A stretch of 64,000 nt of DNA from Engraulis encrasicolus (taxonomy: Eukaryota > Chordata > Actinopteri > Clupeiformes > Engraulidae). Where the stretch lies: the NCBI RefSeq assembly GCF_034702125.1, contig NC_085868.1, positions 39,052,628 through 39,116,627 of the forward strand, read 5' to 3'. The notes under the pieces were generated by a model. That model saw nothing but the letters and a program-made list of their open reading frames with translations. It was not told the DNA's origin and did not search any database. The position numbers and the translations under genes are program-made. How positions within the stretch are numbered: position 1 is the stretch's first letter; the number at the start of each line of letters is the position of its first letter. Of this stretch, positions 1 to 64,000 are shown one piece after another.

Positions 1-776
1 ACCCATTCCCCATTAATAAGTACCCCACTCCCACACACATTTCCACCCTTTCTACCTCCAACCTATGTCTTAGACTCAAAGCCTGAATGACAATTCTTTT
101 TTTTTCTGTTTTGGACTGTGGTTTTGTATGGCCACATCTCTGAAGTGCATCACACGTGTAAACCTCTGAGTGAAGAGACTCAACACAGATCAATAGACTT
201 GGTATTTATTTTGGTGTATCTTGCCTATGCCTTTTATTTCTTGAATTGGAAGTAAAAAGAGGAAATCTTCCAGCCCACCAACACATTAGTAGAGTATAGT
301 GTGTTACAGTAGAATAGAGCCTACTTTATTGATCCAAAGGGGTAAATTAACATTTCAAGACATATATAAACATGCATATAAACAACAGGCACTAAGGCCG
401 GTCAAACTCACAGAAAGAAAGAAAAAGAAAGAAAAAAAGACCAATGAGCAAAATATATCCTGGGAGTTGAGATGACCGAGAAGCAAGTATGCATACACTT
501 AAACAACGTTTTGTACAGAGAGTCTGGATCTGCATAACTGAGCACCAATTTCAGGTACAGTGAGCTCTGGATTCTGTTTCCGTTTATTCATTTATACATA
601 GGTTAATTTACAGATTGTGCCCAGTGATGTGTTTTCTTTCATTTAAAAAAAAAAATAAAACCTTTTGAAATTAAAATTGTTTAGACATTAAACATTGAAA
701 CACTGTGCAAGCACATTTGCACAGCCAACAACAACCCCCACAAAGGTTGTTGGTGTTCAAGCGAGATGGAGGCAGT

Positions 777-811
<35 letters not shown>

Positions 812-865
812 CTCCTTTACCTCTGAAATTGCTTTGTAAACACATTTGCACGTACAAGTATTTCT
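1..865. other. Intergenic DNA, no gene seen
   Basis: AT-rich non-coding DNA. Around 311-345 there is a short stretch of the kind seen at 3' ends of fish LINE copies (ACTTTATTGATCC followed by AAAGGGGTAAATT). A (TC)n tract occupies 781-809. No coding exon with splice signals was recognised. Confidence 0.6.
781..809. repeat. (TC)n microsatellite
   Basis: About 14 uninterrupted TC dinucleotides, ending where the run changes to CGCTCTCC. Simple-sequence repeat with no sign of function. Confidence 0.9.
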
Positions 866-1005
866 CAGCAAAGGGGATGGTTGGTTTACCTGCAAGAACT
901 AGGCCATGATGTAGAGGGGTGTGGGTCACCTGCAGAATAATTAGGCTGTGGTTAGAGCAAACTCAGAAGGCATCATGAGAAAGTTTCAGCGCAACCACAA
1001 AGTAG
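866..1005 (+). promoter_or_regulatory. Orphan copy of the four-pass gene 5' flank
   Basis: This block matches the region just upstream of the second four-pass gene (9690-9825). Shared landmarks in order are ACCTGCAAGAA, ACTAGG, CATGATGT or CATAATGT, CACCTGCAGAAT, CTGTGGTT, GAGCAAACTCA, CATGAGAAAGTTTCAG or CATGGGAAAGTTTCAG, and ACCACAA. The same landmarks, more diverged, precede gene 1 (about 2925-3050). No exon 1 follows here before gene 1's own flank, so it looks like the remnant of a fourth copy. Promoter or 5'UTR identity is inferred from position and conservation; no TATA box was assigned. Confidence 0.6.
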
Positions 1006-2924
1006 TGTTTGCTTTTTACTGTTTTACTGTTAGGCCTGTTTGTACACAGATGTGACGTCATCGGACTGCATGCGCATTGTTGGAGCAGAATCGACTATGT
1101 AGGCCTACTGCACGTTTATAAAGAAACTAGCAAGAAGTTTTTTTTTCCAAAATGAGAAAATAGATGGTCACAATTTCTTGTAACCACAAAGATCTCCTAT
1201 GCCTCTGGAACAGCCTATTCCCTCCATCTCGGAATTGCGTAATAAGTGTACGTTGTTTTTAAAAACGTGAACGCACTTGCACAGCCTCCAAGATAGTTGC
1301 TCTTAAGGGCTGCTGTTCACATTTGTCATGCTTACGTACCAATGTTTGCCCTTGGAGTGAAAGAGCAGATGAGTGCAGATGGCAAATGTCCCCATTTGTG
1401 AAAGAAACTACTCACGAATTACGTTTTATCAGTTTAATTAGGTCCAAATGTACCAGCATACCAAACAGGTGAAATATTTTCATGACTGCAACATATTTTG
1501 CTATCACATTGTTTTGATAGGCACTTAAACAGTTAATGGTTAGGCCTACTTCTTAAACTGCTGCGGGGTGTGTGCTATTATGCCATGATGTCTTCACTTC
1601 CGTCTTAAAGGGGCACAATGTAGGATGACGTCGTTTGCGCGGTGCCGTGGCATGCCTGTCTCAAAATCTAAACAGTAATGCAAAAATGCTGTTTAAATAA
1701 ACTCACAGTGTTTTTCATCACGATTGATACAAATCTGAATACGGTATGTAGAGTGATGTTTCAAATGAAAAGTGTTTCCCACGACACTCGTTCGGAGTCG
1801 GACCATGCTGTCAAAAGTTGCATGTGGGTTTTTCTGACAGCGGACCTAATCCTACCTGGAGCCCCTTTAAAACAGCAGCTTGAGGTCACTGCATGCTGTT
1901 ACGATCAATCTTAGCATGTTACAATTACTCCAGAACAGTCTTAGACGTATTTTAGAGTTACATGTAGTGTATGTGTGATCCCTGATCCTATGATTTAGCT
2001 AAGATGGTTTTGGGAAACAGTCCGTAAACTCTATGATGGTATTATGTGTGAACACAAGTGGTAGCCTATTTAGCCTTAAGTAGTACGTAAGGCATTTTGG
2101 GAAACGAGCCCCAGGTTGAAGGGTGTGTTTTGAAGATGAATATAATTGCATTCTGTTCATGTTCTGCCACAATAAAAAGCAAAGATTCAGTTCCATTTTA
2201 TACGGTAGATTATATACAAATTGCACTGTAGGCCTACAATTTCTACTTCTATGCAGGGCATATTTCAGAGGAGCACAAACAAATGCAAGATGTAGCTGCA
2301 TTAAAAGGAAATCTGATTTATTTGAATGATTTTACATAAAGAAAGTTTTGGCAAGCACATTTAGGCTGCCAGCAAAACATCACAAATGGGAATGGTTTTC
2401 AAATGGGACTTGGGTGGGTGCTGGGTCCTTGTCTTAACCATTGTGTGAGGTGAAACTCATAGTAGACCTAATGTAAAAGCTAACCAGCCATTACAGATCC
2501 CCTGATACACGCAAGAGCAGGGGTGTCGTACAGGGGGGTAAAGTGTTTCTGAATCACCAGGGCCCTGTGTACATAGGGGCCTACACAGTGTCTGAGTTAT
2601 GTAGATATATGGCTGGGGGGTTGATTGGAGCTGATTGTACATAGGGTCCCCTGTGCAGGAGAATGAAAATTAGCCCTTTATTGCTTCAAGAAAGAATTTT
2701 GTTTGGAGCACGGAGAGTCTGAAAATTCACACAAACTTATCAACACAATAGACAACACAAAAACAATGAAGATAAGACAGTGGACCAAGCACAATACATG
2801 TAAAACACGAAGGCCTTTAAAACCCAAATAGTATGTGAAAAAACTTCTGAAGTTAAGAAATTAAATAAAATATCTGTGTGAACTACTCAATAAAGCATTT
2901 GTCATAAGGAGCTAGGTTATTATA
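1006..2924. other. Intergenic DNA, no gene seen
   Basis: Non-coding AT-rich stretch with several TAGGCCTA palindromes (1100, 1541, 2229). The short open frames here overlap on opposite strands and lack splice signals or recognisable domains. Confidence 0.5.
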
Positions 2925-3466
2925 CTGTATCTGCAAGAAAACTAAACCATATTATGCTGTATAGGCAGTGGAAGAAGACCAAAAGAGGACTTCCCGCAGC
3001 TTTGAGCAACAAATACAGAAGATGTGACAAAGTTCCAGTGTAACCACAAGCATAGGCGTGCACAGAAAGGGAGGAGGTGGTGCTAAAGCACCTGCCCCTT
3101 TGCCCTGGACAAAATAAATGCCCTTTTTGAAACATCTTTTTCAAAAGTCTTTTTGTCATAATGTACTGTGGTCCTAACCTGGTTCTCACGCAGATGGATA
3201 TTCATCATGTGACAGTAATGCCCAGATATAACATAGCCTCTATAGGGCAGCTGGAGGTTCCACATGCCCCTCTCCCCCACATGCCCCCCAAAATGTCTCT
3301 GCACGTCACTGACCACAAGTAAACTGTAGAATAGATCATGTGTCAAGGTTAAGGGCATTACCCTGCAGAGTCTGGTGGGTGATTCTGTAGTTGCCTGTGA
3401 TCTGACATCGTTTCCACACTGAGACCTATTGTATTTCTCCTGAAGCCATCACTGCTGGACTTCGAT
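2925..3466 (+). promoter_or_regulatory. 5' flank/5'UTR of four-pass gene 1, split by a MITE
   Basis: The left part (2925-3050) carries the shared landmarks of this family (CTGCAAGAAAACTA, TTTGAGCAA, AAGTTCCAG, ACCACAAG). The right part (3312-3466) continues them and resembles gene 2 up to the ATG, ending in the common string GCTGGACTTCGATATGGC. The two halves are separated by a 261-bp hAT-type insertion that gene 2 lacks. The ATG context GATATGGC is shared by genes 1, 2 and 3. Confidence 0.55.
3051..3311. mobile_element. hAT-type MITE in gene 1 5' flank
   Basis: A 261-bp insertion flanked by the exact 8-bp duplication ACCACAAG (3043-3050 and 3312-3319). Its ends are inverted: CATAGGCGTGCACAGA on the left, and the right end reads CAGTGACGTGCAGAGA on the reverse strand. 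Gene 2 has a single uninterrupted ACCACAAG at the same place, which confirms the insertion. No transposase is encoded, so it is a non-autonomous copy. Confidence 0.85.
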
Positions 3467-6400
3467 ATGGCACAGGTTAACAAGTGTTTGGGGGTTATGT
3501 TTGCAACCTACAACTCAATATTTCTGGTAAGTATTTTTGTTGTTTGTTCTGGGTGAAACATGAATTGGTGACCGTGTAGCCTACCAGTGGTGTAGTCTAC
3601 GTAGAACGCGGGTATACAGAGTATACCCACTTCTAAATTTCAGGGATTTCAGTATACTTGAAATTGATTGATCCATTATTTTGAATAGCACAAATATATA
3701 CAGTACACCCACTTCAAAAAAATGCTCAAATATATAGTATACCCACCATAAAAAAGTAGACTACACCACTGTAGCCTACCATTTATTTTTGCATAATAAA
3801 GGACTCACTATTAAGTAAAGGTTTCATAAAGGACTCAATATTAAATAAATGATGTTGGCCTACATCAATGGTCAGTTAATAGTGTGAATGTTGTGCGTTC
3901 ATCAATCAGGTATTACCACAGCGGGTTAAAATCTTGTCCTGTATTAGACCCTAATTATATCCCCGAAACGCGGAGCGTCGGGGATGTAATGGTTTTGCGT
4001 GCGCCGCCGCCGCGTCCGCCGCCGCGTCCGCCGCGTCCGCCGCGTCCGCCGCCGCGTAAGGTCTTTCGTGTTAACGCGATAACTTTTGAACGGATGTTTG
4101 GATTTGTCCCAGATTTTTTGGGTGAATGCTCTAGGACAGGTTCATGAACTGATTCGAGTTTGGAGGTCAACACTTTCAAGATGGCTGAATTCAAGATGGC
4201 CGAATTTTTGTTTGGTCCATAACTTCTGACCGGGTGGAAGGATTTGTCCCAGATTTGGTGTGTGAATGCTCTAGGGTAGGTTCATGAACTGCTTCGAGTT
4301 GGGAGGTCAACACTTTCAAGATGGCTGAATTCAAGATGGCCGAATTTTTGTTTGGTCCATAACTTCTGACCTGGTGGATGGATTTGTCCCAGATTTGGTG
4401 TGTGAATGCTCTAGGGTAGGTTCATGAACTGATTCGAGTTTGGAGGTCAACACTTTCAAGATGGCTGAATTCAAGATGGCCGAATTATTATTTGGCCCAT
4501 AACTACTAACCGGTTGGATGGATTTGTCCCAGATTTTGTGTGTGAATGCTCTAGGGTAGGTTCATGAACTGATTCGAGATTGGAAGACAACACTTTCAAA
4601 ATGGCGGAATTTTCATTTGGCCCATAACTTCTGACTGGGTGGATTGATTTGCCCGGTAACACCTTATTTTAATGGTTCACCATTTCAGTGAATCTACCAT
4701 ATTAGGTACAGTGTAATAACCAATGTAACAATATTTAATACCATTTAATACTAGTGTAATACCAGTGTAACAATATGCAATATCAGGTACAGTGTAGTAA
4801 CGAGTGTAACAGTATGCAATACCATGTAATATAGTGTAATACCAGTGTAACAATATGCAATGCCATGTAATACCACTTACGCACAAACACATGATGTAAG
4901 TAAAAAAATTACATTGTATTAAATATTGTTACACTGGTTATTACACTGTACCTAATGTGGTATATCCACTGAACCATTAAAACAGTATTACCATTTGCCC
5001 CATTTTTTGCTTCATTTTCACAATAGTCGTTTGGTTTTAAGCCTATGCGCGTCATGTCACGTCTGTATATACGTTTACGAAATGGTGGACGGGAGTGGTA
5101 GGAATGATGGGGGATTGGAAGCGTCGCGTTTCGGGGATATACCTTAAGCAGTCGAAGGCGACTGCACAGGCAGTCTAGTTAACAATGTTCATTTCAGTAT
5201 ATGGTATTCTTCACTTTTTATGATATGTGTATGGTATTTTCTATCTGTTTGTTTACTTAGGCCTACTGATTATATCCCCGAAACGCGGAGCGTCGGGGAT
5301 GTAATGGTTTTGCGTGCGCCGCCGCCGCGTCCGCGTCCACGTCCGCTGCCGCGTCCGCCGCCGCCGCCGCCGCGTAAGGTCTTCCGTGTTAACGCGATAA
5401 CTCTTGAACGGATGTTTGGATTTGTCCCAGATTTTTTGGGTGAATGCTCTAGGGTGGGTTCATGAACTGATTCGAGTTTGGAGGTCAACACTTTCAAGAT
5501 GGCTGAATTCAAGATGGCCGAATTTTTGTTTGGTCCATAACTTCTGACCTGGTGGATGGATTTGTCCCAGATTTGGTGTGTGAATGCTCTAGGGTAGGTT
5601 CATGAACTGCTTCGAGTTGGGAGGTCAACACTTTCAAGATGGCTGAATTCAAGATGGCCGAATTTTTGTTTGGTCCATAACTTCTGACCTGGTGGATGGA
5701 TTTGTCCCAGATTTGGTGTGTGAATGCTCTAGGGTAGGTTCATGAACTGCTTCGAGTTGGGAGGTCAACACTTTCAAGATGGCTGAATTCAAGATGGCCG
5801 AATTTTTGTTTGGTACATAACTTCTGACCTGGTGGATGGATTTGTCCCAGATTTGGTGTGTGAATGCTCTAGGGTAGGTTCATGAACTGATTCGAGTTTG
5901 GAGGTCAACACTTTCAAGATGGCTGAATTCAAGATGGCCGAATTATTGTTTGGCCCATAACTACTGACCGGTTGGATGGATTTGTCCCAGATTTTGTGTG
6001 TGAATGCTCTAGGGTAGGTTCATGAACTGATTCGAGTTTGGAAGACAACACTTTCAAAATGGCGGAATTTTCATTTGGCCCATAACTTCTGACTGGGTGG
6101 ATTGATTTGCCCGGTAACACCTTATTTTAATGGTTCACCATTTCAGTGAATCTACCATATTAGGTACAGTGTAATAACCAATGTAACAATATTTAATACC
6201 ATTTAATACTAGTGTAATACCAGTGTAACAATATGCAATATCAGGTACAGTGTAGTAACGAGTGTAACAGTATGCAATACCATGTAATATAGTGTAATAC
6301 CAGTGTAACAATATGCAATACCATGTAATACCACTTACGCACAAACACATGATGTAAGTAAAAAAATGACATTGTATTAAATATTGTTACACTGGTTATT

Positions 6401-7416
6401 ACACTGTACCTAATGTGGTATATCCACTGAACCATTAAAACAGTATTACCATTTACCCCATTTTTTGCTTCATTTTCACAATAGTCGTTTGGTTTTAAGC
6501 CTATGCGCGTCATGTCACGTCTGTAGGCCTATATACGTTTACGAAATGGTGGACGGGAGTGGTAGGAATGATGGGGGACTGGAAGCGTCGCGTTTCGGGG
6601 ATATACCTTAAGCAGTCGAAGGCGACTGCACAGGCAGTCTAGTTTATTTATTAATAGTACTTTATTAATAGTATGGATTGTTAATCTCCTTATAGAGTCT
6701 TGGATTCATGGCACTTCTTGGAGCTCTGAAAGGTGCATCTGTAAGTGATTGTCCATGTTTAACCTAATAGCCTTGTACACTTTTAACTGTTTTTCTCCCT
6801 CTATTTCCTCTTTACCACACACATTACTGTTTTCTATTTTCTGTTGCTACATTTGTTACTCTGATATTTTCCAAAAACAATGATAGGGATTTTGCCTGTG
6901 TTGTTTAGGGACTCACCTGGAATGTGTTTGTTTTCATTGGAGCAACAATTGGTATCAGCTCTCTTGGAATCTTTGGTGTCCGCAAACTTCAGAAATGGGC
7001 TCTCATGCTGGTAAAGAAACTATGATGTGTTTATTATACTTTTAAAATGCCATCCCAAATAATAAGTCACAACATGGCTAAGATTATATCTTTTTCTATG
7101 TGCACACTTGCACTCAGATCTGTGGTTGGTTTCCTATCAGCTAACAATCCAATAATCTGTTAAAATCATCTTTTTTGTGTCTTTTTCAGTATTCAGTTCT
7201 TGTGTCTCTTGGGATGGTGTACTGCTTGTACATGGGTGTAGTGCTGGTGGTGAACAAATCTGAGGTGAATTACAACACAATAGGCCACACAATAACATTA
7301 CCATTTTGATACAACAATATCAATATCATATAATGATAATAATAATAATGACAAAGATGATGATGATGATCATGATGATGATGATAATAATAATAATCAT
7401 AATAATAATCATGATC

Positions 7417-7450
<34 letters not shown>

Positions 7451-8348
7451 CAGCAACAACAACAACAACATTAAGCTTTATGTCTTCACTGAAGGTTATG
7501 GATGATCTTGCCGATACGCTTGGAGATGAGTTTGAAGTTTACCAGAAATTCATACGTCGCATGTATGATCATGCAGTTGGGCTTTTCTTTGGTCTGGCTG
7601 TTGCAGCGGTATGGCTTACAAATTCAACTACAGTTTGAATTATAAATCATCTTTAAAAACCCTTTTTAAATTCTGGTTTGTTGTAATCTTTTTGACAGTG
7701 ATGGAATTATATAACTATTCAGAGAATAGGTCATCCCTCTCAAATTTTAAGAGATTACTTTCCTTCTAGTTAACCCAACATCCACTCACACTTCCCCGTA
7801 TCATTGCTACATCAGCCTATTATGTCCACATTATGTCTACATCTATGGATTGTTTGTGTCTTCTATTTTAATTACATCAGTGTCTCATTGCACACAACAA
7901 AGTTCCATTATGCCTCACTCATGCATGGGAGCAGCCCCAAATACCGTACCAAGGGAGCAGTCGGGATAGTACCATGCTCAGGGTACCTCTGATATTTCGG
8001 AGGATCTGGGACACTCGTTAATTACTCACCCCACCAACTTGGCGGGTCGGGAATCGAACCAGTAACCCTTGGGCTACAAGCCTCACAGCCTGCCTAACCA
8101 CTTAATCATGACTGCCCCTCACTATGAATGATAATTTACACCATCATGGACTGACATTGTTGTATATTCTCTGTGTATTACAGTTCCTGGGGGTGGTGAT
8201 GGCTGTGCCCCTGCTGCGTCAGATGTCAGGACAGGAGGGGCGTCCATCAGCCCCAATGTACATAGACACATACAAGGACGGGCGCACAGACACCTGTGTG
8301 ACTACTCATCAAGGTCCTCAGGCCTCCATTAACACACAATTTTTCTGA
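3467..8348 (+). CDS. Four-pass membrane protein, tetraspanin-like without large loop (gene 1)
   Basis: Exons: 3467-3526, 6696-6740, 6909-7010, 7190-7264, 7495-7608, 8184-8348; all junctions are phase 0 with GT-AG introns. The product is 186 residues. It starts MAQVNKCLGVMF, then YNSIFL, like tetraspanin starts with a polar Asn in the first membrane segment. Predicted membrane segments lie at about 8-32, 39-59, 67-92 and 123-147. A sequon (NKS) follows segment 3 and should face outside. Only about 30 residues (EVMDDLADTLGDEFEVYQKF and on) separate segments 3 and 4, where tetraspanins carry a roughly 100-residue loop with a CCG motif; no such motif or exon is present in the intervening introns. 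The cytoplasmic tail of about 40 residues is the longest of the three paralogs. AATAAA lies near 8361. Family assignment comes from architecture and start, not from a search; exon structure is well supported by two paralogs. Confidence 0.75.
4098..4650. repeat. 140-bp tandem units in Helentron-like copy 1
   Basis: The landmark TTCATGAACT recurs at 4141, 4281, 4421 and 4561, exactly 140 bases apart. Each unit reads TTTGTCCCAGATTT, GTGAATGCTCTAGG, TTCATGAACT, TCAACACTTTCAAGATGGC, then CAAGATGGCCGAATT and CCATAACTTCTGAC. The motif AAGATGGC appears twice in most units. Confidence 0.9.
4653..4998. mobile_element. Nested MITE inside Helentron-like copy 1
   Basis: An AT-rich segment bounded by inverted arms of about 70 bases. 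The left arm near 4668-4738 (AATGGTTCACC ... TACAGTGTAATAACC) is mirrored near 4916-4985 (GGTTATTACACTGTACC ... GAACCATT). Outer ends read GGTAACACCTTATTTTAATG and, on the reverse strand, GGTAATACTGTTTTAATGG. The same element sits in copy 2, so it inserted before the host element was duplicated. Confidence 0.6.
5416..6108. repeat. 140-bp tandem units in Helentron-like copy 2
   Basis: TTCATGAACT recurs at 5459, 5599, 5739, 5879 and 6019, exactly 140 bases apart, giving five units against four in copy 1. The second and third units are almost identical, which suggests one recent unit duplication. Confidence 0.9.
6111..6456. mobile_element. Nested MITE inside Helentron-like copy 2
   Basis: Counterpart of the nested element at 4653-4998, with the same inverted arms and only a few base differences. 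It sits at the same relative position, so it travelled with the host element. Confidence 0.6.
7331..7452. repeat. (ATA/ATG)n trinucleotide tract
   Basis: Imperfect run of AATAAT, GATGAT and AATAAT triplets ending in (AAC)n at 7445-7470, filling most of intron 4 of gene 1. It leaves no room for a missing loop exon between the third and fourth membrane segments. Confidence 0.85.
7872..8119 (-). mobile_element. tRNA-derived SINE
   Basis: On the reverse strand the segment starts GGGGCAGTCATGATTAAG, followed by TGGTTAGGCAG (A-box like), then GGTTCGATTCC (a good Pol III B box), then a body with GGGGTGAGTAATTAACG and AGCATGGTACTATCCCG. This is the standard head-body layout of fish tRNA SINEs. It lies in intron 5 of gene 1. 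The exact 5' edge and target duplication were not resolved. Confidence 0.65.
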
Positions 8349-9565
8349 GCATTTGTTACAATAAAAAACACAGTATTTTGATGAATACTTACAACTGCAT
8401 GAACACATTTCAATTTTTGCACATTGCTTTGAATAATGTGGACTCGCTTCTTGCTCTGATGCTTTTCCCTTGTAACACAAAAATGTTTGAAATGTGTTCT
8501 TCAAGCTGATGATTCCCAATACATGTTTTATGAAATAAAGAAATATAAAACTTAAAGATTTCCCTTCCATTCTTCAAATTGGTCTGGACTGAGAGGTAAA
8601 AATAGCGTTTACTGAGAGCATGTACCATAGGCCTGCTGTATTTTTGAGGTGATCTATTTCAGAGGAGAGGCTGAGGACAGCATGCAAAATGTACATTTAT
8701 TTCATTGATCCTATTTGATTGCATACATCATGAGAGAATAGTGGAAGAACCATGAACACTTTAATGGAGCTAACAAACACACCATACTGTACAGCAGACA
8801 TGTGAAACTCAGGCCCGTGGAGTCATTTGATTTGGCCTACCAAATCATTTCAAATGTGTAATACAGGTGGCCCACGTATACATTCATTATATAAGATGAC
8901 ATGAACATGAAATTTTGTCCATCACGGGAATTATAAGTGGGCCCAGGCCTTTGTAAAAGCAAAAACGCCCTAGTGCCTCAGTGCCGATATCTTCCGCTCA
9001 GAGGCGCATCTTGTCACCAGGCTGGCAGGCAGCCATATATCATATGGTGAATAACAACTCACACTTCACTGCAGCAGTGGCAATTTTGTTTCAAATGTTC
9101 ATTCCTTTGCATTCTCGCTTGGGGCCCCATCTGACCCTAGAATCGCCTCTGCTCCCACTCATACAGTATACACTGTACGTACAACAGACAACCACATATG
9201 ATGGGAGCGAGTGTTTGTGAAATTTGCCTAGATTTAATTTAAGGGGTATTAAACTCATTTCGGTTCAGGGGCCGCATACAGCCAATATGATCTAAAGTGG
9301 GCTGTCCAGACCAGTTACGCAATTACAAAACATGACAAAATCGCATGATGCACAAACAGCAATCAGAATTGCATTGCTAGTCTATCATATCGAGGTGGGT
9401 GACAGCAGGTATATCATCATTAATTTATTTCCAGACTCAAGATCCATTTTCACAAATCAAAACACAGTACATAAACAGTACATAAGGGCAAACAGAAACA
9501 CACTGTATATCAGGATCTTTGATAGTAAATGGCGAACACAGAGGCATGTTCTTAAGCATTGAAAA
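8349..9565. other. Spacer between four-pass genes 1 and 2
   Basis: The 3' flank of gene 1 (to about 8600) resembles the 3' flank of gene 2 (about 11640-11830), sharing TTTTCCCTTGTAA with AT-rich surroundings. Around 8800 and 9250 are strings such as GTGAAACTCAGGCCCG and TTAAACTCATTTCGG, typical of decayed fish hAT ends, but no clean borders were found. No gene seen. Confidence 0.45.
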
Positions 9566-9967
9566 CCTGGTTATAGTGACATTTTTCTTCATTTAGCCTC
9601 GGGCACAATTAGTACAACTTGAAAATAAAACCAAATGTCACGTAGATAGTTTACAAAAAATAATGTCTCACCAACAGGCTGGTGGGTTATACCTGCAAGA
9701 AAACTAGGTCATAATGTGTAGGTGCAGAGTGGAAAATAACAGTGCCAGTCTCACCTGCAGAATGGAGACTGTGGTTTGAGCAAACTCAAAAGACGTCATG
9801 GGAAAGTTTCAGCACCACCACAAGTAGAATAAAGTTTAAAAGAATAAAGGTTGTTGTCAAATGTAGCCTGTGAGTAAGTGGTGTCCTCTGCACATAGCTC
9901 TGATCTGATCTTCTCCACACTGAGGCCTACAGTCCTGCTGCTGAAGCCTTCATTGCTGGACTTCGAT
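9566..9967 (+). promoter_or_regulatory. 5' flank/5'UTR of four-pass gene 2
   Basis: Carries the full family 5' block without interruption: CTGCAAGAAAACTAGG at about 9692, CACCTGCAGAAT, GAGCAAACTCAAAAGACG, CATGGGAAAGTTTCAGC, ACCACAAG, then GCTGGACTTCGATATGGC at the ATG. It contains GACGTCAT (about 9794), a CRE-like palindrome absent from the other copies. Upstream (9566-9690) it matches 14260-14385 in front of gene 3, sharing CTTGAAAATAAAAC and AAATGTC. Confidence 0.55.
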
Positions 9968-11586
9968 ATGGCACACAATTATTGTTTGGCATGTCTGCTT
10001 GTGTCCTATAATTCAATATTTTTGGTAAGTGATTTGTTTATGTAGTCATTATTGGTACAAGGTATTGTAACAGTTTTCCTGAACAGTAAACTGGACAATC
10101 TAGCACTTGTTTGAGGATCTACTTAGCAGTGAACGCGTCAAATCCATGCACATTCAACTTTCTGTTCATCATTGTCACAATGTGCTGTTTTTGTCCCCAT
10201 AATGCAAAGTTGACATCAACCAAAATGGCAGTACCAGATATGATGTTGAACATCATGACGTGACATAATTGTGAAGTCCTGTCACATTCATCTCTTGATA
10301 GGTTCTTACACTCATCACATTGTTTCGAGCAGCGATAGGGCATGTAAGTAATTGTCCTTCATTGGTATAGTCTACCTGTTGCTACATTTACTGTATTCCC
10401 CGCTTGCTCTTGTTATGTTACATTCATTTCGCTAATGTGTCCTTTAGTATCGACTCCCTTCAGAATCGGCTATTGGTGGAGCGGCAACAATGGGTATTTC
10501 TTGTCTCGGGATTTTTGGTGTCTCCAGTGCTAAGATGTGGGCTCTTACTCTGGCAAGGATTTTTTGTTTACAGTATCATGTATTTTCAATATCATGTACT
10601 CTCATTTCAAGGCTCCTTTTCATGGAGGTCAAGGCAATAATTTTGTATAGGCCTGTAATGTCCTAATCTCTTATCTAGGCTACAGAGTAATAGCCTATTT
10701 AAAAATGTGTAACCTTAATAAACAATAAATCTTATTCTCTTTACAGTATTCAGTTCTTTTGTGTCTAGTGATGTTGCTGTACTTGTACGGTGGTATAACG
10801 TTGGCAGTGAACAGATCTGAGGTGGGTTAATATAACAACAACAACAACAACAACAACAACAATATACCAAGTATTATCATCATTATCATCATCATCATCA
10901 TTATTATTATTATCATCGTTATTGTTGTTGTTGTTGTTGTTTATAATAAAATATTTTATTAAATTAAATATTTAACACACTTTATTTTACAATGAATCTG
11001 TTCACAAACTTCATACTGAAAATAAGGTATCATTTTTTCACTGAAGGTCTCTGAAGTTGCTTACGCATTTGGAGCAGCTGTTGTAGTGGTATGGTTTATT
11101 TACACTTTTTTTTCTCATTCTCTCAGATGAAACCTCTCCTGTTTTATGTGATGTAGGATTAAATTAATGTGTAAATGCTGAAATGATTTCCAAATCCAAA
11201 TGGGTCATCCCCCACTTGGAACACCTAGGCCTACCACTTTAATTCAGTAGCTTGCTGTTGAAATGGCCTTTTCATAATGTAACAGTGAGTGGGATCCCAT
11301 CTGCATAAATGGGTTGTGAAGCTTGTCTTTCTTTTGTTATGGACTTTGTTTGTGAATGACTGACAGTAACTCAGTTAGTGATATGGATTATTTACTCATT
11401 ATAGTAATCACTATACAGACTGAGTCATTTCACAGACATTGTCACATGGCCCGTGTATTACAGTTCCTGGGGGTGGCGATGGCTGTGCAACTGCTGTGCC
11501 AGATGTCAGGACAGGAGAGGCGTTCCTCTTCAGTCCCAACCAGTAGAATCATGGACAGGGACAAACGCACAGAAACAACAGTGTGA
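9968..11586 (+). CDS. Four-pass membrane protein, tetraspanin-like, near-loopless (gene 2)
   Basis: Exons: 9968-10024, 10302-10343, 10448-10552, 10747-10821, 11047-11088, 11464-11586; phase 0 throughout. The product is 147 residues, beginning MAHNYCLACLLVSYNSIFL. Exons 3 and 4 give the second and third membrane segments (GISCLGIFGV; YSVLLCLVMLLYLYGGITLA) followed by the sequon NRS. Exon 5 is only 42 nt against 114 in gene 1, so segments 3 and 4 are joined by just a few residues. The last exon (FLGVAMAVQLLCQMSGQE) matches gene 1 closely, then the tail diverges. The donor after exon 3 is GCAAGG instead of GT, a GC-AG intron. It may be functional or decaying; all six exons stay open and in frame. 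Confidence 0.7.
10830..10945. repeat. (AAC)n / (ATC)n / (GTT)n tracts in intron 4 of gene 2
   Basis: Runs of AAC (10830-10862), ATC/ATT (about 10870-10915) and GTT (about 10920-10940) follow exon 4, at the same place where gene 1 has its ATA/ATG tract. Confidence 0.8.
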
Positions 11587-13440
11587 CTGACTGCTCATCG
11601 AAGGCCTCTGTTAGAAACAGTAAAGAAGACAATCTTTACACCTATTCCACCACCTGAACACATGCAGCTGCATATATGCATGTCAACATAATATTGTTGA
11701 AACCATATTTAATAGCTATTTAAAGCAATGAAGTCACAGATCTTTTTTCACTCAGGATTTCATGATATGGACTTGTCTTGGTTCATGTTCCAATGTTTTC
11801 CCTTGTAATAGAAAAAGAAAACACACATTATTGAAAAAAGTACAATTCCTCACTGACAAAATGACAATTCATAGATGTTTGTTTCCTGTTCCGTCAGTAC
11901 AGACTGCCATTTGTTTACACGCACAACATGAAAGAGTAAAGGGTTTTCATTTTGTAATCATTATTATTTTTACAGTGCATCGGTATGAGTGCCTTTGAGG
12001 GACCTTCAAGGTCCACTGTGTAAGAATTCCCATTCCTTCTTCAAATTTAGGCTACGGTACTAGAATTTGAGGGGGAACCAAAAATATCCTAGGTCCAAAA
12101 GGGGATCTGGAATGTTTGCCTAGCACTGCTGTATCCCCTGATTCATGAAAGCTGTTGAAGCTCTTATTTTTACTTCATTGCCATGCAGTGTGACCTGATA
12201 TGCTTCTACTATGCTACTTGTACAGTACAGCCATGTATCATGATGAACACACATTTTCAAAGACTTGGAGCTGTAACTCTTATAAATACGTTTCCTGTGA
12301 ATTTGAAATTAAAATTTAGCAATGTTCAGGAGAATGTTTTTTAAATGGGGGGGGGGGGGGGGGGGGGGGGGGTTCAAAAAGGGTGGGTTGCAGCAAAGTT
12401 TGGGACACTGTAATTATAACCATTATAATAATGCATAATTCAAGTATGGTTGTTAATCATCTGCCTGTTCACTGCCGTGAGTGAACCGAGCTAGGAGGGC
12501 TGGGCCAGTATGTACGGAGCCAAAGTCTTCGGCTGGAGGTAGGCTATGTAGGATGGCATCACAAGGCTAATACAGTACCATACAGTACAATACCATAGGC
12601 CTACAGTACTATGCGTATGTCAACTGCTGTTGATTTTAAAGGGCCAACAAATGTGAATTTTATTTTACCTTTATTTTACCAGGGAAATAAAATCACATTG
12701 AGAATAAAATTCTCTTTTACAAGTGAGCCCTGGCCAAGGCGGCAGCACACATAACAGTTACATTTACAGACAGGACACAGACAAAACAGAACAAATCAAT
12801 ATGGATAAAGAGATAAAATTACACAATAAAAACCATAAAATAATAAACATAAAACAACATTAGAAGGAGATTAAAATATTAAAAGCAAGTGCAGACAGAT
12901 TTAAAAGTGTCATTAAGATAGGTTTTAAACTCAGCTACAGACATAAAAACAGCAAGCTTAAGAGATGGTGGAAATGAATGCAAATGCATGGAAATACTCG
13001 GGCGGATATCCGGGCACTCACATCCGGCAGCCTACTTACATTGGGTTGCTACAGTCTGACCTGCAACAGTACACTAGGCCAACTACTTTCCCAACCAGGG
13101 CTACGTGTACCACTAGGGGTACGCAGGCACACTGCAGGAGGTACATGGAAAAAAAAGGTAAATGTAATAGTAGCAAACACATGCACCATAGTCACTTTGA
13201 GAGAGGAAGAGATATATAATATGAATGAGGGGGCACTCATGGCACTACAAAAAGGCTAAGGGGGTACGTGAGTCTAAAAAGGTTGGGAAACACTGCACAA
13301 GGCTACAAGACCAACTCGGGCGGCAAAAATATTTTCTGCTAGACAGGTTCATCAGATGCTGTTTAAAGCTTATCCGCACATTTAAACACGGATGTTTTTG
13401 TTTAAAATAAAGTGTTGGTTCTACTGTATGTGACAGTTAC
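11587..13440. other. Spacer downstream of gene 2, repeat remnants
   Basis: Contains the gene 2 3' flank and a G26 run (12347-12372). About 12660-12740 is a segment of the form TTTATTTTACCAGGGAAATA, common at ends of fish retroelements. A decayed hAT-like piece at about 13090-13295 has ACTAGGGGTACGCAGG near its start and TTGGGAAACACTG at its end. The open frames at 12965-13260 lie across this repeat and are not credible genes. Confidence 0.45.
12347..12372. repeat. Poly-G run
   Basis: 26 consecutive G. A potential G-quadruplex former and a likely assembly-uncertain spot. Confidence 0.9.
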
Positions 13441-13767
13441 GCATGCTACCTACCTATTCACTAATGTTACCTTTTTCATGAATACTTACCACCAGCATCA
13501 AATTTTAAGTATTCATTATGCCCGGAAAAATTGCATTTTTCATACATGAAAAGGGGGATCTTCTCCATGGTCCGCCATTTGGAATTTCCAAGAATAGCCA
13601 TGTTTAGCTGCAAAAATGACTGCACTTGGGTCATACTAGAAAATATTAGTTTATTACTTAGTAAACTTTCATGAAAAGATCAAATTTGGCAATAGGGAAC
13701 CCAGTTTCAATGAGCAGCATAGTTGCAGTACCTTTTTTGACCATTTCCTGCACAGTGTACCTTTAAA
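13441..13767 (+). mobile_element. 380-bp MITE family, copy M1 (5' truncated)
   Basis: Shares with the fuller copies at 43741 and 51627 the strings ATTCACTAATGTTACC, GAATACTTACCACCAGCATC, GGGGGATCTTCTCCATGG, TTTAGCTGCAAAAATGACTG and ACCATTTCCTGCACAGTG, and ends CCTTTAA. The left terminus seen in the other copies is missing. Confidence 0.75.
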
Positions 13768-14618
<851 letters not shown>

Positions 14619-15108
14619 AAAGCACTTCATGGTTATTTTGTTGGTGTTTTCCACAACCAATGGATTTCTCTCAGAAAAGCAGAAAAATAACAAATACATT
14701 TATAGAAAGAATGTTTCCCAAATGTTTCCCAAATTCCCATATGGTTAGGACAGCTGACCCCCCAAGAAAAAATATAAATAAATAAATTATAAAACCTCAG
14801 TTAAAAGGTTACATTTTTTCTGATTTCTAAAACAGGCTTTAGTAGGCTAATTATTGCCTATTCTTGAGAACTTTACACAGAAATACAAATAGAGTACACA
14901 GTAGGCCCATTGGGAAAAGTGTGGATGATACAAAAGGAAACGATTGTGATCTAAGTCAACCTGTAATTTCATGGAAGACAGAGTTGATCAACCAGACTGT
15001 GTCTACTCTCACAACTACATTCTGAGTATTGAATTGAAAGTGGCACTGTCTTGACTTCTGTATGGAGAACTAAAAAAGGACTTATGAGAGTAAATTAAAA
15101 CCCAAGGT

Positions 15109-15235
15109 TTTCTCGTGCCCATGGAACACTTTCTCATGCGCATCTGAAACTTTCTCATTCGCACGCAAACATTTTCTTGTGCGCACCTGAAACTTTCTCG
15201 TGCGCACGCAAAACTTTCTTGTGCGCATCTCGCTA
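15109..15235. repeat. Short minisatellite, about 29-bp units
   Basis: Repeated units of the form TTTCTCGTGCGCAC followed by CTGAAAC or GCAAAAC (for example at 15109, 15129, 15153, 15174, 15193 and 15216). Each unit contains the palindromic core GTGCGCAC or a variant of it. Confidence 0.75.
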
Positions 15236-16089
15236 CTTCTGACAGGAGAGCAAAACAGCTATTTAATTCCTTCCAGTGATCACTTGTGGCTTGATTCTAA
15301 TTCTTCTGTCCACTTGCAGTGTTTATGCTAACCTAATAATTGGATAATAATTAAGCGGGCTTGCCACGCTTATAGTAATCTCTAAGTACAGTTTATGCTT
15401 GCTTCCTTGCTTCTCTTGTGCAGGTCAGTAAGAATAGAAACCGTTTCTCCTCCTAGGGCTTTCGAGATAGAGACACCGTTCAAACACTAAAACGACCAGC
15501 TCGGCTTGGAGATTTCAAAAAAATGGGTCCCCATAGAAAACAATGGTTGAATGCTCATGAATGAAGGCTCCGCCACTCAAGGGATCAGAGTGTAGGAAGC
15601 TTTTTCGTTCATAAAACATCAACACTTTCACCTAGAAGTTTAGTTGAAGCGTTGTTAGCGAGCTCTAGAAGATGACTACTGGGTTGGCCCAATGGCTGTT
15701 TCCTATTCATTTTTGAAGTGCCTCTCTGGTCAGGGCATCTTCCACAAGAGGTCCATTTGTGACTGAGCCCTTTAACCTATAAACTTCATTCAAGGACTGT
15801 TAGAAAGATCACGAATATGACTCCAATCTGTGAAAAGGACATGTGCCAATTTTTAGTTTTTTAACAACAGCGAGCTAAAAAATAGAAACTGTTGTGATTC
15901 TGCCCTCTGCCTTAGAGTACAATACTAACTGCCATACAGACAATCACAACAACAGGTGCTGCCAATAAAGGGTTCCATCTCAACTGTCACATTCTCTCAA
16001 CATTCTATTCTTAAGGAGCACCTGCACTACAATTCTGGAATTCTACAGCTCCTCAATGCAATGTGATACTTTTTTGCTGGAATGCTTAT

Positions 16090-16168
16090 GACAGCCAGCT
16101 GCTTGGCTCAATGGCAAAAGTGCATGATCAGAGATATGGATGCTGTGAGTTCGAATCCCACTCGGACC
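16090..16168 (+). repeat. tRNA-like Pol III box segment
   Basis: TGGCTCAATGGC fits a Pol III A box and GAGTTCGAATCCC fits a B box at tRNA-like spacing. The T-arm nearly pairs, but no acceptor stem partner for TCGGACC was found upstream, so it is a tRNA-derived relic (SINE-type), not a tRNA gene. Confidence 0.5.
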
Positions 16169-16231
16169 CATGTTGATTTTCAAATTATATCATATTCAGT
16201 GTTCCTCAACCAACTTAAAATAGCATGTAAT

Positions 16232-16400
16232 TTAGTATATCCCCAAAACGCGGAGCTACAACACTTTCAAGATGGCTGAATCCAAGATGGCTGAATTGTT
16301 TGGCCCATAACTTCTGACTGGGTGGATGGATTTTTCCCACATTTTTTAGCTTTGTTTTCACAATAGTAGTTTGTTTTTAATTTATGTATAGATATCAAAA
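16232..16400 (+). mobile_element. Internally deleted Helentron-like fragment
   Basis: Starts TATATCCCCAAAACGCGGAG (one mismatch to the termini at 3956 and 5271), then jumps to the tandem-unit part (ACACTTTCAAGATGGCTGAA) and to the 3' region (GTTTTCACAATAGTAGTTTG). The 3' hairpin and CTAG end are absent. Confidence 0.7.
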
Positions 16401-16990
16401 ATAAAACTGCTCATCTCTGCCCCAAAAGGCAAGCCCGCTTCCAGAATTTTCTGTGAGAATGCCATCTAGTTCTAATAATAACTTTGCCTGCAGGGGCTTG
16501 GCCAATGCAGGAACAGCCTATAACACCTGAAGAACAAGATCATGTAGACTCTGCAGGCAACTTGACTTCTTTTAGTAACTTCATCTGTCCCACTAGCCTA
16601 CTTCAGCCTTCACCTCAACGACTTTCAGGCCAACAGATCTAACTCTGTTGTGTTGATGCAAGTAAATCTGAGGTAATCTGACAGAAGAGCTGACGCAACG
16701 TCTTACACATTACAAAAAGAAATGCAGTTGAAGTTACATTTTAACCACAGCTATTCATAAAAATGAATATAAATACTATTGGGTGTATTTTTTTACATTT
16801 GAATTGACACATACAAGGTCCATTCTTTGTGTTCGTGTGCCATCTTGAACTGAAGGCCTAATGTATTTTTTGTTATAGGCCTACGGTACACTTGGATGTG
16901 ATAATCTTGCAACAGCTATCGAATTGTCATTTCTTGGATCTGTTCAGTGTGATGAAGCAGAGGGAAATCTTACACACTTACACGAAATCC

Positions 16991-16991
<1 letters not shown>

Positions 16992-17087
<96 letters not shown>

Positions 17088-17097
17088 GTTGTTGTTG
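16992..17097. repeat. (TTA)n microsatellite
   Basis: About 32 TTA/ATT triplets followed by GTTGTTGTTG. The poly-Tyr and poly-Leu readings of this tract are artefacts. Confidence 0.95.
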
Positions 17098-17364
17098 AAT
17101 GACTGCAATCATAGTGTGTTTTTTTTCTCTACTATTACCCTCAGCCTTTTATTTATTGGTTCTTGGTTTGTATGGAAGAGTCCGTTATTTTCATATATTT
17201 TCATTAAATCTTCAAAATAAATGTGCAGGTAAAGTAAAACACTTACTCCCCTGGGGTGATATGGGTTGAAGCGTAAAAAAACCAACAAAGAAGTGGAAAG
17301 AGGAACAAAATAAGAAGACCACCAGTCTCTTCTGCAAAATATAGGCACTAATGAAAAAAGTACC

Positions 17365-17520
17365 CTATCATCGAAGGTTTCAGCATTACCGCAAGCAGAA
17401 TTGACCTACAGTATTCAAAGTTGAGAACTTGCTTAACAAACAGTCAGGGCGCTTCTTCAGCAGTTGACTGTCATCTGTGATCTTCACCTCCTGTGATTTC
17501 CATCATTACTGGACTTCGAT
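17365..17520 (+). promoter_or_regulatory. Proximal 5' flank/5'UTR of four-pass gene 3
   Basis: Resumes the family block with GGTTTCAGCATTACCGCAAG, then reaches the shared pre-ATG string ACTGGACTTCGATATGGCGC. The distal half of the block lies near 14225-14411, displaced by the composite element and microsatellites. Confidence 0.5.
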
Positions 17521-19851
17521 ATGGCGCCGGTTAACAAGTGTTTGAAGGGTGCGTTTGTGGCATACAACTCAATATTTCTGGTAAGTCATTATTTTGTTCC
17601 AGGAACATCTGAATTTACCACATCACATTATTTTTGTGTAATTATTGATGATATTGGTGATGCATTGGCACACAATCTGTGCGTGCACCCATGATGGCAA
17701 GTTGACAAAATGATTATGAACCATGTCACAGTAATTAATATGTGAAACCCCTTAGTGTCTCTACGCCATTGGGATTTTTGCAGCTCTGTCGGGCCATGGT
17801 GTAAGTAACTGTCCTTTTCAGTGTCCTTTTGTGCACTTTTCTATTACCCTTTGTTATTTTAGTCTCCTCTCAAGTAAGACATTACATTGGTTTGCTGTTA
17901 TTTTTGGAATTAGAGCATGTTACCTAAATAAAGGTGTATATCCAATAGGCTCAATCCAAGTTGCAAACATTTCTTGGTGGTGGGATAGCAATAAGCGTTA
18001 TCTCTCTTGGGATCTCTGGTGTCTACAAAACCAGAAAATGGGCTCTGATTGTGGTAAGGAAAATATTATATTGTGTTTCTACTTCTTAAATATTCTTATT
18101 TCATCACAGTATCATTCACTCATAACCAAGTATCATAACCAAGTGTGGTTAAGGTGATGTGTCTTACTTACACTCAGACACACACATATATATTGTCTTA
18201 ACATTGTCATAGAACTATTTTATAGAGGCAAAATAAGTAATTGTTTTTTTCCCTTCTTTAAAAAAAACAATCTTCTCAGTATTCAGTTGTCGCGTCTATA
18301 GGGGTGGTGATCTACTTCATTGCTGGTATAGTGCTGGTGGTGAACAGATCTGAGGTGGGTATACTAAATAACCAACACATTTCAACAACAATTACTGTAC
18401 CAACAGCAACAGTTTTTGTGTATTATTTAAATTATACACAAAAATAATCACAGTTTTAGATTCCATGTGACATGTATTGCAAATTGTGGCAAAAAGAGTT
18501 TATAGGCTACTTAGAAAACATTATAAAGTAAATAATTGATAAACAAAACATTAAAGGAAATAACCATTGCGCTTGTAAATAATGTTTTTACCAACCCATT
18601 AAATCACAAAATGTGTTGTCTAAACTGAAGATCATAGATGAGCTGAGAAAGAACAATCTGCCTGAATCTGCGTACAATGTTGCAGTTGGAATGACGTTTG
18701 GAATGGCTGTTATAGCGGTATGGCTTACACATTGAAATACATGGTTGTAACTGAAATTGTTTATATCAACACCCAAAACCATGCATTGAAAATAAAACAA
18801 GTTCTTACAATCTTTTGATACATACTTTGACCATTATTATCATCATCATTACAATTATTCTTCTGTCAAATTGAATAGAGGCATCACAGCAAGATTTTTT
18901 CATGGCCATTAATATTTTTATTTGTAAATAGCGCATTTACTGTACAGTATCCCTTATCCCCTTACTCATTACATTTCATTACATTGCATTTGGCAGACGC
19001 TTTTTAAAAAACAGACATAATCGAGGACATAATCTTAGCCGACACCTCTAGAAACAAAATGCACAGGAAATATACAGAACAACAAGTGCAGATGCTAAGT
19101 ACCATTAGTTTTTCCTTTTTAGGTACATTAACACAGGGTTAAAGAATAACTTCTGTACATTTTAATGTGCTGTTGCATTGCTCACGCTACCCTTGTGTAG
19201 TAACTGGTGATGTTGCATTTTTCGAGTCAGCCCCTTCTGAGATCTGAGCTACAGTATTCTAATGGGGGAAGACTTTGTTTACATTTTTAAAAAATTTAAA
19301 GGCCTACTACAAATATTATCCCAAAATGTATCGCTGTTTGCTAGTTGCCTGCTGATGTTGCATAACCGTTTGGATGTTATTGGGAATAAATCAAGATGAA
19401 TAAATCAAGATGTTTAAAAAAAAAAAAAAAAATGTAAACAAATGCCTGCCCCCATTACAATGACCAGGGTCTTGGAATCGGCAAAAAAAAAATTCTCAGG
19501 TACTGACAAGTCCAGGGTAATGTGAGCATTACAACTGCATGTCGAAATGCACATCAGCTCAAGCATTAGTGTAGTCACTAAAGAGAAGAGTCTTTACTTG
19601 CTTCTTGAAGGCTGAGAGAGATGGGCCAACAGTAGTCTTGATCCCCAATTCATATTGCCCTATTCTGTGTAGAGAAGGACTTGGGGACGGGGACGTAAAT
19701 GAGCTCTAGGCATGTGTTCTTTCATGTTCACCATGTCATGGCCTGGCGTTGTCGAATGCTCTGTACTTGTATATTACAGTTCCTGGGGGTGGCGATGGCT
19801 GTGCCCCTGCTGCGTCAGATGTCAGCATGGGAGGATCCAAACGCTGCGTGA
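17521..19851 (+). CDS. Four-pass membrane protein, tetraspanin-like without large loop (gene 3)
   Basis: Exons: 17521-17580, 17756-17800, 17949-18053, 18280-18354, 18631-18717, 19780-19851; phase 0 throughout with GT-AG introns. The product is 147 residues. It starts MAPVNKCLKGAFVAYNSIFL, closest of the three to a standard tetraspanin start. Membrane segments follow from exons 2-4 and 5-6 (FLGVAMAVPLLRQM). The sequon NRS after segment 3 is kept. The loop between segments 3 and 4 is about 20 residues (EIIDELRKNNLPESAYN), intermediate between genes 1 and 2, and has no cysteine. The tail is cut to about 9 residues (SAWEDPNAA) by an early TGA. Intron 5 is enlarged to 1.06 kb by repeats. Tetraspanin relationship is inferred. 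Confidence 0.75.
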
Positions 19852-20032
19852 CTTCTCATCGATGGTCTCCATTAAAGAGTAAAAGAGAATGTAATGTGTC
19901 AGTTTTTCTTTGAAATTGTCTTGAGTACAATAAAGGCCAGCTGTAAGCCTTTTTTGATGAATGCATTTCTTAGGTTGCATAAACATATTTGAATATTTTG
20001 TCAAACCCATATAATGCCATCGTCATTTAATT

Positions 20033-20318
20033 CAGTGTTTTTTTAACTGGTGGGTCGGGACCCAAAAGTGCGTCACTGAGGGGCCCTGGGTGCCAGAACT
20101 GTGGTGTAAAAATGTAGGCCTATTCATTTACCCTTTTATTGTCAATCACAAAACTGAAACAAGATGTGGTATGGAATAAAGGACATATTTTGAAATGTAT
20201 GCATATATTTTTTTAGACTTATTTGAAGATTTCAATGGCGCGACCAAAATAAATGGGTCAGAACGTAATGACCATTGAAAATTGTGGGTCCCAAGACTCC
20301 TCTAGTTAAGAACCACTG
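20033..20318. mobile_element. hAT-type non-autonomous element
   Basis: 286 bp. Begins CAGTGTTTTTTTAACTGGTG and ends AGTTAAGAACCACTG; flanks ATTTAATT (20025-20032) and ATTTAATG (20319-20326) form an 8-bp duplication with one difference. No coding sequence. Confidence 0.75.
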
Positions 20319-22119
20319 ATTTAATGCATGCAATTCAGTCTCACAGGCCTTTCTTTAATTTATTTTGATGTATTACATGCATTAGACTCTCTTTATGTTC
20401 CGGATTTTCATATATATTTGATGTTTCTTAATGAAAAAAAAACTCCTAAAATCTAAATAAATTAACTCTTATGGTACTGTACTTCATTATAACAAAATCT
20501 ATATGACCTGTTTCCTGTTCAGTCTAACCTCACTCTCACCACTGCTTGCTCCACGAACGTTCATCTGGAGCTATACGCACAAGTCTTCGAAGGTGTGTTT
20601 TTTATCCAAACATCCTTTCACGTGGAGAAACCACTTGTCTGACATTTAGGCCTATAATAAGACGCCTCTTCAAATTGCCACAGATTCGAAAGTGTAGTTG
20701 AAATAGCAGAATGAATTTCGACAACCGAGGCCATATGAATGGCTTGCTGTCTGAAAAAACTGTTGTGTTTCACTTAGGCTATTTGTCGCTTCTCATTATG
20801 TTTTGATGTGGACTACTTGTGCATTCATGCGCTCTCTGAATTACGGTGGAAACCAAAATCAGTTTCTGAGGCTCATAAGTTTCCGAGAGCATCTGAATGC
20901 ACAATACGTCACATCTCTGAAAATGTTATGATTGGTACGGCTACATGGTTTGGGAACAAGGCGAATCTGAAGGTCCTTAAGAACCGCTGTGTCAGCTCAT
21001 GAAGCTGAGCAGAAATAGCCTACACAAAGGTCTGGCGAGAGCAAGGCAATGTTCCGTCACCATAGACTGCTTTTTTAACATAGTTGTAGCCTACATGCTA
21101 AAGGGATGTAGCCTACAGTGTATGATTAAAAAAAAGTATCATCTCATAAACTGCATTAATCTAAGGGGCAAGACACACGTGTCAAGGGCAAGACACAGTT
21201 TGACAATGAGCATCTACATTCTTTAAAATAATCTACCTTTACTATATTAAACAAATTAACGAGCAATCAAGGAAAATCACACAGCCTCGACCCCTGATTA
21301 AGTCTTCTATTAAAAGTCCAATAAATGTGAATATATCAGAACTATTTCTTAGTGAGTGTAGGATGAAATTGACTGCTCCATTGAAATGAGCTATCAGTAG
21401 CCTATTACCATAGCCCTAACCCTAACCCCTGTCCGAATAGTGCTTTGTCAATCAGCTCCACAGTCATGCCGTGTCAACGTTTATCACAAATATGAAATAG
21501 GTCTCCCTCTAGTGTCTTCCTGAAAAACTACACTGTCATAAAACGTAATGGCCAAATTGCAAGACCTAGCAATTACAATACAAGACCAACCCGGCGCCTG
21601 GCAAAAATATTTTCTGACGGATTCATCAGATGCTGTTTAGACTCATGTGGATATTTTTAAATGTTTGGATGTTGGGATGTTTTTTGTTTAAAGTTTGGAT
21701 ATGAACATGACATGTGGATAAATAAAAAATGGCATTGTGACAGGTGCATTTTAGCCCCCTATAAGGGATATTTTTAAACTGGAGTTTTAAAAGGAGATTT
21801 CTAGAACTCTGTTTACATTAGAGAGGCAAAAACTGATGCGTTTTCAAAACTATCCATGCACTACTTTACGTGTAAACTGATTAAGAGTAACCCTATCCAT
21901 TGGAGTAATGAATAAAATGGACTATTGGGACTAGCAACTTTTCTTCTGCTTCCCACTCCCTCTCTAATCTCTTCTGTGTTACCTATGCCACACAGTCATC
22001 ACAAGCAGGTCGCATCATTAGGCCGCGGGCCAGAAATCCTATCTTGCAAGTTCGTCGGAGTGATTTGGTGGCAACTTGGTTTTTGCTCATTTATATCCAT
22101 GATAGTGCATAAATCAATA
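20319..22119. other. Intergenic DNA, no gene seen
   Basis: AT-rich spacer. Three telomere-like CCCTAA units lie at 21413-21427. The short open frames at 20808-21226 and 21925-22125 show no domain and no splice logic. Confidence 0.45.
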
Positions 22120-22127
22120 TTCTAAGT

Positions 22128-23131
22128 CAGTGGTTCCCAAACTATAGTACGCGTACCCCTAGGGGGTACGCAAGGTTATGGCAGGGGCTATGCGAGAAGA
22201 TTTTGAATTTTGGAAAAAAGAAAGCAGGAAAAAAAACAATACCCTTTAATATTCGAATCAGGCATGGACATTGATGTTTTGGGTATTTCATGGGTATTGG
22301 TTAAATTGTTTCCTTGTAAACATCGTTTTCAGTACACATCTTAATTTATTTTTCCATGGGGGTTAATCGCAAAATCAGCTGTTGAGGAGAGTCGCGTGCG
22401 TGGCACATCTCTGTGTGTTCCATCTCCTCCAGTCTGCATAGTGCAGCATCAAATTAATTGCTATTGTTAATAAACAAAGCATCATCACGTTAATTTCTGG
22501 AGTTGGTGAAGAGTTTCTGGGACTATGTGCTTCAATCCACAAGTACCTGTGATTACGCCAAGAGTAAGATAATAACTTGCTACTTTTGGGATTTTGACAA
22601 AATAAGCTTTGTCAGGTCTGGTTCGTCAGGCAGACTGCAGGCTATGTGTTTGTTAGCATGCTTTTAGCGAACTGCTATGTTCATGCAATGTCATTTTTTT
22701 AACCAAGAGCAGTCATCTTACATTCTAACACCACCGTAATTAGCCGTGAACAAGTAGGCCTATGTGTGTTCAATTTAGGTGACTATAACTTGTAGCGCAG
22801 TCACAGGTCCATCCAATTTCATTAAAAATTTTACTTTGGCTACAAAGTTGACATGGCTACCAGCCATGGCACGTTTTAATCCACATTCACACCCCTAAGT
22901 ACCCTCTCCTTAATAAGTGCTGAGAAATCGCTAAACAATAATGGCTGGTTGAAAAGATGTGAATTTAGCAACCTTAATGGGCCATTACATCTTTGGCTGG
23001 AAGTTTCACACAACATGTTGCAACAATGTTAACTCTATGCCCATTCATCTGTGGACGTTTCTGTTGATGTGCATAGTGTTTTTGTTTTTTTGTTTGTTTG
23101 TTTGTTTTTTGTTTTTTTGGGGGGGGTTGGT

Positions 23132-23162
<31 letters not shown>

Positions 23163-23223
23163 ACGCGGATGGAGCTGAAATGCTCCAAGGGGTACGTGAT
23201 GTGAAAAAATTTGGGAAGCACTG
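22128..23223. mobile_element. hAT-type element, 1.1 kb, with poly-G core
   Basis: Begins CAGTGGTTCCCAAACTATAG and ends TTTGGGAAGCACTG. An exact 8-bp duplication TTCTAAGT flanks it (22120-22127 and 23224-23231). Subterminal inverted strings GGGGGTACGC and GTACGCGGAT are visible. It carries a T/G-rich run with about 30 G (23132-23161) but no transposase frame. Confidence 0.85.
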
Positions 23224-23231
23224 TTCTAAGT

Positions 23232-24480
23232 GTTGCCATCATCAAAAGTTGCACATTCATATAAAAAACAAAGGTTGAAATAGCGATTTTTGGTAATGTA
23301 GAAATGTAATTAAAATTGGCCTCTTCAACAAGAAAAGTGTCACCAAATAAATTTGAGGTGATCCTCAAGAGCAAAACTTCACACATAAGTGTGTATTATG
23401 CCTATCAATATTTCTTTATGAGTGAAATGGCAGTCAGGCATAGCGCCACCATGTGGTAGGTGATTGAACTGCTTGAAATGCACTGCAGCTGCTGTTTATT
23501 TCACATAGGAAAAAGTGGTGTAGTTGATGTGTAGATTCTATTGAAACCTGAGATAGGCCCAACACCGGAATACTAGTCTCGTGCTCTGCTCCTTAAACTC
23601 TGGACTGTAGAAAACATTTCATTTTAGATCCTAATTTACCAAGTCGCTATATTATGATGGGATCCCAGTCGCGGATCTCCCTAATCCCAGGATAATTGTG
23701 TGATTGCACTCAATTAATATGAACTGTTCTTAATATGAATATTCCAACAATATCGGTTAAGTCTGAGTCCAGCTGGCAAGGGTAACATTTACTTGTAGAA
23801 GTGATTTGCATGCGGCCTGACTAATTTCTTTATGCATGTCCATCCCATATGAGAGACGTCTAGAACAAATCAGAGGTTAAAGTTGCTGGAAGGTACCATA
23901 CTTGTGAGATCCTAAATCCCAAACACTTTACTCATATTCAACTGCAATAGGAAGCGAGAGGTACATGTCAAGAACTACACTCAAAAGATCTTATCACCCC
24001 GCTTAAGTTCCAGTTTACGATAACATATCTTTATCCGAAGTAGACGACAACAGGTAGAACTCTGCTGACCCGAAGTATAGCGTCCCACTCCACATGGAGA
24101 AATGTCCTTGGAGCTGCTAGAGCACTGTCTGCCCACCGGGAAAATTCCCTCTATGCCAGGTTACCAGTCCAGCCCTAAACCTCTGTCTGTCTAGAGAGCT
24201 AGAAGGTTATATTGTGGATGTGCAGTGTGCAGAATTACACAAGTTAAATGTGTTTTGTGCATTCGGTTCATTTTTTCTATTGTATTGTTTCCCATTTCTT
24301 CTTGTGCATCTTGGGTATGTCCATTTACTTGTAGTCATTTCCTGATTGTATGGTTTCTTTTCTAAGCTTCCTTTGCTCAACTGCCACTTCTCTTGAAGAC
24401 TTAGTGTCCCCAGAGAGCACATGCACTTCACAGACTGATGGCAGGGGTTGGAGCTCAGCTGGATATGAGTAGAAGCAATT
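23232..24480. other. Intergenic DNA upstream of Ig gene A
   Basis: No exon recognised. The open frame on the reverse strand at 24207-24431 has no recognisable domain. The last 100 bases presumably hold the 5'UTR of Ig gene A; no TATA element could be assigned with confidence. Confidence 0.4.
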
Positions 24481-24568
24481 TCTCAGTCTCACAAGCTAAT
24501 CACGACATATTCATAGAGAGTAGATTAGAGCGTTTAGGTATGCTTTATTTCCTGTGGTGTCTCGCTAC

Positions 24569-25793
24569 ATGTTACTGTTATGTTCATCAGAAGAGTCTAT
24601 GAAAATAACAGTTGAGTTGGGACAGAATTTGACTCTGAATTGTTCTGTTGCCGAAAAGGAGATTTACTGGTTCATACAACGTGGGTTTGAGCGTCCAGTC
24701 TTAATACTGCAGGTTTTCACATACGATTCAGCACAATACAACAATGACTATAAGGAATTTGAAAACAAATACTCACACACATTAGGAAGACTGTTCATTC
24801 ACAACATAACCAAGAATGAACTTGGATTGTACTACTGCGTCAAGATAAAAGACCCTCCCTTATTCAGCGGTTTTACAGCAGTCATCGAAAAAGGTAAGTG
24901 TTGATTTTCCACAAAAAAAAACTTTAAGTGAAACTTGTAGAAGTTCAAACTAAGTGGTCAATGATGTATTGAACATTTAGGTCTCATTCATATCTGACTG
25001 GATTCCATTCAGCCTCCAAGAATAAATGCTTAACATGACAGACACTTATGATGCAAGAATAAAGTAGACCAGTCCATAATCGTAAATTAAATAATGAAAT
25101 GTCATAATGAAATGCCATATTTGACAACTGTAATGGATTCAACAATAGTCTTTTATTTAGGCCTACCAGCGAATGCATCTGATTGGATGGTCGATAAATA
25201 TGAGGACTGTTTAAAATCTTGGATGGCTCCAACCTTTGTTGTTTCCTCTTTTATGAACATTATTTCCATCGTTCCACTTTCAGGTACGTATGTAACATTT
25301 CTTGCATAAATCATCATCACACTAAATTAGTGAAATGTCAAACAAAGACCTGTGTTCTGCTCTTTTTTTGTGCAAAATGAAAACAAGCAGTGATTATCGT
25401 CAGACATTGTATGAAGAAGAAAAGAAACACAAATGTAGAGGAATCTAATCAACCTAAAGCTGTTGTGGTAAATACCTTTACTTCTTACACCTAGACGGAT
25501 CTATTAAATATCTTATGATGGATCAAGTGAATAGTGTCCACATTACCTGTTTTGTTACTTTTGCTATGAAGACATTTGATACAATACAATTTCAATTTGC
25601 CTGCATAAGACGGCATTGATTGATACACTATTACATTTTCTTGCAATGTTCTTATTTTTCACAGTATTCAGATGAGATTTTGCCAACACCAATTGGACCT
25701 ACTTGGAATGAATACACAGTCATCTCTTATGGTGCTGTTAAGCTGCCGGAGCCAGGCCGAGAGGGAAATTTGAGATGTGTGAATACAATGTGA
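24569..25793 (+). CDS. Single-V-domain Ig receptor with ITIM-type tail (Ig gene A)
   Basis: Exons: 24569-24893, 25170-25283, 25391-25467, 25665-25793 (phases 1, 1, 0). From ATG 24569 the protein is 214 residues. V domain: LNCS with Cys25, YWF with Trp34, LGLYYC with Cys90, and sequons at NLT, NCS and NIT. Exon 2 gives a hinge with one cysteine (YEDCLKSW) and the membrane segment (APTFVVSSFMNIISIVPLS), then basic RHCMKKKR. The tail has NEYTVI at 187-192 and ISYGAV at 192-197; the latter fits the ITIM consensus. The leader is odd: the ATG matching genes B and C (24540) is out of frame after about 10 codons, leaving a short leader from 24569. An alternative acceptor at 25160 would add three residues. 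It resembles inhibitory NITR/CD300-type receptors in layout, but the family is not assigned. Confidence 0.7.
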
Positions 25794-26104
25794 CGATACC
25801 ATTTTCAGCGGAATTTATGTAAAAACGTGTGTTGTGTTTTGCAAACATGCAGACTATTGGTGATAAGTGTCATAGGCTGTGTGTATCTGTGAGCCATACA
25901 GTTAACAATACACCAGTGGGTGTTTAGAAACTGGTAGGCCTATCATTTGTGTACTTAGAATAACTGAATAAATAAACACTGCATGACACTACGGCTTTTT
26001 AGTCATGTCCAATTTTTTTGTACAAAATTTCAACCGCCACTGAAATACACATTGCTTTTTCTTAGCAAAGAGAAAAGTACCACCCCCGCATAGGCCTATA
26101 GTAA
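25794..26104 (+). other. 3'UTR and 3' flank of Ig gene A
   Basis: AATAAATAAA at about 25968 is a likely polyadenylation signal. The flank (AACTGAATAAA ... GCATGACA ... TTTGTACAAAATTTCA) matches the 3' flank of Ig gene C at about 32033-32110, showing that A and C derive from one duplicated unit. Confidence 0.55.
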
Positions 26105-26603
26105 CAGTGTTGGGCAGTAATGCATTACAAAAGTAATTAATTACTGTAATGCATTACTTTTTGCTGTAATGCAGTAATGTAAGGCATTACAGGGCAAAAA
26201 TCTGTAATATTTACTTTATTACAATGCTCAATAACTTAAGTTACTAATGCATTACAATGACCTGGATTTTAGTGGTATTCAGTGTGGTGGGTCAGAAAGA
26301 AGCTATTCCTAAATCTGTATATATTTTTGTAAATAGTTTTTTAGTCTACATGCTGCCAAAAACACCTCCTGGGTTGGAGGTGAAAAAGTCATGACTCATG
26401 AGCTTGATTTACACTGTAATAAATTGCCAGATCCATATTTAGGCCTACAGTTCTTTTGGCGAAAGTAACTAAAGTAATGCAAAAGTAGTGTAATGCCTTA
26501 CATTTTAAATATAGTAATATTGTAGTGTAAGGTATTATTTTAAAAAGACAGTAACATGTAATCAGTAATGCATTACAGTTTTTGAGTAACTTATCCAACA
26601 CTG
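26105..26603. mobile_element. Non-autonomous DNA element rich in GTAATGCATTAC
   Basis: Begins CAGTGTTGGGCAGTAATGCA and ends with the inverse terminal CCAACACTG. The interior is made of repeated TAATGCATTAC palindromes and AAGTAAT strings. This matches a common fish DNA element type; no clean 8-bp duplication was found. Confidence 0.6.
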
Positions 26604-26679
26604 TATATTAACATATCACAAAATAGCATACAATTACAATGATCAATTACAGGCACGGAGTAGCTCGAGACCATTTCAG

Positions 26680-27545
26680 TCTTGTGTTTGGCCATCCACA
26701 GTGTATGATGCCGCAATAAAGAAGTTCCACATTTCCCTGTTGTTAATTTACTAAGAAACTGCAATCATGGCCAGAACCAGTGGCCATGATGAAACTGTGA
26801 AAGGCAAATGGCATATTGGAAGATGAACATATAGCAGGTTGTTGACGTGAAATGAAGAGCAGGTATTAGCACAGGAGGAAACCACAACCACAGAGTAACT
26901 GACAGAGAGGCCATCTTGTCTACTCACAACCTGCCTCGACTAGAGATTAGAGACCAGAGTGACTGCTGTTAGACTTACAACCAAGTGAGAACAGACATGC
27001 TTTAGATTTTAGATATTGAGGCAGCAACACACTGTGTAATTCATCTCAAGTAATTTCCACTGGCCTCCAGTAACACCTGCATGTTCTGTCAACACATAGA
27101 TTAGTAAATGTACTAACAAAGGAGATCAGGTTTAAGTAGGGGTGTTTTCTCTCAGTTTTTTTAATCTCCTAACAGTATGTTGTAGGCGTAGCCACAACTA
27201 GGCTGAAGAGGGCCAGTTCCCACCCCCTCAATAAGGCCTACCCAATCAGAATGCCCCCTTTGTTTGACTGGTGTATTTTCAGTTGTTGGCCAATCAGATT
27301 GTTCTCTTGCCCATTCATTTTATGGCATTTGGCTCATAACATTCTTATCAAATATTGCCTTGCTGCAGCATGTCCAGACAGAGAAGAGAAGGTTTTTCAT
27401 TTTGCTTATGAGTGGTTCTACTTGCACACATGTATGTTCTGGGCCCTACCAAACAACAATTCAGACATAATCCTTAAGCATTTGGGGAGTCAAACTGACA
27501 AGAGACTAGGCACAAAAGAGGTCATGACAGCCACTGGTTTATGTT
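26680..27545 (+). repeat. Duplicated 5' flank block of Ig genes, copy 1
   Basis: A long segment upstream of Ig gene B repeated at 32835-35180. Within it, about 26833-26990 is nearly identical to 33179-33330 (shared GTTGTTGACGTGAAATGAAG, AGGAAACCACAACCACAG, CTGACAGAGAGGCCATC, TCTACTCACAACCTGCC). The downstream part (about 27265-27545) also resembles 34960-35180 and 37395-37620 (CATTCTTATCA ... CAGACAGAGAA). Reading frames are not conserved between copies, so it is probably promoter, 5'UTR or other non-coding DNA. Confidence 0.6.
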
Positions 27546-27782
27546 TAGTCCCAACACTCATATTCACATTTTCGTCATAAACTTGAAATCCATAAAGTAT
27601 GGGATGGGCACGGAATAGGCACTGTCATGCCTATTTTTATTTGAAAGATGCCCTAAGTTCATATCCTGGTTAAGGTCACCCAGTTTGGGCCAGGCTAACG
27701 TGGTGCAAGTCTTCTTGAAGATGTCCTAATATTTGGCTGCTGTCACATTCCCTACATTCATTGACATTTGCATAATTCATAA

Positions 27783-27912
27783 CTGGGGTGCATTTCTGGA
27801 AAGCGTAGTTGCTAACTATGTTCGCTACTTTGTTGGTTGCAATGCAATTTCCCATTGGCAACTACCAAAGTTGCTAACTGCTAACAACTACGCTTTCCAG
27901 AAATGCACCCCA
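27783..27912. mobile_element. Foldback MITE, 130 bp
   Basis: Ends are near-perfect inverted copies: CTGGGGTGCATTTCTGGAAA followed by GCGTAGTTG on the left (27783-27811) and CAACTACGC then TTTCCAGAAATGCACCCCAG on the right (27884-27912). The interior has further GTTGCTAAC inverted strings. Confidence 0.8.
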
Positions 27913-28163
27913 GAGTTGTTTTCAGAGTTAGGCCTACATGACGATTAAAGCTCGTAATAATGAAGCAAACACACATGGTGGTCATTTCCTGGTAGTTGTC
28001 TACTTTTTTCTGAGTTTCCTGTTCTTAACGACCACCCTCTTGTTTGTCTTCAAAACCCTGTTTGTCTTCAGAACAATTAAAAAACTTGTCTGGGACAGTC
28101 CACCTCATTGCGTGATTTAATTTCTTTCACCAATTAGATCATGGCAGTGAAATAAGTCGAAGG

Positions 28164-29360
28164 ATGTTTTGCTTTTTCTTGTGGTTTCTCAGTGTGTTTT
28201 TACCCCTAAATTCAACTAAGATAACTGCTCAATTAGGGCAGAATGTGACTATAAACTGTTCTCTTAACACTACAAAAGAGATTTACTGGTTCGTACAACG
28301 CAGGTGTGAGCATCCAGTTTTCATACTACAGTCTAATGTATATGGTTTTATTACGAACTACAGCAAGCAACAAAAGGAATTTAGAACCAAATACTCTCAA
28401 GAGCATGTAACTAGTCTGTTCATACGCAACGTAACCAGGAATGAACTTGGATTGTACTACTGTGCCATCCCTTTTAAGGACACTAACTATATTCAGCAGT
28501 TCGATTGCAGTCATTGAAAAAGGTAAGTCATGACTTATATTTGTCAAAATAATATTGAGCAAACTAGTAAGGAGTAAATTAAAGGCAAATTGTCTGCAGA
28601 CACGCTGATAAAACATGTTTATTATCTTAAATGGAATTAAATTATTCACTTGGAAAGATAAAAAATCTATAGGCCTATACGAATGGTCTAAACAGCTCTA
28701 ACATTCCCTGAATTATTTGATTACATCTGATTGTTTGACTATATGTCTAAAGGGGTGACTTAAAGTCACAAATAGTTAATGAATGAACAAATAATGGACA
28801 AATATTCCTTTTGTAATAGAAGATGTGCTGATTCCAAACAATTGCACGAGGATTAATGAAGTGGATAATCTGCAATCATGGTTATACCACTTAATTCTAT
28901 CGTGTGTGTTGAATGGTGTGTTCTTCATTTCATTCTTAGGTAAGTAAGGTTCCATAACCATGAATATAATACATTACATTATAACATCACATAACACTCT
29001 TATTCAAAGCAACTTACAAAATAGAATGACATTGCCCAAACTAAACATTTAATGTCCTTTCTCTGCAACATGAAAACAACAACTTCAGTGGCTATTGTTG
29101 GACATAGCAGAAGAACAAGCGCAAGTGTGGCGGAGCATCATCAGATCGACTTGATGGTAATTGAGCTACTATATGCAAATGGATATAACTGAACTGTAAA
29201 AGATGCAAAAGGCAGTGAATGACTTTCTGTTATGTTATGCATCTTCTTCTAGAGCAGTGAAGTCACCTTGTCTGAGTCTGACCCTCCAACAGCGGCTATG
29301 ATCAGAGACAGCACCAGCACCACCACCCATGTGGTGCTCAGATGCCGCACTGAAGCCTGA
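28164..29360 (+). pseudogene. Single-V-domain Ig receptor with V-exon frameshift (Ig gene B)
   Basis: Exons: 28164-28522, 28820-28939, 29089-29156, 29253-29360. The leader (MFCFFLWFLSVFLPL) and V domain (INCS, YWFVQRR, LGLYYC) are intact. Just before the donor the reading frame is shifted by one base relative to genes A and C: the conserved VIE-K end lies in another frame, and the ORF stops at 28517, five bases before GTAAGT. The downstream exons remain open in the expected phases and encode a hinge (NNCTRINEVD), a membrane segment (WLYHLILSCVLNGVFFISFL) and a tail with no tyrosine (ends HVVLRCRTEA). It is either a recent pseudogene, a gene making a truncated secreted V domain of 117 residues, or a sequencing error. 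Confidence 0.65.
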
Positions 29361-30688
29361 TAGACATGATGTAATGGAGTGCATGTTTTTGTCATTTTCT
29401 CAACAACTTAAGAAGAAGACATTGTTGTACTTAACGACGACAAGTCGTTTTCTCAGGCGACATAGAAATAAGACAAAAGACAATTTTGAGGTGTGGTTCT
29501 AGTGACATCTAGGCCTACTTGTTTCCCCATTTCACATGGACTATCATTAGGATTATGCAAGGTCAGATAGCATAAGCTTCCTTTTCCTAAATGAACATTG
29601 ACACTAACTGCATATATTTCTGATCTGATATCTGATTGGCTTCTTAATGTAAATGCAGTCTGTGGATGGTACATGTTGCAGAGGAAATAAAACAACACAA
29701 ATGAATGCCAATTGAAATGCAGCCTACTTAGTCTGAACAGAGTTACTGATCTTAAATGACATACACATACATAGTAGTCATAGAACAATTTTACACCTAC
29801 AGTCAAAAGAGTTAACTTGTATACAATTAATGACTTTTTCACTCCACTCTCAAGCGGTTGTTCTAATTGTGTCTCTGAGTGGAAGAGACACATCTTCAAG
29901 CTCCAAAAAGAAGTCCATTTGTCTACACCGTCAGTATTTTGACTGTAGACATAAGGCTGAACATTTTTGGAAACTCAGTAGAGATAGGCTGCCACAAAAA
30001 ATGTCATGGCAACCATTAAGTTACATTTAGCATATAGAGCACAGTCAGCGGACAGCCATTTTTGGGTGTTTTCAAAGATATTCTTATAAGTTTATCTCAT
30101 GGTTAACCTGAGATAGTTTTCAGTTGACACAATGACCAGTGAGTGTTTTTGAATATGTCAATTTGGCTGCCGTCACATTCCCTTCACATTGACTATCCAT
30201 CAACAGCCACAAATTCTTGCTACAGAAAAAGTACACCCCACTGTGTAATTCTCCCAGTCTACTTCAGACAATGTATGTTAGGTAGTAAGCAAAGTAAAGC
30301 AAAGCAAAGTAAAGAAAAGTAACACACTGTTTTTTTCATTTGCTGACATGATGCTTGGGGATCCGTGCAAACTGCCCGATTGTACTCGCTGACCATGCAT
30401 GCAAGGCCTTGCTCACCCTACTGCTGAAGACCAGACATGTAACAGGAAACCACAGCCACATCCTGAAAATAGGCTACAACATCTTATCTACTCATGATTT
30501 GCTTTGCCTTGTGTGTGGTGTTGCATGGCCATACTTCTTTCTGAGCTTCCTGCTTTACACCTACCCCTTTATTGTGCTTAAATTTAGATCAGACTTGTCA
30601 TTCAAAAACTGTTGTAAGGGACAGTATGATTATTGCGGACACAATTACAAATCAGACTTAAAAAGGTGGTAAGTCATAAAGTAGGAGA
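29361..30688. other. Spacer between Ig genes B and C
   Basis: About 30150-30670 resembles the region before gene B (GGCTGCTGTCACATTCCCT versus GGCTGCCGTCACATTCCCT; TTTCTGAGTTTCCTG versus TTTCTGAGCTTCCTG) and is likely the gene C promoter and 5'UTR. The 148-codon reverse-strand frame at 29453-29899 has no recognisable domain. Confidence 0.45.
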
Positions 30689-31799
30689 ATGCCCTGTTTA
30701 ATGTGGTTTCTCATTGTGCTATTACCCTTATGTGTGTCAGAAAACTCAACAAAGATAGAAGTTGAGTTTGGACAGACTGTGACTTTAAACTGCTCTGTAG
30801 CTGAAGATGAAATTTACTGGTTCATACAGCGGAGGTCTGAGCATCCAGTCCATATACTGCGCCTATTGACTTATGGTTCATTTGAATACAACAAGCAACA
30901 CCAGGAATTTAGACACAAATACAGCCAAACATCAGGTAGGCTTGTCATACAAAATATAACCAGGAACGAACTTGGATTGTACTTCTGTGTGAAACAAAGC
31001 ATCCCTCCTTTATTCAGCAAAGTTACCACAGTCATCGAAAAAGGTAGGCCTGAGTGTCAACTAAACTGGCTAACCATGATGATTTTTGTATTTACTGACA
31101 ACTTCGTCCAAGTCAGATAACTTACTGTTTCTGAGACCTTACCACATGCAAGCTGAAAATAGTGCATGTAACATAACGTTTAGGAAATTAACATACTTAA
31201 TTAATTTTGTAGCAAATGCTTCTGTTCCACGTGGTCCATGTGATTGCATGGTGCCTAATGAAGAGGATTATTTAAAATCATGGATGCTCCCATCATTTGC
31301 TGGTTGTTGTTTTCTCAACATTGTTTTCATCTTCCTACTTTTGGGTGTGTATATTTTTCTTCATAAACCAAACATTGAAACTGATTGATGACATCTGAGA
31401 CATATAAATTCAACTCAAGTTATGTTTCTTTTTTGTTGTCACGAATCATTTAAACATCAATTAGTGGCTATCGGATACTGTATCAAGAAGAACAGAAACA
31501 AGGAACCCAACAATACTGTGGTAAATATACAACATATTTACATAGGCCTATGATATACTGTACATGGACCTATTTAAAATCATGCCGCTTATATCCTCCT
31601 ACATACTGTATCTTGACCTTGATATATTCTTTTATATATTCTTGTAGGCCTATATAGGCTATTCTTATCATGTGTTCTCATTCTTGTATATTCTTATTTT
31701 TCACAGTACTCCAATGAAAGTGAACCAACTGGGACTGAATACACAGTCGTCTCCTATGCAGTTAAGCTGAGTGAACCAGTCCGACAGACATCAGAGTGA
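30689..31799 (+). CDS. Single-V-domain Ig receptor with ITSM-type tail (Ig gene C)
   Basis: Exons: 30689-31043, 31213-31344, 31465-31520, 31707-31799 (phases 1, 1, 0). The product is 211 residues, the best preserved of the cluster. Signal peptide about 1-18 (MPCLMWFLIVLLPLCVSE). V domain has Cys35, Trp44 and Cys100 in LGLYFC, with sequons at 19, 34 and 89. The hinge (PRGPCDCMVPNEEDYLKSW) has two cysteines that could dimerise. Membrane segment is roughly 143-166, followed by KKNRNK. The tail carries TEYTVV at 191-196, fitting the ITSM consensus TxYxx(V/I); the neighbouring VSYAVK lacks the +3 hydrophobic residue of an ITIM. The V-exon donor reads GTAGGC because of a 6-bp insertion relative to GTAAGT in A and B, so splicing may be weakened. 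Inferred inhibitory or switch receptor; family not assigned. Confidence 0.75.
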
Positions 31800-32525
31800 A
31801 CTATTAGCTTACATATGTGATATCGTTCAGAGAAATTGTCATACAAATATGGGGTCCTGTAGCCTTGAAGTAAATGTGGTAAAGGTTAACTGTAAAGGTG
31901 GTGATAATTCAGGCAATCCAGTGTGTCTTAATACTGTATATGTACACTTGTGTACCATACAGTACAGATAAGACAGCATCATACTCACAGGTGTGTATAA
32001 ACATGCATCTGCTATGTACTGTATATTCAATAACTGAATACATAGGCCTACCCAATGCATGACAGTATGACTTCAGAACTTATGTACAAAATTAAAAAAA
32101 ATGTCACTGGTTAAAATATCACCACTAAAACGAGCTTTGCATTTTTTTGTGGTTCTACATGTGGTATGGCGCATATAGAAAATATATCAAAACAACAATT
32201 AATATATCAAAGAAATATCAAAATTGCAATTTTATCTTGGCTTTTCCATTAAGAGGACGCCACCAAGGCCTATTGTTATAAGTGCATCACCAAGATATAG
32301 CCTATATGTGGTCTGGATTAACTCAATAAAATAGCCTTGGCCATAGCACAAACGACTAGGGCATGGTACAATTACATGGCTTGGTTTCGGCCTGGGGTCA
32401 TTTCCCGACCTACCCCATCTCTCTCTCCAACCATCTCCTGTCCACCTCTAGTCATAAAATGGGGCCTTCCTACACAGCAAGTCAGACTTAAACATAGGAG
32501 GATAGAAGCAGAGTAGTGCTTAGAC
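31800..32525. other. 3' flank of Ig gene C and SINE remnant
   Basis: 32033-32110 matches the 3' flank of gene A. About 32340-32480 contains TTTCGGCCTGGGGTCATTTC, CCGACCTACCCCATCTCTCT and TCTCCTGTCCACC, the usual body of a fish tRNA SINE, without a clear head. Confidence 0.45.
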
Positions 32526-32631
32526 CAGTGATTCTCAAGCTGTGGGTCGGGCCCACTGTGGTGTTGAAACTATTGCAAGTGGACTTTGAAATAATTTTCT
32601 AAAAATTTTAATTGTGTGTGTGTGTGTGTGT

Positions 32632-32710
<79 letters not shown>

Positions 32711-32823
32711 TGTCTGTGGCTGTTGAATATTTATTTGCGCTGTATTGTTTATTTTGTCAGAGGTGGGCGCCGAACAATTGTGAATTTTAAGTGGGCTCCA
32801 AGTTGGAAAAGGTTGGGAACCTG
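32526..32823. mobile_element. hAT-type element carrying a (TG)n tract
   Basis: Begins CAGTGATTCTCAAGCTGTGG and ends AGGTTGGGAACCTG. An exact 8-bp duplication GCTTAGAC flanks it (32518-32525 and 32824-32831). A (TG)n run occupies most of 32613-32709. Confidence 0.85.
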
Positions 32824-32834
32824 GCTTAGACCAT

Positions 32835-33345
32835 TTTTACATTGTGTTTGGCCACCAATATGATGCTGTCATTCAATGTCCACAGTCCTGTAATTCTTTC
32901 GATGTCAATCTCATGTTGTGGTTTCTTGCTCTTCATGGTACTCCTTCCCTTTCTCATTTCCGAAACTCCTTACTTTCCCATCCCCTTGGATATATCCGGA
33001 GTATTTTAATCAGAATCACAGATGAGCTCAATATTTATGCGGCCATCTGTGATTTCGCCAGACCGGAAGTCCTCAATGTCTTCATTACATTGTTGTTAAT
33101 TCATTAAGAAATTCAAATGATGGCCGTGATGATCAACTGTGAGAGGCAATAGTATACTTGAAGTGGAAAATAGGGCAAGTTGTTGACGTGAAATGAAGAG
33201 CAGGTATTAGCACAGGAGGAAACCACAACCACAGTGAAACTGACAGAGAGGCCATCCTGTCTACTCACAACCTGCCGCGACTGGAGAATAGATGTCAAAG
33301 CTCTGGGTGACTGCTGTTAGATGTACATACATTTTTGGCAAACTA
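32835..33345 (+). repeat. Duplicated 5' flank block of Ig genes, copy 2 (first part)
   Basis: Matches 26690-27000, with an extra piece of about 220 bp at 32870-33085. The portion 33179-33330 is nearly identical to 26833-26990. Its continuation appears at 34660-35180, after an interval holding at least one inserted element. Confidence 0.6.
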
Positions 33346-33478
33346 CAATAAAAACATCTACCAGTAAAGCAGAGCAAAATTGTCCTTTAGAAGCTCCTCG
33401 GCATCAGGGAATTCACATACAGTAACATAATACTTTTATCCAAAGAGACTTACAATTATTATGGGGTATTGGTTACAG

Positions 33479-33749
33479 CAGGGCCGGATTAAGATGGCCT
33501 GGGGCCCCTAGGCTACAAGTTGATGTGGGGCCCCCCAGAAAGCAAAATCCACAATAAATGTACTTAGACAGTGTCATACTTACGTGCTAGGAATTAGGGA
33601 TAACATGTCTACCAACTGTACTCAACATGACAGAGGAATTTTTCAATATTGCAACCTGTCACAATTCTGTAATTTTTCACTTTTGACTAAGCTGGCCAGG
33701 AGGCCCCTAGGCTGCAGCCATATCTAGCCTGTGCATTAATCCGGCCCTG
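33479..33749. mobile_element. hAT-type MITE
   Basis: 271 bp. Begins CAGGGCCGGATTAAGATGGC and ends ATTAATCCGGCCCTG; exact 8-bp duplication GGTTACAG at 33471-33478 and 33750-33757. Confidence 0.9.
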
Positions 33750-34369
33750 GGTTACAGTTCCTAGAGCATCATAGGGTTAGGTGCCTTGCTGAAGGGTATA
33801 CAGTACGCTGGGGTGACATTTGAATTATCATTAAAATGGATTGGTAAAAGAAGAATGAAATAGCCTATGACAGGCTGGATGTGTGCCACTCCTGCATTAC
33901 CTATACCTGTAAGTAAGTTGCTATAATCAATTAAAAAGTTTGTGCATCCCTGAATCGTGAAGGCATTGGCAGATTACTCCCCATGAGAATATTCACCACC
34001 AGGGCCGCTGACAGTTTTGTCCACAAAGATACAAGATATAGTCATCTGAATGGACCCCCTTACCCAATACATACATTGTAATGAGAATCCCTTTCTGGGC
34101 CCCATCTCTCCTTGGGCCCAGGACAACTCACCCCTTTGTCCTCCCTGTCAGCTTCCCTGTTCACCACAATGATGAAACAAACAAGGCAGTGTAAACTCTC
34201 CTCTATGCTCAACTCTCTGCCACAGACCACCAGTAGGGGGAGCCATCTACTCATCGTTGCCGATATGGCTCTGATCGTTGCTTTTTCCATGATAGGAAGG
34301 CACAATGTTTTATTTTCAGAGCATAGCTGTTGGATTTCAATGACAAAACAACCACAAGTGTTGGTTCCC

Positions 34370-34448
34370 TTTTATTTATTTATTTATTTATTTATTTTTT
34401 TATTTTTTTATTTTTTTATCTATTTATTTATTTATGTATGTATGTATG
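34370..34448. repeat. (TTTA)n tetranucleotide tract
   Basis: TTTATTTATTTATT units grading into TTTTTTA and ending in TATGTATGTATG. Confidence 0.85.
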
Positions 34449-34659
34449 TTTCAAATATGTGGATTGTTACATTGATATCATGACACTACAGTATCTGAGG
34501 AGAAGAACTACACTCAATTGCTGTACATTTTCATCTGTACATTAGCCTACTTATTAATAAACATTTTGGCAAGTACTTCAACATGCATACACAGATACTT
34601 GCAACCAAATAACAGGAACACATCAAGCCTTTAGGTGCCAATTCATAAGTTGTGTATTC

Positions 34660-35180
34660 CAAACAAGACAGTTAGATCCAAGTAAAACTACAAGTGTAAA
34701 TCCAGAGGGCGGCAATACACTGTGTATTCAGCTCTGTTTCATCTCAACAAGCTCCCACATGTCTCAAGTAACACCTGCATGTTCTGTCAACATGTGCGTA
34801 CAGATTAGTGAATGTTCTACTAACAGAGGAGGTCAAGTTGAAGAGGGAGTTTTTTTCCTTTTCTTTTTTATCTCCAGGCAAACCATTGGCGGGGGTGGGC
34901 CTGTAACCCCTAGACCCACTTGTTAGTCTGGCCAACCCAATCAGAAAGCCCCTTGTGTTTTCAGTTCCACCTTCTTTCTGGGCACATTGGTTTTATGATG
35001 GCAGGCCTGCATGGTCTAGCACATGACATTCTTATCACATTTTACTCGCTGCTGCTACATGCCCAGACAGAGAACAGAGAGCTGTTCACTTCTCCTGTGG
35101 ATGGCAACAATTCACAGGCACAACCTTGAATTTGGGAAATGACATTAAAACCACTGCTGCCAATCATGCCAATGGTCATA
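34660..35180 (+). repeat. Duplicated 5' flank block of Ig genes, copy 2 (second part)
   Basis: Matches 27000-27545 (AACACCTGCATGTTCTGTCA, ACCCAATCAGAA, GACATTCTTATCACATTTTA). No V exon follows before the separate block in front of pseudogene D, so this looks like the flank of a lost gene copy. Confidence 0.55.
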
Positions 35181-36016
35181 TGATCCAAACATTCACTTCA
35201 AGTCCAAACATTCAGTTTTAATTCTTTTCATGGCATTGTATTCTTTTCATGTGTAAAAAAATATGTACTGTTTAATTAGACCTATTTTCTCTAAAATCTA
35301 CTTGTATTATAATATAAAATAAATATCTAAACACAATACAGTAATCACACCACTATCCTCACATTGCTGGAGGTTCAGGTACAGTTGGGGTTGTGTAACA
35401 ATCAGTAAACTGGCATTTACATTGTTCTGAGATGTATGCAGTTCAAAGGAGTTGGAGTTCAGGTTTGGCTGGCTCACTGCTCCCTAAAGGCATTTTGTTA
35501 TCTTGGCAGTTGGTTGCTTTGGATCACATGTTGGGAAATTAATCATTATCGTTTTGAGCAACAAAGCAGCCTGTTTGAATAAGCAGGGAAGAGAAGTAGA
35601 AGTGAGAAGTCACCCTGTGCAGCTTTGAACCCGGGCCTTCAGGTGAGATTGAGAAAGGTATTCTGACCGCAGATGGAAACAGTAGTAGTGGCTCTCAAAT
35701 TATCAAGTTCTTTTGAATCGTGCCATAACAGCCCAGACAGATGGGCCTATCGCTTTCAGATCTTCAGGGCCAGATGAGGGGCTGGGCCGAAATTGGATCT
35801 GAGTGCCAACAATTGTGGCCCAACCTAATTGATGGACCAGCGAGCTAGTGGAGCACGGGTGGTCTCGGAATAGGATCTTTGAAAGCAAAAAGATAGCAGC
35901 ACCAGCTTATAGACATGTGCTATGTTAGCCTGGCTCTCGCGCAGACCCTTCGCGCGTCGTGCATCATCGTTAAACTTTGTGCGTGAGAACCAGGTTAGTG
36001 CGATGTAGCCTAGATC
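35181..36016. other. Intergenic DNA, no gene seen
   Basis: 35926-36000 holds a short inverted pair (TAGCCTGGCTCTCGCGC and GTGCGTGAGAACCAGGTTA), a small foldback repeat. Nothing else recognised. Confidence 0.45.
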
Positions 36017-36233
36017 GGTCTTTCTGAAAACCTAAGACAGTGTCCTTTGTCCTTCCAAGTGTGTCAGCCTAATTAGTCACACCCAGTGATTGGATACTCT
36101 TTATTAGTCACACCCAGTCATTGGATATTCTGTAGAGATCACCAAAAGAGTATCCAATCACTGGGCGCGACTTATTAGGCTGATACACTTGGAAGGACAC
36201 TGTCCTAGGTTTCGAGAAAGACCCTATGTCTGT
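36017..36233. mobile_element. Palindromic MITE family, copy P1
   Basis: Arms of about 95 bases run inward from GGTCTTTCTGAAAACCTA and from the inverse TAGGTTTCGAGAAAGACC. They share CTTCCAAGTGTGTCAGCC and CCCAGTGATTGGATACTC with their inverse. A foldback structure with a small centre containing one duplicated arm segment. Confidence 0.85.
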
Positions 36234-36432
36234 ATGCAGTAGAAGCCTGTATTATATCACACATACAAGAAAAGAGCTAAGCTCATTCGCACGATGGACA
36301 GGACATATCCACAGTGCTAGCAATTAATGGTTACTTCATCATAGTCAATATGTCAACATTTCTACTTCTCTCTTTGCCAATATATCATCACAGTAGCTGC
36401 TAGTTTAAAAGATCCTCACATTATGACACAGT

Positions 36433-36617
36433 GGGCATTTCTCAAAGCTCTAGTTCATGCACTTCCAAGTGTATCGGCCTAATTAGTCACACCCAGTGAT
36501 TGGATACTCTTTATTAGTCACGCCCAGTGATTGGACACTCCGCAGTGTTCACCAAAGAGTATCCAATCACTGGGCGTGACTAATTAGGCTGATACACTAG
36601 AGTTTTGAGAAATGCCC
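36433..36617. mobile_element. Palindromic MITE family, copy P2
   Basis: Begins GGGCATTTCTCAAAGCTCTA and ends CTAGAGTTTTGAGAAATGCC(C). It shares the CAGTGATTGGATACTCTTT core with P1 and P3. AGT flanks both sides, a possible 3-bp duplication. Confidence 0.85.
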
Positions 36618-36777
36618 AGTGTCTCAGAGTAGGTCTGTGTGCTGGTACCACTATCAGGTTCAGTTCCTGTTTTAGCAACCACACTGGACTTCTGCAGAGA
36701 TACTTGCTGACCATGTACAGCCTTCAGTGGTTGCTCTGTTTTCATGAGAACAAGGACATGATCAGACATGAACATTA

Positions 36778-36960
36778 GATTCAGATTCAGAAATCTTTAT
36801 TAATCCCATCAGTGGGCAATTAAGTTTGCAGTTCCAGTCTCCATCAATCAACAATAAATAGTGTAAATAAATAAAAGCGTTAGAAATATACAGAAATACA
36901 AGACCTAAAGAAAATAGATAAAAAATAAATACATAAGAGAACTGTCCTGTCAGTGATGAA
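36778..36960. mobile_element. LINE 3'-tail-like segment
   Basis: TCAGAAATCTTTATTAATCC followed by CATCAGTGGGCAATTAAGTT and an A-rich region with AAATAAATAAAA. This form is typical of 3' ends of fish non-LTR elements inserted antisense. No coding part is attached. Confidence 0.45.
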
Positions 36961-37394
36961 CAACGCTCAGTAAATCAAATTGTCAGTGTATTCTAAAACA
37001 AAGTCTGCAGATGAATACATCTTTTGTTAGGCCTATATACTCTCAAGTTCTTTTCAGTCCCAAAAACAGAGACATTTCAGATGAGGCCTGAGTTTAAGAT
37101 CACCTCCATCAGCACTTTTTACCACACTCATGTGAATATTTGCAATGGAAACACCTCCCAAACCTCCCCCGCTATTATTGTTAGGCCCCTGTATTACTTT
37201 GAGGAATCAGAGAGCTACGCAATGAACATTTTCCTGATAAGAGAATGCACAGCCCTATCCCAAAAGGGTGAACGCTATGGATAAATCACTATGGACAAAT
37301 GTTAACCAAGGTGCAGGGGCTTACCTGCCTGCAGATTTGTAAATGGTAAATGATGTCTGCTCTCTGCTGACATAATGCCATTCAATTTGAAGCT

Positions 37395-37620
37395 GCATGT
37401 TTTCCCCTCCAGGTGCTCCACCCGCTGGGCCGACTGGGTCTATGCACATGACATTCTTATCACATTTTACTTGCTGCTGCTACATGCCCAGACATAGAAC
37501 AGAGAGCTGTTCACTTTTCCTGTGGATGGCAACAATTCAGACAGGCACAACCTTGAATTTGGGAAATGAAATTCAAACCTGCAGCTGCCAGTCATTCCAA
37601 TGAATGGTCATATGATGTGA
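37395..37620 (+). repeat. Duplicated 5' flank block before Ig pseudogene D
   Basis: Matches 34960-35180 closely (CACATGACATTCTTATCACA, CTGCTGCTACATGCCCAGAC, GAGCTGTTCACTT, GTGGATGGCAACAATTCA) and 27290-27440 more weakly. Frames are disrupted (TAG after CAGACA), supporting a non-coding role. Confidence 0.6.
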
Positions 37621-37694
37621 AAACATTCACTTGTAATTTACTTTATTCAGACATTTTATGGTCCCTTGGAACACTTTTACTTCGTGATGTGTCA

Positions 37695-38474
37695 CAGTGC
37701 TCAGTGGAGATAACAGTTTAGTTTGGACAAAATTTGACTCTGAACAGTTTTATTTCTGAGGAAGAGGTTTACTGGTTCTATCAGCATCCATAGTAGGCCT
37801 ATTTATTACGTTCCTTTTATATACTACCCTTCTAACGAGCAACGCCAGGAATTTATGAACAAGTACTCTCTACAAACATCTAGTTGTCTCTTCATGCATA
37901 ATGTAACAATGAACTTGGAGTGTACTACTGTATCAAACCAGGTGGGCCTCCCATTTTCAGCTGCACAGTCATTGAAAGAGGTAAGTGTTGAATTTTCACA
38001 ATAATATGTTACATTTGATCAAATGAAACACAAACTGGCAAAAGAAGCTATCACAAAAACACATTTGTAAATTGTGTCTTTATTGTTCTGACGTGAAATA
38101 CTAAAGACTCAATAACTTAAGATGAGATTACCACACAATGCAGGTTGAAATAAGTATCAAATTAATTGAATTATAATATTTTTGTATAATTATAATTTAT
38201 AATAATTTATTATAACTCATGACCAAGTGTTTCTGTCTCTTGAGACACACTGCTAAAGAGGACCTCAATTGTGGAAGAGCCTCATCATCATCCTGACTTC
38301 TTCATGGTAAATACACACAGAGTGTAGAAAGGTAAGAAGTATACATTGTCAAAAGCAAAGGATTTACTGTGTTACCATGTCATGTAGATCTCTGGTGTAA
38401 CTCCACCTGACTCTCTAGCAACTCTGGTCAGAGACAGCAGCAGCACCTACATGGCGTTCAGATGCCAGAGCTGA
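37695..38474 (+). pseudogene. Ig V-domain receptor pseudogene (Ig gene D)
   Basis: The V exon remnant (about 37695-37980) aligns with genes A-C: GAGATAACAGTT then TAG where others have GAG, TTTGGACAAAATTTGACTCT, a first-cysteine change (AACAGT for AACTGT), GTTTACTGGTTC, then a TAG soon after. A later frameshift precedes TGTACTACTGT, and the donor GTAAGTG at 37981 survives. A third exon remnant ends at 38306 (GTGGAAGAGCCTCATCATC, donor GTAAAT). The last exon at 38388-38474 parallels gene B (CTGGTCAGAGACAGCAGC; FRCQS then stop). The membrane exon was not found. Closest to gene B by its 3' exons. Clearly non-functional as a receptor. Confidence 0.85.
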
Positions 38475-38995
38475 GGCCTGAAACACGAAGTGAATAATTG
38501 AAATTAGCACCATTTAAGTTTGCCTCAATTATTCAAGACATTCTATAATTGTTATTTGGGTAACACTTTAAAATAATGGGTGCATACAAAGCATTATAAA
38601 GACTCTAATTAACCAATGATGAACAAAACATTAACAAGTCTTTTTTTTTATTTACTAACTTTTAATGTTTTAAAAAATATCTACAAACAATATGTTTGAG
38701 ATTGTACAAACCTTTTAACAGAGTATTTTTCATTCATTTATAAAAGAAATTGTAAATGTTTGATAAAAAAAAAAAAAACTTGTATAATATTAACATAACA
38801 TTTCTCTGTCATTTGCAAGAAATGGTGAATGCTTTGTTCATTATTAGTTAATTATTTAGGCCTAACCATTCATCTTCCATGTGATTGTATGGATTTTCGG
38901 TATGTTAGACCTACAGTAAGCCTGTAAAACTACGATTATGCTGATTTGTCTTTCTGTGCACATTCATTGTTTTCCAAAGATTGTGAATACAGTCA

Positions 38996-39236
38996 ATGTC
39001 AGATCAGCAGGCACTCCAGCGTGTGGTGAAAACAGCATGCTGGAAAATCACTGGAATACCTCTCCCAGAGATTAGTACCATCTACACCACCCGCTGTCTA
39101 CGGAGAGTGCAGAACATTCTGCGCGACAGCCACCATCCTGCCAATCTCTTGTTCCAGCGGCTACCCTCAGGTCCCTTCAGAGCCGGACAAAAAGGCCAAC
39201 AGCTTAAACCACCAGGCCATTAGACTTTTGAATTTG
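38996..39236 (+). pseudogene. LINE reverse-transcriptase ORF C-terminal fragment
   Basis: The translation contains ALQRVVKTACWKITG, LPEISTIYTTRCLRR and DSHHPANLLFQRLPSG, the usual C-terminal end of ORF2 in L2/CR1/Rex-type non-LTR elements. It then frameshifts, and QAIRLLN reappears in another frame at 39213-39233. A dead 5'-truncated LINE copy. Confidence 0.7.
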
Positions 39237-39239
39237 CAG

Positions 39240-39475
39240 GACTGCTGCGGTTGAAAAAAGGAGGTGCACACAAGGCTTGTGCGAAAAATGTGTATTGTAG
39301 CTGAAAATGTACAACAGCAGTCCAAAGTTAAAACTGGAGTAACAGACGTTTCGGACCTAGTCCATTCTCAATGTCTCCAGTAGGCTGGGTCTAGGTCCGA
39401 AACCTCTGTTGCTCCAGTTAACCTCTGACTTCTGTTGTAAATATGCGGCTACAATATACATTTTTCAATACAAGG
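39240..39475. repeat. Uncharacterised repeat with inverted strings
   Basis: Follows the LINE fragment. GTTTCGGACCTAGTCC and GGTCTAGGTCCGAAAC lie about 60 bases apart and inverted, with ACAACAGCAGTCC and TCTGTTGTAAAT further out. It probably marks a short SINE or foldback insertion. Confidence 0.4.
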
Positions 39476-39590
39476 GTCTAAAGTGCAGGCGCAGGCGCCG
39501 ACATTTGTTGGTTTTTGTCATTCAGGACTGCTGAGAAACATTACTGCCTAAAATGTTATCTATAGGCCTATCTATCCTTTGGACATTTGT

Positions 39591-39750
<160 letters not shown>

Positions 39751-41003
39751 AGCATTATGCACTTTACTTGAAAACCTGCTGCTAATATTGTACCCCAAAC
39801 ACAATTCCGTTGCCTTTTGACAATGGCAATACATTCTTCAATCTTGAATCTTGAATGATGAGCTTTAATGTACAAGCAGATGTGGGTTACTGATCTACTG
39901 TATTTTTGGTCTACACTGCTTCTGCAAATGAGTTTCATTTTGGGAAATAAAAATCACAGAAAACCTCATGGAAAAAATCTTCCATGATAAATTTAACAAT
40001 CCAAAATTATGTAGTAGGCCTATATCTTGGTAGGAACCATCTACATGTTGTTGCTGGTGGCGCTCATGTAGCCTGCGGCATTCTTTAATTTTGTGTGTTC
40101 AAATAGGGGCCTACTGTATATTTTGAGAAATTTAATGGTGGAAAATACACGCCAAGTCAGTCAGTATATAAATAAAGTCATGAATGTAGTGCTTTTGGGT
40201 TAAGTCAACAATGAAATAGATAGTGATGTTCATTAACTGAAAAACGGGTCATGTGGTGCTCAGTTTGAATAGATAGCAAAGCAGTTTAAGTTTGAATAGA
40301 TAGAGGCCTATGGCCATCATGAATATAACATGACCTGCGTCATCAGCGAGCCCCTTTTTTTTTTTTCAAGCTAGCAGTGTCGCACGTAGCAGATGACTCT
40401 CATAATCTCCAAGCAAGACGATGATGTGAGGATATGCTGAAAAGGATATGATGATTTCTTTTCTTCATGTGCATAGGTAAAGTATGTAATGTAATGATGG
40501 GAAGGGTTCTTAAAATGCTGTGTGGTTGGAGAATTGGTGTTGTAGTTTTCCTCGTTTTCCTTTTTTGTACAATGGACCTATGTTTATTAAGTTTTTTCCC
40601 CAGGAATATTTTCTACAAATAGAGAAGTAAAAAGAACAAATTGTTCAAGAATATTAAAACTGAAATTAAAGTGGAAATTTAAATGGAAATCCCATGATTT
40701 TCGGTTCCGGTTTGCTATTATCATGTGCTTGCAGCTGCTGCTTGCAGCTGCTGTCCTGTTTGCTGTCTTTATTGTATTTGGTCTTCTGATATGGCTGCTG
40801 TGTTTAGCTCTGTTTTCCTCGTCTAGTTTACCCTCAACTGCAGTAAATGACGTGATGCTGATTGTTTGTGTTCCTATGACTAGAAAAAGGATCCCATTTT
40901 ATAAAACAACTAATTTAGACACATTATGCTCTTTAAGACCAAGTCTAATTTATTTAATTTTTTAAATCCATTAGGCCTATTAGAGAATACAGATAGTGTA
41001 ATT
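39751..41003. other. Intergenic DNA, no convincing gene
   Basis: One hydrophobic open frame at 40723-40965 starts MCLQLLLAAAVLFAVF but has no homologous copy, no splice context and an unremarkable remainder. No other candidate seen. Confidence 0.4.
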
Positions 41004-42933
41004 CACTGATTCTTGAGAAAGCGGCTAAAACATGTCTCTGCAATAAACTGCCAATTCTGATGAAAATAGATTATATTTTCATGAACAAAATGAATACAGG
41101 TAAAGACGCAGGGGTCTGTTACACAAATGTACAGTCGTTTGAAATATTTAAGTGTAATTTTATTACTTTTCATGGCTATAAACCTGTCCACACCCTGTAA
41201 AAACAGCTGTCCCAAGGAAAGACATCATCATTTCAATTGACATAAAATGTAAAAATCACTGATATTATTGAATAATATCACCATGATGTGAAAGTCCATA
41301 TTGAAGTGGTTCTGCAGATATGCACATAGTGTGTGTAAAGCAATATTTACTACTATTTTCTGATTGCTCAAAGTCTGTCCAGCATATTAGTCACCACCGT
41401 CAGATTTTTTTAAAAAGACAATAAAATCAGGTATGCACAAGGTCATTGTCATTACTTAGGACCCCTTTTCAAACCTTTAGCTCTACTGAATACTTCATCA
41501 TCACTGAAGCTCCTGTAAGTTTACTAATTTCTCCTCAATTTCTTAATTTGTTTGGACACTGGTACTGTCCCAACCATAAACTGTCAACACCGTCGGGGGT
41601 TTTAATACTATTATGTTACATTAATGTTAATTATATATACTTTTTCAGAAGCGGCATGAAGCCCCTAAGAAACAGAGCGAAAAGGAAGTGGCTAATGTGA
41701 GCAAAAAATGCATAATATGTAAAAGAGTGTTTTTTTGTCTCACACCGTCAGATGTCACCACCGTCAGATTTTGTTCCGCTCATCATCTTGTTCCATATTT
41801 TACTAAATTGTGCTGGTTAATGAAACATTACCAGACATGCTAGTAATAATTGTGACCCAAACTTACATTCCAGCCTCCACTAAGGTGCATTTGGAGGGTT
41901 TTTTGTGACAAAACCTGACGGTGGTGACATCTGTTGTAGTTCACAAAAAAGCATGTGTTTTACATGTTTTTAACAAGTTTTAAGAATATGCTTCCAATAA
42001 GTATCTACAATTATGTTGAATTGCAAAAGTAATTCACTTAAATACAGTAAACACATTTTTTAATTACTAATAAAAAAAAAAAAAACATGGGGAGCTTGGC
42101 CAATACATTCACTGCACATCCAAGACCTTCATCTATGATAATACACCTCTATATTTTGGATTTGAACAACTTAAAACCTGTTTATGCCACATTTTCAATA
42201 ATCTAGGTCTACTTCCTAGAGTATCTAATAAATGAAGAAAAAACACATGCACAAACATACTGTGCACACACGAAAATAAAGTGTTCATACTAGATGTCAT
42301 TGACTTGAGAGGGGTATTTATTTTGCTAAATGTAGGTAATAATTAGGTCACTTTCACCACCTTCAGATTACTGTCACCACCGTCAGTTCTTAAATCACCA
42401 CCGTAAGAAGGAGTTTTGGACATTTGAAATGAATTTGTTTACAAAATTTTCCTTTGGAGTTGTTGAATTATCAAAGTAATCGCAACTTTAAGCCTACACG
42501 AATATTTGTGAAATTACAAAAAAATGTTTGATCTATTTAGGCATTAAGTAAGCATTGTCTGACAGCACATATTTTTAAATTAGAACACATGAAGCAGTAT
42601 TAAAATAGAATGAAAGTGAATTTTCAACTTTTAAAGGCGTATGTGTGAACCAAAAAACACACACAATCACTTAAGAACTCCAGATACATATGCAACCAAA
42701 TCAATACACTTTTTATTGCTTTTAATTGTGTCTGACGGTGTTGACAAAAAACAAGGTATGATCGGAGGAAAACCTGATTTCTGAAAAAAAATCAAAATGG
42801 GGAGATTGGCCTTGTGCATTTCTGAAAAGCCAAGACCTTTGTCTACGAGGATATACCATATTATTTTGTAATTCACTTCATTTTTTTCTTTCAAGATTAC
42901 AACCTGTTTTAGCCACTTTCTCAAGAATCAGTG
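41004..42933. mobile_element. 1.93-kb element with 29-bp inverted ends and CACCACCGTCAG motifs
   Basis: Left end CACTGATTCTTGAGAAAGCG then GCTAAAACA (41004-41032); the right end is its inverse with one mismatch (42905-42933). AATT flanks both sides. Inside, CACCACCGTCAG occurs at 41392, 41756 and 42375, inverted at 41915, with variants at 41741, 42355, 42392 and 42732. A second internal repeat (ATGGGGAGCTTGGCC then CCAAGACCTTCATCTA) occurs at about 42088 and 42797. No long open frame. It could not be placed in a known superfamily from ends alone. Confidence 0.6.
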
Positions 42934-43639
42934 AATTGTGAAAAAGGCAATATGGTACAGCCATAAAACTGTCCAAAAGAGCTTAAATGTAACAAATGAT
43001 CAAACCTTAATCAAAAGAAACAGGACATTTTTTTTTTTTACTAACACTATTTCTAAATTTTGAAATTACTGTATGTCTGTCAAGTCAACTGTGACTAGCT
43101 ATGCTTTATGTTTTTTAATTTTGAATAAATAGAATTAAATCATTTGGAATTAAAATTCATGTTCAAACATTGCACATTTAAAGTCGACCACAAATGTGCG
43201 CGGGACGATGAGATCGCACCAGTTTGAACTACTAGCAAATCACGTGTGAGGTGTGGGGGAGGAGCTGAGGTGGGGTGCAGAACTTATGTAGGGGTGTGAA
43301 ACAAGGCGCCTGCACACGTGAGTGAGCTGTTGGCCAACCAAATCAGCGGTGCGTCCCCTCTGAGGCGGCAGACCTTTGCAGACGGGCATCAATAGCCTTA
43401 TTCGAGACACCGCAATGGCTACACGCGCATGTAGGCAGCAATGCATTCTGTACGAAATGTTGCATGATGGTTAGATTTCCTGTCCAACATACCAAATTTG
43501 CGCCGTTGTTGCGCCGACGAGGTGACATGTCACATGGTGCCAAACTATCATGGGATGAATGCAACTGCAGACGGACCTTGCAACCCCAAGCAGATTTTAA
43601 GGACAAGGCTCGCGAAGGAAGCAATCTGTAATCTAGGCT

Positions 43640-44227
43640 AGAGGTTCTCAACCTTTTTTGAACAAGCACCCCCTTTGCCTCATCACAAGCCTCCCAATGC
43701 CCCTTTCACCACATCATGAGACTGACAACGCCCTCCTTAATAAAGGGACACTGTGTGAGATTTTTAGTTGTTTATTTCCAGAATTCATGCTGCCCATTCA
43801 CTAAAGTTACCTTTTTCATGAATACTTACCACCAGCATCAAATTCTAAGCTTTCATTATGACTGGAAAAATTGCTCTTTTCATACATGAAAAGGGGGATC
43901 TTCTCCATGGTCCGCCATTTTGAATTTCCAAAAATAGACATTTTTAGCTGCAAAAATGACTGTACTTGGACCATACTAGAAAATATTTGTTTAATACTTA
44001 GTAAACTTTCATGTAAAGATACAATTTGGCAATAGGCAGCCCAATTTCAATAAGCATCATAGTTGCAGTACCTTTTTTGACCATTTCCTGCACAGAGTCC
44101 CTTTAAAGGGACTACCCCCCAATGGCAACTAAGCTCCGCCTCCTCTTAGCTGTATCCTTTGCAACACCCCCCTAGAGCTCCCCAACCCCCCCTGGGGGGC
44201 TGTACCGCCCCCATTGAGAAACACTGG
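43640..44227. mobile_element. hAT-type element with a nested MITE
   Basis: Begins AGAGGTTCTCAACCTTTTTT and ends CATTGAGAAACACTGG; exact 8-bp duplication TCTAGGCT at 43632-43639 and 44228-44235. The MITE copy M2 (43741-44106) is inserted inside it. Confidence 0.8.
43741..44106 (+). mobile_element. 380-bp MITE family, copy M2
   Basis: Full-length copy: TAAAGGGACACTGTGTGAGA at the left and TTTCCTGCACAGAGTCCCTT then TAA at the right, an inverted pair. It is the least disturbed copy in the window and is useful as a reference for GGCCTA insertions in the others. Confidence 0.85.
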
Positions 44228-44657
44228 TCTAGGCTATGGACCACACTGATAAACTCTACTTCTTTCAGTCAGGACAGAGAAGCAAGATGCTTCGCATTAC
44301 GGAGACCCCACGTATGAAAACCGATGTGCAATGAAACAGAATTAATGTAATGCTTGCGAACTGATTAGTGTGCATTATGAAGACTTTTTTGCAAGGTGAG
44401 TGTTTATATTTCTCCCGTCTAACCGGCTTCTCACAAGGAGGAGGCTTGTGAAACGATAGCTAGGCATATTATTTGGCTTAAATAACAAACAAACAAACAA
44501 AAAAAACGGGTCGATATACTGTATGCCGTCAGCACAAAAACAATTCATTGACAACTGATTCCTTGGCCAATGACTGAAGCTTTAATTACTTGACGATTAT
44601 TGTCTATTCCACTATGCCTATTGAAGCCTAAAAACAGGCGGTAGAAAAGCCATGGTG

Positions 44658-45196
44658 TAGGGATGGTACAAACCGCACCGAAAACCGAAACCGTACAATT
44701 CACACACATACCGAACTGAACCGTGCAATCCGTGGCAAACCGCAATTCATGTACTGCCCAGAAAAATATGTAAAACAGAGATTCTAGGAGTATCTTATCC
44801 AGTCTCTCTGATTAAAACATTAGCGTATGAGACCAATCAGAGGATGACACAATTAAAATCACACCATTTTCACATTATAAGCCTATACAAACCATATGTA
44901 GGATATTTAGTGATAAGTCCAATTCTATTAGCCAATTGAAAGAGGGCATTTGGAACGCTCAGACAGCGCACATCAGCTGACGACAGTTTAAGTTCAAGCA
45001 CAAGAGGCAGTTCTCAGACACATGCAAAACGTCAAATTCAACTTGTGCATCATCACTTTATAACTGCAGTTATATAAATATTGTATAATATTCCCAGTGC
45101 ACCATTTATCATTAACTAGAGTAGAGAACCGAAAACCGTGACCTTGACACCGTGATATGAACCGAACCGTGAATTTTGTGAACCGTACCACCCCTA
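44658..45196. mobile_element. hAT-type element, 539 bp
   Basis: Begins TAGGGATGGTACAAACCGCA and ends GAACCGTACCACCCCTA. Flanks CCATGGTG (44650-44657) and CCATGATG (45197-45204) form an 8-bp duplication with one difference. The interior repeats ACCGAA and AACCG strings in both orientations. Confidence 0.8.
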
Positions 45197-45234
45197 CCAT
45201 GATGATTTTTAAAGTGCATGGGATAGATGTGTAG

Positions 45235-45660
45235 CCTACATGACGGTAATAGTGCAGCGTTTAGCCAAAACAATCGTTCAGTTTGTGATACAAGCATAGC
45301 CAAAGGCATTCCAAAGGATCTGGATATGGAGGCATCATGAGTTGTCAACATGGTGCCCATGGCAGCCATTTTTCAAAATGGCTGCCAGCAACAGCAATTT
45401 TGTTAGGAGTAATGGATATAACATGATATTTTAGACATATTTACCATTCATAGTACTTTGTACTTGGTAAATGTCTTATGGATGATTGAAAAGTTGTCAT
45501 GAATATTCAAGATGGCCGCCATTTTCAAGATGGCCGCCATTTTCAAGATTGCAGCCGTCTCTTGTATGATTGTCTAATAGTCGGTCACGGGAGGAAAAGG
45601 CCATTACCGTTACGGAGCTGACAAAAGCGTGACATTTTGAATGATGCTTCCTTAGGACCC
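45235..45660 (+). repeat. Dispersed repeat, inverted partner of 48520-49080
   Basis: Shares with 48520-49080, in reverse orientation, TCAGTTTGTGATACAAGC, GGATATGGAGGCAT, ATGGTGCCCATGGCAGCCAT, GACATTTACCAAG (inverse), CATGAATATTCAAGATGG and CCGTTACGGAGCTGACAAAA. It contains AAGATGGCCGCCATTTTC twice in tandem (about 45488-45545). Confidence 0.75.
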
Positions 45661-46149
45661 CCTCAATGGTTTAAGCCGAGGAGCCCAACTGAAATATTCA
45701 ATTTTCATATCAATCAAGTCAATAATACATGTACTTATCAATTGTCAGTGACAGCTTGGATCATCTACCTCTATAAGGCCATTACAAAATAAAATCAGAT
45801 ATGTATATCTCAAGTCCTAAGTGTACTATGGAGTGATAGGTGCATTTATGGTTAGGAAATTATGAATAATCAATATGCAATACACCATACATACAGTATA
45901 TTGACTAATACTTTATGGTTTAAAAGAGCAAAATGGTAACATCTCTGTTTTCTGTTCTACCTAACCACTTTTTGTTGATTGCTCGTTATTTTTTATTTGT
46001 GGATGTGGTCCTTTGTTTAAAACAAGTCTGCCTACCTTCCCGCTCTCACACACTGAAAAAGTATTTCGAAAACTTTAAACAACAGCATGTGGAACTCCTA
46101 TTAGCTTTGGAGGGATACAGCTGCCAAAGTAGCCTAAAAGTCATCAAGA
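45661..46149. other. Intergenic DNA, no gene seen
   Basis: No repeat border, exon or conserved motif recognised. The open frame at 45933-46178 has no domain and runs into the pentanucleotide array. Confidence 0.4.
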
Positions 46150-46545
46150 CTATACTGTATTCTACTGTAGTGGTGTAGTGTACTCTGCTATACTGTACTG
46201 CACTGTACTGTACTGTACTGTACTGTACTATACTATACTATACTATACTATACTGTACTCTACTGCACCTTACTGTATGCTACTGTACTGTACTGTACTT
46301 TACTATACTGCACCGTACTGTATGCTGCTGTACTGTACTGTACTGCACTGTACGGTACTTTACTATACTTTACTATACTGCACCATACTTTATGCTACTG
46401 TACTATACTGTACTGCACCGTACTGTATGCTGCAGAACTGTAGGCTACTTTACTGCACTGTATGGTACTGTACTGTATTGTACTGTACTGCAGCACTGTA
46501 CTTTACTATACTGCACCGTACTGTATGCTACTTTACTTTATTATA
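46150..46545. repeat. (TACTG)n pentanucleotide array, part 1
   Basis: Degenerate TACTG repeats (TACTGTACTGTACTG, TACTATACTATAC, TACTGCACTG). Higher-order units around GCACCGTACTGTATGCTAC recur. The array resumes at 47045, after an intervening non-repetitive insert. Confidence 0.9.
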
Positions 46546-47044
46546 TGGTTGTGACGTCATCGGTCGAATGCTCCATTCATTTCAACGGGGCTCCCCAACG
46601 TTCGCACGTCTGTTATTTTTCGATAACGGACGGGTTGGTCTATAACAGACCGCTGTCAATGGCAACAAGACTTTTCACTGCTAAAGCGACTTTTCAACAA
46701 GACTCTAATCAGCTGCTGTGATAGACAACACCTGTTGTCCTGGCTAGCTGTTAGCGGTGTTCCACAATGGCACTGTTTTGTTTTGCGCAGCAACAATCCT
46801 TTGACATTAAAAACTAGAATAGCCCAGACTTCACATTAAATAGGCCTAAAGAAATGTCCCCGCCATGTGTGAATCATTTAAGTATATCCATATAATAAGC
46901 GGGTTAACTTTCGGCGAGTCGGTCGCTTTGTGGAATAGCAGCACTTCAGAGAGAACAAGACCCCTCCGCTCCGCGTCGGGGTCTAAAGATTCTCTCTGTC
47001 GTGCTGCTATTCCACGGTAGCGACCTTCTCGCCGAACGTTAACC
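46546..47044. mobile_element. Insert in the pentanucleotide array with a strong hairpin
   Basis: Non-repetitive sequence interrupting the TACTG array. Its right part is a long imperfect hairpin: arm 46903-46954 (GTTAACTTTCGGCGAGTCGG ... CAGAGAGAA) and arm 46990-47043 (TTCTCTCTGTCGTGCTGC ... CGCCGAACGTTAAC). The loop contains CCGCTCCGCGTCGGGG. Probably an inserted DNA element; ends not defined. Confidence 0.5.
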
Positions 47045-47170
47045 CTTACGTATTGTACTGTACTGTTCTGTATTGCACTATACTGTACTGTACTGTACTT
47101 TATTATACTGCACCGTTCTGTATGCTACTGTACTGTACTGTACTCTACTGCACTGTGCTGTACTGTACAA
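47045..47170. repeat. (TACTG)n pentanucleotide array, part 2
   Basis: Same degenerate TACTG units as 46150-46545, including GCACCGTTCTGTATGCTAC, which shows that the two parts were once continuous. Confidence 0.85.
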
Positions 47171-47981
47171 CTACATAGAACTGAAACATGTAGAACATTC
47201 TGAGGTCATGTACAATATGATGCAAAAAGGAATGACTTATGTTACTGTTACCACTCAAAATCTTGAAGGTTAAAAAAAGTCTTGTGGCATTTTGTTTGGG
47301 GGTGGGGGTATGGTAGACTCTCCTTCCTCCCAGACTATTTGTGTACCTTGCATATCAAGAAAATGAGTACAGGTAATGATTTACTTTTATTGTATATACC
47401 GTATGATAATTGTTGTTTTATATATTTCTCCTATGGTAAGGGTGGCAGAGACCTACAGTACATGTCCATCAGTTGTCAGTTTGGATAGCAATTGAAGTAC
47501 TCAATGATTACTGAGTTAACACAACTGTCATTATTTCCATTTCATTTGATCTGAAGCCATAGCCTAAAACATGTATATTGAGTAATCTGTAATGCCATTC
47601 TAAAGATGACTGAAATGCACTCACTATATGCTACTTGTGAAAATGTTGAATTAGTCGATCTTATGGGTTCTTCATACATAATGGAAAGGTCCTGTCCTTT
47701 ACCCTCTCTCACACAAATAAAAAAAATCTGTTATGGAAATTAGAGGATGGAGAACCTGCTACCTTGGACATCTTGCACTGACACTTCCCCTTTCAGATGC
47801 TGCTGAGCAAGCATTAGCAGCAGTCTATTCTCACCGTAGTTTTAGTGTGGGCAATGCTCATTTTAGTTCAGACCAAGAATCTTCTCAAATCGCTCACAAT
47901 GTTACATTTGCTGTCAAGCATGTAAGCACAGACGCACCCATACTATGTACATTTTTGTAGTTTTCATCAATCTGGTCAAAC
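47171..47981. other. Intergenic DNA, no gene seen
   Basis: The 75-codon frame at 47733-47960 is open but lacks a recognisable domain, paralog or splice context. No repeat border seen. Confidence 0.4.
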
Positions 47982-48329
47982 CAGGGCTTTGAACCATTAT
48001 TTTTTCCCAAACGTTCCGTTCTGAACAGAAACGGAATTATAACGTTTCCGGCTATAAGATCCACCAATAAATTGATGTTCCCGAACCGGTTAGAACAAAA
48101 AAATACTTTTCCCGGAACGGTTAATTTCATTCCTGTCAGCTAATTACTCCCATAAGCCTTACTGACGTGAATTAACTAAGAAAGATGGAAGTGCCAATGT
48201 ATTTTTAAATAAGTGTTCCCGTGCCAGAACATAAAAAATAATAACGTTTCCGGTTTCGTTTCTGTTCCCTGTAAAATACAAAAAGTTCCCGGTTTTCGTT
48301 TTCGTTCCTTGAACCGGTTCAAAGCCCTG
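47982..48329. mobile_element. hAT-type MITE, 348 bp
   Basis: Begins CAGGGCTTTGAACCATTATT and ends GAACCGGTTCAAAGCCCTG; exact 8-bp duplication GGTCAAAC at 47974-47981 and 48330-48337. The interior is rich in ACGTTTCCGG and GTTCCCGG repeats. Confidence 0.9.
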
Positions 48330-48519
48330 GGTCAAACAGGCTACCACTGCCCTTGCTTCATCTCTGCTGAGGACTATATTAACATTGTCAGAAGTAGGCC
48401 TATAATGTCATGTAATTACAATGTAATGCATTACAAAACATTACATACTGTATATGGCATGGTAGACCTTTTTTTCAAGGAAGGCTAGAATTACAGCATA
48501 TACCCTATAGAAACACCAT

Positions 48520-49080
48520 GCAAAGTTTGGTGCTTTTGTCACTCCTGTAACGGTAAAACCCTTAACAGACTCTATAGGCTAAATATAGGTGATATTAACA
48601 GTGATACTATACTGTACATTACGTATGGATGGAGTGAGATGAAAGGAAGCCAAAGTTGCAAATTTGAATTCTGCATCCTAATAAGTGACCGATTTGACAC
48701 TGATATCACCTATATCTGACATTCATACAAGGAACGGCTATCATCTTGAGAAAATTGTGGCCATCTTGAAAATGGCATCCATCTTGAATATTCATGACAG
48801 CTTTTCAATAATCCACAAGACATTTACCAAGTAGTATCAATGATAAATATGTCTAACATATCATATCATATCATATCCATTACTCATAAGAAAACTGCTG
48901 TTGCTGGTGGCCATTTTGAAAAATGGCTGCCATGGGCACCATGTTGAAAACTCATAATGCCTCCATATCCAGATCTTTTTGGAATACCTTTGGCTATATG
49001 TATACCAATTTTAATGCTTGTATCACAAACTGAACGATTTCGGAGCTAAGCCATTGCACTATAAATACAGAGAGGGCAAC
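48520..49080 (-). repeat. Dispersed repeat, inverted partner of 45235-45660
   Basis: Reverse-orientation copy sharing GGCACCATG, AATGGCTGCCATGGGCACC, TTTACCAAGTAGTA, GTATCACAAACTGAACGATT and the flanking GTCACTCCTGTAACGGTAA. The copies are diverged and about 2.9 kb apart. Confidence 0.75.
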
Positions 49081-49250
49081 ATGTCACAACTGGAACTAGA
49101 CTAGCCTGTTCAGAACTACATTTGCGGCAATTCTAAAATCAGTTAAAACTGAGGATAGGTGCGTATGGGTGGAGTAAATGCAAATAAAAACTGAAGCCAC
49201 GCCTCGGTAGAACGAAAACCCGTAGAACTGGGTCCGTGGGAAGACGCCTA

Positions 49251-49510
49251 TATATGTCCCCGGTTCTTAGGGTGAGATGAGGGAGTCATTTCTCTACTTC
49301 ACCCAACTCGCCACAGCCGAAGAGAGCGTGACTCATAAAGTGAGGTTCGCGTCCTCTGCGTCACGTTATACAGGTGGCAGGCGTCCCCACCCACAGCACA
49401 AATTTCACCTTTCAGGAGGGATTTTACTAAGTCTTCGTCACAGGTTGACAGCCAATGAGCATCTCATAGAGATGACTCCCTCATCTCACTCAAAGAACCG
49501 GGGACATAGC
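49251..49510. repeat. Foldback repeat around ATGAGGGAGTCAT
   Basis: Left arm 49254-49295 (ATGTCCCCGGTTCTTAGGGT then GAGATGAGGGAGTCAT) is repeated inverted at 49468-49508 (GATGACTCCCTCATCTCACT then CAAAGAACCGGGGACAT). The 170-base loop is not self-similar. Probably a MITE. Confidence 0.7.
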
Positions 49511-49559
49511 CTACATATGTCCTCATGTTTACTAGTGAGACCAAAGTGCAGTAAGTTTT

Positions 49560-49722
49560 GCAGCTAAAAATGTCTGGAGACGATCCACTATGTCATGAAT
49601 GAAAAGTGCAATTTTCCCATTCATAATGCATACTTAGAATGTAATGATTGGTGTGGTAGGCCTATTGATGAAAATGGTAACATTTGTGAATGGGTTGTTT
49701 AAATAGTATAGTGCACCTTTAA
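49560..49722 (-). mobile_element. 380-bp MITE family, copy M6 (partial, diverged)
   Basis: On the reverse strand it reads CTTAAAGGTGCAC ... TGTTACC ... CATTATGAATGGGAAAATTG ... CAGACATTTTTAGCTGC, following the order of copy M2 with deletions. It contains TAGGCCTA at 49657, near the AATACTTACC site of the consensus. Confidence 0.6.
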
Positions 49723-49727
49723 GTGCT

Positions 49728-50075
49728 ATCCCATTCCTAACCCATAGGTTAAATAGGATGTCGGTCCACCTTTTGCAGCTATTACAGCTTCAACTCTTCT
49801 AGGAAGGCTGATCAGAAGGTTGAGGAGACTATGTTTATATGCATTTTTGACCATTCTTCCAAGCTTGTTGGTAAGATCACACACTGATGTTGGTCCAGAA
49901 GGCCTGGCTCTCAGTCTCTGCGCTAATTCATTCCAAAGTCATGTTGGAGGAGGAAGAAGCCCGCTCCAAATTGTTCCCACTGGTTGGGGAGCATGGATTT
50001 GTCCAATATAATTTGGTATCCTGCAGCATTCAATGTTCTTTCCATTAACAAAGAGTTCAAAAAAAGAGTTAAAAA
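49728..50075 (-). pseudogene. Tc1-type transposase fragment
   Basis: The reverse strand encodes pieces of a Tc1/mariner transposase: ERTLNAAGYQIILDKSML and PNQWEQFGAG at 49957-50045. Further upstream on + are the reverse complements of conserved motifs (TCCACCTTTTGCAGCTATTA; GACCATTCTTCCAAG). Frames are broken and the element ends are missing. A dead copy next to two MITE copies. Confidence 0.7.
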
Positions 50076-50077
50076 AT

Positions 50078-50272
50078 TCAAAATAGCGGACCAGAAGATC
50101 CCCTCTTTCATGTAAAATGTTTTGCCTATGTAAAATGCAATTTCGCCAGTCATATTGAAGAATTAGAATTTAATGGTGGTAAGTAGGCCTATTTGTTTAA
50201 AAAGTAACTTGTGAATGAACAGCATGAATTCTGAAAATGAGCTTATAAAATATTACACAGTGCCCTTTAAAA
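50078..50272 (-). mobile_element. 380-bp MITE family, copy M5 (partial)
   Basis: On the reverse strand: TTAAAGGGCACTGTGTAATA, CAGAATTCATGCTGTTCATT, AAGTTACTTTTT, CTTACCACCATTAAATTC, GGGGATCTTCTGGTCCGC. A TAGGCCTA at 50184-50191 is an exact 6-bp insertion relative to the consensus ATACTTACCACC. Confidence 0.75.
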
Positions 50273-51626
50273 AGGAGAAAATATCTCATCTCATGATTTA
50301 CGCTATTCATTAAATAGCCTAAAACCATTTATTAATTAACTTATCACCGTCATAGTAAGTGGTATGGTGGTATTTAATAATAAATAAATAATGAGTCTCA
50401 GCTCACGAGTGCGGATTTTCTCCTCTTTAGGCATGCAGACCAGGCCACTGCATCTGACGCTATGTGACTTGGACGCAGCTGCTCAGACATGGAAACCCAT
50501 TCAATGAAGCTCTCTGTGTAGCCTAGGCCTACAGCACTTGGGATAATCTGATAATTCTCTCCACAAGTGACGGAGCAGAAAGTTGGTGAGCTCTTTAACC
50601 TGAGCCCAGTCTCGCGAAAAAATCAACTGTAGGCTATGCCTCGTGGTGCCGTTTTTCGTGGTTGAGCAATGCGCGCTGTCGTCGAGAGTGGGCGAGAGAG
50701 AGCGAGTGAGAGAGAGAGACCACCCGAGCAGCGTACATTCCGGGAGGGGAGCGCTGTCGTTATGTCAGCTTCATGCCATCTCTCCCTTCCTCCAACATTG
50801 TCCCTAACCTTAACTCTAAACCTAACCCTAAATCGCTTGTTTGAAATTTTTGATTACCGTCGTTTCCAGTTAGCCTTCACTCATGCTTGATTGTTGACGT
50901 CCGTCTGCATTATTCTTCCCCCCAGAACCAAACTACCCCTATTGTCAATTCCCCCTTTCATCACCCAACCACGAGAAACGAGACTATTCGTAACGGCACC
51001 ACGAGGCTTAGGCCTACAGTTGATTTTTTCTGTTTTTCTCGTAAGGAATTCACAAATGGCCCGAGATACAAGGCACTACTCAGGATCCAGCATCTGTTGA
51101 CCCCTCTCCATTAGTTTACGTGGCCACTTTGTGTCTGAGTTGCAGTTGTTACCAACAGTTGAATGTGGAATATTTCGGAGCGAGGAAATTTCATGATTGG
51201 ATTTGCTCCTAAGGTGGTGTCACTGTTAGGCTATAGTATATGTCAGTGGGTGGCGTCCTATGAAAGTTCCACTGTGCTGGAATTCATGAGCTCGTGAGTG
51301 GCCCAGAAACTTTTTTTTCAAAAACAGTAGCATAGGCCTACTAGGTGCTTGATTTTTTAATAGGCTAGGCCTACATCTAGCCAAGTGAGTAGGACACCTG
51401 ATTATCATTTGTATGGGTAAGCAACCACTTAGTAGTTTGTAGGCTAACCAGCTTAAGCTGGAAGGGTGTAGGACTAGACTGTTTCCTCCCAATGATCTGA
51501 TTCTGCATTCATTCGGATATCCATGGGGATCTGGGGAGTTTTTAAGAGACTAGCCTACTCAGTTTTGCATCATAATGTCATTAATTGAAATATTGTTCAA
51601 AATGTTTCTTTCATTATCAGCACTGT
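50273..51626. other. Intergenic DNA, no gene seen
   Basis: Includes a GAGAGAGCGAG-rich stretch near 50690-50720 and telomere-like CCTAACCCTAAA near 50820. Open frames at 50669-51114 show no domain. It may contain the missing 5' exon of the V-set gene at 53468, but none was identified. Confidence 0.4.
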
Positions 51627-52017
51627 TTAAAGGGACACTGTGTGAGATTTTTAGTTGTTTATTTCCAGAATTCATGCTACCCATTCACTAATGTTACCTT
51701 TATCATGAATACCACCAGCATCAAATTTTAAGTATTCATTATGACTGGAAAAATTGCACTTTTCATACATGAAAAAAGGGGATCTTCTCCATGGTCCCCC
51801 ATTTTGAATGTCCAGAAATAGCCATTTTTAGCTGCAAAAATGACTGTACTTGGGCCATAGGCCTAGGCTACTATGAAATATTAGTTTATTAGGCCTAGGC
51901 CTACTTAGTAAACTTCCATGAAAAGATAAAATTTGGCAATAGGCGCCCCAGTTTCAATGAGCAGCATGGTTACAGTACCTTTTTTGACCATTTCCTGCAC
52001 AGTCAGTGTCCCTTTAA
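51627..52017 (+). mobile_element. 380-bp MITE family, copy M3 with two GGCCTA insertion clusters
   Basis: Full-length copy: TTAAAGGGACACTGTGTGAG at the left, AGTGTCCCTTTAA at the right. Relative to M1 and M2 it carries extra TAGGCCTAGGCTA at 51858 and TAGGCCTAGGCCTA at 51890, each exactly at a TA of the consensus (CATACTAG and TTACTTAG). Confidence 0.85.
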
Positions 52018-53204
52018 GATACTTCCAAACAAATGGATTGAAGAAATGGCCACGTTTGTGATCAGCCTACGATACATTCTTCTGGTTAGAAAATGCATTG
52101 AAATGGGGAAGTGCGCAGGACAGAAGAACTGCGTCATATGCCGGAAACATCAGGGGGAAAACACGTCAATACCTAACCTCCCGTCCTCTCCTTTTGCTAT
52201 CGGCCTCGTAATGCGAAGCAGGACGTCATTGAGGATAGAAGCTTTTGTCCATGTCTCGCAAAACACAATTCAAATTCCATTTGCAATCGGGAGGACGTTG
52301 GATGTATTTAAGTCCCCTAAAACGTGGTAGGCTACCTCGACTGACAGAGGGAAAACTTTGTCAGTGCATCACGAGGTCACAGTCTAAAAGAGAGGTCGGG
52401 AGGTCGGCTATTGAATAGACGCAAGATACCACCCAGATGTATAGTACATCACAGACCTGTAGTACATTGACATTAGCCTACTCGTTTTCATCATCACCCC
52501 ACCACATTGTCTTGATAATGGATATGAGGTATGAACGTTGTACAATCTTAAAGCTAATTCAAATTCAATTTAAATGTTCCGAAAGTTCAACTGCCTTACC
52601 CATTTCTTGTAGTTTTTGGGGCGACGCTGTTTACAAATTCTTAGCTATTAAGCGGAACTAAACTACATCGTCTCGGCCTACAGTGTATTTAGTTTCACTT
52701 GTGTTTTAGCGTCTTCAACAAAATTGTTCAATCCGACCATTTAGCTCTGGCCTCCTTGGCATCCTCTGTGAAATGTTTACAACTACTAGCCTGCTGCGGT
52801 TGCCTGAAGCGTTGTCTGTCACCTGTCAGCAGAGTCGGACCGCCATTTTTGTAATAATTGATCTGAAAATGCTAGTTATTACATGAGATAGTAAAAATGT
52901 AAGACCAGACCTATGGTAAAGTGACCCATAGATAGGCCTAGATGTAGGTTTGGTCTGGAAAGTGGCGGGGATGCCTTCTGAGGAAAACAATTCTAGTTGA
53001 AGCAGACTTTCATTTATTTGACTTTTCAGACTTTTTCTTTGCCGATTTGATCCTGCTCCCAGGTCAGACGTTTGGATGTGCTGGCTAATAGCTAGGCCTA
53101 ATCTGTATTAGGTCAATGCAGGATCCTTTATATATATATAAAAAAAACATTTTAAGGCCTACATTGAGCTATATTTGTGAAAAGGTGGTGGGGACAAATT
53201 AAAG

Positions 53205-53441
53205 TAAAGGGGATCTTCTCCATTGTCCACCATTTTGAATGTCCAGAAATAGACATATTTAGCTGCAAATCTTACTGTACTTTGGTCATAGTAGTAAATA
53301 TTAGCTTGTTAGTTATTAGGCTATAGGCCTACATGAAAAGATCAATTGAAATTTGGCAATAGTCAGTAGGCCTAGGCCTACACTTTCAATGAGCAGCATT
53401 GCAATACCTACTCTGGCCACCATCCTACACTGCACCTTTAA
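53205..53441 (+). mobile_element. 380-bp MITE family, copy M4 (partial)
   Basis: Starts within the family at GGGGATCTTCTCCATTGTCC and ends TACACTGCACCTTTAA. Compared with M1 and M2 it has additional TAGGCCTA at 53324 and TAGGCCTAGGCCTA at 53367. It lies just upstream of the leader exon at 53468. Confidence 0.75.
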
Positions 53442-53467
53442 CTGAAAAGATATATATCTTTTTACAG

Positions 53468-56400
53468 ACTCCATTTCAGCTTGCTGGTTTTCCTGCTTCT
53501 CTTCATTGAGCCAGGTGAGTGTGCAAGGTTCAACAAGCTACAGACAGTAGGCCTATAAGTACAGCTGTCTGTGTGTGGGGAGGGTGGCAGCAGCACGTGT
53601 GAGGTACGGTTATGAACATGTGGGTTGGTTAAGAAAAAGCAGTTGGTGGGTATTCCAAATATGTGGTTCAGCAACTTATCCCAGATAATATTTCAGCACA
53701 ACTGCAGTTCATAATACAGATGGCCTGTGAGCGTGCCAGTTGTTCCCCTGGTCACGGTCATATTTGTGAGCTTTCTTAAGTCCTTAAAACTTAATCAGAG
53801 CTGTCACTTTTTGCGCAAATGTTGCACCAAAAAGTTAGATGATTTCACCAAGCTCATTCATTCAATCAACCCCCCCCCCCAAAAAAAAAAAACAAAAAAA
53901 CAAGTCATTGATGGAAATAAAATAAATAAATAAATGGTACAATGTAATGATTTTGATTCTTCAACTGGGGTACATATACACTATGTTACCAAAAGTGTTC
54001 ACTAACTTGCCTTGACTCACATATGATCTTCAATGCCATCCCATTCCTAACCCATATGGTTCATTTTTTCCATATGAGGTACCCATAGGACCCATATGAT
54101 ATTGGTCCACCTTTTTGCTGCTATTACAGCTTCAACTCATCTGGGAAGGCTGTCAACTAAGTCCACGAGGTGACCATTCTTCTAAAAGCGCATTGGTGAG
54201 GTCACACAAAGTCAAGTTCATCCATGCCATACTCTCACCATTTCCCAAAGTCAAGTGTTCTAGCCTTGGTAGTGTGTGAAACGCCTAGTGATTGGATACA
54301 CAGTGCACAGATTGGTGCACAGTCATGTTGGAAGAGGAAGGGGTGTGTTCCAAACTGTTACCACAACGTTGGGAGCATGGAATTATCCAAAATGTTTTGA
54401 TATCCTGGATGATGACACAGTATGGTATGGATGACCTTGACTGGCCTGTACAGAGTCCTAACCTGAACCATAAAACAGCTTTGGGATGAATTAGAGAGGA
54501 GACTGAGAGCCAGGCTTTCTCGAATGGCAGTGAAGATCATATGTGAGTCAAGGCAAGACAGCGAATACTTTTGGTAATCTTGTCTCTTTCTCAATGCCCA
54601 GTGTTCTGGCCTTGAGGACGTGGAACGCCCATTGATTGGATACTTGGTGGAGTTCACCAAAGAGTATCCAATCACTGGCCGGTTCACATCCTAGCAAGGC
54701 TAGAACACTGGGCATTGAGATAGGGCCATAGTGTATGTCAAGCCTGAGCCCAATTGCACTACTTTTTACATGACATTGAATTTCACCTTTAGGCATTCTG
54801 ACCAACCTGTCTTATCAGTTTTTTTTCCTATTCCTCCTGAATAGTCTGAAATCACTGAAAAATAAATTATATGCATACCCACCCGCTGGTGTGACCCTCT
54901 GTCCAATAGTACACAATATGCATTTGAAAGACATCCATTATAATAGAGCTGTTATAGAACCTACTAGGGCTGTAACGATACACTGAACTCACGATTCGGT
55001 TTGTATCACGATTCATGAACTACGGTTTGATATTCCACCACGATTTTACATTTGTCAACATGATAAACATTATGAATAAAAACTATAGTCTATAGGTAGA
55101 ATCGGTTATAAGAGGCTACTAATAATTTTGAAAAGATTCTATATAGTAATGATGATGCTTCGAGGCACTATCACTTCACATCATGTGGTTGTTTTCTGGG
55201 CTGATGGGTATCAAAACGTTAAAAGGGCGTATCACTATACTGCCTCCTTGTATCAAGATACAGTATGGTGACTCTGTGTATCACGATTTCTCGGTTCGAT
55301 ACAATATCGTTACAGCCCTAGAACCTACTGTTTGCTGGGTTGTACACACTTGTTTTGACAATCAGTGTCCTTGGAAGTAAGACACACAGTCCCTTAATTT
55401 AGAGCAGGCAACACTACTGTGGTACCCCATAGTACAAGGTAGCCCCCCAGGAGCTTCTGAAGTGCCCACAAAGGATGTTTAAAAAAATAGTGACTATGTC
55501 AAGGTTTTAATCTCAGTTCATTTTTTCTTGATTTAAATGCGAAATTATTTCATCAGTAACATCATCATTAACAAAAAGCATATACAACAGTACCATATCA
55601 TAATGGGATTTGAAATGGATAAAATTGAATTGTAGGCCTATTGGTACTGGTTAAGGGCAAATAATTATTCTTGTTTTTAATCTACTATTTTCACATACAA
55701 ATGCAGAAAATTCAAGATAAAATTGCAAAATAAAACTACACTGAATCTGCCTCACATATCGGCATCCATGTAAGCGCCCATTAAATGTGCAGTTTAACAG
55801 CTAGGACGATCAAGTTTTTTGTGCATTTCAATGGCCAAATACACTTAAAACATCGGTAGAAGGCTGGGACTGGATGCTGATTCTCGTAGCTAGAGTGAGA
55901 GCACATGCAGACTGTGCAGTGTGAAAATGACAACTAAACAGCCCATAAACTTCTCGCACTCGCGCTGCCCCCGTCTCTGGGCATGCAAACGTGCAGTGTG
56001 AAACAAGTATTTTTTTATGATGGTATTTTCTTACACATTCCGTGACGCTGATTTATCTGACCTGCTGTCTGTTCCCCCTCTCAGTTTCAACCATTCACCC
56101 ACATCCCTATTCCCATTTCCACTTGCCAGTCTGCTGTATGGGTATTAGCTAGCTGTTAACTCACTTTGGGTTTATGAGGACTTGTAGGAAATGGTTGGTT
56201 GAGTTATCGCAGTGGCTGGCTCGACAAATTGCACTCTGGACTTTGCACTTGTGTCTTTGTCAACATTTACGTTGTGGGTGAAGTGATGCTGGTCCAAAGT
56301 GGACAATGTTGTCTGAACATAACTGGTATCGTACTATATATTGTACTACATTGTACTGCAGTATATCTTTCACCCATGAGATTGTTTAAAATGCCTTACT

Positions 56401-58978
56401 TTATGTCACCACACACTTATTCTGTCAGTCATTTCAAACAAGCCCCAGATTTGGCAAGAAGCATTTTGCTCACACAGCTTTTCAGGTTAGACCTATGATC
56501 TCTTACTCTTATTAGTCACTACTGTTCAACCCAAACTACAAATAGGAAAACATGGCAAAAGTTGACATGCAAAGTGTACAATACATCTTGCCCTCCGTTG
56601 TCACCCATACAAATTATACATGTAGTTTATACTGTACATGTAGTTTTACAGAACCGTCTTTCAAATATCCCATGTTAAAGTCTTGTATAGATTTCAAGGA
56701 GCCAACAAGAACCCATCTACTATTACTGCACTTGACAGAAACCGTACATGTGTCACTATAGAGGAAGGTAAAAAAGTCCATGGGCATTTTCCCTGGTCCA
56801 GTTCCACCTTTGAAGGAATAACATGTTATTGTTGTTCTCTAGCCTGGCTGTACAGCAATACTGTACATGGGTTCTAACTTTCATTAACATTGAAAGACCC
56901 ATTGGAGCTCTGCACAGTGTATGATAAGAAGCTGTTGACTTGTCGTCTGGTTGTTTTATCCGCTTGTCTGGATTCTGTACTCTTGCTGACACAGTTTTGG
57001 GGAACCTATTGTCATGTCACAGTAGCTTGGAATTGTTTGGTATGCTCTCCAAATAATATGATGTATCCCTGTGGTAGCCACTGGCTATAAGACAAGGCTT
57101 TGGGATTGGACACAGCGTTTGATTGTTTGGAACCTGCTGTCACTCAAATGTTGCGCTCACATGTGATTGGTGTGATACAAAATATATTCATTTACAGAGC
57201 ATATGAAACGATTCTGATGAACACACAATAAGATTTGTTCTGCCAAACGGAGTTGGTAGGAGTACAGAAATTGTGGAAACACCTACAACAGACAGGAGAC
57301 AGACTAACCACACACTGCTCCAATGGGACTTTCATTGTTAAACACCTAGCCGCTTGGAACTCCTGGTATCCCTGGCGTTTCTTCATGCGAGTTGCACAGA
57401 TGTGTCTAGCCCACATTCATGACATGCCAAAATCAAATCATATCACATTATTTATAAAGCACTTTGAAAGCAACAGTAACAGCTGACCAAAGGGCTTTAC
57501 AAACAGCCAGGTAAAGATAATAATAATGTAACCCTTAAAAGTTGGTTGCAAGTCCCACTCCTAAAACGTACCCCCTTCTAAACAATCCAGGTGGGAACCA
57601 CTAATCAGTAAAGCTCCAATAAATCCTGTAGTACAACCGTAGAACAAGTAGAACAACACAACACAACACAATATGTATTGTGAAAATAGATAACATAACA
57701 TTAAAAAAAGATGTGAAAATCATAAAAATAAATGCATGGAAAAATGAAAAAGAGAAGACCCATAGCACAATCCCCTACCGTATCATTTTCTGTCACAATA
57801 ACAATAATCATCTTAAACAAATAATATAGGATGATATAAGGATACAATAAAAACAATAAAATACCAGTGGTATTAATCATTGTAATGTGATTTTAAGTTG
57901 AAACTACATTCGATAAGATCAAGCATTCTTTCACTCACCTGCTAACTGAACTAGTGTGTCATCCTTGTCTTAAACACGGCCCATCGAGACGTTGGAAATA
58001 CTCATTGATTGGTCCCCTATCTCAATAGAATTTGAAATGTTTTATGGTAGATATTGTGCGGCCAGAGTAAGTAAGTTAGTATGGATGGTTAGTATGGATT
58101 AGTTAGTATGAATGGGCCCAGGCCAGTTATTTGTTATTACTAAATCTGAGTCATTACAACTTTGTCATTGACAACAATGACAGTCTTGTAGGGGACATGT
58201 CCTAAGGGTTTTTAATGTACTCACCAATCTGGTTGCTGCTTTGGCAATCACTGTCCTGTGGCTGAAATTGTGACCCTTGTCTGTTTTCCCTTTTTGCAGT
58301 CTGCTTGTCCAACACTTTGGTGAGGGATAAGGGAGATGACGTGGTGTTAACATGCACATACAGCGGTGATCTCACATCACCTGAAAAGATCAAATTTGAC
58401 TGGCGTCAAAATAGTTTTGCCATTGTATACGATGTCATGAATGGCAAAGAGATGCTAGAACACCAAGAGGACCATTTCAAAGGCAGGACAAGGATTTTCA
58501 CGGACGAGCTACACCTGGGAAATTTCTCCTTGGAATTGAAAAATCTGACAGAGTTTCACCGTGGCATATATACCTGCACGCTTCCTGATGAGAGTACTCA
58601 GGAAGAACGCTTGGAAATCAGAGGTTTGTTAAGTCTAATTGTTTGTGTATTAGATTTGGATTGTGCTTGTATTGTTGTGAAAAGGGCAATAACATGTCAG
58701 TAATTGTTAGCACTTACAGTGTTGCACACAGATTTCTGTGTATGTTCCGATGTCATGCTGTTCACAAACCCATACTATATTGTGCACATGTTATGAATGA
58801 GTAAGTCTGTCCACAAGCAGCCTTAAACAATAGCATCTATATATTTCCTTTAGCAGAAAAACCAAGTGAGACAACAACAGCTGAGACAGAGCCGAAGAAA
58901 GACCTTGGAAATGGCTGTACCCAGATACCTAGTGTCTTGGTAACACTCGTGCTGGCGTTTGTTTCTCTCTCAGTTTGA
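53468..58978 (+). CDS. B7/butyrophilin-like V-set protein, probably GPI-anchored (5' partial)
   Basis: Exons seen: 53468-53514 (signal peptide end, LHFSLLVFLLLFIEP), 58300-58623 (V domain), 58857-58978 (last). Phases agree (1, 1). The first coding exon with the ATG was not located. V domain: VVLTCTYSG, FDWRQ, FKGRTRIFTDELHLGNFSLE, RGIYTC, the layout of B7/MOG/butyrophilin V-sets. The last exon encodes a Thr/Lys-rich stalk, then GNGC and the hydrophobic end IPSVLVTLVLAFVSLSV with no cytoplasmic residues, as in GPI-anchor signals. The final acceptor is TAGCAG, a NAGNAG site giving one optional Ala. There is no C-type Ig domain. The 4.8-kb intron is full of mobile elements. Likely a cell-surface immune ligand or receptor; the exact family member is not known. 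Confidence 0.7.
53979..54580 (-). mobile_element. Internally deleted Tc1-type element with long inverted ends
   Basis: Left end TATGTTACCAAAAGTGTTCA ... CTTGACTCACATATGATCTT is repeated inverted at 54535-54580 (AGATCATATGTGAGTCAAGG ... CGAATACTTTTGGTAA). Between them the reverse strand keeps transposase scraps (QNILDNSMLPTLW at 54360-54400), and the + strand keeps TCCACC, TTACAGCTTCAACTCATCTG. The interior is deleted and partly replaced. Confidence 0.75.
54584..54726. mobile_element. Palindromic MITE family, copy P3
   Basis: Arms CTCTTTCTCAATGCCCAGTG then TTCTGGCCTTG, and the inverse CAAGGCTAGAACACTGGGCA then TTGAGATAGGG. It shares ATTGATTGGATACT and GAGTATCCAATCACTGG with P1 and P2. It abuts the right end of the Tc1-type element within a few bases. 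Confidence 0.8.
54965..55320. mobile_element. hAT-type MITE, 356 bp
   Basis: Begins TAGGGCTGTAACGATACACT and ends ATATCGTTACAGCCCTA; exact 8-bp duplication GAACCTAC at 54957-54964 and 55321-55328. Lies in the intron of the V-set gene. Confidence 0.9.
55329..58299. other. Remainder of the large intron of the V-set gene
   Basis: No further V or C domain exon with good splice sites was found between the leader and V exons. Open frames at 56199-57486 have no recognisable domain. A fragment related to the palindromic MITE (CATTGATTGGTC) lies near 57990. Confidence 0.45.
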
Positions 58979-60768
58979 AAGTCTCCTGTCTGTCTGAAAC
59001 TGGTCTGAATTTCTTAATTTACTCCATGATGCTCTACTCTTTACTCTATTAACTCATTGATGCCTAAAGCACCTGCAAAAATGCCTGCTGAATGCCTAAG
59101 CCCTTGTTGGGATAGTTGCCCTCAGCCTACAAAAACATAAATATCTCAGCATCTGATGCACATAAAACATGAAGCATGATTGCATTTAAACCCTAAGACC
59201 CTCATCTTGCACTAGAATGTGTTTATTCAGCTGTAACATACCCACATTTTCAGTCTCAGTATACGAGTCATCGGGCTAAAATGGGTTAATAACTGTTGAC
59301 TAACAACTGCTATTTCAAACCTTTGTTATTGTGAAGGTATGCAATTTGTTATTGTGAAGGTATGCAATTTGACATAAGCAGGTGTGATTTTAAACCTAAA
59401 TATGCAGAGAGGACAGCAAAATAAAGAAAGAATTGATGTATTACCTTGAGTGTTGACTAGAGAAGTTTCTCTTGTAAAACCTTTAACCACAAAACCAGTT
59501 CTGTGTCCTCTGAGTCGCCCAGAGTATCATGTCTGTGCGAAGGTTAATTGTTCATGGAGTGTTGAGAAATCACGGCACAGTGAATGTTAGTGGGTGGGGC
59601 CAATATGGCCTGTGCTTGCCTGACAAGCAACTTAGTAAGTTACTCTCTGTTTCATACAATTGTTTGTGTTACATGCACAGGACATTTATTTATTGAGAGG
59701 GCATTTATTTTGTTCAAAGTTGAATTTCTGCACTAATTTAGAATTTTCTTGTCATTAGGCTGTTTGAACAGAGTTAGTTATATGCTTCAAGTTATACCAT
59801 TATGAAAGTCAAATACAAAAGTTGAACTAATCAGCTGCACTTTTTTCTTTAGGTATTTTCAACCCTTTGCTCCTTAAGTTAACCTTAGTGTCTTTGAGCA
59901 TTCCAATCTGATTGAGATCTGTAACATATATTATCAAGGATTTAGTGACATCTTGTGGTTAGCTATGCCATGGCAACTTAATTGCAAAACCCAACCACCA
60001 CACATATTCATTTTGCTAATAAAAAAGGGACAGTTTAAACAGCTTAAAACTACATAATGCAAACATGACCACAATATAGAAATTATTAAAAGACATTTGC
60101 TATTTATTGGGCAAAGCCAACAACAAGATTACAGCCTAAATGTGGATTTAAAACATTGGGTTTCCTTCCTGCAAACCGGATAATCAAAATACTTTTAAAC
60201 GAGCGCAAAACAGAAGACGCTAGGCTTGCTGGTAAGCTGAAATGTTCGCACTTAACTCAAAACTGTTGTTAAACTTAAATGTAAATAAAGTCAAAGTTAG
60301 AAATAACTGCCTTGCGTGATGATTGCAACTGAAAACAAAACGTGATGAAATGGTGAAATGTTTGCTAAACAGTAAAGGGTTGAGGTAATGACTGTGACGC
60401 TAGCAACTCACTGTAGGTTAGTGTTTAATGATGTTAAACGTGTACACTTAGGACTAGCCTACAGGAGAGTAATTACTGAACTGGCTGGTAAATGAAGAGT
60501 TATTTGAAAAAAGGTTCGCACACTTCTTTGGATTTTTCTTCTTGAAGTTATTTTTTCTTCTTTTTTATTCATTCATTCATCGGCAATAATGACGTTTCGA
60601 CCTCTCGGTCTTCCTCAGATTCCGACTGGTAGGCTAAATGAAGAGTGTCATGGCATAATGCTGAACGGTAAACCCCAAAACATATTTCAAAAATAACATG
60701 CAGGCAAGCAATTGTCCATATCGCAATTCTCATTAAGAGAGTCTAATTGAGTGTTGCAGTCAGTGCAG
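58979..60768. other. 3'UTR/flank of the V-set gene and spacer
   Basis: AATAAAG at about 59420 is a possible polyadenylation signal. A short direct duplication (TTATTGTGAAGGTATGCAATT) of 20-odd bases lies at 59325-59370. Near 60590 is GACGTTTCGACC then TCGGTCTTCCTCAGA, a fish SINE-like string. No other gene seen. Confidence 0.45.
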
Positions 60769-61428
60769 CTCCAGGCCTTTTTATTAGAATAGCATGAAAA
60801 AGTAGATTTATTTCCACAATTTCATCAATAATGTTATTGTTTGTTGGCCTGGTGCCCCACACTTCCCTCTTCAATAAATCACCAGAAATGAAACCCCATT
60901 GAAAATGAATGGGGTTTAATTTCTGTTGAGTTAGAATTAAACTGGTGAGTTAACACCAAAACGTGGCATGGAAATCTACAGGGTATATTGAAGAGTGAAG
61001 TGTGGGGCACCAGGTCAACAAACAAGAACAGCTGACAGCAAAGCATCAAGGATATCTGGGCTTCCATAACTCCCATGCACTGTTTTTGCCATTGACTTCA
61101 ATGTTAAACGCATCATGGCCGTTATCAAGAGAGAGTCCTATTGAACATTGCATGTTATGTAGAGAGTACCAAATTTCAACTGATTTAATGTGACCCGAAT
61201 TTTGATGAAGAAAAATGTGATTTTATTACAATATTCTAATGCTGCGAATTCCCCAATTCATGGGTTTTTTGAGCTGGAAGGCCAACGTATATAAAAAGAA
61301 AAAAAATAATGACTGGAATAGTTAAGAAACTGGGCCATGAATCTACAATCCATGACAGTTTAACATTATTGATGAAATTATGGAAATAAATCAACTTTTT
61401 CATGCTATTCTAATAAAAAGGCCTGGAG
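60769..61428. mobile_element. Foldback element with 68-bp inverted arms
   Basis: Left arm 60769-60836 (CTCCAGGCCTTTTTATTAGA ... TTTCATCAATAATGTTA) and right arm 61361-61428 (TAACATTATTGATGAAATTA ... AAAAGGCCTGGAG), with only a few mismatches. No coding content. A second foldback lies inside it. Confidence 0.85.
60849..61014. mobile_element. Inner foldback, 166 bp
   Basis: Arms CCTGGTGCCCCACACTTCCC then TCTTCAATA (60849-60877), and the inverse at 60986-61014 with one mismatch. A further inverted pair AAACCCCATT and AATGGGGTTT sits inside. Confidence 0.8.
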
Positions 61429-61458
61429 TAGTTGACCCGTCACTCTGAGGCACTCAGG

Positions 61459-61762
61459 GAGTGCGTTGCAATATGCGACCTTGCCTCCTCCACTTGCGCT
61501 TGTCTCCTCGTCCCGCCTCCTGGCCCCTCCTCCGTGGAGAAAACGATAAAGTTTCCCAGCTGTCAGCCTAGCCACAACAACTTTTAAGGGACTGTTTTTC
61601 AGTCACCATCCCACTTGCAAATGAGAAAACGACTCTACAATTGAGCTTTTGCAAGATATTGAAATATAATGCTGTTGTCAGTGATGTCATCATGACATAT
61701 TACTTCCTGGTATGAGGAGAGAAGCAAGTGGAGGAGGCAAGGTCGCATATTGCAACGCACTC
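61459..61762. mobile_element. Foldback MITE with perfect 39-bp inverted ends
   Basis: GAGTGCGTTGCAATATGCGA then CCTTGCCTCCTCCACTTGC (61459-61497) is repeated as an exact inverse at 61724-61762. 304 bp overall, no coding content. The lack of any mismatch suggests a young insertion. Confidence 0.9.
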
Positions 61763-62422
61763 AGGGTTACAGTTTTTCTTTTTTTAATTAAAAAAGAGAG
61801 AAACTTATTTCATTTGGCTACAATGTAGCACGTGTAACCTGTGCAATGTAAGGGAGAATGGGGTTGCTTGTCACAAGTTGTGGTTTTCACACTCGTCATA
61901 TCTCAGCCTCTGAAGGTCGCTGATCAAAACCGTTGACACAGAAATGTTTGAAATTAGTGTCACTGAACATCTACATTGATATTGGAGGTAAAACCATAAT
62001 ATCCTTGAGGTGAGACAACATAATGTATTTTTCACATGAAAATGGAAATGTTTAGAAGTCTAATATTTTTCTTCTCACGCATTGCACTATGGGCTGACTT
62101 CAAAATCAGTATGGCCATTTAAAAGTATAAAGATAAGCTACAATTTGGGTACATTTTTCTTATCTAGGGAAATCTATGTCGGAACTAGCCTGAAAAATAC
62201 TGAAACATGCCATTCGGGGATGGTTTTCACACTGCATCCATTCCATTGCCTGTGCTGTTAGCCATAGCATTAGCATTTCACATTCGTGTGTGAAATAAAC
62301 TACACCTGCATTTAAAGTTCTTAAGAGTGTAAGAAGTAGCAAACGGACCATTTGTGATGATTCTGTATGCGCTAGGTTTAGATTCACATTTCATTGAAAT
62401 TAGAAAAGTTATCATTTTTATT
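61763..62422. other. Intergenic DNA, no gene seen
   Basis: No repeat border or exon recognised; open frames here are short and without domains. Confidence 0.4.
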
Positions 62423-63150
62423 AAGCGGGCTTGCAGAGCAAGTCCCGCTTATAGTAATCCCTAAGTACAGTTTCTTGCTTGCTTGCTTGATTCTCTTGTG
62501 CAGGGCTGTAAAAATAGAAAAAGGATCTCCTCCTAGACACCGTTCAAACACTAAAACGACCAACTCAACTTGGAGATCATTTGTTCTGATATAGCGTGTC
62601 CGTGTCTCTTGTCGTTTTTCTGTTTTTTAGCGATTTTGTGCAAGTTTGGGTCCCCATTGAAAATGGACGGAACCTTTGTGCCAGGCATTCCACCCCTCTA
62701 GGGATCAGAGTGCAGGAAGCTTTTTTTGTTCATAAAACATTAACACTTTCACCTAGAAGTTTAGTTGACGCGTTGTTAGCGAGCTCTATGAGATGACTCC
62801 AAACAGTGAAAATATCATGTCCCAACTCCCATTACTTTTTAAATGGCAGGTGTGTAAAACCCCCCAATGACTGTGACCTATTCATTTTTTAAATGTCTCT
62901 CTGAAGAGGTCAGGTCATCTGCAACAAGAGGTCCATTTGTGACTGAACCGTTTAACCTATAAACTTCATTCAAGGACTGTTAGAAAGATCACATGTATGA
63001 CTCCAATCTGTGAGCAGGACATGTGCCAATTCTTTTTAGTTTTTTAACAACAGCGATCTAAAAACTAGAAACTGTTTTGATTCTGCCCTCTGCCTTAGAG
63101 CACAATACTAACTGCCATACAGACAATCAGAACAGGTGCTGCCAATAAGG
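62423..63150 (+). mobile_element. AAGCGGGCTTGC element, 3'-incomplete copy
   Basis: Starts AAGCGGGCTTGCAGAGCAAG then TCCCGCTT, the same start as the element at 15353 plus a short hairpin. It shares CGTTCAAACACTAAAACGAC, ATCAGAGTGCAGGAAGC, TTCACCTAGAAGTTTAGTTG, AACTTCATTCAAGGACTGTT and GGTGCTGCCAATAA. Homology ends there; the inverted right end found at 16428 is missing. Confidence 0.7.
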
Positions 63151-63601
63151 TAAGCATACCCATTAAGCCCATGTACCCTTTAAGCCCACTTTCAACTTTG
63201 AGGTCAATTTAAAGAAAGGGAAAAGGTGGATTTTGTTCTTCATCACCCTATCCAATTAAAGGGTTTAGTAACTGACAAAATGTTTTTTATTGCAAACGAA
63301 TCACACATTGTATCGTTGAGTTATCCCCGTCCAAGTGAATCCAGTCTCAGGACTACTGACAAGAAGTTGCCTCAAAACTTTGCTGTTTTGGGACATGTCA
63401 GAAATCATAGAATTTCAGCTAGTTTAAGTCAAATGTTTTGAAAATTCTTTCATATTTAGTGAACTAAGAGGTAAATGTAATGATTTTTATATATACGTCC
63501 AGTGTTTTGCTAGCCTGAGTATCATCCTCCGTAGTGACCGCGCTGGCTCAATACTTTCGCTTGCTGACCACGGAGTCTGACCCTGCAGCCACCCCCGGTC
63601 A

Positions 63602-64000
63602 CCAGTGTTAATTTCGTGACGAAATATTTTCGTAAAAATTATCGTTAACGATTGTTTTTCCCCTGACGACAATAAAACGATGACGGAAAAAACAGCATGC
63701 GTACGAAAAAATATAACGATATTGATATTTACATATTTTCGTCAAAACAATAAAACTATGTCTACAATACCACCAGAGACGAAAACCAATAGGAAGCATT
63801 TTTCTTAATATGTCACTGAAACATTGGAAAAGAATTGTCTGCTATTTGGCAAGTCGCGAGCCTCATCTGCTCCACGTCTCTCTCCTCCCTCCTCCCCTCC
63901 CTCACACACACGCGCAGGCACAGTGACAGGCAGCGTCGGCACACCCGCGACATTTTTTTAACAGCAGTACCCTACTTTTCAGTGCAATCCTGGCTGGAAA
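63602..64000. mobile_element. Start of a hAT-type element running off the window
   Basis: CAGTGTTAATTTCGTGACGA then AATATTTTCGTAAAAATTAT, rich in ACGAAA/TTTCGT strings in both orientations, as at the ends of a common fish hAT family. The other end is not in the window. The TC-rich part near 63860-63920 may be internal. Confidence 0.5.

Follow-up and report, generated by a model that had tools for sequence, protein, structure and literature searches.

A TA-flanked octamer abundant in the Engraulis encrasicolus genome and its probable origin in transposon excision

We analysed a 64-kb stretch of the Engraulis encrasicolus genome (hereafter the window) and found that the octamer TAGGCCTA, which is abundant genome-wide, often arises by insertion at TA and that such insertions recur, with a spectrum of products at two fixed sites and a clear polarity at one of them. 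Together with the 3-nt forms TAGGCTA and TAGCCTA, the octamer is probably the footprint left by excision of a cut-and-paste DNA transposon that inserts at TA and behaves like Tc1/mariner elements; judging from the sequence of the scars, its ends would read TA-GGC...GCC-TA.

An exact-string count gave 49 octamers in the window, the number tallied by eye in an earlier sequence-only reading, whose eleven example positions were all correct (Table 1). The expected number was 0.58 under a dinucleotide model or 0.81 from base composition, and the runner-up among 8-base palindromes occurred 15 times. Across the 1.43-Gb genome, TAGGCCTA occurred 195,551 times compared with 9,066 for the reversed string; its density in the window was 5.6 times the genome mean. 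The gaps that had been described in its distribution were real, with no copy between 40972 and 46841 or beyond 55640, and these parts still carry TAGGCTA or TAGCCTA (43634, 44230, 45232, 46130 and 46441; 60455 and 60630).

Each of the two 3-nt forms was about 8-fold over expectation in the window. In the array-masked window, the three most enriched 3-nt pairs between TAs were GGC/GCC (7.9-fold), CAG/CTG (4.9-fold) and CCG/CGG (3.1-fold); in an unmasked genome sample the ranking was GCC (5.2-fold), CTC (4.1-fold), ATA (3.0-fold) and CAG (2.9-fold), with CCG at 2.1-fold. That sample contained 41 TAGGCCTA and 43 TAGGCTA. The GGC:GCC ratio was 35:39 when pooled over the window and both fixed sites, and 43:26 in the sample, which is not included in the pooled figure. 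An R-TA...TA-Y flank preference was seen in 71/98, and the 3-nt forms tended likewise. Because the octamer forms that had lost an A or T showed no excess (TGGCCTA, 2 versus 3.4 expected; TAGGCCA, 3 versus 3.2) and all 24 substitution neighbours on both strands totalled 35 versus 16 expected, the 3-nt forms are unlikely to have originated by octamer decay.

Table 1. Positions of octamers, 3-nt forms and informative insertions in the window
Feature	Position	Strand	Remark
All 49 TAGGCCTA	1100, 1541, 2229, 5258, 6524, 11226, 12596, 13813, 14060, 14198, 14209, 16876, 20115, 20647, 22755, 25158, 25935, 26091, 26440, 27929, 28670, 29510, 31543, 31645, 32043, 37028, 37794, 38857, 39563, 40015, 40972, 46841, 48395, 49657, 50184, 50524, 51009, 51333, 51366, 51858, 51890, 51896, 52933, 53093, 53324, 53367, 53373, 53548, 55633 (span 1100..55640)	no strand (palindrome)	exact-string count
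21 TAGGCTA (3-nt form)	10676, 12048, 12540, 14843, 18503, 20775, 30470, 31655, 33509, 43634, 44230, 46441, 48575, 50630, 51227, 51361, 51440, 51864, 52328, 53317, 60630 (span 10676..60636)	+	2.76 expected
22 TAGCCTA (3-nt form)	2062, 3577, 3772, 10691, 16594, 21016, 21087, 21109, 21398, 32298, 33861, 34543, 36006, 45232, 46130, 47560, 49507, 50315, 50519, 51551, 52474, 60455 (span 2062..60461)	+	2.74 expected
Cleanest single insertion	6524..6531	no strand	copy 5537-6644 has TAGGCCTA, copy 4079-5180 has TA
Double hit TAGGCCTAGGCTA in MITE M3	51858..51870	+	single TA in M1 and M2; one 4-nt and one 3-nt putative footprint together
Double hit TAGGCCTAGGCCTA in MITE M3	51890..51903	no strand	single TA in M1 and M2
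Insertion in MITE M4 (reverse strand)	49657..49664	no strand	TA common to M4 and M5
Insertion in MITE M5 (reverse strand)	50184..50191	no strand	TA chosen for genome-wide test
MITE M6	53317..53380	+	TAGGCTA at 53317, TAGGCCTA at 53324, double TAGGCCTAGGCCTA at 53367-53380; looser alignment
TAGGCTA in TACTG tandem array	46441..46447	+	5-bp insertion relative to adjoining units; empty in one comparison, tie with wider flanks
Inverted arms 50616-50653 and 50992-51030	50616..51030	no strand	one TA, filled by TAGGCTA (50630) in one arm and by TAGGCCTA (51009) in the other; either two hits or a single hit later altered by one base
Nested TAGCCTAGGCCTA	50519..50531	+	
Nested TAGGCTAGGCCTA	51361..51373	+	
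MITE copy M2	43741..44107	+	empty at tested TAs

Insertion at TA was clearest in a repeat pair at 4.0-6.6 kb, where the clean 6-bp gap that had been described proved exact: the octamer at 6524 faces a single TA at about 5066 in an alignment of 1,108 columns with 97.4% identity, and the joined (empty) version matches 82/82 bases. The insertions reported in M3 and M5 were likewise visible in an alignment of six MITE copies. At the TA of 51890..51903, other genomic copies carry GGCC, GGC, GCC, CGG or AGCT. The 40 best genome matches to the empty copy M2, itself included, were 96-100% identical to it. The window, and two fixed TAs followed through the genome, support the proposal that a 6-bp insertion turns TA into TAGGCCTA and supplies a fresh TA open to another hit.

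When window octamers were compared with paralogues spanning the site (present for 12 of 49, lacking for 37), 11 fitted the empty version and one the filled version; for the other TA-N4-TA strings of the window, 6 were empty, 69 were filled and 17 tied. With wider flanks, the octamers gave 10 empty and 2 filled and the controls 10 empty, 35 filled and 7 ties; none of the 22 TAGCCTA sites had a spanning paralogue within the window. The split was weaker (13 empty, 8 filled; 86/107 uninformative) when the genome sample and four small loci picked for carrying a double octamer were added to the window; in this set, GGC sites gave 6 empty, 6 filled and 1 tie, and GCC sites 3, 2 and 1. Several filled partners were one or two substitutions away from the octamer (TAGACCTA, TACACCTA, TAGGCCCA), indicating that some octamers are old shared copies or were changed by substitution. 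Among divergent Ig-like paralogues, the octamers at 31543 and 31645 aligned gap-free and that at 37794 scored as filled in the wider-flank comparison.

Two TAs of the MITE were followed through the genome. At the first, 7,619 copies were empty and 104 carried 3-13 extra bases. Among the 100 of these listed, the inserts, each with a new TA, were GGCC in 17, GCC in 15 and GGC in 10 (42 in all), and smaller classes were CCG (3), CCGG (3), CGG (1), AGCT (2), CAG (1) and CTG (1). The same 100 included tandem duplications of CTTA (12) and CTA (7), and inserts outside the pattern such as GTC (2), GGCCC (2), TTG, CCTG and GGTC. At the second TA, the complete set of 55 inserts included GGCC (11), one double GGCC (M3 of the window), GGC (4), GCC (2), AGCT (2), CGG (2) and one GGCCC. 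The nine classes GGCC, GGC, GCC, CCGG, CCG, CGG, AGCT, CAG and CTG thus place extra bases between two TAs relative to the empty site, and their length agrees with the "range of 2-4 bp" given for footprints in a passage of PMC7913693. Twenty filled copies fetched from the 100 listed at the first TA each differed by 4.6% or more from the copy closest to it, which in 12/20 had a different insert or none. The well-aligning copies were related in a star-like manner; three others (L043, L047 and L060) aligned poorly, at 34-40% distance, and are therefore uninformative on independence.

The GGCC, GGC and GCC inserts arose at the junctions CATGAATA-CTTACC and TTTATTA-CTTAG, flanks that do not contain those strings, so that microsatellite slippage, in which an insert copies its neighbouring bases, was rejected for them. 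The slippage or templated repair that had been offered as one explanation is not favoured. The other explanation offered, an excision footprint from a transposon that enters at TA and terminates in GG...CC, is the best model, but the overhang is likelier to be 3 nt (GGC) than the 2 nt suggested, because TAGGCTA and TAGCCTA are then explained as sister products and known TAC(A/T)GTA footprints agree with it.

We infer that such an element exists, what its ends are and how its overhangs behave, as follows. The element would duplicate its own TA upon entry, and its excision would leave 3-nt 3′ overhangs reading GGC on each side. The final GC of each overhang is self-complementary, and after GC/GC pairing fill-in would give TA-GGCC-TA; alternatively, pairing over three bases would leave a central G:G mismatch, the resolution of which in either direction would give TA-GGC-TA or TA-GCC-TA. 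Every footprint would add a new TA as a target for a further hit. CAG overhangs would have only the full-pairing route, with one mismatch and no fill-in palindrome. The inserts at the MITE sites fit the rule that overhangs ending in a self-complementary pair of bases yield a 4-nt palindrome: GGC was accompanied by GGCC, CCG by CCGG and AGC by AGCT, and CAG occurred in the 3-nt form only (two cases). Outside the MITE sites, CCGG and AGCT between TAs were not clearly enriched (neither occurred in the window; the genome sample had 2 versus 0.66 and 4 versus 2.7 expected), which tempers our confidence in both the footprint reading and this rule.

The CAG/CTG class serves as an internal positive control, being a known footprint type with resident source elements. 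Tc1-like elements with TA-CAG ends are present in the genome, four of them 97.5-99.6% identical, and one locus (L076) has the Pfam domains HTH_SB, HTH_Tnp_Tc3_2 and DDE_3. The statement that no described mechanism exists was overstated, since Tc1/mariner footprints are treated in passages of PMC3432063, PMC7913693 and PMC2642840. The Sleeping Beauty footprint is given there as TAC(A/T)GTA, of the CAG/CTG type (PMC3432063). It shares with the scars described here the two TAs around a few bases from the element ends and the two complementary 3-nt forms, both of which are enriched in this window. In contrast, GGC/GCC dominates here and is joined by a GGCC palindrome that a CAG overhang could not produce, and the source element was not found. 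Passer (pogo) and ZB (Tc1/mariner), with footprints of 0-4 bp (PMC9976928) and 0-3 bp (PMC7913693), also target TA and leave short footprints; theirs come from cell assays, whereas ours are read from a genome and are very numerous.

An excision footprint with 4-nt overhangs is a related but unlikely possibility. Ends of GGCC would pair perfectly with each other and the 3-nt forms would be trimmed products, in keeping with the fact that TAGGCCTA outnumbers every other single class at the two MITE sites and in the window (though not in the genome sample) and with Passer footprints reaching 4 bp (PMC9976928). However, 3-nt forms are too frequent for trimming (3-nt:4-nt ratios: window, 43:49; site one, 25:17; site two, 6:12; sample, 69:41), CAG/CTG has no 4-nt partner, and a passage of PMC2642840 places mariner 5′ breaks two or three nt into the element.

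The expected source element was sought directly. A search of the window for TA-flanked inverted-repeat elements with GG...CC termini, as the sequence-only reading had advised, returned none with GGC ends, nor did TA-bounded inverted repeats in the window, the genome sample and the four small loci. Among 18 DDE_3 transposase loci no TA-GGC ends were read; 7 loci ended in CAG, 2 otherwise and 9 gave no readable ends. At the MITE anchor, no obvious TA-GGC element stood behind the first 100 of 312 places, 27 of which belonged to one repeat with TAGGCTATAGGCTA. The inverted pair 36176-36481 reads TA-GGC...GCC-TA; it was checked genome-wide by its arm and in the fetched loci, and was set aside as a source because it sits within a longer inverted repeat, its arm is abundant (1,339 genomic places), and many of the 100 places listed pair about 123 bases apart in the wrong orientation, with GGC facing outward. 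A TA-bounded 1.8-kb structure in another locus (L027) was also rejected; it resembles an inverted duplication and has no frame over 110 aa.

The failure of these searches would suit a TA-directed process other than excision, in which TA is cut by some nuclease, such as a domesticated transposase, and repair adds GGCC or GGC. We regard this as improbable, since GGC, CCG and AGC (and CAG at the first site) occur at the same TAs, as several element families would give, and the CAG class has a resident source. Ordinary inheritance, with the octamer carried in amplified repeats or made by substitution and tandem slippage, is less probable again as the general explanation. Amplified copies exist, as at the MITE anchor; an octamer array spaced 27-29 bp lies elsewhere in the genome (C1, near 293.5 kb), some shared copies show single-base differences, and the CTTA and CTA duplications arose at a MITE TA. 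Octamer copies are partly inherited within repeats, and octamer counts are therefore not event counts. However, the octamer sites of the window sit in unrelated flanks, 7,619 MITE copies are empty, well-aligned filled copies are star-like, and GGCC is not a local flank duplication. TA-bounded elimination is known in ciliates (compare the abstracts of PMC3408717 and PMC3464196). Programmed removal of TA-bounded germline elements from the body cells behind the assembly would account for both scar and missing source, but it is hardly credible here, given the rarity of MITE-TA footprints (42 among about 7,700 copies) and the decayed relatives of the octamer, as expected from past events.

ISL2EU (PHIS) elements resemble the predicted element in that their ends usually start with GG (PMC4482050). 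They were rejected because of their target duplication: ISL2EU duplicates AT within A-AT-T according to the same source, and PIF/Harbinger TWA, whereas the scars lie at TA, with R before and Y after. A telomerase origin was dropped because TAGGGCCTA and TAGGCCCTA are missing from the window; the GGCCC inserts, of which the first MITE TA has two and the second has one, run counter to dropping it. Clustered octamers were also sought in viral and prokaryote contigs: 11 viral-contig loci carried 3-9 octamers, which mostly clustered within a single short segment, and the viral contigs had no match to strings of the MITE or of a 140-bp satellite. Rfam gave no match at gathering scores, and among the literature matches listed no title or abstract linked TAGGCCTA to fish transposon footprints. 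HIP1 of cyanobacteria is likewise a short, strongly over-represented palindrome (PMC4390886); it is discussed with DNA methyltransferases, whereas the copies here are derived, having arisen by insertion, and are accompanied by 3-nt sister forms.

The excision-footprint reading accounts for the octamer without function or selection. More tentatively, one TA transposon with GGC ends, now hidden or lost, may have left scars at up to 10^5 places, a self-complementary overhang end giving a 4-nt palindrome and any other end a 3-nt scar; the ends of extinct elements could then be read from their scars, and the CCG and AGC classes might mark two further elements. Transposon insertions are counted routinely and excisions are not, because their scars are tiny. 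If the octamers are scars, they would help to estimate how many excisions took place and how old they are, and would record past jumps, and the ends of the unseen element would be predictable (TA-GGC...GCC-TA) and searchable in relatives. Excision may then contribute appreciably to the formation of small insertions.

The octamer TAGGCCTA (TA-GGCC-TA) was found 49 times in the window (C12:39052628-39116627 of the 1,433,290,184-base assembly; 39% G+C over 64 kb), against 0.58 expected under a dinucleotide model, in agreement with the claim of the sequence-only reading that it is hugely over-represented. Among TA-N4-TA words in the window, GGCC was enriched 84-fold and no other word was close, the runner-up TTAT reaching 14-fold. 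The sister forms TAGGCTA and TAGCCTA were present 21 and 22 times (~2.75 expected each), and when arrays were masked the top three-nucleotide pairs were GGC/GCC (7.9-fold), CAG/CTG (4.9-fold) and CCG/CGG (3.1-fold). The TAGGCCTA sites were clumped (variance/mean 2.4 in sixteen 4-kb bins), and their flanks had no evident relation from one site to another. A purine preceded and a pyrimidine followed the TA pair in 71 of 98 cases and the three-nucleotide forms leaned likewise, as expected if a single enzyme picks the targets.

Genome-wide, TAGGCCTA was counted 195,551 times and a reversed-letter control 9,066 times, a ratio that may be flattered by the CpG in the control. Octamer density in the window was 5.6 times the genome mean. 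A 200-kb sample of the same genome (20 loci, 41,010 bases masked) contained 41 octamers, 19 of them from two loci, against 1.4 expected (29-fold); the unmasked three-nucleotide ranking there was GCC (5.2-fold), CTC (4.1-fold), ATA (3.0-fold) and CAG (2.9-fold), with CCG at 2.1-fold. Some octamers lie in arrays, including a minisatellite with TAGGCCTA at 27-29-base spacing. The dispersed repeat TCATGAATAGGCTATAGGCTAAATTATTTCC, which bears a three-nucleotide form, accounted for 27 of the first 100 places listed, where the scar was apparently amplified along with its host repeat; a form shorter by one unit was seen at 6 places among the first 100. Because arrays and amplified repeats contribute to it, the genome-wide count is not the number of events. 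The 24 one-substitution neighbours of TAGGCCTA totalled 35 on both strands versus 16 expected, an excess that would correspond, as a rough figure, to 5% per-site divergence under a single burst.

Features of the window and of the genome that bear on the octamer or lie beside it
Feature	Position	Observation
140-bp tandem units	4079-4611	3.8 copies; in the repeat pair that the sequence-only reading named Helentron; 15-base TTCAAGATGGCCGAA recurs inside the units
140-bp tandem units	5417-6069	4.7 copies; same repeat pair, same recurrent 15-mer
Immunoglobulin V-type-like stretch	24524-24904	open frame or homologous stretch resembling V-type exons by eye, as for the four below; four are mutually paralogous
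Immunoglobulin V-type-like stretch	28116-28517	
Immunoglobulin V-type-like stretch	30680-31120	
Immunoglobulin V-type-like stretch	~37659-38004	contains octamer
Immunoglobulin V-type-like stretch	58266-58703	
Two hairpin repeats	36048-36598	arms resemble CTTCCAAGTGTATC(A/G)GCC-TA...TA-GGC(C/T)GATACACTTGGAAG
Inverted pair	36176-36481	rejected source candidate
MITE copy M2	43741-44107	test MITE
TACTG pentanucleotide array	46149-46537	one of the two arrays holds a TAGGCTA insertion
TACTG pentanucleotide array	47050-47168	
Element-like inverted arms	50616-51030	one arm carries TAGGCTA and the other TAGGCCTA, at a shared TA
Minisatellite	C1:293461-293993	
Example of TCATGAATAGGCTATAGGCTAAATTATTTCC	C1:2370263-2370293	

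Insertion at TA was examined by comparing octamers with paralogues that span the site and carry either plain TA (empty) or the insert and a new TA (filled). In the window, 11 octamers had an empty and 1 a filled paralogue (37 had none), whereas control TA-N4-TA words of other letters gave 6 empty, 69 filled and 17 ties. With wider flanks and array-masked controls, the octamer gave 10 empty and 2 filled versus 10 empty, 35 filled and 7 ties (Fisher p 6e-5). Since nested pairs at a single place do not count as independent, the window test amounts to about seven or eight events. The GGC form had 3 empty and 1 filled paralogues and 17 sites without one; all 22 GCC forms lacked one. The octamer split was weaker when the sample and four loci chosen for carrying a double octamer (L017-L020) were added to the window: 13 empty versus 8 filled (107 of 109 octamers kept), with controls at 31 empty, 157 filled and 11 ties, GGC at 6, 6 and 1 tie, and GCC at 3, 2 and 1 tie. 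Some of these filled cases were segments common to loci L029 and L031, with a partner one substitution away.

The decisive test relied on the MITE represented in the window by M2, which exists in thousands of copies (40 were scored out of 3,249 first-look candidates) and offers defined target sites. At its first TA (junction TCATGAATA/CTTACCACC), 7,619 copies were empty (3,814 + 3,805 by strand) and 104 had 3-13 extra bases. Among the 100 tallied, the insert preceding a new TA was GGCC in 17, GCC in 15 and GGC in 10, with minor classes CCG (3), CCGG (3), CGG (1), AGCT (2), CAG (1) and CTG (1); tandem duplications CTTA (12) and CTA (7), GTC (2), GGCCC (2), single near-variants and others made up the remainder. 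At the second TA (TTTATTA/CTTAGTAAAC), all 55 matches were tallied: GGCC 11, GGC 4, GCC 2, one double GGCC (window copy M3), AGCT 2, CGG 2, CCA 1, GGCCC 1 and 31 others, many of which were local duplications. In 20 of the 100 listed filled copies of the first TA (10 GGCC, 3 GCC, 3 GGC, 3 CCGG, 1 CCG), the nearest neighbour was at least 4.6% distant in every case and had a different insert or none in 12, indicating that the same TA was most likely struck many times in varied ways; three copies (L043, L047, L060) aligned poorly and carry little weight on independence. The earlier claim that the octamer arises by insertion at TA holds for most testable cases in the window and at the two MITE sites.

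The sequence-only reading had also suggested an excision footprint with 2-nt overhangs; the kind of event appears right, and we replace the overhang with one of 3 nt. The Sleeping Beauty footprint is given as TAC(A/T)GTA (PMC3432063). For an element with GGC...GCC ends, we infer that 3-nt overhangs could align in two registers. In the three-base register, one G:G mismatch would be resolved to GGC or GCC; in the two-base register, GC would pair with GC without mismatch and filling of the one-base gaps would give GGCC. Two registers would therefore yield three products, matching those seen. GGC:GCC was 35:39 in the window and both MITE sites pooled and 43:26 in the sample. By the same rule, CCG ends would give CCGG, CCG and CGG, AGC would give AGCT, and CAG only CAG and CTG. 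This predicted spectrum matches the two MITE sites, CAG/CTG and CCGG being confined to the first. Outside the MITE sites, CCGG and AGCT showed no clear enrichment: neither occurred in the window, and the sample had 2 (0.66 expected) and 4 (2.7 expected), respectively. These two minor classes therefore depend on a handful of cases.

Tc1-like transposases are abundant in the genome (150 scored of 3,775 DDE_3 candidates). Inverted ends with CAG next to TA were found in 7 of 18 transposase loci (L067, L071, L073-L076, L078) and other ends in two (L069, L077); the scan found none in the other nine, L063 showing only a weak 14 of 20. L073-L076 are Tc1-like, ~1.62 kb long and 97.5-99.6% identical with open frames of 348-368 aa, sequence features that indicate recent activity; L076 has HTH_SB, HTH_Tnp_Tc3_2 and DDE_3 domains. 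CAG/CTG scars therefore have resident sources, a positive control. No end starting with GGC was seen among the 18 loci. A PF01359 search gave no match, and was uninformative because its controls were also unmatched. The rejected inverted pair, a source candidate by its letters, is part of a hairpin repeat whose arm was counted 1,339 times genome-wide; close pairs among the places listed are ~123 bases apart with GGC facing outward, which rules the pair out as an element with TA and GGC at its borders. The element with GGC ends could resemble pogo, have disappeared, be very rare or lie outside the stretches examined.

The CCGG/CCG/CGG and AGCT inserts would point to two more TA elements, one ending in CCG and one in AGC. 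What is new here is a set of footprints whose source element was not found, with a palindromic four-nucleotide form and in very large numbers.
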